A stretch of DNA of 64,000 nucleotides, from the NCBI GenBank assembly GCA_029204225.1, contig CM055102.1:42433229-42497228 (forward strand), given 5' to 3'. Shown here one piece after another: positions 1 to 64,000 of the stretch. Made by a program: the position numbers and the translations under genes. This stretch comes from Diphasiastrum complanatum (taxonomy: Eukaryota > Streptophyta > Lycopodiopsida > Lycopodiales > Lycopodiaceae). Under the pieces are notes generated by a model that had not been told where the DNA came from, did not search any database, and worked only from the letters and a program-made list of their open reading frames with translations. The first letter of the stretch is position 1, and each line of letters begins with the position of its first letter.

Positions 1-1917
1 TTGGAGGTACACACATTTTTGCGGTTACGGGTGATGGAACTGCGAGGTGGTGCCAGTTGGAAGCCCTTGGGCAAGATAGCGGACTTGCATTGGACGAGCT
101 ATGTGTGGGACACGCAGAGGATGAAGAATGGGTCAATAATCACACTTTGGATGCTCTTGGCGAGTGGTGAGTGTGATGATTTTTCGGTTTTACAGTCGGT
201 AAGTCAATTTTGATCAAGCCATTTTAGCTATGGAGCAGTGTATCAGGTTTGTCATCAGAGAGATACACTTCAACTGCCAGTTTGGGTAAGTCAAGTCAAT
301 TTCCCATATCAGTATTGCATCAGGGATGCAGATTTTAGTGATGATAGGGTGCAGATCATTTGGTTTGGGACATGAAAGATCTCACATGTTCACTTGGAGG
401 AATATTGGCATGCACAGTCATGTGAGGGACTTGATGGTGGCTTTGGAGTACACATCTCAGTGTATTCTCAGGGAGTGGTTTGGAACCATTCACAGGAGCA
501 GCTTTGAGCTAGTTTGGGGGAATACAAGTGGGCACTACAGGGTAGATGCTCAGATCTTTGTGATCAGGGATGGCATTGAAATACCTGGTAGGGATAGCAC
601 TGCAGGATGACATGGGGTGATCATCAAGGGCAGCTATCTCATATTGGACTTGAGTCTTTGGATGGACAGGACTTGCAGGTACAGGGTACCGGGTTCTGGA
701 GCTATCTTACCTTATATGCAATGGATCGTGGGTGAGCTATTAATCATGATAGTGGATCTAGTTTGCATTTGCTTTGGCTTGAACGCTATGATGGATGTTG
801 TGGAGAGATAGGCTCCTTGGTGGGAGGCCTATATACTGGTCAAATCAGAGTTGGTGATGTCAAGCATGGGAAGTTGAACCTACATGGGATGTAGAATAGG
901 CATATCATCATCAGTATCTCTGGGAGATGGGCGAGCTACTCAGGTATAGTCTATGGTGAGGTTTGCATACATTCATTCGTTGAGTCCTTGGTAGACTCTT
1001 GTGCTTGGAGCATGGGGAATGGGTGGGGATCAGCTTTCAGGACTTATTGGACAGGATGTCAGGGCAAAGCGGCTTGGAGCATAGCTTTGTTTGGGAGATA
1101 CATCAGAGATGAGGCTTGGAGCGCTCATTGGTTCGAGATGGTTGATCTTGGATGATGTATGAGGACATCTATGTGATATGCTTGGACGTGAGAGCATCTT
1201 GGTACAGGTGTAGGCCATGGTTGAGGACCTGATTTGATGACCAGTGGTGTAGTAGTGGATCTACAGGTGGCACAGGTGTTGGTACGATAGGATACCACTT
1301 ATGGACAGGCCTTGGTCATGTATTTGACTCTTTATCATTCATGTTGGTTTGCATGAGTGTGTGTGGGCTTGCATGTTGCCTTGTCACAAGAGTCTAGATC
1401 TGAGTCGGAGTTGTATGTGGTTGTGCATTTGCTACGTCAGGGACAAAGTAGTCATTTTATGCTCATTGACTTGTCATTGTCTACTAGCTGTATATTTGGT
1501 GAGGGTACAATCTTATGGTGGCAGTAAGATTTCCTCAGGTTGAGCCTCAGTCGCTCATTTATGTCAGCTTTACAGGTTTGTGCTTGTAACTGCCTAATAG
1601 GATGTTAGCCTAGCTAGATGGAGGATGTAAGTCTCATGGTGGCAGTGGGATTTCCTCAATTTGAGCCATGTCGCTCATGTGGTCCACTTGTGGTCAAGTT
1701 GGATTGGGAACGAGTCAGTTGGTCGAGAGTATGGTAGACTCTTTGTATGAGCATTGTGTTTGCATGATACTTTGTGTGCCAAACCTGGTGGTTTGATGGT
1801 GTGCTTGAGTGTGAGTCAAGTACAGGGTAGCAGGGATATGCATAACATCTTTTGGACACTCCAGACGCTGCTGCAATATATTTCTTTACTCCTACTACAT
1901 TTGAGCTTAAGGGAAAG
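1..1917 (+). other. non-coding 3' internal region of an LTR retrotransposon
   Basis: This G+T-rich stretch has no convincing coding frame, only short unrelated ORFs. It ends in a purine run (AAGGGAAAG, 1909-1917) directly before a TG-starting LTR-like sequence, as a polypurine tract should. A phrase of about 50 bases built on GGTGGCAGT(A/G)(A/G)GATTTCCTCA followed by GTCGCTCAT occurs twice, near 1516 and 1638. I read it as the long untranslated 3' portion of an LTR element whose coding part lies left of the window. The family cannot be told. Confidence 0.45.
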
Positions 1918-2318
1918 TGTTAAGAATCAGATTTGATCTAATATATTTTTATTGTAAGCTCAAAATGCAGTATTGTAATTAACTATACATATCTTCAGTT
2001 AAATAGGATTTACAGTTTTTGGTTGTTACCGGGACGTGACCCACAATTGTCATATCAGTCGAGCACTGATCCCGTAACCGGCTACTTGGGTTAGCCGAGT
2101 AGCCACACATTGGAAAAATTAGCCTGTACTGAGTTATTTACAGTACTTGTTATACTTGGGGGCATGTCCCAAGTTTTTTGGTCGAATTTGGCCATATTGG
2201 GCCCGACCTTAGTTTGACAGGTGGTAGGCCAATTTTAGGACACCTGCCTTTTCATGCAGTTTGTGAATACTCTATATGTACAATGTTTCTTTGTAATCTA
2301 TTAACTTTTGTTGTGCCA
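1918..2318 (+). repeat. probable 3' LTR (right end approximate)
   Basis: It begins TGTTAAGAATCAG immediately after a purine tract and carries a TATA-like stretch (CTATATGTA near 2272), as LTRs do. The right edge is set where antisense copia homology begins, at the TTGTGCCA ending at 2318. No matching second LTR is in the window, so the boundary is a best guess. Confidence 0.45.
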
Positions 2319-2319
2319 T

Positions 2320-4079
2320 CTATGAGAGCTTGTGAGGAGTGGCTATGGTGATTGTGTGATGTGATTTGCATACTGCACTAGATTTTATCGGAATTTCAAC
2401 GACATCATGAGGTGCATCCATCTGTCCATCATCAGAAATGTCAACAAATGGTCCATCATCAAGAGGAATTCTCACTGTACCATCTTTGCCATTTGATGTA
2501 TCTAGCTTCTCCGACATCATCATCTTTGTACATCTTAAATTCATCAAAGATAACATCACGACTAACATTCAATTTGTTCTCCAATGGATCAAAGCATCTA
2601 TAGCCCTTCACACGATCATCATATCCTAAGAAGATGCACTTCATAGCTTTTACATCAAGCTTACGCCTCTCTTCCTTAGGAATGTGTACAAAGGCCTTAC
2701 ATCCAAATATTCGCAAATGGTTCACCTTTGGCTTCTTCTTTGTGAATGACTTATCAAGTGTTATCTTTGGTATGACAATGATAGGACTCCTATTTTGAAA
2801 TTAGATTGTGGTATTGCATGCCTCTAACCAAAAATCCTTTGGTACTTTCATTTCAACAAGCATAGATCTAGCACTCTCCACAATCATACAATTCTTGCGC
2901 TCGGCTACACCATTGAGTTTAAGAGTATGAGCTTGTGTGAATTGTCTTTTGACCCCACATTGGTCACAAAAGTCATTAAATTCAACAGACTTGTACTCAC
3001 CTCCACTATCAGATCTTAGGACTTTGATCTTCCTAAGGGTTTGATTTTCAACCATTGCCTTGAAGCTCTTGAAAGTGGCAAAAGCATCCAATTTCTTCTT
3101 TAAGAAGTATATCCACTTCTTACTAGACATATCATCTATGAAAGTGATGAAATAATATGATCCACCTATGGACATCGTCCTCATAGGTCCGCATAAGTAT
3201 GTGTGGATCAAATCTAGGATGTTCTTCACCCTCGCAACAACTTCTCTTGATGTTGCTTTCCATACACACATCACTCGCACATTGTCTTCAAGTGGTCTTC
3301 CATCATCGACAGTCCCTTCACCATTTCCGATTTCCTCATCAAAACTAAGGCTTCTCATATTCACATGACCAAGCCTTTTATGCCACAGTTGAGTTTGCGA
3401 TGGAATGGGTGAGATAAGTCCACATTTCCCCTTAATTGTAGCATTCAACATGTAGAATATGGTCTTAAGCTCCCTTGTACCATCCGCAATGACCTTGAAC
3501 TTTTGATTCATTTCTTTCACAAAGCAACGATCATGGGCAAATTCTACTTTCAATTTTTTATTAGTAATGACTCCAACTCAAAGTAGATTTTTCCTCAAAC
3601 CTAGTACGTAAAGTACCTCCTTGATCATTTTGCCTTTTCCATCAGGTAGTTGGATGGAAATAGTGTCTATCCCTTTGATCTTGCACATGTCACCATTTGC
3701 TTGTGAACAGACATTCCATTATCCAACTCTTTCAGGCTACTTATTACTTGTTATATGTCTGGTGGCTCCCGAGTCAATGTACCAAGTTTGATCCTCTTAA
3801 TTCGATGACAATGTTGATATAAAGATGCTAGAATCTTCGACATCACCTTGTCGACAAGATTACTAGCTTGCTTTGGTTTTCCCTTGCTTGATTTCGCCAA
3901 GAATTTCTGACAGTCACTCTTCCAATGGCCCTTTTTGCCACAATAGAAGTACTTGTCTTTCTTCTTGGTCTTATTGGATGACCCTTCTTCCTCCCAAGTC
4001 TTGCAAAACTATTGTTTAGACTTTTTCTTGCCCTTGCCCTTGCCTTGTTTCTAGTGTGCTGCAAGTGCATGATCATCAA
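2320..4079 (-). pseudogene. Ty1/copia gag-pol fragment (zinc knuckle, protease, integrase)
   Basis: Read on the minus strand, the order is that of copia: a gag CCHC zinc knuckle (about 3955-3905), an aspartic protease with an intact DSGAT motif (about 3776-3762), the GAG-pre-integrase HKRLGH motif (about 3385), an integrase core (SDSGGEY and VAERKN visible in 3553-2801), then the integrase C-terminal part with CIFLGYD and DVIFDE (2725-2459). The linker before reverse transcriptase runs on to about 2320. It is dead. The first integrase aspartate in the usual HxDLCGP motif is Tyr (HTYLCGP), the first knuckle Cys is Tyr, and frameshifts separate the domains near 2770, 3560 and 3850. There is no RT or RNase H. 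It is close in sequence to the copia copies at 38.8-40.4 kb and 56.5-60.6 kb. Confidence 0.88.
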
Positions 4080-4136
4080 TGTTTTGATGACGATTTACCC
4101 ATTTATAGAGGTACTACCACCTCTCACTCGTGCATT

Positions 4137-4257
4137 GGAGTTATAGACCACCATCTAGCAAGCTCGGATCTCCGATAAGCCATGGTGTCCCCCCCCATCA
4201 CTGGAGCTATAGACCACCATCTAGCAAGCTCGGATCTCCGATAAGCCATGGTGTCCC
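4137..4257. repeat. tandem duplication, two copies, period 66 bp
   Basis: About 55 bases beginning GGAG(T/C)TATAGACCACCATC recur at 4137 and 4203, almost identical, with a short C-rich spacer. Confidence 0.85.
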
Positions 4258-4819
4258 ATACCACCATACCTTAACCTTGACCCTTGTTTGCCTACATCCT
4301 AAGGCCTAGATAATCATCCTGAGTTGACCACCAGTGGAAGAGCTCTTCATTCTTTAAGAGAGAATGAATGACAAGCTCATGGGAATCCACATCTATACAA
4401 ATAGTCTAGGTGGAGTCTCCATAATAGGACTCACGCATACCAATGACATGCGTCAATTGTGCACACTAATGCGGGTCCATAACAAAGGGTCACATCATAC
4501 CAATAGGACATTGACACATGTCACCCAAAAGACCTATAGCTCCAGACCAACATTCTATCCCATAAATGAGACCATCACCTCAGATAAGCTATTGTGTGCC
4601 CTTATGGGTACATAACAATATATTATTAAAACAAAATTAAAATTATCTAAAAATTGTCCAAAGTAGTGAGCAAGGGACATATTAGGTGTTTTTATGTGTC
4701 AAACTTCACAAGAAAGCAAAATTCTAAATCTCCAACGCATATTGTAGTACATTGAAAAGTATGTTAAAATCAGAATGAATCACTCTTTATAACATAATAG
4801 AAGCATGACAATGTTTACA
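4258..4819. other. unassigned stretch
   Basis: I see no coding domain or element end here. Degenerate short motifs such as ACCAATAGGAC/ACCAATGACATG and AAGCTCATGGG recur, which suggests old non-coding repeat sequence. Confidence 0.3.
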
Positions 4820-7150
4820 TGCCTGAGATCCTGCATTCTCTTCTTTAGTAGTTGCAAGTTCGATACCTTTTCCTTTGTAAGACATTGTAGAACTGCCATC
4901 CAATAATTTCACAAATGACTTCTTCTCAACCAGTGGTGGTTGTAGTGTCTTCACCTAATCACACAATACTTTTTCTAGGGCCTCCTTGGTAGTATTATGT
5001 TTTGTTTAAATCTTAGAAGAGAAAAAAACCAAATTACACTTACCATATAGTGAGTGATGTGTGTTTCTCTCCATGCATCAATCATCAATTGAATAAAGGC
5101 TTGTATTCCTATAAGATATCTATCATAGTCCTCGTCTCTCACTTTTTTTTATTGATAATTTATGACGCAACATCAAATGCTTGCCACACATTAGCACATG
5201 TACTAGCCATGCAACGATTTGAGCCAATATTTGTTGTGCATTCATGAACTCTCTTCCAATACTCCCATTGAAGATTGCTAGCTCATTTAGTATGATTTGA
5301 CAAAAAGTGTCTTGATGTTTTGCAACTCCCATGGAAACTTTTGCTTGAAACTCTTGAGTTTACCACTCAACTAGACGTCTTTGGTAAGTCTCACATGGCC
5401 CTATGCAATCCTATATATGATAAATTAAAACCACTTCTAGATTTCTAATGCTAATATATGCTCATGATTTGGGCTGCATATTCCATGTATATCAACAATG
5501 TAAATATATCAATTTGTCCAATATCCATAATTCACCATGCATCATGCAAAAATAGACTCTTTCAAGAGGAATATTGAATAGAGGACTCCGAGCTTTGTCT
5601 AGATTGCGCATGTTCGGTGAAAGTCGTTGGTTGCAATGCAAAATGCCTTTGATTTACCACTTTCAAACGTACAATATATGCAAATATGTTTTGCATTTGT
5701 ACTAAGACCACAACCAAACATGCATTTTAGGGTCTTAAAATCAACAATTAGGTGCCATTCTATGAAAAAACTTTGCCCATCAGCACTTAGCAGTTCATTG
5801 TCATTTTCCACAAGGATTACTTTTGATATATTGCATTGTTCAAATATTCAATTCAACGCTTCACGACTCCTCCTAAACTTCAAACGTAGCTATACACCAT
5901 ATGTGATTTTTGGATTGTACACTAAATTCATTAGATTCACTTTCATTATATTGTTGTAATGCTCTTACACATCCAAGTTTGTGACCTTTTATAATCTCTA
6001 CTTTGTCTAACCTAATCACAAACTTAACTTTGTCTCCAAAAGCCAATTGTATATATGTCTTCATAAACCAAGGACCCTGAGTGTACAAAATGTGTTGTTC
6101 AAAATCTAAGAAGAGAAAAGAAAAAACAAACTACACTTACCATATAGTGAGTGATGTATGTTTCTCCCAATGCATCAATCATCAATTGAATAAAGGCTTG
6201 TACTTCTATGAGATATCTATCACAGTCCTCGTCTCTCACTTTTTTTTATTGATAATTAATGACAAAGCATCAAAAGCTTGCCACACCTTAGCACATGTAC
6301 TAGTCATGCAACGATTCGAGCCAATATTTGTTGTCCATTCATGAACTCTCTTCCAATACTCCCATTGAAGACTACTTTTTTATTTAGTATGATTTGACAA
6401 AAAGTGTCTTGATTTTGCACCTCCCATGGAAACTTTTGCTAGCAAGTCTTGAATTTGCCACTCAATTATGCCTTTGCTAAGACTCACATGGCTGCTATGC
6501 AATCCCATATATGATGAAACCATTTCTAGATTTTTAATGCTAATATATGCTCTTGAGTTGGGCTGCATATTCCATGTGTAGCAACAATGTAAATATAGCA
6601 ATTTTTCCAATATCCATAATTCACCATGCACCCTACAAAAATGGACTCTTTTGAAAGGAATATTGAACATAGGACTCCAATCTTTGTCTAGATTGTGCAT
6701 GTTTGGTGAAAGTCGTTGGTTGCAATGCAAAATACCTTTGTTTCACCCACTTTCAAACATACAATATATGCAAAAATGTTTTGCATTTGTACCAAGACCT
6801 CAACCAAACATGCATTTTAGGGTCTTTAAATCAACAATTAGGTGTCATTTTATGAAAAAACTTTGCCCATCAACACTTAGTAGTTCATTGTCATTTTCCA
6901 CAAGGATTACTTTCAATATATTGCATTGTTCAATTATTCAATTCAACGCTTCATGACTCCTCCTAAAGTTCAAATGTAGCTATACACCATATATGATTTT
7001 TGGATTGTACACTAAATTCTTTCGATTCATTTTCATTATATTGTTGTAATGCTCTTACACGTCCAAGTTTGTGACCTTTTATAATCTATGCTTTGTCCAA
7101 CTTAATCACAAATATAACTTGGCCTTCAAAATCTGTAAAAGCCAATTTTC
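4820..7150 (-). pseudogene. decayed gene of an unrecognised, probably transposon-related family
   Basis: The minus strand shows a consistent but heavily mutated protein. Each duplicated block has a segment with EWHLIVDFKTLKCMFGC followed by NAKHICIYC (5811-5599; decayed second copy about 6910-6720). Next comes a block with FNIPFKRVHFCRVHGELWI and LEKLLYLHCCYTWNM (6730-6540; decayed first copy 5600-5460), then a segment with KVSMGGAKSRHFL (about 6430). A further coding-like stretch (TLQPPLVEKKSFVKLLDGSS) lies at about 4945-4850. The layout resembles a broad group of uncharacterised eukaryotic proteins with a '(D)WKF..NA.S...C.(W/Y)C' motif and a later '..P..RV...LH..(L/M)RI..KL' motif. That resemblance is from memory and has not been searched. 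Stops and frameshifts are present in both copies. I assign no function. Confidence 0.5.
5008..7150. repeat. direct tandem duplication of about 1.05 kb, period 1097 bp
   Basis: The block at about 5008-6055 is repeated at about 6098-7150. For example, TACCATATAGTGAGTGATGT starts at 5041 and again at 6138. Identity looks high (roughly nine bases in ten by eye), with small indels. The two copies carry different stop codons and differ in a few codons of the antisense reading frame. Confidence 0.9.
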
Positions 7151-8477
7151 TTAAGAATCCACAGATAGACAAAAATCACCCAACATAAATGCTTAATAGC
7201 ACTAATTTTAACTCTTGTCTATGCTCAACCATAGAATTAAACTCATGAAACGAAGTCACTTTTTCAACTTTAAATAGTTAGCAACTTTCCCAATAAAAAA
7301 TTGCACTGTTCTCCTTTTCATCATCCAGCTTGGCATTACTTCATCAATGTCTAAAATTTGTCAAAAAAAACTCTGAATATGAAATTACATGAATGTGAAA
7401 CCCTCAAATCAAATTTCAATGACTCTTAATTTGTATCCACCAAAATTCCTTTGCTAGGATAAAGAGTCCAATCAACATTCATTCTGTATGGCCATTTCAT
7501 ATTATTCGACATTTTAAATTTAGATACAATGAATATCTTGCACAAGTCGACCCATTTTTTATGATCAAAATTGATTAGAAATATTAGATGAAATAACCGA
7601 TTTCAAAATTTGACCAAATTTGAAATTTATCAAAAAAGAAAAAATAGTTCATTTCTGGTTTCTATTTGGGAGTATTTTAACTTCAGAACTTAAAATGTTG
7701 TTACAGTAGCAAATTGCTAGCAAATTTGAATGTACCGACATACAACGAGATTTGCAATTTCTTCAGTCCATTTGAATTATCTAATGACCGAATCTAACTG
7801 AACAAAAATCTTTATCATTTCACTAATCTAAGTTCATTTCATAGATAATTCCAAAAACTGAGAAAAATTGAAAATTTGAAAATTTTCTATTTTTCAAAAT
7901 TAAATTTATTTTTTTAATTTACGTAACTCAAAAATTTGAATAAAAGTACTCTCAGTAAAAATGCAATCGAAATACCTACTGAATGTCACTAATTCAAAGT
8001 CAGTCTAGCATGCAAAACATATGGCATGAACTGCAAATTACAGAATTTTTTTTATGTAAACTCTAGTTACCTAGAATCCACTAGCCACTTTCACTGGTCT
8101 ATGACAAAATCGTCAGAGTACATTGTATAACCACTCAAAACAACCGTAGAACTACCGTGCATGTCAGAATCACTCGCATAATTGCCATGCAACTAATTTC
8201 CACAAACATAGTCGAAGAACCCTAAATTTGATAGGATCTCTTGATTTTAAGTTGATGGACCTTTGCTAGAGTGTGTTTCAATCTTAGGGGTTATCAAAAA
8301 TTCATCATATTTTGGTTACATATATTGTGATCAAGAAATCAACATTCTATGTGCTAGAATTTGCTAGAAGAGAGAATGAGAGGCTAGTTGTTTCCATATC
8401 TTTGTGATTTCCTTCTGAGTTTCATTTGTTGATTTTAAAGAGAGTGCTAAGTGCATTGGAACAGGTTCAAAGATAAG
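7151..8477. other. AT-rich unassigned stretch
   Basis: No ORF of note, no RNA gene and no recognisable element end was seen. Runs such as GAAAATTTGAAAATTTTC near 7870 are simple AT-rich palindromic sequence. Confidence 0.3.
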
Positions 8478-8720
8478 ATCATATCATTGCAACTTTGAAC
8501 AACTTACCTTGTCTCTTTTCTTTTGCAATCAATTCATCCTCCTCCTTGATCAAACAAGCGTCACCAACAAAATCCACTTTGAATCCCTTGTCAAGTATTT
8601 GACTCACACTAAGAAGTTCTTAGTGATAAATGGAATGAACAAAACGTCCTTCAAATTCACATTCCTATAAGTACAGAGGGAAATAGGAATTATGTCAATC
8701 CCCAGCTAGAAGATCAGTGG
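8478..8720 (-). pseudogene. Ty1/copia fragment, protease to GAG-pre-integrase linker
   Basis: The minus strand reads NVNLKDVLFIPFITKNFLV, then after a one-base frameshift SQILDKGFKVDFVGDACLI. This is the conserved copia segment just after the protease active site ('LKNVLFVP...KNLLSVSQLxDxG'). It is isolated, with no other copia domain adjoining it. Confidence is good for the family and low for the limits. Confidence 0.7.
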
Positions 8721-9780
8721 ATCTCTAGAATATCAGATAAGGCAGTTAAGGATTTTCTGAAAGGAAAAGCTGATGGTATGGGACATCAGTAATTTTGAAA
8801 GAGAATTCTAGGACTGTAAAGATCTGATGATCAATGGTGTGTTTTAGTACCTAGTCGCGATATGGAAAAAATAAAACTGTTTGATCAAATGTGGGGTAGC
8901 CAATGTGGTACCTCATTATTTACAAAATCAGAGGCCCTCAAAATCTATTTCTCGCTTTCTTAATTAGTCTTTTACTTCTTAGTAATTTCTCGAATGTAGA
9001 CATCAGACTGGGTTATATGATTCTTTCCAGCATGACGTTATTCTTCTGAAAGACTGTTATGTCATATAAATTACTACTTGCGTGAATAAACTTAGAATTC
9101 AGATAAATTCTAAGTTTAAAATGTTTCAATTTCTTAAACCATAGAATATCTCTGTTGCGTAAATGGATTTCGATGGAATAATAGTTTCTATCACTCATAT
9201 TGAAAATATTTGAAGGAGAAGTCCTATGTATAATAGAGCGAATCCTTTTGTGGAATACACTTATTACTAGCTTTTCTTAGATTCGAGTATTTTCATATAT
9301 CATCTTTCCAGTTAACTTTCATTCAAATTTATAATTTCTTTAAGAGGGATGAAGTGGTGGAATAAAATTCTATTTGGAAATCTATAGATTGCATAGTTTC
9401 GGAAGAGAACCAACTGTTTGTATAAAAATGAGATTTGGTCTGAAAGTAATTTCAAATAAATTCAGAGTAAAATACCTAATTGGAACTTTTCGAATAAGAG
9501 AAATTCTCTGACAATCTAGAACTAGAGCAGGTTTGACATTGAATCATTATCTATAAGTAATTCAGTGAAAGGTCAAAGGTTACTAATTTCATTTTGATTG
9601 AAATAGAAGTAAGTTTGATCAGGATATAAGTCTGAGAGTTCTGTATGGAGATTAGCATAACCATAATGACCACCATTGCAAGTAAAACGCCCAAAGTAGA
9701 ACAATGTAAAAGTACTTTTTGAAAAACTAAAAATTGATCGTATTGTAGGATTCATGACATTAATAGTTTCTTCATTATTT
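8721..9780. other. unassigned AT-rich stretch
   Basis: No domain is recognised. Some frames are open except for TGA/TAG/TAA codons at positions compatible with C-to-T decay, so this may be old coding DNA, but I could not place it. I considered and could not support an organellar origin. Confidence 0.25.
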
Positions 9781-11497
9781 ATGAAATGATCTTCCCATGT
9801 GGTGAGTTAGTGTATTGTGCTTGAGTTGGGCCCACCCACTCTGGTTTGATTCTTGTGATCCAACTGTCCATGGGTTGATATACCAAAAGCACTCAAATGT
9901 CAGTTTCTCAAATAGCACTTGTAAATGCACACTTTCTTAGTATCCCTCTCAAGAGTGAAACTCTGGTTGCTCTCTCTTCAACTTTATACATCAAACATGA
10001 ACAACACATGCAAACAAATGACTTTGTTGATCAATTTTGTACTAGTATCTTCAGGACGTTCAACAAAAACCTGTTGGCTTTCCTCCAAATGCTGTGATGA
10101 ACAAATAGCTATGACACTTAGTGCAACTCTTGCTCATTTTCTCATGCCTAGCAGAAAAAAACTTTTTGAAATCAATGCAAAGTTTCTAGGCACACCAAGA
10201 TGCCTAGCAGAAGGTGCATCAAGCTAACTCCATGGGGAAATGGTGCTTATACTACGGTGCAGGATTTTTCCAACGAGTAAGACGTCAATAGGTTAGCTTC
10301 AAAGGAGTGTCAATATGTTCCATTAGAAACCCACAACTTGTTCAGCTTTCCTAAAACTTCTTACATATATTACTACACAACTAAAATTCAATTAAAGGCT
10401 GATCCAGTCACCATGTACTTTACATTTGAAGTTTGAACCCAACTATAAACAATCTGGAATAATTGTACATAACATATTATGAACTTTAGAGCCAAGATTT
10501 CCAGATATTCAATATACTCTATGCAGAAGAAACTGACTCACGGTTTAGCAATCTGGCATCGTGACAGCAATTGCTAAAATATTACACTAGAGTTTAAGGT
10601 TTGGGGTTTTGGGTGTAACAGCAATGCATCCTCTACGTTGCGTATAAGACTGATTAGTGAGGTGAATAGAAAAGCTTCTGCACTAAAGTAGCTTCAAGAA
10701 TAGCAAGCAGTTCTTGCAAAGACAAGTGAATTCAGAAGAGCATGTCAACATTCTGCAGTAACTTCTGTATAGCCAGTCTCAAACTTGTGCCAAGCCCTTA
10801 CAAAATGTATTGAACAAGAGTGGCCTGTTACATACACTAAACTAGACATCAATCAATTTTGAGGAACCATAACCACCTAGAACACAGCTCACATTTTGAA
10901 TCCTGCAGAAATTTTTCTTCAATTATAAACCCAAAAAAAGATACAAATTGAATTCATGTTCAGAACTTTGCCTGACAGTAATCTGCTCTAAGACACTATG
11001 AAATACAAACCTGTACAATGCTGCTCACATATGTTTGTTGCTTCAGAACAACAGATTTCTAGAGATGCCAGATGCACCACCTGAAGAAACGTAAAGCTGA
11101 CCCACAATTAAGCAAAATTCTAATGTAAATGACAGAAAATTGTCACGTCTCAGATACGAAAGATGAATACACCTATAGGCCTGTGATGAAACATAACTAA
11201 TCCCCTGCTAGACAGTTGAGCTCCTTATTGAGAGAGGCTAGTCAAGAAGACCTTATTCGAGCTTGAAGGGGTTGAGGCCAAACTAGAACAGCTGCTAAAA
11301 GCATCAAAGATGAAATATACTCTAGAGCCTTGAACCCTTAACGAGCTCAAGCTTCAATCCACCTTATCTCGAATTCATTCTCAAATAGCCAACGGAATTT
11401 TCATACTGTCGGTGAACATGATTTCTAGAGTAATCACCATACCCAGAAACCAATCACTGGTCCTGTTGAAAGGCTTGATACAGCAGACGTGAAAGGT
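9781..11497. other. 3' flank of PEX22, including its unmapped 3' UTR
   Basis: This lies directly downstream of the PEX22 stop codon at 11498. It is low-complexity intron-like or flank-like DNA with no element ends. The 3' UTR must lie at its right-hand side, but I found no clear AATAAA on the minus strand to place the polyadenylation site. Confidence 0.3.
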
Positions 11498-11611
11498 TCA
11501 GTTTTGATTTTTAACAGCAAAATAATCTTCCAATGACTCTGTGGTAATCACATTCCCTGAGAAGGTTGAAGCTCCAAAAGGTGCAACATGAAGTAAATGA
11601 GGAATGAATCG
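11498..11611 (-). CDS. PEX22: PEX22 exon 8 (residues 239-275 and stop)
   Basis: The acceptor is GTATATGCAG. It encodes RFIPHLLHVAPF and onward to SLEDYFAVKNQN and then TGA (11500-11498). It matches the 'RFIKYQLHV...SIEQFF' C-terminus of plant PEX22. Confidence 0.92.
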   Translation of the reverse strand, partial: RFIPHLLHVAPFGASTFSGNVITTESLEDYFAVKNQN

Positions 11612-14600
11612 CTGCATATACAAAGATTCAATCAGTACACATACATAGTGAAGTGAAGGTCATCACAATAAGCTTCACTTTTTTTTGTTGATTGCAAGTG
11701 TTTTGAATCTTTTACTCGTGAAACTGCAGCAACTTTCCAATTATTGCACACATGCATTAAGAGGAAAATGGCCTCCCCTCATAGTTTCAGAGTCAACATT
11801 TAGGGTTCATGGGTTTATGAGTCTATGGCTAAGGGTCTTGGGTGGGGACCAAGAATACAAGCAGAATGCAGTGTCCAGAATAGATTGATATTATTGACAA
11901 GAAGAAAGCGTCATCACTACCGAACAAAATTGCCATAAAGAAATACAGATCAGAATATGTAGCCAGAATAATACCAGCCAACAGCAGAAACAATTATGCT
12001 GACACCATATTTGACCTTCCAATCGAATGAATAAATGAAAATAAGAAATGTACATTGAAATATTCAGCAGAGTCTATGAGTAAATTAAAGATGTTTGGAA
12101 GAGGTTCCAAACATTTGTCAGACGTCCATGTTTAAACTGCGTTCCAAAAGATGCGTTTCTTAGAACTTTAGATTGGAAAAACAGCTACTTTCGATACTAA
12201 TGTATCATGGTGTATAATTACAATCTTCATATGTAAGGCTTCTTTTCAAGTTCATGTCATCCAATATTTGAGATTTACTTTCCGCTTTGAAAGGCTAGAT
12301 GGACTAAAATCAACCCTATTTTTATCATATGCACTAGAAACATTTCACATTTGGATACTTGGACATTTGGTTGCAACCTTAGAAGCCCGTTCCGACCAAA
12401 ATGGGTCGGAACGTTCCGTTCCGTCCGTTCCGTACGTTCCGGAACATACTGGGTTGGAACGTTTTCTTAAAGAAAAAGAACACCAGATCAAAATGCCACC
12501 TGCTGTGATCTTCAGAACTGGCGATCTTCCGTCTTGATAATATATTGAGGGACGCTACAGATCAGAAATCGATTTGAAATTGAGGGCTTCTAAGTAAGAA
12601 ACTATCAAATCGATTTCTGATCAGTAAGCATTTGCTTTGTTTTGGACAATCCTGAGTCAATCGGTCGTTTGAATTTTGAGGCCCGGCCCAGGAGTTTCTG
12701 TATAATCCAAATGCAATCGAACCAATGCATCAGCCTAAATCAGCTAGATATTTGAAACGGGTTTGTTCCTTAATCTGATTATCTGATTACTACGTTTTTC
12801 CGCAGAATCCCAGCAAAATCCGTATATTGACACCTGCCTCGATGGCTCAGTCTTAAACTGTGATGACACACACTGATTGCCCGTATTTAGTTGCCCGTTG
12901 TCTATCAACTCTCAGGATATGGTTTTTTTTTTCTTTGTAAAAAAACGTATTTTTTTTATTTTCTTTCGGGAGTCCTGTTCCGGAACGGACCATCAAAAAT
13001 AAAAATAAAAAAATACGTTTTTTATACAAAGGATTTTTACACTTGGCAAAAAAGAAAGCATGAAAAAGCCTTGTATGACGTTAGTGGTGCGCTATTTGAA
13101 TTGTGTGATAATTCTGTTATCTTAGCACATCAGTGTTCCCTGCTCACTGTTGTGAAATGGTGAAGTCGCGGGCCAGCAGGGTGTTTCATCAATAGATTTC
13201 GTGGAAAACCAGCGTATTATGTTTTTTTTTACATTGTAAATAAACTCGTTCCGACCCAGTACGTTCCGGAACGGTCAGAACGGAACGTTCCGACCCATTT
13301 TGGTCGGAACGGGCTTCTAAGGTTGCAACTATGGTTACAAGTACAAATGCATACAACTTAAAGAAATTGCATATAGAAAACGATATGCAACAGAAAAAAG
13401 AGTTTTTGATGGTGAATAATTTGTGCACCAAGAAACAAGCTATTGAAATGTTATTCTCTGCCAAGTCCAGCTTGAATTGTTCTGATCCTTAATCAAATAA
13501 AGTTTATCCTTAGAAGTCCCGTGAGGTGGAAACCATGCTTAACAATTGGATCATATCCAATAAACCCTTACTGATATTCCTTCCCATATCAGCCTTGCCA
13601 TTTCGTGACAATACACACCACCCTTTTCCACCCTTCCCCATCTATTACTTCCCACGTCAGCATCTTAGACAGGGAAATTGGTATTTCTCTTTGACACCTT
13701 GCAGCCTCACTCAGTGGTCAGCTTCCAACTATTCATTTAAGCAGGTATGCTTGGAAGCATTTTTGTACTCAGACGTTCAACTTTTCTACCTGCTTAAATG
13801 AATAGTAACATGGTAACATGGGCTACCATTGTAACGCATGGGCTACCTTTACAATGCACTTTCGACAAGCTATGATTGACCCCACCCACTTGGCATATCA
13901 ATTAGCAAGATATCTTCTGGACATTCAGCCAAACAGGTACAAAAATTGATTATGGTGAGCATTTTGTTGAACTGTCTTATCTATTTCCTAAACTACCTGT
14001 TGATGAAGTCATTTCTAGTATATTGAAGTTCTGAAAGGAGCACTTTGTTATGATGTCACCTCTTTCCATCCTAGTTCATTAGTAAAGGCTATGGAACTTG
14101 CTAGTACTCTTCAGCAAAAAATAACCCAATCAGATATAATCTCGACCCCATTTTCCTTCTAATAAGTCATGTCCTCCTACACACACTAATACCTCCTTTG
14201 TTTCATAGTTTGTTCCTCATTCAATCACTCATCCATGCCCCATTGTTCTTCATCATTGGTCCAACGAAAAGATGCACAAAATCCGCACCAAGAATCTTTG
14301 TTTTAAGTGTTAGAGTCCAGATCATTTTTCCAGACATTGCAAACAAACTCCTACACCTCCAGCTAGTGTTCATTACCATTCTGTTGATGAACTTGATGAG
14401 CCTGAGATTTAACTTAATGAGGCTCCTACTCTTCTAGATTTTCCTCCCATCTTGCGTATGTTCATTCTTTACCTCCTCTTTGAGCGATGAGATGTCAATC
14501 ACCGTATTGATTTACTTCTTAGATCTGCACTCATCTCCTACACTCCTTACCATATGACTCGTCAGGAGGAAATGGAGATTTGTACACAAATTACTTAAAG

Positions 14601-17600
14601 AAACTTTTACAAACATTTCATTATGATCTTCATTATCGCTCTAGGAAAAGTAATGAGGGTGTAGATGCTCTCTCCCGTCTACCAACCTATATACAAGCTC
14701 TTACTAGTATTTGTCCTGCTTGATTTGATGGCCTTGCTAATGCTTATCCTACATGTCCTGAATTTCGATCTATAGGCCTCCTTCAAGCATGACTCATTAG
14801 GTATACTCTTATCAATCACTGCCTTTATCATTATCAAGCTCTTTGCATTTAGATATTCAACCCCAAATCCTTTCTGATGCACATTTTTCCTGCACAGGAG
14901 GGGATCATTATGGATTTTAAGAATCCAACCTTATTTTGGCAAGCCAGAGTCATAAATGAATCTTGCCAAGCTTATCCATTCATCTCAGTTTTGTGCTGGT
15001 AATAAATATTCTCGTTCCAAACCTGGTGGCCTTCTCCAGACTTGGGTCCATTACTCATCACCATTGAACAAATAGTTCGATGAATTTTATCCTCGGACTT
15101 CCTCACATACAACATGGACATGATACTTATTTGATTGTTCTCAATCGATTTTCAAAACAAGCTCATTCTTTAATCATTCATGCTACCATTAATATTAAGT
15201 AGTGTGACCAGATTCTTGTGTTTAAAATACTTTGTTTGCATGGTCTTCCTCGTTCCATTCTCACTAATCAAGACACAAGATTTACTTCCACTTTTTGGAC
15301 TAACTAATGTGTATCTTAGACATTAAGGTATTAGCAAGGACAACTTATTGTTCGTCTGTACATGATCAATTTGAAGTTTTGAATCGAATTCTTGAGACTT
15401 GAATATTATTTGTGCAAATTTGTCTCCCACTGTCAAAAACTAGAATCAACATTTGTGCTTTGCAAAATACAATTACAATAGTTCATATAGCAATAATACT
15501 GGTGTTTCACCATTCTTGCTACTCTCTGACATTTCCAAGTATTCCTTGACCTCCTGATGATACGACTGTTAATTTTGTCTTATCTTATTAATTCTCATGT
15601 GCACGCACACGAACATGTTACAGCATATTCAATAGCAATATAAGGCGGCTACTGACAGACATCGACCTTATCTTGAATTTCATACAGGCCAAGATGTTTT
15701 TCTTCATTTAAGCTTTGCTATGCATAGGTTTGTTCAATGTCAATCTCCTTGCAAATCTCTACATAGTCACTCTTGCCCTCTTCTATGTGCTACAATCACC
15801 TTTCACGCATCATGGCCTTCACATAGACGCAACAAACTTATGACAAGAGTTTGATGATGGAGACATGGCACTTTTTTAATGTCATGTCGGCTATGCCACA
15901 AGGGTAAGCTATGAAGACTCAAAAAGGAATTTCGCAAGTTCTTGTGTTGAGGGACAACATTTTTGCCAAGAAGAAAATTTCTATTCAACAAGTCAAAGCC
16001 ACCATGAGCCAACTGTCATAACTTATTTTAACAAATAGACTATGGGAAAAAGTAGCAGCAAATCTACAAAACCTTGTAGTGCCTATTGCCAAAACACCTA
16101 AGTTTTTGTAGAAAACAGGGAAAAAAATGATTCAAGGAAGCTGACACTTGACTTACCGCTAGTTGCTCAACCCTTTCTAATGAAGAATCTACATGCCAAT
16201 CAGGCTCTAGTTGCCGAACAAAGGATGCACCGCCTGTTTCTATGCTGTAGAAAAGCACCTACAAAGGCGATGGCAAAAACATTAAGATCTCTTCCATGCA
16301 TAGTTTCAAGATCATGCAACAAAAGCAACTATTTTTTAGCATCCACTAACTTCTGATGTTCCCTCATTATAGAAAGGCAAATGAAAGTGCAAAAATTTGG
16401 CAGACTTGATTAACCACATGCATGTGGAACCATACTGATATAAAACCAAATCGCAACATCTCACTACTTAGCAAACCAACCCACACAAAAAAAAAGTATG
16501 ACAAACTCCAGATTGACTTACCTTTTCCACAAGGTGAAGGAAACCACAAGAAGAGCATTTACTTGCTTGCAACAAGTAAAAGGCTAAAGGAATTCTAGTT
16601 ATTTGGCCAAGAAACTATAAAAAGAATACCAACACCACAAAATCAACAAAGACTCTTTGAACTAAGTTTGCTTTCATTTGGACTACATAAATATGAAACA
16701 AAAGAATTGGACATGAGCTTTCAAAATTTTAATACTTGCTACCAGATTAGAATTGAGTTAAGGATGATGTGTAAAACAAAACGTTGGAATGAGAACCATA
16801 ATTATATCTATTAGAAACTCACAGCAGACAAAAAATGTACCATAAATGAGTAATATTAAGAATTTTACATAAAAATTTGAAATTCTAGCCTCTAGTAAGA
16901 CAAAGTTCATATCACTACGAACCAATATAAAAATTTCGAAATGTGTTGCGACCATTAAAGCTCATGAAGGCCATAGGTGACCTCAAAAAATTTCAATTGC
17001 AATGCTACACGATGCGTAACAACCTACAATACACTCTAGCTAGAACAAGGAATCTTGGTAGTTGGAAGTGCATTTTTTATCAGAAGTACTTTTTAGATGC
17101 TTCAAGCATCCTAAAACTTCTTGGGCCATGTTCTAATCAAAACTTCGTCTAAAGTTGATACATCGGCATTAAGTCTATATAGTTTTTGGCATAACAAAGG
17201 ATACATGTAATCTTCAACTACGGAGTCCACCCACAAACTAGGTGTGGGTGACATGCACAAACATACATCCACATTAGGTTCATACATGTGTACAAAGGCC
17301 AGTGTACGGAATTTCTATCACTTCTGAAGAGGTGAAGAGAAGACTCTGTCATGATCAAGGCTAGCAATAAGAGGAAGTAACCATATATGTCAAAAATATG
17401 CAACATGAACTGAAAGAACTGCAATCTAGTTCGATCGACGCTTCCGTCCGCCTTGTATTTGACCTTGAATACCATTTGCAATCAATTACATTTTGGCTAG
17501 TCGGCAATTCGACAATAGACCATGTCTGGTTCTTGATTAGAGAGGCGTACTCTCTATCCATTGCTTCTCTCTAGAGATCAGAGTCTGACTGGTTGAGTGC

Positions 17601-20137
17601 TTCTTCGACTGTTGTTGATTCTCAAATGAGATAGCAGGCAGACTCATCAATATACCTTGGTGTGCGCACTCTTGTCAATCTTCTTGGAGGTGGTGTAGGC
17701 TGATAATCTTGTCTTTGGTTTTGTTGCTCCTGACTAGCAACATCTTCGAACTCTCTGTCGATAAGTTGATCGCCTGTCGGCGCATTCAGACTTGCGACTC
17801 GAATTGTCGTGTCGAAGGCAAGGGTAGTTGATAGTTCGCTTGGAACTTTGCCCTTGCTCTCCAGGTCGATATATTGATCCTCGATAGAAACGACGTCTCT
17901 GCTGAAGAATATCTTTGCAGTGTCGAGATCATATAGCTTGTAAGCTTTGTCAGAAGAAGCATAACCAATAAAGACGAATTTGATGTTGTTGGATTCCAGC
18001 TTCTTTCTGGCAGCTTTCGGGATCTGCGCATAGGCGATAACTCCGATTGCTTCCTTGCGTTGTTCTTGGCCTTCAAAATTCTGCAATCTTGAATCTCGTG
18101 ATTGGTACGCTTGAAGTACTTACAGAACATCCTTTTCTTCGATTGTGGATTCGAAGATTGTTCTTGGTTTTGAGTCAGCTTCTTATTCAAATTGATTTGT
18201 TTGGAGCCTTTCTTCTTCTGCCTTATCGAGCTTATGTTTGCATATAGAGCATGTGAGTCCGTATTCAAAGAGCTGGAAGATCCATTTCTTCGACTCTCTT
18301 CCAGCAACAACATAGAAATAACTCTAGATAGAGTTAGATCTGAGTGTGTCGTGATGATCATCACCCAGTTTTCATACGTAGATGGTAGGCTTGATAGTTG
18401 TGTCATAATTTTCTCCTGAGGTGTAACTTCGAGGTTTTGTCTCTCACATCGTAAAGGTGCTCAAGATATCCCAAACTTCCTTCGATGTTTGAGCTTCAAA
18501 TACATGGCTGATTTGCATATCTGATATATTAAGAATGATCGGCGCAAAAGCTTTAAAATCCTTCAGGTTCCATTTGGAGATGAATGTGTCGTCTAAGTCG
18601 CTTGACATCGATACTTAAGACAACATCCCACAACTCCTTAGCCATTACCACTGTTTTCATTGTAAATTTCCATAAGTGGTAGTTGGATCCATCAAGCTTG
18701 TCTACGATGAGACCAGCTTTGCTTTGAGAATCCATATGGAACTATTGTTTGCTGAGAATCTGATTTGTTAGCGATTTAAGAATGAAAAATGGAATCTATC
18801 TATATTATCAAAACAAGAAAGCTATTATTCTACTAGTCTGGTAGAATCATGTTTGAAAGAAAGAAACTCTGATATTGTGCAAGCTTTCATAAGTGGAAGC
18901 TTCAAAGCCTTATAGGCTTTGATACCGTGTTGGTATCAGTTAATCAATGAATGAAGCTCTAATACCATGTTGGGGAAATATGTGGAGTGGGGAGTGCAAA
19001 AAGGTTCAATGGAGAAGGACCTATGTTCGAATTATTGGGCTCTGATAAGTGACTCCTTTCCCTCAATGCATGAACTACACGTACCAAATTCAGAAAATGT
19101 ATTGCGACAAGGGTCCCAACTGATTTTACTTGATCCTCACTTTGAAATTGTCAGAATTGATTCAGTTGATTGCGTAGACAAACACAAACTCATTAACGTT
19201 GGTTGTGGAAACGCATAACATTCATACTAACATAGCAACTGAACGCAATAAGACGATTGAATTGAGTTCAGGATGTAGCATGTACATAATCAGCCGAATG
19301 ACGAGCACAATGCAATTGCAGTAGTAATTGCGTGCTCAAAGTTGTCTCTCTTACTCACTCTCTCTTGAACAACTTAAGGCAGACGGAAGCTGCTCTAGAT
19401 CAATCTCTTATTGATAAATAAGATTGACAATTAGCTAGACGGTTGTTGCTTATGAGATATATATATACAGAAATCGCTCTGGGATTCAATTTACAAGGCA
19501 TTGGATCAATTGTTGTATAACGGCGCATGGCAGATCATGATAGAGTTTGATGCACTTGCTTGAAGTGCCTCGTCAGATCGAGAAGTGGTTGACAATGTAC
19601 TTAGTCTTCATGTCAAAAGTACATGTCCAAACACTAGGTGGTTGAATTTGTATTGTGCCGTCAAATGTCGTAGTCATACCTGGCCGATAGTCGTAGGTAC
19701 TCGTAAAAAGCTCATAAGAAGACTTCGTAAGAAGTCGCAAGTGGCTAGAAATAGATTGATAGACTTCGTCCGACGGTTCGATGTCATGTCGATTGTTCGA
19801 TGATCGTCCGGTTGTTCGGTGATCTGCTGAATGCTCGACAACTGAATGAATCTAGACTAAAAATTGGATTTAGTAAGAGAGAGAGAAAGGAATAGAAATT
19901 CAACACTATTATGGCAAAAACAAGTGCTTCTTTAGTGTTTAAATTGCAATGTAGATTTAATTAATCAACAATCCACCTATTGTCATTATCCATACTACAT
20001 AGTACATACATTGATGGTCAAGACTCAAGTGATTATGGACTTCTAATTCGAACTCAAAAGAATGTTCATAACTAGAACATAATTAGTCATCCATATTAGA
20101 ACACTTTGATGTTCTAATGTTCATTTATAGCCTCACT

Positions 20138-20216
<79 letters not shown>

Positions 20217-23200
20217 GGCATGAGAACCTACACAAAACATAACTCTTATTCTAGTATCCTTGGTTACACCAGTTCATCAATCTTCATCTATTCTTGCTAT
20301 TGCTCTAGATACTATGGATGTAGTTTCTATGGTACAACATCAATCTTAATCTATTCTTGCTATTGTTCTAGATACTATGGATGTAGTCTATATGGTACAA
20401 CTGCATATCAAACTCAACCAGACGAGGTTGCTTTAGTTGAGGTTCGTGGTTTGTGTGATGAGGCACATGTCTATCAAGTTGTGCTTTTTCTGCAATTTTG
20501 TTAGAGATTCGTGTTCTAGTAGTTGTTAGCATACATACAAATGTCCTATCAATTCTACAACTATCCTAGATCATTATGCTACATCTTGTTGATACAATGA
20601 CATTCATTATGATTTGGGTCATCACAATACTTTATGTGGTGTTATTCGTATTGCTCCGTCTTCTATGACGGTGGAGCTATTGTTTGAGGATGGCAATTCC
20701 CATTTATGAGCCTTGTGGATCCCTTGGAATACCAATAGATCACCATACCCATTTGTTCATTGCACCACTATTTGGCATATTTGATTTAGATGATTAGCTC
20801 GGGATGTACTTACAACGTGTTCAACTTGTTTGAGGATGACAATTCCCATTTATGAGCCTTGTGGATCCCTTGGAATACAAATAGATTACCATACCCATTT
20901 GTTCATTGCGCTTCTCTTTGACATATTTGATCTAGACGACTAGCTCGGGATGTAGTTACAACATGTTCAAATATTGGTGCTATGGTTCTTATAGATTGCT
21001 TGGGACATTGGTACATCTTTATATCTATTGCTACTTGGCATGCTTGGTTGATGCAAATAGCTTGGGATGCTTATCCTTATTTCGTGCAACGGACGCATGG
21101 TGGTCGTTGTTCTATAATACCTCATTCAATATGGTTCCTCTGGACTATACCTTTTGAGTCCTTTGTTGTCGCTACTTCTAGGTATTCATGCTCCTTTTAG
21201 ATAGCCAGCATTCACACATTGTTGCTCGAAAGTTAGATGGGATCTGACTCTTGCTCTCATTCCAGAGAAGAGTTCAGACCTGATCACTGGCTGTCTATTG
21301 GACCTCTTTGCCGGTTGTAGAATTGTTGGAGCTGGATCACTGTCTACAGTCCGCTGACAGATCTGAACAGATCACCGTCTATTGTACCTGATCGCTACAG
21401 TAAGACCTAATTGCTGACCTATTTGCAGGTCTGTGAACCTGATTGCTGCCTGAAACTGGCTGGATTGCTGGCTGCAGACCTATTTACTGTCTGCTGGAGG
21501 TCGCTGCCTGACATCTGAATTGCTATCTGTTTGTTGGAAGAGGAGAGATCAGAATCTGTTCGCTGGCAAGAGTGCTGACCTCCAGATCTGTTCGCTGAAA
21601 AAACAGGTTACTATGAAACAAATCAGGAAATTGTTGAAGACAGGTCGTTACTGATCAGAATACTATTGGTAGATCGCTGCAGGTTGCCATTCGCTGTTGG
21701 AAATAATTGGTACACATGCAAGGAAGTATGCACATGCGAAGATTGCTAGGAAATCACTGGTTTCAACCTATTGAGTGCAACAGGATCAGTGATCAGATTG
21801 CTGACTTTGTGTAAAAAGATCACGGAGGTTTAGAAGCTTGATGCATGCTGAAGGAGTTCTCAGAAGTCAGGACCAGCATTATGACTAGGAGTTGTCTTGT
21901 AATCAGGGTGCAAGGTGGAGAAAGGATCCACAAGAGTGATGAGTGTTACAAGGACAAAAAGATTGCTACAAGGACAGCAACGTCTATTATGAAAGCACAG
22001 TACAGATCAGCGGATTGTCATTTGTAAAGTTGTTGCAGGAGGACATTGAAAGGTTGTTGACACTACATGTAAGTTGGTTCATGCAACTGCAAGGCAGTGG
22101 AAGGGTCAACTCACAAAAAAAGGAAAACTACATGAAACAACAAACGGTGAGAGAGATGGCAGGGGAAGAAAGTCAATGATCATGGTGTCACTGAAGCTGC
22201 AAAAGCGGCTACCAACCAACATACTGAAGGAAGGTCAACTTTATAAGTTTTAAGATTGGACAAGGTTTTGTAGAGGGGAATTGACAAAGATGCAAGCTTT
22301 GAAAGGGAGTTGCATGAGAATCATAGACTATGGGTCTATATAAGTTAATCGATATTCAAGAGGATGCTTCATAGATTCACAATTTCTTATCATGGTGGCA
22401 AATGATAAGTTCTTTGTTACAAGTGACAGGTGTGACAAGCTGTGAGGTTTTCATTCTATGTTGTATCGCTTTGGTTTTTATCCAAGTCATATTAGCTTGG
22501 TTATGTCGTATGAACTAGTATCACTTGAGATTTATGATTAATTGAAGTGATGTTTGTTGTAGTTGTTAAGTGATTCCTTCATACCATCCAAGTCATAGTT
22601 GATCGTTCATGTGGTGGTACCAAGTGTTCTACTAAGAAGATATGTTTTGAGTTGAAGAAAAGTTCTCTCTTCAAGTTCTTAAATCTATTCAAGTACATGT
22701 TTTGTCATGTGATAGATTCTGTTCTTTCCAATAAATTTTGAAAGCTAAGGTTGTTAATTAGTCGTTGAAAATCAAGAATACAGGTGGTTGTTTAGTCTCA
22801 AGAAAAACAACAGGGTTCATTTCTATGAATCGACAGGTTATTGATCAGCCTTAGACAATCAATATGAAGTCTTCTTAAGTGAAGCAGGATGGACATACAC
22901 CAGTTTGGGAAGTTTGCATATGACACAATTAAGGACAAATTGATGTCATAATGAGATGCTTTCTAGGTTGGAAAGTTGTTTGGAGCAAGTGACTCCATGT
23001 GTGAGATACGTGCAGGAGATTCCATGGAGAAGATAGTGTCAAGTGCTTTGTGTGAGAAAATATTTGAGAAGTATCAGTTATTTTGCGTGAGGAAATATTG
23101 TACGTTTCATCTTTTTATTAAAAGCAATTGCCTAAATAATGTCCCTATATATGGTCAAAGCACCAATTTACAACAAAAATTGTGATCCAAATCAGGCACT

Positions 23201-26200
23201 AGAATCTCAACCTTGAGTCTAACTAAATTCTAACTTGACTTTACTAAATATAGGTGAAGGCCTCTTTTAGCACGCAGGTATGGCCCAATAATCCTAATTA
23301 ATCCTATGACAACAACAATGTGAACATTAACTCCAACACTCCCCCTTCATGTTTACACTGTCAAGAACTATGCATAACACAAGTATGCATGTGTATCCTC
23401 CATGATGACGCCCATACAACGAAGATCCTCAACTCTGATGTAGAATATCATAAGTAGGAAATAGATTTACAAATATCAACACCTCATACATCAACACCCA
23501 CGTTAGAAACCTATACTTCATATGTAGTTGGCTCCACTTGTGTTGTCAATTCCTTGAATTGAATCCATTTCAAATCTCCTGGTACTCTCATAAGTTACCG
23601 CTTGTAATGGACTTGGACTTAGCTGAACTACTCCCCCTGGATAGAGACTTCATGTTTGCATTCCTGTCCTCAACCACTCTCTAACAATGATACAAATAGA
23701 ATACCGTCCATGAACCCAAGTATAAAAACTTATCATTTGCCACCATGATAAGAAACTGTGAATCAATGAAGCATCCTCTTGAATATCGATTTACCTATAT
23801 AGACTCATAGTCTATACGTCTCATGCAACTCCCTTTTAGAGCTTGCACCTTTGTTGATTAAAACCTTGTCAATCTTAAAACTTCTAAAGTTGACCTTCCC
23901 TTAGTATGCTGGTTGGTAGCTGCTTTTGTAGCTTTAGCGACACCATGATCACTAATTGTCTTCCCCTTCCATCTCCCTCGTGGTCTCGTGTTTCACGTAG
24001 TTTTCCTTTTCCTGTGAGTTGTCCCTTCCACTTTGCCTTGCAGTTGCATGAACCAGCTTCCATGTACTTTCAATGACCTATCAATGTTCTCCTGCCATGT
24101 TTTTTAACAGTAGAAACCAAACTATAGCGCCTAATCTGATATGATCACTCTTGTGGGTGCTTTCTCCACCTTGCATCCTGATTGCAAACTACTTCAGCAT
24201 GCATCAAGGTTCTAAACCTCAGTGATCTGCTACTACAAGACATAGCAATTGCTTCCCAGCAATCTGCACATGTACATGCTTCCTTGCATGTGTACCAATT
24301 ACTTCCAACAGTGATTGGCAATCTGCAGCGATCTACTAATATCAATCTGATTGTGGCTAAACCTTGTTAATTTTCCTGTGCCTACTAAGCACCTCCAGAT
24401 GTCCAAGATTTGTTGCCTACGATCTGCTCCACAGATCAGATTCAGCTCCTGGGATCCTGTAAGTGTGATGAACTCCTACGCAATTGCGCTCCACTTCACC
24501 GATCTAGTGCGTTGATGTCTTCTTCATGTTGATCATAGCTTGGTGAAGTCCGCTGACGTCTTGTTGATAGTTGATTCTTTGTTTCTTTAAACACAATCTG
24601 AACCTCTTGATTGGTAGTGGAGGATAGATCTAAAAAGGTACCAGCCTTCTCATAAGCAGAGCCTTCTCTGCTTTCAAACCTTCATGTATCAACAAAACTT
24701 TTCAAATGGATTGCAACACTTCTACAAGGAAAATTACTGAAGGCAGATTGCTGGAGGATAGCCTATGAATCTGCAGGATGAGACATTGAAAATACATCAA
24801 CTTTTCAGATTACAGATAGCAGAAAGATTGATTCAGATTTGTGGAATATAAAACAGTGACCTGGAGTCTTGTTCTCTCGAATCTTGAACCATGCTCCAAT
24901 ACCAGGTTTTCTCTCGACTTGAACCATGCTCCAATACCATGTTAGAAAACCGACTTGCTCATACAAGAAGACAAGATTCCTATTGTGATGAAACAATAGC
25001 TAAACACATGAGAGAGAACACAAGTGATGAGAAACTCCAACTATGTCCCATTGCAAATGAGCTAGGGCGCACTACATATAGGCTTTGGTCTATGCTGAAA
25101 GCGAAAAAGCAAAAGCAATCTAAAAGCAATTGCCTAATTCATGTCCCTATATATGGTAAAAGCACCAACACCTATTTATAGCAAAATTGTGCTCCAAATC
25201 AGGCACTAGAATCTTGAACTTGAGTCTAACTAAATTCTAACTTGACTTTACTGAATAAAGATTAAGGCACCTAGAATTAGCATGCAGGCATGTCCCAATA
25301 ATCCTAATTAATCCTACATGACAACATAGGGGTAACAATGTGAACATTAACTCTAACCAAAAGCAAGACTTTGGAAAGTCATATGAAGCAAATTCATATG
25401 AAAAGGATCGGCATACGAAGGAATTCTACATCATCATACGGAAGAAGTTCTACATCGAGTAACAAAGACATTAAAATCAGAGTTCATCGTGGATTCTACA
25501 TCAGAATTGAGGATCTTCATTACATGGGCATCATGGAGGATATGCATGCATACTTATGCTATGCATAGTTGTTGTCATTAACAATGTAAACATTAAGGGG
25601 GAGTGTTAGAGTTAATGTGGTCATCTAGAGTTAATTAGGATTATTGGGCCATGCCTGTGTAATAATTCTAGGGACCTTTACGTATATTTAATAAAGTCAA
25701 GTTAGAATTTAGTTAGACTCCAATTCGAGATTCTAGTGCGAGCACATTTTGCTATAGATAGGTGTTGGTGCTTTTACCATACATAGACACATTAATTAGG
25801 TAATTGCTTTTGCTTTTCGACATAGACCAGAGTCTATAAGTCTAGCTCATTTGTAATGGGACATAGTTGGAGTTTCTCATCACTTGTGTTCTGTCTGTCT
25901 CATGTGTTTGGCTATTGTTTCATCACAAAAGGAATCTTATCTTGGGTTACTTGTATGATCAAGTCAGTTTTCTAACAAGATCCACAAGTCTCCACATCTT
26001 GTTCTTCATAATGAACAATATTCCTCATCCATAACTTTTCTCCATCTCTCCTCTTTTCTCAACTTCTTTGAAAGTCGATGGATCCCTAGTCTCTGGTATA
26101 GCAACCATAAACGTAAAGTGCACATCTTCATGTTCATTTTGTTTCCCAAACCTTGTTGATCTCCTAGCTCCCTATATATTTGACTCACCTTCTATGATTC

Positions 26201-27699
26201 TTCCTTCTTTGATAGTATCATAAGTAGTTTTCTAGTGAATGGTAAAAAATGCTTCCTTCCAAGAGAAGTCAAAGGTGAATATGTATCCCGCATTTCTGAC
26301 CTTTCAGTCCTTTTCCTTGTTTCAATTGTATTCTCTCCATGCTCATGTGTTGATGGAGGCACTTCAAATAGTTCCTCAATGATAACAAAAATGTCAGCAC
26401 CTTGTTCCTCACATCCAGGTGTTTCTCAAATCCTTTATTTACCTTCTTGGTATCTTATCTCATCAAAACCAACATCCCTACTTATAATGACTTTTCTTCC
26501 TTTAAAAGCATAAAGCCCATATCACCATCATAACCAAAGCATTAAACATTTCATCGCTTTTGAATCCAACTTACTCCTCATTACGAATATGACATATGCA
26601 GTATGTAAATTGTGGTGGCTAAATACCCAAAAAATAAAGGCCATTCCCTTCTTCCATACCCATAGATTTGTATGAAATGAAAAAAAAAAATTATGGATTA
26701 TTGTTATTGATAAAAGTGCAAAGCATTCATTAACATGAAATCATTGTGACCATATTAGAACAACATTTGAATATTGTATGAACTTGACCTTGTTACTCTT
26801 ATTGGGTAGATGTGCAGGTATTAGTGCCTAAACCAAAGAATTAACTTATGAAACTATCTTCATGCTAACAATTTAATAAAAATGTGCAGGTTCTTCGAGT
26901 ACTAATGAGGCTTTATGAAAATTATAAAACATGATAATGAACCCTTTCCTTATGGGTATGTGCAGGTACTTGGGAAAGTGCTTGAAGAACAAGAACAAGA
27001 AAAGCTTGCTAAGTTTAAAAGGGTACCTTAAAAATACTTTATCGAGTTTACAATGAAGGCTTTTCCATAAGTCTATGATGAAGGTCAGAGGAGTCTATAA
27101 AGAATTCGAGATGCGCCAAGGGACTGATCACCTGTTTGACCTTCTCCACCACAATTGGGGATGGGGAAGAAAATAGGCCTAGGAGTTGATGACTGTTATG
27201 CAAAATAAAGATGGACATATACTAAGCTTTTCCCTTCGAAAGATTTCACTTCGGGTGAAATCCCAAGTTGTGATAATGAAAATCAACTTGAGAGTGGCTA
27301 ACATTAAATGTTAAGCTAGCTACTTTTCGACATGTCCAATATAATTTACCAACCTTGCCAAATGGCTTGGAGACTTTAATATAACTAGAAAAATGCACCT
27401 CTTTACTCTCCACAACTCCCTCTCAACTCTCACTCACCCCTACACCTCACCTCTTCACTTCACTTACCCCTACTTCACTAGGAGTCTCTTCCACACCTCT
27501 TGAACTTGACACCCCTTAACAATTTGGCAAGCTTCCCCCTTCTCTATTAAAGGGAGAGTGCACCCTTCTATCATGGCTATTCTCCCTCATGATGCCTAGC
27601 TTGCTTGCCTTGTTGCCTTGGGTGTAGGTGCTTTGGAAAAGGAGCTTAGAGCTATGGCATAAGGAGACTGTCAATTCGATTGGAGACTCTTGGAGGTCC

Positions 27700-27782
<83 letters not shown>

Positions 27783-28150
27783 CATGCCATTGTCTCTCTC
27801 CCTCTCTATCCTACACTCAGCCATCCATACATCATTTTCCTACGCTTCAAAGATCAGCCCACTCACTTCTACACTCGGCCTACTACCATTTTGGAACTAC
27901 TCTTAAGCTCTCATAGTTGTAAACTTTCACATTGGGTCAAGAAACCCAAAACTCGTTGCATGCATGCATCACCCCCTTCCAAAGCTTTGCATGTCTTCTT
28001 TACCTTCTTCAAAACATTGCATGAACCTATTCTCAACTCCATTATTCTTGCATCTCACTCTTCTTTAAGTTGAAGAAAGGTTGTCTTTTGCCTCCTAGAT
28101 TTTGTATCCATTGCAAGGCCTGCCAAACCTCAAGATATATTTGAAAACAC

Positions 28151-28238
<88 letters not shown>

Positions 28239-31200
28239 GCTTTGCCAATGATCTTGCATAACAAAGATTTTCCTGCAAGGGGTAGTCCCCATCTTGACCC
28301 CTCATCACTTCTTTGTGTGAATACTTGATGTGGGATGTTTGGTACAATATTTTCAAAATCATTTATGTATTCGATGTCAATTAAAATTCAATCATTATTC
28401 CTAAAAATTGAGTTTGGTTGGACTAGATGTATAAATTACTTCACCCCAAAAATATATTAGGAAGATTCTTGTTCTTCAACATGATCCAAGCACACTCCAC
28501 GATTGATTGGTTTTTCCTTTCTGCAACTCTATTTTGTTGAGGCATATCTATACCTGCCAATTGTCTCTTTCCATTGTTTGCTTTTCCACTTGTGCCTTGA
28601 ACCAGGCTTTTAAAAGCGTCACTTTTATTCTTTAGACGATACACCCATGTCTTCCTAGAATGATCATCCACACAAACTATAAAATAACTTGCCCCTCCAA
28701 ATGCTTGTGTCTTCATTGGACCACACAAATTACTATGAACAAGCTCAAAAACATCTTTTGCCCTCAAAAGTATTAGAAGAAAATTTTTGCCATCGAAGCT
28801 TACCCAAGACGCATCCCTCATTTAGTCTATCATGTGTTATGAATTGAGAAAGCCCTATAATCATGTTATATTTCCTCACAATTTTCAAACTGTCAAAGTT
28901 CAAATGTCCAAACCTTTCACGCCATAACTTACTTTCCATGACAATGTCTGCAACTCCCGCCTGATGACTCATTGCTGGAGCTTGAAGTTTGTACAACCTT
29001 CCTACGAGAAATCCATCTTGCACATCATTATTTTGCTTCTTGATAAGACCATGTTCTTCATCAAACTGCACCACCGTGAGTTGCTTTGCAACAGCTGAAA
29101 CTGAAAGTGAGTTCTTACATAAAGAACATCTTCAATATCTCCTATTCTTCCTGAATGTAACTGAACTTGTACTTTTCCAACACCTTTATTGTTGCAAGTA
29201 TAGTTATCACCTAACTTGACATTCATACCATCATCCACCTGTGGATAACCACTCCCGAAGAAAAGTCGTATGTTTAGATGCCCCTGAATCTACATGCCAA
29301 GAGGCTTAGTTTCATTGAATGATGTTAATGCTGAAAATGACTCACATTGATCAAGTATCAAATCGTTTATCTTTTTATAATTTTCTATTTTTTCTTCTTC
29401 TTCAATTGCTTCTTTTTACACTCAAAAGCAACATGACCAGCTTACCATAGAAATGACAAATACTATTTTGCTTTGCATTTGTCTTCATTCCATCCTCTTG
29501 CTGGTTTTGTTGCTTTTGCTTTCTGTGTCCCTAATCGTGTAGTCTCAACGACCTATCAGGGTCTTCCTGCAGCAACTTTATCAACAACTCCGAATGTGAT
29601 CAATAGCAATAGATATTAGCCCCCATGATCTGATCTGAATCAGCAGCTATGATCCTCTTGCATGCAAATTCTAGCTCTCGGGGATGGCAACTTGTTGTCC
29701 AGTGTAAAGACCCCAAAAAATCTTGCTGTCCTTGCAGTGATTTTCAGACCTTCAACGACCAACTATGTAGACACAGCAAGCTATTCCAGCTGCAATCTGC
29801 AAAAAAGCGGACAGCAGCAACGATCCTACCACATGAAGCGAATTCCAACAGCAATAGTGATTCTGAAACTTCTTACTTTCAGCAATCTGAAGCAGTGATT
29901 TCCTACAGTAGCGATCTCCCTATCCTGTAGCGATCTTCAACAGCATAAGTAAAAGCTATGCAGTAGCACCCGTCCAGTAGCGACCCAGCAATTTTAAAGA
30001 TTCTCAATTTCAAAAATTCTTCTCAAATCATCTCTCACATAGACTCCACTATCACAAGGACTCCACCAACCTCTAATACCATGTTGGACTAATCTTATTC
30101 AAACTCACAAAACTTGAAAAAGCAAGAGACAAAAGCGATTGTATGGTTCTCTTAAAATTATCAGCCACCCATGCTCACAATCGCTCCATTCTTCAAAATG
30201 CTATTATGTCTCCCTTCAGTATCAAGGGGGGATGGTGAGCAATCAATATAGTCGAATGTTCACAATAAATCAATCCTGTTCGTGTTGAAGAGCATGCTCT
30301 GACCCAACATCCCAGGCAGGTGTGGCCTCATCCAAAAGCACACTGGACCTTTGAGGATTTGCCCTGCTAATTGTAGTCTGCTGCGGATTTGCACCACCTT
30401 CACTCGCATCAATAATCATCTGGTCGTGTGAATTTGCAGCTACAGCAGCTGCTTGATACTCATATTCTGTTCCTTACTCAATGTTTGATCATACGGTGCC
30501 ATAGATAAAAAGAGGTTCTATGCAACTTGCTTAGGAATCAAAATTCATGATCTCTTTGCTGCTAAAACAAGAATCTTGAGAACTTCCTTCCGATTCCTGA
30601 AATATTTTATTGCAAAACTCCCAAACAGTCCAGCTATGCTGTTTCACTCCCTGAGGACATACCTTGAACAGATTTTAGCAAAAAAGAAGCTCTTTCCGTA
30701 CATACGAAACAACACACCCATTAGAAAATGCTTCTATGTTTGAAAGGCACAAGGGTAAACTTAGCAAATAATGAATACTGATGCCAAAGAGCAAAGCCAG
30801 TAAAAAAAAAGTTCCTTTTATCCTAGAGATATTATGAGAAATACATACCATAGCTTCATTTGTTCAAATTTGAAAAAAAAATACAACAGCATGAATGTAG
30901 TCATTGAAAATATTACAAATCAAGTAACCATCTGCAACAAGCAATATTTTTATGTTACTTGACATTGAAAACTTTCAAATGGATAACTTACCTTGTTTCG
31001 GTTAAGGGCCCCCAGTGTGAATGCTCCAACAGCATCAAGTGCAGCCAGAACAGCTGCCTGTAAAGCAGCAGAAGCAAAAAGATTATAAGACAATTGAAGG
31101 TGAAATCATCAAGTTGTGCATGAAGATAATCTATAATTTTTCAGCAGTAGAAATGGTCAAATGGAAACACCATTGGAGTATATGGTTTATATACGATCAC

Positions 31201-32322
31201 CCAGTCCCCTTCTGAAGGGTGCATACAAAAAAACGCAAGCTCATATGCATAGATTTAGAATAGTACCTCACTTTCATCATCCAGTACTTTGGCAAAGAGA
31301 TAAGTGTCACAAACCCGGGTCAGCTCCAATAGCACCTCAACAACAGAAGGTCTCACAACAACATGCTTCTGTCAACCCAATACATTCATGCTTGAATGTT
31401 TGTCACAATATAATTTTGATGTTGGGAATATAGCCAAATTCAAAATGCAGAAAACAGGAAACACCACCTACCTGGAGTTCTTCAGCAGTTGACTCCTGAA
31501 GCACTACACCAAGGAGTTCACAAGTCATCTGCAACCACCACAATCTTAACTTGCAAATTTTCCAAAACTGTGATTGACATGCATTTGCAAATAATACTTT
31601 GCAGAGTCCTCGATGCTTACAATCTTCAACTTTGTCTCATCCCCCTAAATCTAAACCCTAAACCCAAATATTACATACCTTTCTACCACCCAGAAGTTGC
31701 CGCCTGACTAATTGAGCTACCGGTACCTGTGTCAGAAAATGGATAGGTATTCAGTCATTTGCAGAATCTTAACTTCCAAAGAACACAGAACAATAAAAGT
31801 TCAAAAATTATCACTCAACGCTCCAAGTGTGCAAAAGGATAAAAGTACTAAGATAAACATCCTTAAATATCCACTATGGCATAAGGTTACTTGATATAGC
31901 ATTAAAAAACAACAATGTTGCAACCGTATTTCCTGTGTGGCAGTGACCCCTTACGAGTGTTTTAAGTATGCCAAACTTTGCTGTAGGCATACGTGTCACG
32001 GACATACCATTCAACAAAAATACAGAGGGTCTATAAAAAATGATTCTCCAAAAAAAAAAACTGAGAGAGAGAGAGAGAGAGTATACATATTTATGTCTTT
32101 AAGATACCCAAAGGCATGTAAGACTGCTAAGTACATTTCAAGTGTGCACAAAAAATCCCAGGGGTGTAAGCATCTCCTGTGTTTGAAGATAGATACTCAT
32201 TATCCTACATAAAAATTGTCACAACATACTACCGAGTCGTGCAAGTTGTGTAGTGCACAACCAACAACTAATACTAGGAGATTCGTGTTGGCAGTGATCC
32301 TCCATTGGCAGCTGCAGGGGGG

Positions 32323-32365
<43 letters not shown>

Positions 32366-32406
32366 AAAAGAGAGAGAAAAGCTCTATAAACAAGAAAGCC
32401 TTCTTG

Positions 32407-32444
<38 letters not shown>

Positions 32445-34894
32445 ATGTTTTTTTTTTGGGGGGGGGGGTACGGATGGAGATGCAGAAGAACGAAAGAAAC
32501 AGGGTAGAAAAGTCAACACAAAATTTTCTTCATTTACTTAGAAGTCAGTGTAGAACTCAAAGAAAAGATCGTTGAATCAACAACCAGCAATACGCTCCAC
32601 AAAATTCAAGATAGGAAAAGGTACTTGTCACAATAACTATGAACTACACAGAAAAGATATAACGAAAGCTGAACCTGAGTAGATGCGGATGGTTCTTGAC
32701 TTAAGCCACCACGATGAATGGGTTGTGTGATACCCTTTGCAACAGCTGTTGATGTGGCAGTGGCATCACCTTCAACAGCTGTAGAGCTTGATGATGAACT
32801 TTCTGGTTTCGGAACTCTTTTACGACGATGGTCTTGCAATTTCAGATACTGCCAAGTGCAAAGCAGAGCAATTGCCAAACCCGCAACAGCTCCAAATGAG
32901 CTGGCATTCTGCAGAAACATTTATTACTCAAACATGTCAAACAATTAGAGACTACAAGCAACAAAAATTTTGCTCTGAAAGACATACATGTCCCATAGTG
33001 TATCGCAATCATGAGCAAGTTGCTCAAGAATTGGGAAATTTTTACAGAAGCTTGTTTCAGTTAACCTGGTCTAAATTAAACATTTTTGCAGGGATTCTTA
33101 GCAAATGCTACAGGACCTCGCTGATGGTCACCAAGGACTGAAGAATGACATTTAATGTCTAGTAGCAGAGCAAGCAAACAATGAAGAGAGTGACAACACG
33201 GAAAATGTCCCCGGACAGAAGACTCAGAGCCATGGGGCAAAAATGAGTTTCCTTCAAGTGGTAGCTGGCTTAGAGACGAGCTGAGATTAACAAGTCAGAA
33301 CAAACAAAAAGAGAGAGTGAAGAAAAAGAACATTCATGCAACCTCAAAACTTGTGAGTACTATGGAAAGCAAAGGTGAGCATATAAATCAGATCTTGACA
33401 TGCTCTTTGAAGATATTATGCTACTCAGTTATCTAGGGGTTCTTCAATCCTAATGAATTGAAAAACAAGGGCATAATACCAGACCTGCTTAGTTGGTTCA
33501 AACTTCAAAGATATCGAGGCCAAAAACAGAGTTACGAATAACCACTCTCTTCTCCGAAAAAACAATTGCTTAAAAATTTTCTTATGACTGAGCAATAATG
33601 AAACAGAGGTAAAATTGAGTTGCAAAAGATCAAAAGGATGGCTTATTGCATTTCCAAGAGAGGAGAGGTGGTCATTATCAACAAACAACACAATTATTCA
33701 ATATAGCTATCGTTGGACCTTAGAATTTGCGTATGGGATAACAATGGTATTACAGAAGAAAATTCATATGACTCCAATTCTCAATAAAGTTGATCTCATT
33801 GTTTCACAGAGATGTGGGAACATAAGCTAAAATGTTACCTGCAATCTATAACTTTTGAAATCTAAAATCAATATCGAATACTAAAGATTCCAGGGGAGGT
33901 CACAAGTACAGGGGTATGGTGAGAAGACAACACTATGAAGTCATCACTGTTAAAGCCCTTTGCTATTACCCCAACAAAGGGATCAATTCCGAAGAACTAA
34001 TTTGGAATTTGGAACAAGAGATCTTAAAATTGTCTTTGATAGGATTTGTCATTCTTATTGGAGATTTGATGCACATAATTCTGATTTACGAGCATATGGG
34101 AACAAGCAACCGGTTGTGGATCGATGGACAAGGTCCTCTAAGACATTGCCACAGTAATAAGGAGAGCTAGGAAATTATTAGCATTGCTTCAATCTTCTCA
34201 TATTTATTGGAGTAAACTACTCAAAAAATTAGAAGGTTTACATATGAAATTGTTGAAAAAAGTCATTTATTATTTGATATGTCACGAATCAATCATTAGA
34301 AATGTGTTGTTGTTTTACCTCTAACTCCACACCTTTAACCTCTCCACACTAGACTGCATCTCTTGGTCCTCTATAGTAATGGACATTAGAGGTGTGTCAT
34401 CCAAGCTTTATCTGATAAAGACGTTACTTTCATTCATAATGTCAAAAAATGATTCCATTTCAAATCGTATAAACGAGAAGGTTCAAATTATATTGAGACT
34501 ATGCACTTGGTAGAAGAGAACTTGCAAGTACGTTAACAAGTCATTGAAAACCTAGAACAGTTAAAGATGCTAGTCTTGACTCTTAACTAAGTGACATCGT
34601 CCTCCAATAAGTTTCATGCTGACCTTCTTTCCACTCCTAGAAGTGGAAAGTTTGACTTCAATCACCTGCACATATGAGGACACAGACGAAAAAAAAAACA
34701 GATGGACCCTATGATGCACAAGTACATCAAAACAAGTGCTCACTGTGTCATCAAACAAAACCTAAAGAGTGGAATATTTTGAAACAAACCTTATGATTGT
34801 CCACAAATGCTATGAGGTGAGATAGCTTGATTGCGAGCGTTGCGCTAAACCCCTTGATTAGCTGAACCAGCTCATCTGCTAGAGATTGTGCCAT
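11498..34894 (-). CDS. PEX22: PEX22, peroxisome biogenesis protein 22 (complete gene, 8 exons)
   Basis: PEX22 is the peroxisomal membrane protein that anchors and activates the E2 enzyme PEX4, which ubiquitinates the import receptor PEX5 so it can be recycled. I reconstructed it exon by exon on the minus strand: 34894-34790, 32908-32675, 31726-31679, 31528-31472, 31368-31267, 31057-30992, 16258-16157 and 11611-11498. Every junction is GT-AG and every exon is a multiple of three, so all seven introns are phase 0. The product has 275 residues, close to the roughly 280 of Arabidopsis PEX22. It has one membrane segment at about residues 40-57 (GAVAGLAIALLCTW), a basic then Ser-rich linker (62-80), and a C-terminal PEX4-binding domain from about 114. 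The most diagnostic stretch is SFVRQLEPDWHVD (216-228). Intron lengths are 1881, 948, 150, 103, 209, 14733 and 4545 bp. No lesion is visible, so it is probably functional. Confidence 0.93.
12378..13321. mobile_element. 944-bp terminal-inverted-repeat element (hAT-like, non-autonomous)
   Basis: The ends are long inverted repeats of about 85 bp: CTTAGAAGCCCGTTCCG and onward from 12378, and its complement ending CGGGCTTCTAAG at 13321. GTTGCAAC flanks both ends (12370-12377 and 13322-13329). This is an 8-bp direct repeat, the hAT target-duplication length, although the octamer is palindromic and so could also be the outer TIR. The repeats are dense in GGAACG/CGTTCC. Inside are two further hairpins (12560-12622 and 12933-13031) and no transposase. 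It lies in PEX22 intron 7. Confidence 0.75.
12560..12622. repeat. perfect 18-bp inverted repeat inside the TIR element
   Basis: GATCAGAAATCGATTTGA at 12560-12577 is exactly complemented at 12605-12622, with a 27-bp loop. Confidence 0.9.
13729..13805. repeat. perfect 19-bp inverted repeat
   Basis: CTATTCATTTAAGCAGGTA at 13729-13747 is exactly complemented at 13787-13805. A smaller hairpin (CTTCCAA...TTGGAAG) overlaps the left arm. It could be the terminus of a small foldback element in PEX22 intron 7. Confidence 0.85.
13880..15800 (+). pseudogene. Ty3/gypsy gag-pol relic
   Basis: In order on the plus strand: a gag segment (LKGALCYDVTSFHPSSL-like, about 14032-14110, with frame breaks); a CCHC knuckle CFKC*SPDHFSRHC (about 14298-14340, one in-frame stop); an RT scrap SALISYTPYHMT (about 14524-14560); the RNase H end HYDLHYRSRKSNEGVDALSR (about 14617-14680); an integrase zinc-binding region (about 14880-15060); and an integrase core with MDFILGLPHTQHGHDTYLIV and LTNQDTRFTSTFW (about 15075-15300). 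Most of reverse transcriptase is missing and stops are frequent. It sits in PEX22 intron 7, opposite to the gene. Confidence 0.82.
16157..16258 (-). CDS. PEX22: PEX22 exon 7 (residues 205-238)
   Basis: A 34-codon exon with acceptor CTTTGTAG and donor GCG|GTAAGT. It contains FVRQLEPDWHVDSS, the most conserved stretch of plant PEX22. It lies between the two longest introns of the gene. Confidence 0.95.
16259..17217. other. PEX22 intron 6, part without recognisable element
   Basis: Non-coding intron sequence immediately after the exon 7 acceptor side. No element ends or domains were seen. Confidence 0.4.
17440..18735 (-). pseudogene. internally deleted Ty1/copia element (gag joined to integrase tail and RT start)
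   Basis: On the minus strand the gag N-terminus reads KLDGSNYHLWKFTMK (18700-18656) and gag continues to about 18080. A Cys-His knuckle remnant is near 18125. Gag then runs directly into the integrase C-terminal part (AYAQIPKAARKKLES, FVFIGYASSDKAYKLYDL, IFFSRDV) at 18050-17622 and the first RT residues (SLIKNQTWSIVELP, WVFKVKYKADGSVDR-like) to about 17440. Protease, the integrase core and most of RT/RNase H are gone. It lies in PEX22 intron 6 in the same orientation as the gene. Confidence 0.85.
18956..18967 (-). other. primer-binding site (tRNA-Met type)
   Basis: The minus strand reads TGGTATTAGAGC directly next to the LTR start, as in plant copia elements primed by initiator tRNA-Met. A second, imperfect PBS-like motif lies at about 18918-18932. 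Confidence 0.75.
18968..19905 (-). repeat. 5' LTR (938 bp) of the deleted copia element
   Basis: The plus-strand ends are TGTTGGGG (18968) and TTCAACA (19905), giving the TG...CA and TGTTG/CAACA inverted ends of an LTR. It abuts the primer-binding site. A TATATATATA run at about 19459-19471 could serve as its promoter on the minus strand. The next five bases, CTATT (19906-19910), would be one half of the target duplication. The 3' LTR has been lost. Confidence 0.75.
20141..20213. repeat. (CT)n microsatellite
   Basis: An uninterrupted CT run of 73 bases in PEX22 intron 6; it reads (GA)n in the direction of the transcript. Confidence 0.98.
20285..20402. repeat. tandem duplication, period 63 bp
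   Basis: A 54-base phrase around CTATTCTTGCTATTG(C/T)TCTAG occurs at 20288 and 20351 with a few differences. The period is divisible by three, so the plus frame reads a 21-residue repeat (YSCYCSRYYGCS twice). I recognise no protein. Confidence 0.85.
20681..20972. repeat. tandem duplication, period 146 bp
   Basis: The block starting TGTTTGAGGATG at 20681 is repeated at 20827. It includes the shared phrase GAGCCTTGTGGATCCCTTGG and the end GACTAGCTCGGGATGT. Copies differ at scattered positions. No domain is recognised. Confidence 0.88.
21236..23118 (+). mobile_element. outer non-autonomous LTR element, internal region (left part)
   Basis: This non-coding sequence is the plus-oriented copy of an element whose other copy lies inverted at 23119-25357. 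Shared parts include TGGTACACATGCAAGGAAG (21709; inverted near 24300) and the ATCGATATTCAAGAGGATGC to CTTATCATGGTGGCAAATGATAAG block (22350-22415; inverted at 23728-23795). It resumes at 25358 after the inserted element and ends in its own LTR at 25604. No gag or pol is present. The left part is dense in degenerate GATCGCTG/GATTGCTG motifs. The 5' LTR was not found and 21236 is an approximate limit. Confidence 0.6.
23119..23340 (-). repeat. 3' LTR of the inner element, truncated
   Basis: It aligns with 25140-25357 (TAAAAGCAATTGCCTAA and onward to GAACATTAACT(C)CAACA) and is followed by the tract CTCCCCCTTC (23341-23350), a polypurine tract on the minus strand. Confidence 0.8.
24928..24939 (-). 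other. primer-binding site of the inner element
   Basis: The minus strand reads TGGTATTGGAGC immediately after the LTR, similar to the tRNA-Met PBS TGGTATCAGAGC. The 30 bases containing it are imperfectly duplicated just to the left (24887-24905). Confidence 0.7.
24940..25357 (-). repeat. 5' LTR of the inner element (418 bp)
   Basis: It starts TGTTAGAAAAC at 24940 beside the PBS and ends in CTCTAAC at 25357. It is related in inverted orientation to the LTR at 25604-25977 (shared GTGTTGGTGCTTTTACCAT-type and CAAGTTAGAATTTAGTTAGA-type blocks). Confidence 0.82.
25604..25977 (+). repeat. 3' LTR of the outer element (374 bp)
   Basis: It starts TGTTAGAG at 25604 right after the polypurine tract AAGGGGGAG (25595-25603) and ends TTCTAACA at 25977. 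It is the plus-oriented relative of the LTR at 24940-25357. Confidence 0.85.
25985..26600 (-). pseudogene. Ty1/copia fragment (integrase C-terminus and RT start)
   Basis: The minus strand reads GYDGDMGF and KGRKVIISRDVGFDEIRYQE-like sequence (about 26535-26450), then the RT N-terminal motif DPSTFKEVEK, MDEEYCSL, KNKMWRLV (26090-25985). Several frameshifts and stops separate them. It lies in PEX22 intron 6. Confidence 0.75.
26601..27703. other. PEX22 intron 6, unassigned part
   Basis: No domain is recognised. A short plus-strand open stretch at about 26967-27020 (VLGKVLEEQEQEKLAKFKR) is too short to call. GTGCAGGT occurs three times (near 26814, 26885 and 26962), which hints at a short diverged repeat. 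Confidence 0.3.
27704..27779. repeat. (CT)n microsatellite
   Basis: An uninterrupted CT run of about 76 bases in PEX22 intron 6. Confidence 0.98.
28153..28234. repeat. compound (TG)n(AG)n microsatellite
   Basis: About 49 bases of TG run straight into about 33 bases of AG. Confidence 0.98.
28441..29460 (-). pseudogene. Ty1/copia fragment (zinc knuckle, protease tail, integrase)
   Basis: On the minus strand: a knuckle CHFYGK(frameshift)GHVAFECKKK (about 29457-29408) whose second Cys is Tyr; the protease tail with VQVQLHSGRIGDIEDVLYV (about 29182-29126); the GAG-pre-integrase motif LWRERFGHLNFDSLKI (about 28930-28880); and the integrase core with HSNLCGPM, YFIVCVDDHSRKTWVY and NRVAERKNQSIVE (28760-28470). 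The first integrase aspartate is Asn (HSNLCGP). An internal deletion removes the second catalytic Asp region. In PEX22 intron 6. Confidence 0.87.
30082..30309 (-). repeat. candidate 5' LTR (228 bp) of the copia fragment
   Basis: It begins TGTTGGAC (30082) and ends CCCAACA (30309). The minus strand has a PBS-like TGGTATTAGAGG directly beside it (30080-30069). No partner LTR was identified. Confidence 0.5.
30282..30461 (-). other. short open coding-like stretch, unrecognised
   Basis: About 60 codons on the minus strand read EYQAAAVAANSHDQMIIDAS, later SSVLLDEATPAWDVGSEH, then stop. Composition and lack of stops look coding, and an AG lies just upstream (GGAACAG). It is 0.5 kb downstream of PEX22 exon 6 and overlaps the candidate LTR end. 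It may be a captured gene fragment or a cryptic exon; it has no counterpart in PEX22. Confidence 0.3.
30992..31057 (-). CDS. PEX22: PEX22 exon 6 (residues 183-204)
   Basis: A 22-codon exon with acceptor CTTTACAG and donor CAAG|GTAAGT, encoding AAVLAALDAVGAFTLGALNR and NK. It matches 'AKVLQALENAGVFTSGGL' of plant PEX22. It is followed by the 14.7-kb intron 6. Confidence 0.92.
31267..31368 (-). CDS. PEX22: PEX22 exon 5 (residues 149-182)
   Basis: A 34-codon exon with acceptor GGTTGACAG and donor TGAG|GTACTA. It includes VRPSVVEVLLELT and the conserved VLDDESE end. Confidence 0.93.
31472..31528 (-). CDS. PEX22: PEX22 exon 4 (residues 130-148)
   Basis: A 19-codon exon with acceptor GGTTGCAG and donor CCAG|GTAGGT, encoding MTCELLGVVLQESTAEELQ. 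It matches 'VTCRLLGVILEETSPEELQ' of plant PEX22. Confidence 0.93.
31679..31726 (-). CDS. PEX22: PEX22 exon 3 (residues 114-129)
   Basis: A 16-codon exon with acceptor CTGACACAG and donor AAAG|GTATGT, encoding VPVAQLVRRQLLGGRK. It aligns with the 'LGQIVRQKLSEGRK' segment of plant PEX22, which begins the soluble PEX4-binding domain. Confidence 0.9.
32063..32081. repeat. short (GA)n microsatellite
   Basis: Nineteen bases of alternating GA following an A run, in PEX22 intron 2. Confidence 0.9.
32325..32443. repeat. (GA)n and (TG)n microsatellites
   Basis: GA runs from about 32325 to 32363 after a G run, and TG from about 32407 to 32443, followed by T and G runs. Both lie in PEX22 intron 2. Confidence 0.97.
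32675..32908 (-). CDS. PEX22: PEX22 exon 2 (residues 36-113), membrane anchor
   Basis: The acceptor is TTTCTGCAG and the donor CAG|GTTCAG. It encodes the single membrane span FGAVAGLAIALLCTWQYL followed by DHRRKRVPKP and a Ser/Thr/Ala-rich linker. This matches the 'GAIAGLAIA...TW' anchor of plant PEX22. Confidence 0.9.
32909..34789. other. PEX22 intron 1
   Basis: A GT-AG intron of 1881 bp. It holds a plus-strand open stretch at 33960-34157 that I do not recognise and no clear element. Confidence 0.6.
34790..34894 (-). CDS. PEX22: PEX22 exon 1 (residues 1-35)
   Basis: It starts ATG at 34894-34892 and encodes MAQSLADELVQLIKGF and onward to HK, then donor GTTTGT. This start is preferred because it gives a short amphipathic N-terminus (ELVQLIKGFSA) like the EEIVRLIKRLSA-type start of plant PEX22. 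I checked no in-frame upstream ATG exhaustively. Confidence 0.85.
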
Positions 34895-34928
34895 TTACTC
34901 GTACCTTAATGATTGATCCCCTAACTCT

Positions 34929-34936
34929 AACCCTAA
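34929..34936 (-). promoter_or_regulatory. telo-box in the PEX22 5' leader
   Basis: AACCCTAA on the plus strand, 35 bp upstream of the PEX22 ATG, next to a degenerate second unit (CCCTAACTCT). Telo-boxes in plant 5' leaders are known cis elements, often in biogenesis genes. Its activity here is inferred. Confidence 0.35.
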
Positions 34937-35123
34937 TAATTTAGCCCTTACACCATCAAGCAGAAATATGAGGACGGCAGTAGCACGTAGGCCGGCTTGC
35001 AATCATTCCCTTCGAGCTTCTAATTTTAAGCAGCGTAGGGTGCATTTCAGCTCAACATAAAATAAGAAAAAATTTGGAAAAAAGAATCAAAAAATCCCAG
35101 TAAAAGAGAGGTTCAGAGAAGGC

Positions 35124-35129
35124 TATATA
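35124..35129 (-). promoter_or_regulatory. possible PEX22 TATA box
   Basis: The minus strand reads TATATAG, 230 bp upstream of the ATG, which would place transcription start near 35095 and give a leader of about 200 nt. It is the only good TATA motif I saw in that interval. No transcript evidence is available. Confidence 0.3.
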
Positions 35130-35685
35130 CAAAAAAAAAAAATTGAAGATCTAGATCATAATACAAAACAAAAATAAAGATAAAAATACGAAAAGAAGCG
35201 ACTATACGTATCCCTTTGAATGACTGATATGACTCACCACAGAGGATAGTATGAAAGGAAAACAGTAAGCGAGGGTGGATTGGCAGAATGAAAGATATAG
35301 CAGGAAGAAGAAGGAATCGGCTGGATTAAAGTCGATGCTGCCGCTGATAATTGAATGCGTGGCTCCAGCGTGCTGGTAGATGCGTCAGAAGACAACGAGA
35401 AGAGACCAGAGCCCTTGGAGCAATGCCGCTGACCGGAGGAGCAACGCTGAACAAAAAAGAAGCAAAAAAGAGAAACGTGAGTCTCCGAATGACAAGTTTA
35501 AAGCCAAAAGTGAAGATCGTCGTCTTCTCAGGGCAATAGAGAGGCTTAGTGCGCTCGATCGGATGTCGGCCACTTGTCAGGATCCCATTCGGCTACCACT
35601 TAGATTGCTGCTGCAAGAAACGTGGCAAAATCTGAACGTTCCGTGAAATAATGCTTGGTCTGTCAGGATGCAGTACAGAGAAATG

Positions 35686-35777
35686 CTTCTTGGTTTCCAA
35701 GGGGAGGCTCGAACCTGGGACCAAAGAAACTTTGGATGCCAAGCTAACCAGTTGAGCCAACCCCATTGGGTCATTAT
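35686..35777 (-). mobile_element. 92-bp tRNA-like SINE with 14-bp target duplication
   Basis: The 14-base repeat AGTACAGAGAAATG flanks it at 35672-35685 and 35778-35791. On the minus strand it carries a pol III A box TGGCTCAACTGG (35759-35748) and a B box GGTTCGAGCC (35715-35706), 32 bp apart as in tRNAs. It does not fold as a tRNA gene because the T-arm and acceptor do not pair, so I call it a SINE. It lacks a long body or A tail. It lies about 0.8 kb upstream of the PEX22 start codon. Confidence 0.78.
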
Positions 35778-35980
35778 AGTACAGAGAAATGGTATTTTGT
35801 GAGGTTTACTTTGGGAATTATTAAGCCCATGGCACATTTATGGTGACCTTTAGTGGTGGTTGGAAGTTGGAACTTGGGGTATCCCATAAATTCTCAAATG
35901 ACTCTTATCACTCAACACCGCCTAAAGTCAGGGAATGTATACGACTAATGAAATGCTGACACATTGCGTCATAATGTCCA

Positions 35981-36079
35981 TGTGGACACAACAGCCAATG
36001 ACAAATTACTACATAGCATATGCACATTCCGACAATGTGCATGTGCTATGTGGCAACCTGTCATTGGCTACCATCCACA
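35981..36079. repeat. imperfect inverted repeat, about 47-bp arms
   Basis: The left arm 35981-36028 (TGTGGA...AGCCAATGACA...ACATAGCA.ATGCACATT) is complemented at 36034-36079, with a 5-bp loop and roughly 80% pairing. It may be a foldback or MITE relic. Confidence 0.8.
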
Positions 36080-36133
36080 CATTTTTAGCTGAAAATACTG
36101 CAAATGATGAGATTCGCTCTTGTTATAACGTCG

Positions 36134-36164
36134 TGGAAGGCCCCACCCCCTCGGGCCTTCCACC
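36134..36164. repeat. perfect 11-bp GC-rich hairpin
   Basis: GTGGAAGGCCC at 36134-36144 pairs with GGGCCTTCCAC at 36154-36164. No U tract follows, so it is not a terminator. Confidence 0.8.
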
Positions 36165-36199
36165 CTAGCACGTGGCACCCTTGGACAGACCATCACGGT

Positions 36200-37328
36200 G
36201 GAAGGGTAGAGGACCTCCTCATAATGCCTTTAAAGTACTCTCTTTTTTGTCATGCTTTGGAGCTACCTTCAAAAACAAAATTCGAATGTGTTTTTCAACT
36301 ATTTAAACCTTTCGCCAAAATTCTCATGGACACTTGATGAGAGATCCACATCAAAACATGACACTATGGTGAAATATTCATGTGGACATGCTTCTTCCAC
36401 ATGCACAAACATTATGCATGTTCCAACAAAAAAAGAAAGTAACCGCAAAAACAAACCTCGCACTTTTGGCATTATGTAGGGGAAGGACCACTCCCCTCAC
36501 GCCTTTCGCCCTAGAGCAACCACCCTCCCAAGGAGGAAAGCCCTCAAAGTAGCCCTTCTTCCCCCCTCACAAAGCTTACAAGAAATATCATTCTCTTATG
36601 TAAAGGTTGAGAGCAATTTTACTTATTGTAGCCCAAAATAATCCTAGATAAATTTTATGCACCATTCACTACAATAAATCGATTTATGAAATCAACCAAA
36701 ATATTTACAAGTAGTAAAAGACCTTATATAAGCATGTGAACTTTTAATGGACTTGTACAGATGACTAAACAAGTAAAACCTATGAGTAACCTTTACATGT
36801 AGAGTAAATCCGCATTCCATAGGACTTTTTCAGGCAAGGGCCCCTTTGTGAGGCCTTTATTGTGCATTTAACATGGTGTATATTTTTTTGAGTAGGCATT
36901 TTATTGGTTCACGCCAAAAGGCCCATTGGCTTTTTGAGGGTAAAGATTTGCAAAAAATTCATGAGCTTTTTGCTATAAACATAAGATCGAGGCAAGTCTG
37001 CCAAACAAAACCAAAAAAATGAATTGAACGATTCTCCTACATACTAACAGAGATAGCAAATGAAATGGGTAGGGCATAGGAATTTGGGTCCCTTATGATG
37101 GCCTTGTGGAAAGAAATAATATAGCATGAAAATTGGAGCTAGGAAAGGAGTAGGAAAGTCCTTGTAGATGAGAGTATATAGGGCCTCCTCCTAATCTGCT
37201 CTAGTTATATCCCGTGAGTTCCCTTGGAGGATGGCCACTTGTCTCATACCCTTATGTAGGCTTGGAGGCTACCTCCTCAAGGAGAAGGCCTAGAAACGCC
37301 TAGAATTCTTGGCTTCCAAAAAGTATCC

Positions 37329-37331
<3 letters not shown>
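36200..37331. other. unassigned intergenic stretch
   Basis: No coding domain or element boundary was seen. Phrases such as CCCTCACGCCTTTCGCCCTAG echo the GC-rich hairpin region to the left, so it may be one diverged repeat. Confidence 0.3.

Positions 37332-37397
<66 letters not shown>
37332..37397. repeat. (GA)n microsatellite
   Basis: An uninterrupted GA run of about 66 bases. Confidence 0.98.
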
Positions 37398-37399
<2 letters not shown>

Positions 37400-37696
37400 T
37401 TTAGTAAACCTCGATGAGATCGATGCGACTAGCTACATGTACAAAGATACTAATTTCTTCTAAGTATAAGGCTAAATCAACAAGTTTTGCTCTAGATAGT
37501 TATGTGATATGTGAGCTTCAATGCTTGTGTTTCTAAATCAATCTGATTTGATCCTCGAGAGTTATAGGCAATCAAAGCGATAGGGAGTGCACCCAGTCTT
37601 GTGTGATATGCCAAAGATGTTGGAAATTAAGCCCACAGTTGTCTCCTTGGTGAATGACCAATTTCTATTTCATGATTCTTCCTGCATGTTTATTCA

Positions 37697-38158
37697 TCAG
37701 GGGACAAGAGGGATAGGAAATCAACAAGTGCCTATTCAACTTTCATAGGAGAAGGTGTGGTTTCATGGCTTTCAAAAAAGCAAGAAACTATATCTCTATC
37801 TTCAACCGAGGCCGAGTACAAAGCTTTGACAACCACTACAAAGGAGGTACATTGTATCAAGAGATTATTGGTGGAAGTAAAGATCATGTATTCAGAGGAG
37901 GCACCAATCATCTACAATGACAATATATCAGCCCAACACCTTGCATCTAACCCAATCTTCCATGCAAGATCTAAGCACATTGAGATATGCCATCACTTTG
38001 TGAGAGAAATGGTGCAAGCCAAGGAGATTGCTTTGGAGCATGTTCCAAGCAATGAATGTGTAGCTGATCTACTTACTAAACCACTTCAAAAGACACCTTT
38101 TATGAAGTTCAGATCATCACTTGGAGTGATTAGTAAAGCAATGATTGAACCAAGCTAG
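37697..38158 (+). pseudogene. Ty1/copia RNase H fragment
   Basis: The reading frame SGDKRDRKSTSAYSTFIG then VSWLSKKQETISLSSTEAEYKA and HARSKHIEICHHFVREM to the stop at 38158 is the C-terminal half of copia RNase H. It is uninterrupted, but everything upstream of the DWAGD motif is missing. It ends 14 bp before a polypurine tract and LTR. Confidence 0.88.
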
Positions 38159-38172
38159 ATAGTGAGGAGGAG

Positions 38173-38690
38173 TGTTAAAAATTCACAATTCTAGCTTGAC
38201 TAGTTTTGGTCATATGACTTGTAAATAGTTAGATGGTCATGATGTGGCTTGTCACACGTGCCAAATAGCATAGGATTCCATTCATAAGGATGTTCTCAAG
38301 TAGACCTAAGTGTTAGAACCTTTGGAATGAGTCCAAATTATGCTTAGATACAAGGGAGAAAAAATAGGAGCTATTTTTGGTAATTTTTGCATTGTTGAGG
38401 GATCTCCAAGATTCCAACCCTAACTTGGTAGGGATGAAAGATCCACCAAAATTAGCATTAGGGATAGGTTTAGGGCTACTCATACCTGCCCAAAACCGTG
38501 ATGGATCATGTATATATAGGTGATGATATCTCACCAAAATCAATCAAGCAATTTCATGTTTTTTCTCTCATAATGGTGCAATTGCTCTCTATGTTCATAA
38601 TTGTTTGAGTACTTGTGATTACTAATGATTATAGGATTGAATGTAGGTCTGGTGTACAGTACTCAGACTGTGGGAGGCCGTACTTTCACA
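38173..38690 (+). repeat. 3' LTR following the RNase H fragment (right end approximate)
   Basis: The purine tract GTGAGGAGGAG (38162-38172) is followed by TGTTAAAAATTC at 38173. The likely end is TTTCACA at about 38690, inside a CACACGTGTG palindrome. A TATA-like TATATATAGG is at 38511. No second copy was seen. Confidence 0.6.
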
Positions 38691-40363
38691 CGTGTGAAGC
38701 CTTCTTCAAGGATTTGGGCCATTTAGTGAGGTTCAAGCATAGATTTTTGATGGATTTTGATGGTTCAACTTGTGCTAATCTTATGAAATCATAATCTATT
38801 GTTTCCCTCATCATTTCAAGTGTTTTAGGATCCTTATTTGCTGTAATTTTTACACGAGATAGCTTCTTACCAGCTTCACATGGAGTGATGGAAGGTTTGT
38901 AGTCTGTCATGTGGAATCTCTCTAGAATCTCACGAACATATTTGCTTTGGCATAGCATGATGTCATTGCCATTCTACCACACTTCAACTCCCAAGCAATT
39001 ATGCATAGGGTCTAAATTTGTCATCTCAAATTGCTTGCACAAGTTGGCTTTGATGGAGTGAATGCAATTCTCATCATTGCCCGTGATAATTATATCATCA
39101 ACATAAAGCACAACCAAGGCAATGTTATCATTGTTTATAAGAACATAAAGATTTGGATTTGAAGTTGTTCTCATAAACTCGTGAGAGAGAAAATAATGAT
39201 CAATACGTCCATACCATGCATGTGGTGCTGTACCTCCTCTTCTAGGTCACCATTCAGAAATGCAGATTTCACATCCATTTTGTGGATCTTCCACCCAAAA
39301 TGGGATGCTAAGGCAACGATTAGGTGTAGCGTAGTCCACTTAGCCACTGGAGCAAATGTCTCCTCATAGTCAATCCCTTTGCTTTGCTTATAGCCTTTTA
39401 CCACCAAACGTGTCTTATGCTTGGTGATCATGCCATCTGCATGAAACTTTGTTCTATATACCCATTTGTTGTCAATGAGTTTCTTTCCATGTGGTAGATC
39501 AATCAACTCCCATGTACCATGTCTGTGGATTGATTTCATCTCCTCTTCCATTGCCCTTTGCCACTCTTTGAGATCCTTTTCCTCGTCAAAGGTCAATGGC
39601 TCTGGACACTCCCAAATGTCACTCATTAGGGCATGATTCATATGATAACAATCAAGAGGTTACCTTTCCCACGTTGATATTCTCACTTCTTCCTATGAAC
39701 TAGATCCAAGCTGATTCATTTTCTCATCTTTCATGAACTTTTTGTACCATTTGTGTACTTTACATTCAGGTGATACACTTCTCGGTGAGTATGTGTCCCA
39801 AGGAATGTCCAAGTATTGTCTCTTACTTCTAGCAAGTTTTTCCTTTGTTGCACCTACCGGTAGATACCTTCCCCTAGGCTCATGGATTGGTGGAGATCTC
39901 TCATACTCATCTTCCTAATCTCGATCCTCCACATCTTGTAGAACCTCTTCTTCATCTTCTTCCAATATTGTGGGAAGTATTTTGATGCTTTCATCACCAC
40001 CTGCATATCTTCGTCATCAAACTTGTGCAACTCATCAAAGATGATGTCTTTGCTAATGTGAATCTTGTTCATCAGATGATCAAAATACATGTATGCCTTT
40101 GTCTGCTCATCAAAACCCACAAAGATGCACTTGATTGCTTTAGCATCAAGCTTGCTTCGCTCCTCCTTTGGCACGTGTACATTCTTCAAGAAATATATCC
40201 ATGTCAACTTGGAGTAATCGTCTATGGAAGTCATAAAATAATAGGCTCCCCCCATCGACATGGTCTTCATTGGGCCGCACAAGTCACTGTGAATGAGATC
40301 AAGTGGTTTCTTGGCTCTTGCAGCTCCACCTTTCTTGAATGTCTCCATGTGATGTCTCCCCAT
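38691..40363 (-). pseudogene. Ty1/copia integrase and RT fragment with in-frame integrase deletion
   Basis: On the minus strand: the integrase start DLIHSDLCGPMKTMSMGGAY and DDYSKLTWIYFLK (40310-40190) joins in frame to NVHVPKEERSKLDAKAIKCI (about 40180-40120), so about 100 residues with the second Asp and the Glu are deleted. Then come DIIFDE, the linker, and RT from EEMKSIHRHGTWELIDLPHG to MDVKSAFLNGDLEEEV (39641-39220). A deletion of the KALYGLKQAP region follows, then YVDDIIITGND (39110-39078, catalytic YVDD intact) and CEAGKKLSRV (to about 38853). Sequence beyond 38850 no longer matches copia. It is closely related to the element at 56475-60596. Confidence 0.9.
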
Positions 40364-40814
40364 TATAGGTATTCAGTTTAATGGAATGTGGCTGTTTGGT
40401 TTTCTTAAAGCTTTGTTTCAAGTTATTCTTGAAAAGATTGAGCTTGTTTTTAAAGATTGGAACTAGTTGCTATCCTTTTTTTAACTTCTCTTTTCGTGCA
40501 AATCTATAGAGCTTAAGTAATTTTAAGTCTTTTTTCTTGATTTCTTGAAAAGAAAGTATGGCTATTTTAAGCTTATTTAAATCTATAAATTTAGTTGAAG
40601 CTTGTTGGATTATTCTCTTTCTTACTAATTGACTAATTGGTTTTAATCTTCATCCATTATTTATCCAGTTCTGCGGATTTTCCCGTGTTTTTACATAGTC
40701 TGTAGAATTACAAGTGTTTTTACACAGTCTGCAAAAATACACAGAGTTGACAACAGTGTCATCTTTTTCGTCTGTTAGGAATCCCGTTGAAAAATGCAGT
40801 GTCGCCTGTGGCTG

Positions 40815-40970
40815 TAAAGACAATCATGTGTGTAAACTCCATAAGGCACTTTATGGCTTGAAGCAATATGCTTGAGCATGGTTTCAAAGGATCGATACTT
40901 TTCTTATTGATCACAACTACACACCTAGCTCTTCAGATTCAAACGTTTACTTCAAAGCAGTGCAACAGTC
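40815..40970 (+). pseudogene. Ty1/copia RT scrap
   Basis: The plus frame reads VCKLHKALYGLKQ, then one stop, AWFQRIDTFLIDHNYTPSSS and DSNVYFKA, the RT segment just before the YVDD motif. Only about 50 codons remain. Confidence 0.85.
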
Positions 40971-43039
40971 TTTTAAATTGCTGCTAGAATAGTTTCTTAT
41001 TTCTTGTTTTGTGGATTTATGCAAGTGTAGTAGTGGCTAGGATTTGATTTCAGTTCATTTTGCAACATTAGAGTAGGATTTCAACCATTGTTCAACGGAA
41101 TTGCATGTTGATCTGATGGTTGAACATTTTGGCATGCATGATTGACTGATTGTGGTCGTTGATGCATGTGCTTTAGTGCAAGAGTGACCAATCTGAGTGT
41201 CCTCTTACAGGCAGGACAATACTACAACCTTAGTTAGTCCATTCTGCCTGGTTTTGGGCAATGTAATAGCAAGAAAATATCCAGAAAATGCCCAAGAAGC
41301 CTAATAACAGGCAACACCAACTTTGAAACTGTTCTGGAATAAGAAAAAAGAACCAGAACAAGAACAAGAAAAAGCCAACTGATTTCCTAGAGCAGAGAAT
41401 CAGTAAACATCAAATATTTTCATTCGTTTCTTTTCAAGTTCGTTTCTTTTCGAGCTAGACCTATCTTCTGCACACCACTTTCCGACAAAGCTTGTTTAAA
41501 GTTTCTAAGGTTTAGTCTTCCTAGAATGCTTTTTGGATCACGTTTGTTTATTTGTAATGATTGGGACCCTTCTCTATTTTCCATTGTTTTTCAAACAAAA
41601 AAAAAATTGGAGGCGCGGGCCACCAGTCACGGGCCTATGTGGGTCCCGGACTGCCTGTCCATGTTAGCTGATGCCATGCCCGAGGTGTCGATGCAGAACC
41701 TCTCCACTCAAAAGGGCTTCTAGTAGAGATGAACTTGAGAGCCGAGTCTGAGAACACGAGAATTGTTAGTGCTAGGCTAAAATATAGTTGTGAGCCCCAT
41801 GGTACGTCCCGAAAGATGGTTAGCCATGTGGGAGCTAGCAAATCAGATTATCTCAGCTTGAGTTATGTTTTTTATAAAGAGGCTTCCTATTATCAAGTAA
41901 GAGGTGGAACTCAAATTGTTATAGACTAGGATTCACTCTGTTGCAGGAGGTGGACTCCAAAATAATATGTAGTTGGGTTCTATAGCTCGTCGGTATAGTT
42001 AGGGACCTCCTCCATGAGTTATAGTGCATGTCTCGTGTACTAAAATGTTGTTGCTCTTTGAATTGAAGATTATTCTACTTGCATTTCCTTCCATGCTCCG
42101 TCTTCATGCACTTTGTTTGAGTACTGATGTATGAATGTGCTTGTTGATGTTTTCTTTTCTTAAGGATTGGTTTGGGATTAGCTTCAGAAAGATGTGCAAA
42201 ATTTGGAAATTGATCTATTATTCAATTGATTTATGATGTTTCCTAGTTTTGACTCCCTGAGGAGTTTTTGTTACAAATGTTGAGTGACAATTGTAGCAAG
42301 TACTATGTAGGAGTTAAAGTTGTGTTGATGATTTTGTGATTTCAGTAGGAGTAGAGTTAGTTTAATTCCTTGTTCTTGGAATAGAGTAGATTAGGAATAA
42401 CCTGCAATATGTAAAACTAAAGAAAGGACTGAAGCAGTTTGTAGAGCAGTAGGAAATCGAGTTCCTGACAGGTCCGAAATTCAAGTTGAGCATCCATTGT
42501 CAAATACGGATCTAATTCAGGTCATACTTGTGCCTCTGACAGGGGAACACACTACCAATATACTACAAAACAAAACCTGTGACTGAGTTGTAGCTAAATC
42601 GATTTGTAGTCATGTGGATCCCTGGCCATGCTGAAGCTCTGTCAAACAAAGAGTAAGCGCTACTTTGAGTGGTAGATTCAGCGCAAGTATTGGTCCGTTG
42701 AGAATCAGATTCTGTGTGAATTGCAATTTGCAAACGTTGGCTAGAGAACCAGTAAACATTAGTTAGAAGATGCTTCAATAAACACTAGCGCCCCTGCCAT
42801 TGACAATCTTCTTGCTTATCGAACTGTAGAACTCATTTTTTTTCAGACCGTTTTTTCAATTATGGGTCGTTTTTATTTGTACTTGTTGTACTCCATTCTT
42901 CATTTCTCCAAGCACATATTTAAATTTCTTGTTTGTCAGATCCTAATTGCTTCAGAACGCCCCTACTGATCCTTCAGATATGTGCAAACTGACACCACAC
43001 ATTTCGGAAATCCACCGCTCCACCGCTATCTCGCGTTTA
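40971..43039. other. unassigned stretch
   Basis: No coding domains and no clear LTR ends. It includes a GC-richer patch at 41610-41720. Probably old, non-coding retroelement sequence. Confidence 0.3.
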
Positions 43040-44800
43040 TGGACACCGCCATTAAAAATTCGAACTGTTGAATATTTTCAAGTTTCTTCAATTTTTGCAT
43101 ATAGAACGTTCATCAATTTATAGATTTTTCATTTTTTGATTTTTTCGAATTTTCAATTTCTCTGATTTTTTTCGATTAAGTTTTCTGTCCAACGTTTTTT
43201 CCAATTTTTTTCACATTTTTGCATCCGTCGACATGCACTAAATTTGCATTCGCCGATTTTTCCGATTTTTCAATTTTGAAATTTTCAAGTTTTCATCGAA
43301 AAATTCCATCCGATGTTTTTCCTTTTATTTTATTTTTCGAATTTCTCAATACACTCGAGATTTTTCGAGTTTCTCTTATTTTTTTCGATTATTTCTCACT
43401 TTCGATCCGCTATGCATCCGACAACAATTTCTAACAAAAATCGGTTCAACGATATTATCTGTACTCTTACCAACTTCCATGAGAAGCTCATTGGTAACAT
43501 TCATCTTTATCATGTGTAGAGCTCTTTAGCTCTCTTGTCATACCTCAATTGTTCTTGTTGTGTAGCTGGCCTCTCCTCCAAACCTACAACAATATCCAAA
43601 ATATCATTTATCTCAAGAAGTGATTCCATCCTCACTTTCCACAATGAATAGTTGCTTGAGGTAAGCCTATATAGCATCGCCTTCCAACATGTATCCACTT
43701 GATGTAGCCATGTTGCAATGAATTGAAACTTCTCTTTCAACCTATTCCAACGCACAAATCACTCTTTTGAAAGACAACAAATTTTTCAAAAAGAAATAAA
43801 AAAGATATGGAACCTCTCAATTCTCTTCTAGCACTTATATCTAACAAATCAACACATAGAATGTAGAAATCTTGATCAACCTATGATCTATCCTCAATCT
43901 AATGACTCTTGCCACTTTCTAAGATTGAAAAACACTCCAATGAAGTTTAGTAATCTCACAAAATAGAGATCCAATCAAAATTAGCTACATACTGATATTT
44001 GGGTCGCGGCTTCTGCGGCTAAGGGCAGTCAGGATACTTGTGACTAGGCTCTCTACACGACGACTGTCAAAAAACTAAACAAAAAACACAAAAAAATCGC
44101 AAAAAAAAAACAATTCAGACACCTGCATCTACTTCCCTTCTCTCAGATTATTTTATTTTTCAAGTTTTGAGGTCATTTTGTTTTTGAGTTTTTGCATCCT
44201 TCCTATTTTTCGAATTTCTAAGATTTTGACCTTTTTTTTTTCCATCGACCTGACAACCAGCTCACAAGAAAAATTTGTTCGACAGTTGCACCCGTCGAAA
44301 TTTCACTTTATGAAAAATTTTCGAGATTTTTTAGTGTCTCGAAGTTCTTCGAGTTGTCTCGAATTCTCTAAGTTTTTTTGAGCTTTTCAAATTTGGGTCC
44401 AACGATTTTATCCGACGAAATGCACAACAAGACTTTCTCTAACGATTACATCCAACGACCTACAAAAAAAAATTTCTGACATTTTCATCTAACGGATTTT
44501 TAAAATTTACGACATTCCACTTTTGTTTTTAGTAACTCAAATTATTTCGAACTGATCAGAATTTTTCGAGTTGTTCAAGGGATTTTGGAGTTTTTCGACT
44601 TGCATTTTTCCAGATTGCATCCGACGATTCGATCTTTCGGTTTCTTGATTTTTCGAGTTGTCTGATTTTTTGAAGTCTTCAAGTTATTTTTTTACAATTT
44701 TCCAAATTTCTAATTTTTTGAGCTTTTTTAATTATCTTCAAATATTTGAGTTTCTAGTTTTTTTTTCTATAAGCTCGACTGCGGTACTGTCGGTCATATA
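43040..44800. repeat. T-rich tract with recurring TTTTTCGA/TTCGAG motifs
   Basis: Long runs of T are punctuated by TTCGA, TTCGAG, CATCCG(A/T)CG and CAACGATT phrases at irregular spacing. A similar tract lies at 52600-53850. The tract is interrupted at 43515-44030 by antisense copia sequence. It sits just before a gypsy gag, so it may be that element's LTR or long leader. Confidence 0.6.
43515..43755 (-). pseudogene. Ty1/copia gag N-terminal fragment
   Basis: The minus strand reads RLTSSNYSLWKVRMESLL followed by DILDIVVGLEERPATQQ, the conserved N-terminal gag segment ('L.G.NY..W...M...L'). No pol adjoins. Confidence 0.8.
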
Positions 44801-44959
44801 GTTCAAAAAATATACATTTCAAAAAAAATATAAGTTGACCCACTTCTCGTGGCCAATTTAAGCGAAGAACTTATGGATTAATTCACACCACCCAATCATC
44901 CAAATGATGAAAACAAATCCTATCATCTTAGATCTTAGTTAGATTAAGATCCTCGTCCA

Positions 44960-45600
44960 TCCAGGTGGAGACCTAATCAGTCTGAAAATCTTGATGATCA
45001 ACTTCTTCACCATGCTCACCATACTGTCCAATCCAATAAACGAACATCCCGTTTGGAATTATCAAAGTTTGATGGTAATGTGGACCCTCATCGATTTTGA
45101 AAATGCATGTGAAGTACATGAAAAACATATTGATAATACAAAAGTCCACATTTTTTTGATGACCATGGTAGATAAAGCACGAGAGTGGTTTTTCAACCTC
45201 GATTGTGACGACCCACAAGACTGGTCCGAGCTGAAAGAGTCTTTCATTAAATGTTTCCAACCTTTCAGACTCACATAGATTCCCTTTGTACGCCTTAGTA
45301 TTATAAAAATAAAAAAAGATGGATGCGTACGTGACTATATTGAGCGCTTTAAGCGTCTCAAAAGTCAAGTCCAGGAACAACCAATTGATAAAATGTTGAT
45401 CATATGGTTTATAGTTGGTCTACCCAGACGCATCCGTAAAGAGCCTAAACTAGCGAGGAGTATTTTACTCTTAAGTCTGCTATGTCCGACGCCATTCGTG
45501 AAGAAGATGAAGGTTCTGATGATGATGACCAAAAAGAAAAAAGAGCACATCGTGTATTTCTTAATAATCGTCCCAGTGAGCTCCGAGATTCAGACCTAGT
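44960..45600 (+). pseudogene. Ty3/gypsy gag fragment
   Basis: The plus strand reads a retrotransposon gag domain: FENACEVHEKHIDNTKVHIF, then AREWFFNLDCDDPQDWSELK, FIKCFQPF, DYIERFKRLKSQVQ and IIWFIVGLP. One stop (after FRLT, 45276) and frameshifts near 45480 break it. The matching integrase C-terminus may be the piece at 51100-51440. Confidence 0.75.
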
Positions 45601-45769
45601 TGGAAATCTCAGTTTGAGTTGATGAATCAACAACAGATGGAGAAACTCGACAAAGAGTTTTAGCAAGTCTTAAAATCTTTCTAAAGTCAGTTGCCAGGGC
45701 AATTGTCATCTGGTAACGCTATTGTTGGCTGATTTTGATGAATCCCCAAGATACTCGGCCAGAGCTACC

Positions 45770-46552
45770 CACGAGTACAATCTGCTTTTCTAAATGGTGA
45801 GTTAGAAGAAGAGGTGTTCATGGATCAACCTGAAGGCTTTGTAGCAAAAGGACAGGAAAATAAAGTATGTTGCTTGAAGAAAATGCTTTATGGTCTTAAA
45901 CAGGCACCACGTGCGTGGTATAGTAGGACTGATGCCTACTTTCGTTCAAAGGGGATGGTGAGAACACATTATGATCCAAATCTATATGTCTTATAGTTTG
46001 ATGGTATGGTTGCTTTGATTGCTCTTTATGTTGATGACTTTTTATTACGGAAAATAATCAAGAGATGATAGACATGATCAAGAAAGACCTCATGGAACAA
46101 TTCGAGATGACAGATCTCAGCCTGATGCATTATTGCCTTGGAGTAGAGGTGTGGCAAAATGGACACGAAGTGGGTTTAACACAGATGAAGTATGTCAAAG
46201 AGTTGCTGCACAAGTTTAGGTTGCAGGATTGCAAACTAGTGGATACTTCTATTGAACCAGGTAAAAAGCTTTTTAAGCTTGATGAGTCACAGTCATTTGA
46301 TGCTACGCTGTATAGGAAGTTAGTAGGGAGCTTGATTTACCTTACCACGACTAGACCAGATATATGCTATGTTGTTGGTATTGTAAGTTAGTTTATGGTA
46401 GCATCTACAGAAACACATTGGAAGGCAGCTAAGCGCATTTTGCGTTATGTAAAAGGCACTTCAGATTATGGCTTGATTTACAAGAAGCATGACGGTTTAC
46501 CTGAGTTGTGTGGCTGTGTGGATGCGGATTGGGGAGGTGACTATGATGATCA
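45770..46552 (+). pseudogene. Ty1/copia RT-RNase H fragment
   Basis: Frames read SAFLNGELEEEVFMDQPEGF, MLYGLKQAPRAWY, IALYVDDFLL (YVDD intact), then after a frameshift MTDLSLMHYCLGVEVWQ, RKLVGSLIYLTTTRPDICYV, AAKRILRYVKGTSDYGL and CVDADWGG. It is cut off at 46552 by the LTR of the antisense element. Confidence 0.9.
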
Positions 46553-46681
46553 TGTGAAAAAAGTACAAAAAGGACCAAGAGTGGATCCTAATCTGATCCT
46601 CAAGAGGGATTGGTTGGTGATGATTCATCATGCAAAACTGACACTTGGACAAAACCTTCTATTTTGGGCACTTTTGGTCCA
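46553..46681 (-). repeat. 3' LTR, internally deleted (129 bp)
   Basis: It matches the first 65 and last 64 bases of the LTR at 50071-50555, joined directly (GATTGGTTG|GTGATGATTC). The minus-strand purine tract AGAAGAAAAA abuts it at 46682-46691. Confidence 0.85.
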
Positions 46682-47151
46682 TTTTTCTTCTATATGGAGA
46701 TCTACTTGGAAATCTTCTAGAAGTCAAAATTCGCCTACTTCAGCTTATTCCACACATGTGAGTTGTCCTCTACACATGTGATATGACACCTAACCAAAAA
46801 ATTTGGCTCATGCAATCAATAGATTGATGCCATGTGTCATATGTCTAGAAAACTAGTTTTTGGTCTTTTTAGCCACTAGAACTTGAATTAAATCATATGT
46901 ACAACCTATATGATTATGGTACATGACAAGTACACTAGTTTCACACATGGGAACAGGCTCCACACATGTGTGTTCATCTATATACAAGATTTTTGGCCTC
47001 TACCAAGCTTATTTTTGTATTTTTCACACTCCTCAAAAATCTAGCTTGATGGAGAACATGATGATCTTGAACTTGACTCCATGGGCTGAATTGGTCTTTG
47101 CTGGTTCAAAAGGTGTGAAGATCAGGCAATGAGCTTGATGTTGATCTGAAA

Positions 47152-48216
47152 TCACCATATCCATGATAGTGCTTCTTTGATGTTGACATCTTTGATGAGC
47201 TTGAGAGCCTTGCACCATCCTAGCACCTCCAAAATTGATTTCTTCCAATTTTCATGTAGATGCTTGACCTTGAGGCTTTCTCCTTCTTCATGTGCATGCT
47301 CCTTCATGAGAAAATAAAGATTTCTTCTTGACTTATTAGGATCACAAAGATCTAACATCATGTTACCACGATCTAGAGAATTAGACTCATCCAAATTGGC
47401 AAGATTGTGCATGCTATAATAACAAAGTGTTTGCATCATATCTTCATGCTTGTTTACCATGCTAATCTCAGATCCAATGAGGCTAAATACTTCATTATGG
47501 AGATAAGTGTCTTTAGAAGATGATTCACTTACTCTCATAAAGAGTTTACAATTTGCCTCAATACAAATTTTCAAACTATGAGTGAACAAATCACTTTTGC
47601 TCTTGCATGACTCAAGAGCATACATGTGATGAAATAAGCATTTGCTTTCTAATTGATTTAAAATCAATTTCAACCTTTTAAGAACATCATCTATGTTCTC
47701 AAGAGAGACTTCATACTCAACTAGTATGGCTTTACTCCAATTTTGAGATGCAATGGTCTCACTAAAGCAAATTGATTTATCAAATGACATAGGAAAAGTA
47801 AGTATGAGATGTATACCACATGAGGTATGCTCGTCTTTTTCTTGAATTCTGAGCCACGTGGACTCAACCATGTTTTTTGAGATTCTTTTTGGAATCACAA
47901 CTTGAGAAGGTCTCTCCTCTTCAATCCTTGGCACACTTGGACCTTGAGATGACTCCTTAAGATCCTCTTCATGGTGCTCCTTTTTTATGGAAATCAGAGA
48001 CCTCCATGTCTCATAATGATCACAACAAGTATGACCATTCAATATGCACTTCCTATGATTATCAAGATTACTTATGCTAGAAACATAAGTCCAAAAATCA
48101 CTACAACTTGGCATGATTTTTCCAATATTGAAATCAAAAGGTATCTCCATCTCAATAAGGCTAACTGCTTGCTTATGGATATAAGTGTCCACTTTGGATG
48201 CTTCACCTATTCTCAT
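47152..48216 (-). CDS. unrecognised 354-residue protein of the non-autonomous element
   Basis: The longest uninterrupted non-pol frame in the window. It has no membrane span and is rich in Ser, Lys, Glu and His. An N-terminal block CKLLMRIGEASKVDTYIHKQ continues as VSLIEMEI with a Cys/His-rich part (NLDNHRKCILNGHTCCDHYE). It is echoed later by CKLFMRVSESSSKDTYLHNE with FSLIGSEI (about residues 229-255). A CFSETIASQNWSKAIL segment (about 151-166) is echoed upstream of this ORF by CFEEIFVSQRWIKAIM at 48360-48313. It therefore looks like two diverged repeats of about 200 residues, the first broken by frameshifts at about 48310-48217. No family is recognised; it may be a gag-like or captured protein. 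Confidence 0.55.
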   Translation of the reverse strand: MRIGEASKVDTYIHKQAVSLIEMEIPFDFNIGKIMPSCSDFWTYVSSISNLDNHRKCILNGHTCCDHYETWRSLISIKKEHHEEDLKESSQGPSVPRIEEERPSQVVIPKRISKNMVESTWLRIQEKDEHTSCGIHLILTFPMSFDKSICFSETIASQNWSKAILVEYEVSLENIDDVLKRLKLILNQLESKCLFHHMYALESCKSKSDLFTHSLKICIEANCKLFMRVSESSSKDTYLHNEVFSLIGSEISMVNKHEDMMQTLCYYSMHNLANLDESNSLDRGNMMLDLCDPNKSRRNLYFLMKEHAHEEGESLKVKHLHENWKKSILEVLGWCKALKLIKDVNIKEALSWIW

Positions 48217-48310
48217 AAGAAGTTTACAACTTGCCTTTAAGATTGAAACTTACAATTTTCATCTTTATGAATGAACACATCATTCAAGATCTTATTGAAA
48301 CCAAAAGATC

Positions 48311-48966
48311 CTACATTATTGCCTTAATCCACCTTTGAGATACGAAAATCTCTTCAAAGCAAAATGGTTCTTCATAAGTTGACATGAGAGCATAAATGAA
48401 ACTATTTTCATTTTGTGATTGCTCCTTATTCTTGATTGATTTCTCTTGGATAATAATAATAAGTTTGAACTTGTCCAAAGTTACAAGCAAAATACTTTCC
48501 AGGGACATAAAATAAATCCAAGCTACTTTTATGAAAGTGACATCTATCTTTGCATCTTGAACCAAACAATGCACTTCCAAATCAAAAATTTCAAAAGATT
48601 TGACATGTGTTGTGATGACTCTTGAAGACAAATCTTGCAAGTCCTTGTGAGACTCCAAGCCTCATTCACCTTTCCACAAAGGAAACACCTTTCCTTGGAC
48701 TTGTCCTTCTTGTATTTGCATTTTGAACTTGAAGCTCCATCCTTCACCTCGGCCCCCTTGCTTTGGTTCTCCTTGGATGGACTGGTCTTCTTTTTGTAGC
48801 ATCTTGAGAAAAAAAATCCTCCCTTGCCACAAAGGTTGCACTCATGATTCTTTCTTTCCTTCAATAGGATGCCACCTATTGATGCCATGTGAATAAAAAC
48901 TTGTGATATGATTCTACAAATGTAATTTGTGACTTTCAAGAGACTAGATTTGAACATCTTCAACAA
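48311..48966 (-). pseudogene. upstream ORFs with zinc-knuckle-like motifs
   Basis: The frame at 48966-48544 encodes HECNLCGKGGFFFSRCYKKK, a CCHC knuckle pattern with His replaced by Phe, then a basic KEN/SKCKYKKDKSKE stretch and CFLCGK. A frameshift near 48660 leads to LESHKDLQDLSSRVITTHVK and the first copy of the repeat in the downstream protein. Gag-like knuckles next to an unknown domain suggest an aberrant gag. Confidence 0.5.
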
Positions 48967-50057
48967 TCTAGAAGGATCTACAAAAGATCTAGCTCACAAA
49001 CCTAAGAATCAATCTTCACATTAATGACTAGTCACTTGGAAACTTTGCTTTGATCACTAAGACAAAAGCACACAATCTTTGAATCAAATCACTAAAGAAA
49101 TCAGATCCAATCTCCTATTGGACTCATCAAATACCAATGACTCTTTCTTTTGAAAGTTGAAATGGATATGAAAAAGATTTGACACCTAGATTTTCCTTTT
49201 CACTTGACTAGTTCTCTCAACACTTGAGATTCTTGAACAAAAGATGGGTTTTGTTTCAAATACATGAAAATCAAACTTAATCACTTCTTTTGGACTCACT
49301 CTTGACCCAAATAATCTCACACTTGAGGTTTAGAATGAATTTGATTTGATTTGACAACTGGATCTCTCTCTACACATTTTCCATAGACACCTTAATGACT
49401 CTTTTCAAACCTTACAATCACTCAAAAAAATTGAGTAGGGCTGAACAATGTGACTTGTCTCTTTTCTAGAACTCTCAATTGAAGCCAATCTATGTCAAAT
49501 TCTACAAAAGATTTGCATAGATGCTCTATGTGCACTAGAAACTCTCAAAGGTTTCACTTGGAGGACAAAACCAAAGATGTTTTCTAGCAAATTGATGTTT
49601 GGTACAATGGATTTCAACCTCTCACCTTGCATATCACTCCTTAATCTATGATTTTTGGCATTATCTCTCTCAACTTCAACATACACTCAAAAAATCAGAG
49701 AAGATCAATTAATGCACTTATTTCAAACTTCAATTTTATTTTTTGGCTGATCTAATCCAAGAACTAATCAAAGAATTAGATTTACTATAGAAAATACTTG
49801 ATTTTGCACCAAAAATCACTCAAATTGGGTATGTGAGTCAAATTCTACAAATCTTTGAAATTTATCAGCCAAAATCGGATCTGTACAGCCTCACACGTGT
49901 GAAAGGGGTTCCTACAGCCCACAACCTGAACCAAAAATTTTGAGGATAGCTATCAAATCCAACTCGCTACACAAAATTTGACTAGTTTCCAAAAAACTAC
50001 TAATTTTGGCTTTGATTTGGATTAACCCTATCGATTTCAACAAAACCTCTTGTACTA
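48967..50057. other. non-coding leader of the antisense element
   Basis: Between the 5' LTR/PBS and the first ORF. No domain. It contains the CACACGTGTG palindrome at 49892 that also occurs in its LTR (50250) and in the LTR at 38687. Confidence 0.5.
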
Positions 50058-50070
50058 GGCTCTGATACCA
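50058..50070 (-). other. primer-binding site
   Basis: The minus strand reads TGGTATCAGAGCC, exactly the usual tRNA-Met-complementary site, directly beside the LTR. Confidence 0.88.
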
Positions 50071-50555
50071 TGTGCAAAAAGTACAAAAAGAACCAAGAGT
50101 GGATCCTAATCTAATCCTCAAGAGGGATTGGTTGTCAGATTACTTGATCTATCAATCCACTTCAGATTAAGATCAATCTAGATCAATTCTAGACACAAAA
50201 TCCTAACACGAACAATCATTAATTGAAGGTAAGTGTACTTTATGGTTTCACACGTGTGAAACACTGTCTGAGTACGGAATCCAACCTGAAAATCAAGTAC
50301 ACATTGATAGAACCTCAAAACAATCAAAACAAATGTAGACAAATGGAGAGAATCACTCAAAATTGCTTCCAAAACCAAGATTGGTGTCTCACAATGATTA
50401 TGGCCAAATGTGGCTCTATATATACAATAAGTGAGAGCTCGTGGTACTGATCATCCCTTTGATTCCACATGTGTGAAGGTGCTTTGTCATATGATGATTC
50501 ATCATGCAAAACTGACACTTGGACAAAACCTTCTATTTTAAGCACTTTTGGTCCA
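50071..50555 (-). repeat. 5' LTR (485 bp)
   Basis: Plus-strand ends are TGTGCAAAAAG (50071) and TTTGGTCCA (50555). It carries TATATATACA at 50421-50430 as a possible promoter. Confidence 0.85.
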
Positions 50556-51099
50556 TCGGTTGAGATGGTGATAGAGGGTGGTGGAGATGATGGATAATCT
50601 ATGGGTACAGGAGGATGTAGAATGAGCTAAAGATGTATGTAGGGTGTGGGGATGGTGTGTGCAGGTCGTTCTGAGATATGAAGGAGATGTTTCAGATTGC
50701 GTGTATGGATCTGATCAAAGATAGTCTTGCAGCATGTGCCATTTCAGAATGTGAGTGATGCAAGCGGCAACGGATCAAATGTTGACAGATCCCCTACTCC
50801 AAAGGATTTGTTGGTTCTACTTGCCTTCTTTACTTCTTCTTGTTTTACAGCTTTAACGGCTTGGTATTCTGCATGATACTAGGCTTCATGGCATTCATTA
50901 GATGTGTTCTTGATATTAGAATGCCCAAACTTGGCAGAAAGGACGGATTGATATTGTAGTATTAATGTCCTGCCTGTCAGAGGACAACTTAGGATCGTTC
51001 TCTCTTGAAAACACTCACATTTGAACAGAGATGCAAGCCTTGAACATTCATTTATAGATCAGCATGCAGCCCAAATGAACATTCAATAGATTCCACAAC
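50556..51099. other. unassigned stretch
   Basis: The G-rich start (GGTGGTGGAGATGATGG) does not continue the copia RNase H cut at 46552. No domain seen. Confidence 0.3.
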
Positions 51100-51440
51100 T
51101 ATCTACTCAAAAAATGTTCGAACTAAGGATATTCACGATGGTGATAAAGTTTTACTTTACACATCTTCCAAAGTCCATCTAGGAAAATGAAAATTCCGTA
51201 GCCAAGGTCCTTATGTTGTCCAATTTTTTTTACAAATGGTGTCGTGCAATTAGAGACGCTTAAAGGCATACCCCTTGACACCTTAGTCAATGTAGTCGCC
51301 TACGACGATACTATGAAAATAACTTTACCATCGATCTTGTTTAAGAAGGACTTCCGGATTATTGATTTTTTCTCTCTCTTTGAACAATTTTTTTTTCATG
51401 TATTTTTCTACCTACTTCTTTCAAAAACCATATGAAGACT
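51100..51440 (+). pseudogene. Ty3/gypsy integrase C-terminal fragment
   Basis: Frames read DGDKVLLYTSSKVHLGK, KFRSQGPYVVQ, then after a frameshift VVQLETLKGIPLDTLVN and YDDTMK. This is the chromodomain-less 'G..VLL....K.....GP..V......G...L.TL.G' tail of gypsy integrase. It may be the 3' end of the element whose gag is at 44960. Confidence 0.68.
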
Positions 51441-51999
51441 CGATTTTGTCGCGAACGAGTTGGTTTCATCGCAAACGGATTTGTTTCTTTTGAATTTGCT
51501 TATGCGGAAGCTTGTAGGACCCTAGACACGCGACTACAGATCACAGAACAAATATGATTCTAGCAATCAAGATAGCAGAAGACAAGGAAATGCACAAGAT
51601 AGAGCAACTGTACTATTAGTTCAATTTTTAGAGTGAGATGATCAGTGTCTTGCTCGTTGGCAGCTTGACGCTATGCTCTTTCGATGTGTTCTGCTCGTTG
51701 GCAGACTTTCATGCACAGTTATTTCGTTTCTATTCTTTTTCTTTTCTGATCTACTCATGCACATTCTCTGTCTGTTCTTTTGATCTAGAAAATAGTTTAT
51801 ATCTCCACTGTGTGGAGTTTACAAGATATCTAAACAGAATTACAAGAGTAGTTAACGTTAATCAACTAATCAGTTACTCTCCGTTGTTGCTAATTGTTTC
51901 AGCTGGGGGTGAAGTTTAAGACTCCATGTCCGTTGAGCTGCCAGCTGGCAACGCGAAAGATTTTCTTTCGTTTCTTTTTGTTTTGTGTCGTGTCGTGTC
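51441..51999. other. unassigned stretch
   Basis: No domain. CTCGTTGGCAG occurs twice (51653 and 51693). Confidence 0.3.
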
Positions 52000-52290
52000 T
52001 TTTTGGTCCTAGAGGCATCATTTAAAATAGTTTGCAAACTCACATCTTTCAACAGAAGAAACACATTTCTTTGGGTATGGAAAAGATAAACTTGAATTAT
52101 TTGAAAAATGTTCAGAAGTAAGGAAACAAAGAAATACCTTTTCAACTTTTTATTTTCGCACTAACTGCTTCAACTGCACAGAAGAGACAACTGGCAAAGC
52201 CGGCACACTTGCATTTCCAACCAACTTAACTTTTTGACCTCGATGAGTGAACTCCAAAGTGTTATCAACATAACTACGAACAGCCACCAG
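52000..52290 (-). pseudogene. possible Ty3/gypsy protease-RT linker fragment
   Basis: The minus strand reads NTLEFTHRGQKVKLVGN then PVVSSVQLKQLVRK and a stop. This resembles the 'F..RG..V.L.G...........S..Q...L..K' linker between gypsy protease and RT. Short and tentative. Confidence 0.45.
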
Positions 52291-52599
52291 TAGTTTTCAT
52301 AGACAAAGAATCATTCCATAGGTTGGGAAGGAGTATAATCGTGAGATACTCTATCAGAAACAACTTCCGAAAACGGTGTGGAGCTGTCTCCTTCCTCTTG
52401 TCCAACTATATTTGCAGGTGTGATGGAGGTGTCCAGGCAAATCATTCGACCTTTGAGTTTCACTTCACGTCGTGTCTTAGGGTTTTCGAGGTACGTTGAC
52501 TTTCGAAAATTGTTCGCCATTCGACCTTTGCTTCGTGTTGCTTCATTTCGCGTCGTGGCAAAGTTGTAGGAGTTCACCATTTCTGACAGGTTTTTTAAG

Positions 52600-53850
52600 C
52601 ACGGGCTCGAAAAATATTATTTGATCATTTGTAATTTTTTCAATACTTGTTAATTTTTTGTCTCTTGTAAATTTTTATATACTTTAAAAATTTTCGATAC
52701 TCAGCTAAATTTTTTAAGATTTATTCGAGTCCAAATCGACCTGAAAAAGCCGAAAATTTTTTCGAGGCATCTCAAATTTTTCTAGATTTTTTCGAGTCAA
52801 GATCAACTCAAAAAAATTGACATTTTTTTTTTCGGGTGATTCAAATTTTTTTGATACTGTTCAATTTTTCAAGTTCTTATAAAATCTTCTTGATATTGTA
52901 CAATTTTGCAATCCATCAGTTTTTCGATCCATCGATTTTTTGCTCCATCACTTTCTCGATCTCATATTTTTTTAAGTTACTGAAATTTTTTCGAGTCATT
53001 GAAATTTTTTTCCATTACTGATAATTTTTTTGAGACTTGAAAATTTTTCGAGTCAATAAAAAAAGAATTTCAACATTTTTTCGATCCATTAATTTTCGAG
53101 TCATTGATTTTTCGATCCATTTATTTATTTTTTTCGATACTTGGTTTTCTCGAGTCGTTCTCATTTTTTTAAGACTTGTTATTTTTCGACTCTGAATTCC
53201 ATCCGTCGGTTTTCGTGATAACTTGCCTACCCTAAATTTTTTGAGTATAACTACGTCAACCGATCCTTCCTTTCTTACTTTATAATTTTTGGAAGAGTTC
53301 ATGTCCGATTGACACATCTTTGTATTTTTTATGATATATGTTCCTATTCCACCTCTTCTCCAAACTAACCGCTCTCATCTAGTCTTGTATTTCTTCCATC
53401 CTTCATTGCTTCTACACACGTATGCTCCACCCAACCGTTCTTCACATTCGTCTTTACCTCTATCTGTCACTTGCAGCCGCCAAGCGCATCTGCCATCTAT
53501 ATCCGCCAATGTACTTTTCAGTTGCATCCATCAAGATCAGTCAACCGCTCCATCCAACAACTTTTGTATCCACCAAATTGCATCCGCCATCTGCTTCATC
53601 TCTATCCACCATCTACTTTATCTACAACCGTCAATCTGTGTTTTTTTGACTCCATCTGACGATCAACTTTTTTCTTTTTTATTGCATCCGCCACCCTCTC
53701 TCTGCCTATCTGTAATTTTTCGAGTCTGCTTGTTTTTCAATTTTTTTTAATTTTTTTGAGTCTGATTGTCTTCGACTTGGTGTAATTTCGAGTCTGAACA
53801 TTTTTTTGATACCTTTGCATTTCTCACCACTATAGAGACTCTAAAGAACA
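52600..53850. repeat. second T-rich tract with TTTTTCGA/TTCGAG motifs
   Basis: It resembles 43040-44800: T runs broken by TTCGAG, CGATCCAT and GAGTC(A/T)(T/G)TGA. It passes at 53330-53720 into a C+T-rich part with repeated (T/G)CATCC(A/G)(T/C/A)C phrases. The plus-strand ORFs here are low-complexity artefacts. Confidence 0.6.
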
Positions 53851-54095
53851 AATGCCAGAATCAGATTTTGATCACAGTGCCGAGGTACTAGAGATGCCTC
53901 TGACATTGAAATTGGTTCTATGTGAACATCGTGCCATACTCCAGTGGCACACACAAGCAAAAATGCTCTTTTAGATGCTTGATTTCAAAATTTCTAAGTG
54001 GAAGAGTTATCAAAGCCTCTACTTGATGTACCAGGCCTATGAAAATTTTGCTGATGTTCCGTGTTGATATTCCCAATATTTAGCTCTATGTCTAC

Positions 54096-54482
54096 TTGGC
54101 TGCTAGCAGTCTTACTACCTTCGGCTTTCCAAGTGGTCCTAAAGAAAAACCAGTGAAGCTGACCAATATAATACAACAATCCTATGCCAAGTTCCTTGAC
54201 ACCTCAGTCGACAAGTGGAAGAACAAGGATGACATCCTGCTCGAAGCCATCAAATCCAAAGAATTAGGAGCTGCCTGTGTCTACCTCACCAGGTACACAT
54301 TTACATGCAAGGCACATCTATTGTGGATTCCCCTCCAGATTTTTGCCACGCATGGAAAATCCTATAAAGCCCGCCACAACTTGTATAATTGGGTAGGATT
54401 TATCTCCAAACAATTGATCCATACATTACAAAAGGAGGCCCCAGTAACATCATTGGGCTACATCTTTTTTTATCTTGCTTGA
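54096..54482 (+). CDS. unrecognised ORF, 128 residues
   Basis: It encodes KPVKLTNIIQQSYAKFLDTS and later ACVYLTRYTFTCKAHLLWIP and YKARHNLYNWVGFISKQL, then a stop. Composition is normal for a globular protein, and the reading continues in sense after the stop for a short distance (LRLALLPRDTT-like in another frame), which suggests a decayed longer gene. I recognise no family. It could belong to a retroelement gag or a plant transposon accessory protein. Confidence 0.35.
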   Translation: MAASSLTTFGFPSGPKEKPVKLTNIIQQSYAKFLDTSVDKWKNKDDILLEAIKSKELGAACVYLTRYTFTCKAHLLWIPLQIFATHGKSYKARHNLYNWVGFISKQLIHTLQKEAPVTSLGYIFFYLA

Positions 54483-54937
54483 AGTCAATCCTCTATCGAC
54501 TTGAGGCTTGCATTGCTTCCACGAGATACTACTACTAGCAGAGGCTATACACCATCCATAGCTTCAGCTACATCTTGCCCACAAGTTCATTAGAGAAAAT
54601 ATGGGCCCAAAGAGGGTCCTATAAGAAATGCCATATAGGAGAGAGAAAAATAACTATAAAGTAATTATAATATCATTTTCTAAATTCTTTACGCATCTGC
54701 CCGCACTACTTTCCATCTAAATGAATGCACCTTAGTTTAGTCACATCAAACTTCACTGGTATTTAACCACAGTTAAAATATAATTTTTTAAAATGCTGAA
54801 ATATTCTCTCCCAATAGTTGGAAACAATAAAAAATTTGAATTATGAGTGACACTTTTGAAAAGCCTACACCATCTCTATCTCCAGTAGAGTCGTTAGCGC
54901 CATCTCCAGCTTTGTTATTGTTTAGAATGCACATTCA

Positions 54938-55276
54938 ATGCAAAGAATACATTATTTGGAAGAGGAATCAAGGAAAATATCAAAGGAGTGCGAAGAAAAA
55001 TCTACAAAGATGAAAACTTGTTTGAATGAAAATGAGATGCTCAAGGAGGAGATCCAAAGGTTGAAATCTTCTTTGCATCATTATACAACTAATAATGATG
55101 AGATAAAAATTGCATTTCAATCCATGCGTATCTCATATTTGTCTCTTGTTAAAGATATGGATGTGCTCAACAGAAAGGTCCGAAGCAACAAGAGGAAAAG
55201 ACTGGTAAACAAGGATATATGTGATCTATCATCCAGAGGAGGTCATAGAAAAAGACGAATCTGTGCATTCAAGTAA
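54938..55276 (+). CDS. unrecognised coiled-coil ORF, 112 residues
   Basis: The sequence has strong heptad character and charge in its first 70 residues (EEESRKISKECEEKSTKMK, LKEEIQRLKSSLHHY) and a basic tail (RKVRSNKRKRLVNKD, GGHRKRRI) that looks like a nuclear localisation signal. It lies 450 bp after the other unrecognised ORF on the same strand and may be part of one former gene. The ATG is at 54938 and the frame is open to the stop. Confidence 0.35.
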   Translation: MQRIHYLEEESRKISKECEEKSTKMKTCLNENEMLKEEIQRLKSSLHHYTTNNDEIKIAFQSMRISYLSLVKDMDVLNRKVRSNKRKRLVNKDICDLSSRGGHRKRRICAFK

Positions 55277-55734
55277 GTTATAGCTTATTTGTTACTGAAA
55301 ATTGCTTGGCTGGAATCACCAGACAAGAACAGAGAGCTGCGAATTCATGACGGTTTGCTGGCTAGGAAGCACAAAACCGAGTATGTGGAGATTCGTGGAA
55401 CGGCTCAAAATTGTAAAAAGAATCAGAGACAAGGAATTGTTGGTTGAATCAGAAAGCAAGCAAGTTTGAAGCTAAAAAATTCTTATGGAGGGTTGCTTGG
55501 CGTTTATGATTGGTTTGAATCCAATCGAATACCGTTTGAAGAGCAGTTTGGAGCAGAAGATAACCTATAGTAGGGCGACCTCAGCCAGTTAGGAGCTGCA
55601 AAGGAAAGCTCAGGGAAAGCTTGAGTAAAGCTCAATATATTCTTCTCTTCAAAATTGCTAGGGTTTCAAGGGACAAAATATGAGATATCTCCTTGTAGGA
55701 GGACGTTTTCAAAGTTGTGAGAGGCTGTGAATGG

Positions 55735-55815
55735 GCGCCTTGGTAGCGTGATTCAGCGGTAGGGAGACCGCGACTGGCCGTGGAGGAGGAAGGCAACCAG
55801 TTCGATCCATGTGGA
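55735..55815 (+). mobile_element. possible tRNA-like SINE head
   Basis: The plus strand has an A-box-like GTGATTCAGCGGTAGG (55746-55761) and a B-box-like CAGTTCGATCC (55798-55808), about 40 bp apart. The A box departs from consensus at one base. Unlike the insertion at 35686, no flanking duplication was found. Confidence 0.35.
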
Positions 55816-56474
55816 GCTGCCATAGCCCATGAAGGAGAGAGAAAACTCCATCGCTGAGAGAGAGAGGAGGAGGAGAGGTCGCGGGAGCTCTCGCGCGCTC
55901 AGTCCTAATCATCAGCTAGCAGCCTGAAGTGTTCAGTGCTTCGAAGGCCTTTGATCGACGCACGATCATTGGATCTAAAGGATCCGTTGGATTGAAGTGA
56001 AAAAGTCTGAAGGGGTCTGAAGTGCAAAGTGCATTGCAACTTCATTAAAAAATTTCAAACTGAAAAAATTGTTGGGTCCCAAGTCTTTGAAGGGTGAAGT
56101 TTCTTCATACTGAAGAAACAGTTCAAAAACCCAAATTGTCCTTATTTTCACCTCCTTTAGCCTATTTTGACCAAACGAAAGGTTATAGCCTCCAAACGAA
56201 GGGCACCCTGACTGTACCTGCAAGTGTGGTACACCAAAACAGAGTGATTGTCGTGGAGAAAGTGTTCTAAGTGCACCAGAAGTGATTTCACAATTCCACT
56301 GGGCAAGAAGCTGGGAGTTGGTGACATGAAGCATTTTGGAAAACGACGCAAGTTTGACTTTCAATTTGGCGAAGGAGCGGTAGGTGGCCTGGTAAGCTAA
56401 AAATTGCAGGTCATTATTATCGATTTTTGACATCACAGTTGGCTCTAGCATACACTTTATAGCCTACAGGTGAA
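55816..56474. other. stretch preceding the copia element
   Basis: A minus-strand frame of 158 codons (56451-55975) is open but shows no domain; it is probably chance. No 5' LTR matching the region after 60600 is visible. Confidence 0.3.
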
Positions 56475-59400
56475 GTTTTAAGCAGTTCGGAGACTGCAAA
56501 CATCAATGAGGCAATTTTGGGCGATGCAAGCAAACTCGATGGGGCTTCTAACTACAACATCTGGAAATTCAAAATGAAGAGCATTTTGATGGAAAAAGAG
56601 TTGTGGAAAATCGTGGCAGGTATTGAAGTTCGACCAAATACCACTCCAGGTGACATAAGGGCCTTTGATAAAAAGGCACAGAGAGCATTATCCTTGATCA
56701 ATTTTTTAGTGAAAGACCATGTGATCACTCACATAAGTGATGCCACGACGGCTAGGGGAGCTTGGAAAGCTCTTAGAATGCAATTTCAAACTTGCAATCC
56801 AGCTTGAGCCATGTTCTTGAAGTCGAGATTGAACACATTAAGGATGGAAGAAAATGAATCAGTGGGATCCTTCTTCACCAGGATAAAGGAGTTGAGAGAT
56901 CAACTTGTGACGATTGGAGAACCAATCAGAGATATTGAATTGGTACATACCACAATGAGCAATGTCTCGGAAGGGCTACAGATGTTTGTGAGCGGCATTG
57001 CTTCGAGGGAGAGGTTGCCTACTTTTGAAGACTTCCACGAAATCATGTTGCAAGAAGAGCAGCGTCGCGAAGTGGTGAAGTCAAGACAAACCCCACAAGA
57101 GGATCAAGCCTTGCTTGCTAAAGGCAAGCAGAAAGGATGGAAAAGGATTCCTAAGAAATCCAAGGATGATGATGATGAAGGAGAGTCATCATCAAAAGAG
57201 AAAAAGAAGAAGAAAGAAAAATGTTACTATTGCCACAAACCGGGTCATTGGGCACACGATTGTTATAAGAAGAAAGCAGACATAAAGGCGGGAAAAGTGA
57301 CTCAACAAGGAAACAATGCCAAAGATGATGGAGAAGATGACGAGACAACTATTTTCTCATCGGCATTGGCATCCCAAGTTGATGATGGTGCCAGATGGTT
57401 TATAGAAAGGGATTTGACCGGAACACGTGATTGGTTTGAAAAATTCTCACCAATCCATGATGGGGATAAGGTCACTCAAGCCAATGGAGAGGAATGCCAG
57501 ATACAGGGTGTGGTCAATGTACTTGTGCAATTTCCTGATGGAAAAATTAAAAACATCCCTAATGTACTTTATGTTCCTGGACTCAAAAAGAGTTTGCTTT
57601 CTGTTGGCGTAATGGCAAATCAACATCTTAAAGTTGAATTTGTCAAGGATGGATGCCTTATGAAGGATACGAACCACAACCACAAAGTGGTGGCGAAGGG
57701 TTATAGAGATAGTAATTGTGGCCTTTATAAATTGGATGCTGCAAAACCAGGTGAATATGGTTTGGCTATCTCAACAACATCTCAATCCAAGTTATGGCAC
57801 AGAAGACTTGGTCATTTGAACTATGGGAGCTTGAGATTGATGGCGAAGCTGAATATGGTAATAGGGTTACCAGCATTGCAGGATGATCATCATGCAATAT
57901 GTGAAGGATGCATCATGGAAAATCATCACAGAGAGACATTCAAGAAAAGTGTGCAAGAGCTAAGAAACCGCTGGAACTAATTCACAACGACCTGTGCGGC
58001 CCAATGAAGACCATGTCGTTGGGAAAAGCATATTATTTTATGACTTTCATAGATGATTACTCTAGGAGGACATGGATTTATTTCTAGAAATCTGACGCTT
58101 TTGCTCGCTTCAAGGAGTTCAAAACTTTGGTAGAGAACCAACTAGATGCACGCATCAAAGTGCTAAGATCTGATAGAGGGGGTGAATACAAATGATGATT
58201 TTGAAGACTTTTGCAAAGAACACGACATTAAAAGACAATTCACATAGTCACACACGCCGCATAGTAATGGTGTAGCTGAAAGGAAAAACTGAACTATTAT
58301 GGAGAGTGCACTCTCCATGATGAAGCAAATGGGCTTGACCGATTCACTTTGGTCGGAAGCGTGCAGTGCGGCAACGTTCTTGCAAAATAGGAGCCCTACA
58401 GTTGCGGTTCCAAATGTGACTCCTGAAGAAGCATTTACTGGAATAAAGCCAAAAATCGACAAATTTCGTGTCATTGGATGTAAGGCCTATGTACATGTTC
58501 CAAAGGAGGAGCGAAAGAAACTTGATGCCAAAGCAATCAAGTGTATCTTCGTTGGTTATGATGAAAGAACAAAAGCTTACAGGTGTTTTGATCCTGTAAT
58601 GAACAAGATTCACATTAGCAAAGATGTGATCTTTGATGAAACACATAGGTATGAAGATGAAGACCGTGGAAGCGGTGAAAGCATCAAGAGACTTCCCACA
58701 GTTCTGGAGGAAGAAAATGAAGAAGATGCTCCACAAAATGATGCACGTGAAGACGAAAGTCGATAGGGCGAATATGAAATAACACCATCTATTCAAGAGC
58801 CTAGGGGGAGGTACTTGCCAATAGGAGCAATAAAGGAGAAACCGGTTGGAAGTAAGAGGCATTACTTGGACACTCCTTGGGATATGTACTCTCCACGTAG
58901 GTATCACCTGAATCTAAGATACCAAAATGGTATGAAAAGATCATGAAGGACGCAAAGCTAAATCAAACAGGATCTAGCACACAAAGTGAAGTGAGAAGAT
59001 CAACACGGGAAAGGAAGTCTCCTGATCGTTATCATGTGAACTATGCCCTAATGACTGACATTTTGAAGTGTCAAGAGCCATCGACGTTTGATGAGGCAAA
59101 AGATCACAAAGAGTGGCAAAGGGCAATGGAAGAAGAGATAGAGTCCATCCAAAGAATGATACATGGGAGTTGGTTGATCTATCACTTGGAAAGAAACCCA
59201 TTGACAACAAATGGGTGCTTAGAAAAAAGTTTCATGCGGATGGCACAATAGCAAAGTATAAGGCATGCCTAGTAGTGAAGGGTTATGAGCAAAGCAAAGG
59301 AATTGACTATGAAGAGACATTTGCTCCAATGGCTAAGTGGACTACGCGCTTATCATTGCCTTAGCATCTCATTTTGGGTGGAAGATCCATCAAATGGATG

Positions 59401-60596
59401 TGAAGTCTGCATTTTTGAATGGTGACTTAGAGGAAGAAGTTTACATGGTCCAACCGTAGGGCTTCATGGCAAAAGGGCAAGAACAGAAAGTATGTAAACT
59501 ACACAAAGCACTTTATGGCCTTAAGCAAGTGCCACACGCATGGTATGGACGCATTGACAGTTACTTTCTTTCACATGGATTTGTAAGAACAAATTCAGAT
59601 CCAAATCTTTATGGTCTTATAAATGATGACAACATTGCCTTGGCTTACGTTGATGAAATCATTATCACTGGCAATGATGAGAACCTCACTCGTTCTATCA
59701 AAGCCAACTTGTGCAAGCAATTTGAGATGACAGATTTAGATCTTATGCACTATTGCTTGGGTGTCGAAGTATGACAAACTAGCAGTGATATCAGGTTATG
59801 TCAAAACAAGTATGTAGGCGAGATATTGGAGAGATTTCACATGACAGAGTGCAAACCTTCCATCACCCCTTGCGAAGCTGGTAAGAAATTATCTCGTATT
59901 GATGATAGTGCACATGTTGATGCTACACTATTTCGTCAACTAGTTGGAAGTTTAATATATCTTACAACTACACGTCCTGATATCTGCTATGTCGTAAGTT
60001 TGATTAGCCCATTCATGTCATCACCCACTATGAACCATTGGAAAGCTGCAAAAAGGATTTTGAGGTATGTAAAAGGTACACCAAACCTTGTTCTAGTCTA
60101 CAAAAGACAAAGAATTTTACCTAAGTTGCAAGGTTATGTTGACGCTGATTGGGCTGGAAGTATAGATGATAGAAAGTCAACAACAGGTTATACCTTCAAT
60201 TTTGGTAGCGGCTGTTTTTCATGGTCTAGCAAGAAGCAAGATACTATTTCTCTTTCTTCCACAAAAGCCGAATATAAAGCGTTGAGTTCTGCTACCCAGG
60301 AAGCTATTTGGCTACGTAAGTTGTTATGTGAGATTGGCATGAAGCAGGTAAATCCCACTGTTATTTTTTGTGACAGTCAAAGAGGAATACAATTGGCTAA
60401 AAATCCAATCTTTCACGCAAGGACAAAACATATTGAAGTAAAATATCACTTTGTGCGTGAAAAATCACAATCTGAACACATAGGTATTGTACATTGTTCT
60501 ACGTTGTTACAAGTTGCTGATATATTTACAAAAGCTTTAAGTAAAGAAAAGTTTGAAAATTTTAGAGCCAAACTTGGCTTAGACCAGTTCATGTAA
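56475..60596 (+). pseudogene. Ty1/copia gag-pol, nearly full length but inactivated
   Basis: Domains in order: gag (LDGASNYNIWKFKMK, 56538 onward) with an intact knuckle CYYCHKPGHWAHDC (57222-57263); protease (57388-57640); GAG-pre-integrase (WHRRLGHLNYGSL, about 57796); integrase (DLCGPMKTMS, LRSDRGGEY, VAERKN, DVIFDE; 57985-58640); RT (MDVKSAFLNGDLEEEV, KALYGLKQVPHAWY; 59100-59770); RNase H (YVDADWAGSIDDRKSTTGY, HARTKHIEVKYHFVRE) to the stop at 60596. Lesions: a stop at 56805; the DSGA protease motif replaced by ERDLTGT; frameshifts near 57980, 58190, 59160 and 59350; stops at 58087, 58764, 59457 and 59773; and YVDD changed to YVDE (59646-59657). No ATG precedes the gag start and no LTR pair was found. 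Confidence 0.93.
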
Positions 60597-62209
60597 AAGC
60601 CTTTACTTGTAATGCTATCATGGAGGTATGTTCCATGAATAGAGTATACTCTAAAATGAGAAGTGACGTTGATCATCGAGGGAGAGAGTTAAAATAGCAA
60701 TGATCGACTTATACAATGCTTTCTTATTTCGACGGCACCACGTGTGCTTAGTTCTAGAGTTATTGGGCCATCTTTATTTTACGAGCCCTTTGAGTGTTTT
60801 TAAGAAACTCATCTTTGTACTTACAAAGCAGTTGAATATACAGTTTGAAGAGAGCAATTCTGAATTCTTGTTGCACTTGACATTGTGCTATGGTGATTGA
60901 TCCGGTCGGGTGTTTTCAATTGTGTTTTCTTAACTCGTGTGTGCTCAGATTTGCTTGATTTGATCTCTTATTGATTGCACTTGATTGAAATTGCCAATCT
61001 AGATCTAATTTTGAGAGCTAGTTTTGTAACAATTGGTAGATCAATCAATCAATTACTCTTGTGAATAATTTTGGCATTCATTTATGGTCCTTTTCTCTGT
61101 ACTTTCAATAGAAGAACATAGACATGAGCACAAACTCTCAAGAATGGAACAACTCTAAATCAAGAATTGCTGGCGTGGTACAGATAGCATTATCAGCTAT
61201 GATACCACTCTTGCTAATATGATATCCAAACAAGAGAAAACAACATTAAATTATTACAAGATCGATGCAAACTGCTGATTCATACTATTACTTAGATCGT
61301 TTTAGAGAGGAATATCTTTGTAGGTGTCTAAGACAACCATGAAGAAAGTGATATGATCAGGCGTCTATGACAACCGTGCTTCCTTTGTGTCAAATTTTCA
61401 ATATGAGTTTTGGGAATGAGTATCGATAATAGAGAAAGAAATTATCGGAAAGCATTCATCAGTGTATGCACACATAAAGAAAATAGAGAATCTATATACT
61501 AGTTGTTGTGATGACAACGATCAGATCATGATCCTATGCCCAAGAATGGTTCACAATATTAATGCGCTATATGATGTGATCCTAGTACATTGGTTACATA
61601 TTGAGTAATAACTCTCTACTTCTTAAATTGCTCTCTCTCTCTCTAGTGATGTTTGATTGTATGGAATCTAATAGTCTGATACAATGAGTTCATAAAGGAC
61701 TCTAATTCACGCTTCTGTTGGTCTTTGATGATAAATCTCCGTATGTTTGATTGAGACTGATTTATTGTATATATATGTGTACATACATCAGCTGCGGTGG
61801 TCGTGAAAATTACAACTGTACCATTTAGTGTAAATTGTGTAGGTAACAGTCATGAAGTGGTGCAGTTACTACATAGTGGTAGTTTGAATGGTGGCATAAT
61901 CTGTATTGGATAGAGCAGAGAAAGAGCTCCATTTTAAGTGGTGACAGTCGACAGATGTCGAAGGTGTCGAATGAGTCAAGTCGACTATTTGCCTTTGAGT
62001 CAATGTCGATGGAGTTGGAGTCGGGTATGTCGAGTCGATCCTGCTCTGCTTCAAAGTTGATGTGTACACAAATTGTTCGACTTATGCGAGTAAGACTGCA
62101 TACTGCTGTAGAGAGTGGATATTTACATAGTATAGGAGTACTCAAGAGATGAATTCAGACGAGTATAAGTAAATGTAAAGATTAAACTCCAATACTCTCC
62201 CTTAAGCTT
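60597..62209. other. copia 3' flank and probable LTR of the next antisense element
   Basis: The right part ends at TTGGAGT(T)TAATC (minus) beside the purine tract AAGCTTAAGGGAGAG (minus, 62210-62196), so an antisense 3' LTR probably begins near 62195. A PBS-like GTGGTATCATAGC (minus) at 61193-61181 may mark another element edge. Exact LTR limits could not be fixed. A short CT run lies at 61631-61642. Confidence 0.4.
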
Positions 62210-63445
62210 AACTCCTAGGACCTTGAATGAAATTTGATATGGTTGCTAGGGCAATATGATTTTCCTTTGTCAAGGGTTTTGTCAAAATGCCAATCAACAT
62301 ACTATCGACATGATAGTAACTTAATTCGGCATCTTTTTTTCATAACTTTTTCTCTAAGAAAATAAAATTGAATTTCAATATGCTTAGTTCTAGAGTGAGT
62401 TCGTGGGTTTAGATCCATGAGCAATCTTCTGAGCCAGATAATTTCCTTTACTGTAGAGGTGGCTATGACATATTCGGACTTTGTGGAAGACAAAGAAATG
62501 CATTTATGCTTTCGACTATTCCATGAGATGGGTCCTCTTGCTAGAAAGCACAAGTAGCTAGAATTGGATCTCCGAGTGTCCATGTCTCTAGCCCAGGAAT
62601 AAGCATTTAGAATTAGAGTGTCCTCTATATCTCCATTATAGCACAAAGCATAGTGTTTCATGGCTTGAATGTACTTTAATGCTCTCAATAGAGTTTCTAG
62701 TGAGGTAGGCCGAGATTCGACATATATTGTGACAGTGTGCTAAATGTATAGGCAAGATCAAAGGTTGTGTGCAGACCATGGCATACATGATCAATCCACG
62801 ACTATCGACTAATAGGGGTATTTGCACATTTCCTTCTTTTATGCTTCAGTCTTCGGGCACATGTCCTTCGACAACTTGAATCTTGGATCCACGGACGAGT
62901 CAATCGACTTGTAGTCTTCAATGCCATACCTGTACACTGGTTAAATACTTTTCTTGGCTTATCGCGATCCTTTTGTTTTCTCTGTCTCTAGTTATCTTAA
63001 TACTGAGCAGGCAGTGCACTTGGCCTGAATCGGTCATTTCAAATTTCTTCGACCATACAAACTTTGTCTTTTGCAGTAACTAATTCGAATTGTTGATGAT
63101 CAAGGAGTCATCAACATGTAAAGCTATTATAACATAGCTTGAGCCTCTATGCTTGAGATAGACATTAGAGACGTCATAACTTGAAGTAAAGTCGTGCTGC
63201 AACAAAAAACAATTGATTCTATCGAACCAGGCCCTCAGAGCTTGATTCAGCCCGCAAAGAGCTTTCTGCAACTTGCATCCCTTATGTTCTTGGCCTTGAA
63301 GGACGTAACCTTTGGATTGATAGATATAGATGTCTTCTTGTATATGTGTGTTTAGAAATGTTGTCTGAACATCCATCTGATGAACTTCCAGATCTTCGGC
63401 AGCTGCGATAGCAAGTAATGTTCGAATCGACTGAAGCTTTACCAC
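62210..63445 (-). pseudogene. Ty1/copia RT-RNase H fragment
   Basis: On the minus strand: RT with MVKLQSIRTLLAIAAAED, LEVHQMDVQTTFLN, KALCGLNQALRAWFDRI and IIALHVDDSLI (63445-63090; YVDD is HVDD). A broken middle part follows (YAMVCTQPLILPIHL, about 62780), then RNase H with ISWNSRKHKCISLSSTKSEY and IIWLRRLLMDL joined by deletion to RTKHIEIQFYFLREKV (62530-62345), so the central RNase H segment is missing. It is followed by a purine tract at 62210-62196. Confidence 0.88.
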
Positions 63446-63639
63446 TGGACTGAAGGTCTCAGTCAGGTACTTCTAGATCTAGGTGAACTTGGAATGCAGA
63501 ATTCCAAGATCTCTCCTCATCAGGATAAGACATTAAGAGATTATTCCATTAGGAATGGGCTACTTTTCTACAATGCAAAAGTTTCTGTGCCCACAATGTG
63601 TACATGGTCAACGAGTTGGGAATGTTGACGCAGACGAGG

Positions 63640-64000
63640 ACGTTACAAATTCTGTCACTTTGCATTTTTGGAAGTAGTTGGGAACATTCCTCGTTGAAAA
63701 TAGACCACCTTCGGGATTTTTCTCTCACTTCAAGATTATGCGAAAAATAGGCCGAAGGTGCCATACAACAGTTTAACTTTGGGCGAACTGTCAATTCGCA
63801 TTTTCGAAAAAATGCAACAAAAGGCCCAAGGTGCCAAAAACATTTCATTTTCTTGAAGTAACTGCTATTTCGCATTTTTTGAAAAAATGCAAAAAAGTCA
63901 AAATCGCCATAAAATAGTTGACTTGTTGAACTATGCGAGTTTCGCATTTTTTTAAAAGAAAAATACAAAAAAGAACACTGTGCCGAAACATAGTTCATTT
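63640..64000. repeat. degenerate tandem repeat, about 75-bp unit, running off the window
   Basis: Units contain CGCATTTTT(T/C)(T/G)AAAAAATGC(A)AAA, (C)AAGGTGCCA and ATAGTTCATTT. The CGCATTTT core appears near 63797, 63871 and 63944, with weaker units at about 63657 and 63737. The core is itself a short palindrome. The minus-strand ORF here (FFKKMRNS repeats) is a by-product. Confidence 0.7.

Follow-up and report, generated by a model that had tools for sequence, protein, structure and literature searches.

A predicted PEX22 gene spread over 23.4 kb, with two long repeat-bearing introns, in Diphasiastrum complanatum

The locus considered here raises the question of whether eight short exons, scattered over 23.4 kb of a 64-kb stretch of Diphasiastrum complanatum DNA (hereafter the window), constitute a single working gene for the peroxisomal protein PEX22 or the remains of one. 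An earlier, sequence-only reading had assembled these exons by eye and proposed an uninterrupted product of 275 residues. We joined the eight minus-strand exons by script, from 34894 down to 11498 (Table 1), and obtained 828 nt including the stop, coding for exactly 275 residues; the proposed exons are thus correct to the base, and the positions of the two junctions across the longest gaps (30992/16258 and 16157/11611) are exact. The coding share, put at about 3.5% in that reading, computes to 3.54% of 23,397 nt. An in-frame TAA lies immediately 5' of the ATG, and the window contains no Ns. Pieces matching the exons in length were joined at random, drawn both from the whole span between exons 1 and 8 (inner exons included) and from the introns alone; as 0 of 20,000 such joins remained stop-free in either draw, an open frame of this length is not due to chance.

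Introns 1 to 5 measure 1881, 948, 150, 103 and 209 nt, followed by the two long introns listed in Table 1, and all seven have GT-AG borders and are in phase 0. The sequence-only reading had called these junctions perfect, which holds for the terminal dinucleotides (7/7) but not for the donors as a whole: compared with the donor consensus MAG/GTRAGT, the donors of introns 1 to 7 match at 7, 5, 8, 8, 5, 9 and 7 of 9 positions, respectively. Introns 2 and 5, with 5/9 each, thus have weak donors; for the two long introns, 6 and 7, the match is 9/9 and 7/9.

Table 1. Coordinates of the predicted PEX22 gene and associated features (positions in the window unless another stretch is named).
Feature	Position	Strand	Remarks
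Probable 5' leader, non-coding	35263-35357	-	95 bp; 96% identical; fused to exon 2 on C12 and C987
Exon 1	34894-34790	-	105 nt; aa 1-35; start codon; same length in C17 copy
Exon 2	32908-32675	-	234 nt; aa 36-113; hydrophobic stretch (presumed anchor) and linker; same length in C17 copy
Exon 3	31726-31679	-	48 nt; aa 114-129; same length in C17 copy
Exon 4	31528-31472	-	57 nt; aa 130-148; same length in C17 copy
Exon 5	31368-31267	-	102 nt; aa 149-182; same length in C17 copy
Exon 6	31057-30992	-	66 nt; aa 183-204; same length in C17 copy
Intron 6	30991-16259	-	14,733 bp
Exon 7	16258-16157	-	102 nt; aa 205-238; most of the PEX4-facing segment; FVRQLEPDWH
Intron 7	16156-11612	-	4,545 bp
High-copy repeat in intron 7	12356-13343	.	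988 bp; 77-nt terminal inverted arms, 90% complementary
Exon 8	11611-11498	-	114 nt including stop TGA; aa 239-275
C12 fragment	5055-5378 of stretch L012
C987 fragment	5008-5331 of stretch L013

The identity of the product rests on two lines of evidence. The Pfam profile HAD_Pex22 (PF22978) matches residues 119-267 over profile positions 2-133 of 135, with an E-value of 5.6e-31 and 107.6 bits against a cut-off of 27. In a search of solved structures, chain B of 6XOD, the Arabidopsis 'Peroxisome biogenesis protein 22', was recovered with an E-value of 4.3e-49, the two remaining rows being at chance level (0.32 and 2.6). The alignment of residues 115-270 to 6XOD chain B is gapless, with 86 of 156 positions identical (55%), and runs through every junction from that between exons 3 and 4 to that between exons 7 and 8, both longest introns included. 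Because the profile match lies so far above its cut-off and the structural alignment needs no gap, the product can be assigned to PEX22, as the sequence-only reading had proposed.

Exon by exon, identity to Arabidopsis PEX22 from exon 3 to exon 8 amounts to 7/15, 12/19, 21/34, 11/22, 22/34 and 13/32, the low value for exon 8 being a point of difference between the two proteins. According to PMC8922245, residues 212-233 of Arabidopsis PEX22 interact with the ubiquitin-conjugating enzyme PEX4. They correspond to residues 201-222 of the window protein, a segment that straddles the junction of exons 6 and 7, with 14/22 identical, the FVRQLE motif among them; the whole FVRQLEPDWH stretch is identical in the two proteins. 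They also share the HAD/Rossmann-like PEX4-binding domain and, as far as the description in PMC8922245 goes, an N-terminal hydrophobic segment followed by a linker, and they are of comparable length (275 versus 283 residues). The presumed anchor (residues 39-57) has a Kyte-Doolittle mean of 1.49 over its 19 residues; a segment of the folded domain scores slightly higher, at 1.61, which leaves the presumed anchor in second place for hydrophobicity. Yeast Pex22 (2Y9M, 5NKZ) is described in the same source as having the same role and fold class, with little sequence identity to the Arabidopsis protein; it also relates that a yeast strain deleted for pex22 is rescued by Arabidopsis PEX4 and PEX22 supplied jointly.

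We then searched the whole assembly (1,744,706,496 bases in 5,176 contigs) for other copies. The 275-residue protein gave 12 matches, comprising six of the eight window exons (exons 3 and 4 being missed) and a further six rows spread over C17, C3113, C12 and C987, none of which showed exon 7 or 8. Apparent stops in three of the matches (window exon 5, window exon 7 and C17 exon 2) belong to intron sequence just 5' of the exons. When exons 7 and 8 (71 residues) were searched against the whole assembly with E-values up to 10, matches were found in the window only. Likewise, the window has the single occurrence in the assembly of the codons for RQLEPDWH when at most one mismatch is tolerated (two occurrences for the reversed control pattern). 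The HAD_Pex22 profile gave a single match above its cut-off, window exon 7, along with three weak rows that contain stops (E-values from 3.6 to 5.85); as it missed the other exons of the window gene, it is weak evidence of absence. These searches work exon by exon and score the best candidates only, such that a strongly diverged exon may escape them. A better copy elsewhere was rejected, the other places having yielded no exon 7 or 8 in these searches, and the window looks like the holder of the only complete PEX22 copy in the assembled genome. Since exons 7 and 8 were found in the window only, the better, compact PEX22 locus that the sequence-only reading had named as the finding that would count against it was looked for and not found in this assembly.

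The most informative of the other places is a second, diverged PEX22-like copy on the minus strand at C17:11990838-11969234 (within C17:11962000-11991999), which is itself spread over 21.6 kb. It possesses exons 1 to 6 of 105, 234, 48, 57, 102 and 66 nt, identical in length to those of the window, in phase 0 and with GT-AG borders, which independently confirms the borders drawn by eye for these six exons. C3113 carries a near-identical partner of this copy (97.7% over 11.4 kb), of which only exon 1 was found. Over exons 1 to 6 (612 nt), the window and C17 copies differ with dN 0.202 and dS 1.153, giving a dN/dS of 0.175 (bootstrap 2.5-97.5%: 0.107-0.267); this ratio is an average over both copies since the duplication, in which the branch under constraint is not separable, and it indicates that the protein was constrained for much of that time. 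The two copies share the short introns 3 to 5 and the large spread, but differ in which introns are long: in the C17 copy these are introns 1 (15.8 kb) and 2 (4.7 kb) rather than 6 and 7.

They seem to differ further in the C-terminal end. We found no convincing exon 7 or 8 within 67 kb downstream of the C17 copy, the best rows (E 0.67 and 0.059) being devoid of the conserved motif, and the frame read on past its exon 6 ends at a stop after six codons. The likeliest account is that the C17 copy recently lost its C-terminal end and is on its way to becoming a pseudogene. It is unlikely that it has been kept as a shortened PEX22-like membrane protein serving some other purpose, such as competing with or regulating the window PEX22. 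This truncated but open paralogue is the least ordinary observation made here.

The span of the window gene is dominated by introns 6 and 7, which account for 19.3 of its 23.4 kb. Intron 6 contains dispersed repeats as well as copia fragments at about 17.6-18.5 kb and 28.4-29.1 kb; Pfam recognizes SH3-like and gag_pre-integrase domains in it above their cut-offs, with gag and integrase matches below theirs. A comparison with the remaining window sequence and with other stretches of the assembly (145 kb in total) yielded matches to 24% of intron 6, 5% of intron 7, 0.1% of intron 1 and 0% of intron 2, these shares being lower bounds on the repeat content. The element in intron 7 (Table 1) belongs to a high-copy repeat with at least 122 matches across the assembly, the element itself included, 40 of 2,259 candidates having been scored; the best other copies among those scored are 91-93% identical over about 610 bases. 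Sequence of the type TTCCGACC, as in this element, was also seen by eye on C12, near position 6500 of stretch L012. Intron 6 further displays inverted-repeat structures at 21654-24351 and 25122-25811, with arms 84-91% complementary, parts of which occur also on C17 and C12.

As repeats were matched over part of introns 6 and 7, transposable elements are the likely cause of the growth of these introns, demonstrated for that matched part of their length, with introns 3 to 5 having stayed short. The window introns are far longer than the Arabidopsis mean of 153 bp reported in PMC8626473 for an ortholog set rather than for PEX22 itself. Among angiosperms, some large genomes are rich in long genes, which are no surprise there. 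As reported in PMC8626473, 876 of the 2,184 orthologues selected are longer than 20 kb in Chloranthus spicatus, against none in Arabidopsis and two in rice; LTR elements are apparently the main contributor to the long introns of that species, and long genes and introns are prevalent in Chloranthales and magnoliids. The mean intron length given for Magnolia biondii is about 2.8 kb (PMC7917104).

We consider it very probable that the window locus is a working nuclear plant PEX22 gene, as predicted from its sequence. Like the sequence-only reading, we favor a live gene over a pseudogene because the frame is open, the junctions are intact, the C17 copy preserves the same borders at a dN/dS of 0.175, and exons 7 and 8 are found nowhere else. 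A pseudogene in the usual sense was rejected, no lesion having been found in a locus with an open frame and intact splice borders whose last two exons were found nowhere else in the assembly. As exons 7 and 8 have no paralogue, selection on them is judged from their similarity to Arabidopsis only (22/34 and 13/32). A subtler form of death would leave the exons clean while intron 6 or 7, with its transposons, is no longer spliced and no full-length protein is made. The 19.3 kb of these introns, with their copia debris and high-copy repeat, and the two weak donors elsewhere in the gene (introns 2 and 5) would fit such a recent demise. Yet the 828 nt are free of frameshifts and stops, it is the long introns whose donors match at 9/9 and 7/9, and no other complete PEX22 was found in the assembly. 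Moreover, in Chloranthus, expression was reported to fall only above 40 kb of intron, such that long introns are compatible with expression (PMC8626473). We thus regard a recently dead gene as quite improbable.

Alternatively, C17 or some unassembled region might harbor the functional PEX22, leaving the window copy as a spare. The six clean exons of the C17 copy speak for this, as does an assembly in 5,176 contigs that may be incomplete; but the stop six codons past C17 exon 6 and the lack of a convincing exon 7 or 8, both in the 67 kb downstream of that copy and in the rest of the assembly, make it very unlikely. That the eight exons are a patchwork rather than one gene might be suspected from their assembly without tools across gaps of 14.7 and 4.5 kb. 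This is barely credible, being already contradicted by the gapless alignment to 6XOD over the junctions from exons 3 and 4 to exons 7 and 8, and by the identical architecture of exons 1 to 6 on C17. The predicted working gene hence remains our preferred reading.

The remaining matches bear on the 5' end of this gene. C12 (at 18.6125 Mb) and C987 carry an intron-less fragment, 99.8% identical between the two and thus counted as one, in which window bases 35357-35263 are joined straight to exon 2. The exon 2 match starts at the first base of the exon and stops one base before its last (233/234). Of the 15 differences from window exon 2, with C17 as the reference, 11 are changes in the fragment and three in the window, with a third base in C17 at the remaining one. 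The fusion suggests, with moderate support, that 35357-35263 is transcribed as a leader and that exon 2 has real borders at either end; a GTG/GTGAGT donor was also seen by eye near 35240; as this leader DNA is joined to exon 2 in the fragment, the PEX22 transcript probably starts upstream of 34894, where the sequence-only reading had ended the gene.

We rejected as too simple the view that the C12 fragment is a plain processed copy: exon 1 is missing, the window offers no GT donor on the leader side of the joint, and exon 2 is followed by unrelated sequence, leading into a many-copy repeat about 27 bp beyond the fragment. For this repeat, with 40 of 925 candidates scored, at least 74 matching pieces were found, the first two being those on C12 and C987. 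A mobile element may have picked up this copy from a transcript that was itself aberrant.

We scanned 38 of the 39 window ORFs of at least 110 residues with Pfam, omitting one antisense over exon 2; 11 have domains above the cut-off, all from retrotransposons except for a DUF4219 that shares its ORF with an adjacent copia gag. The non-transposon names below the cut-off are NUP210 Ig-like, MJ1010-like and Rab11-FIP3. Scans for tRNAs and with Rfam returned nothing in the window. The ORF scan agrees with the earlier statement that PEX22 is the one gene in the window whose function can be stated, bearing in mind that a gene of small exons would escape an ORF scan. Other structures seen in the window include two direct copies of about 1 kb at 5015-7046, spaced by about 1,090 bases and 90-94% identical in the reported pieces, where the three ORFs scanned gave no Pfam match; two oppositely oriented copia-type stretches at 38826-40322 and 57952-59925, 79-85% complementary in the reported pieces; and a 365-residue open frame on the minus strand at 47152-48249, with no Pfam match.

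In functional terms, the window PEX22 is an ordinary kind of gene, plant PEX22, a membrane anchor that serves in building peroxisomes, and its role with PEX4 being already established (PMC8922245). The spliceosome would remove introns 6 and 7 as ordinary GT-AG introns, and the PEX22 domain of the resulting protein would hold PEX4 on the peroxisome, where the enzyme so held would ubiquitinate membrane-located proteins, such as the receptor PEX5. The value of the locus lies in its clean gene model, one that might readily be broken up by automatic annotation, as 14.7 kb separate exon 6 from exon 7 and a further 4.5 kb separate exon 7 from exon 8. It is these two far-off exons that carry most of the PEX4-facing part of the protein. 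Further, the genome offers two old copies with the same exon frame and different introns grown long, a natural comparison in which the C17 copy seems to have lost the functional end that the window gene retains.
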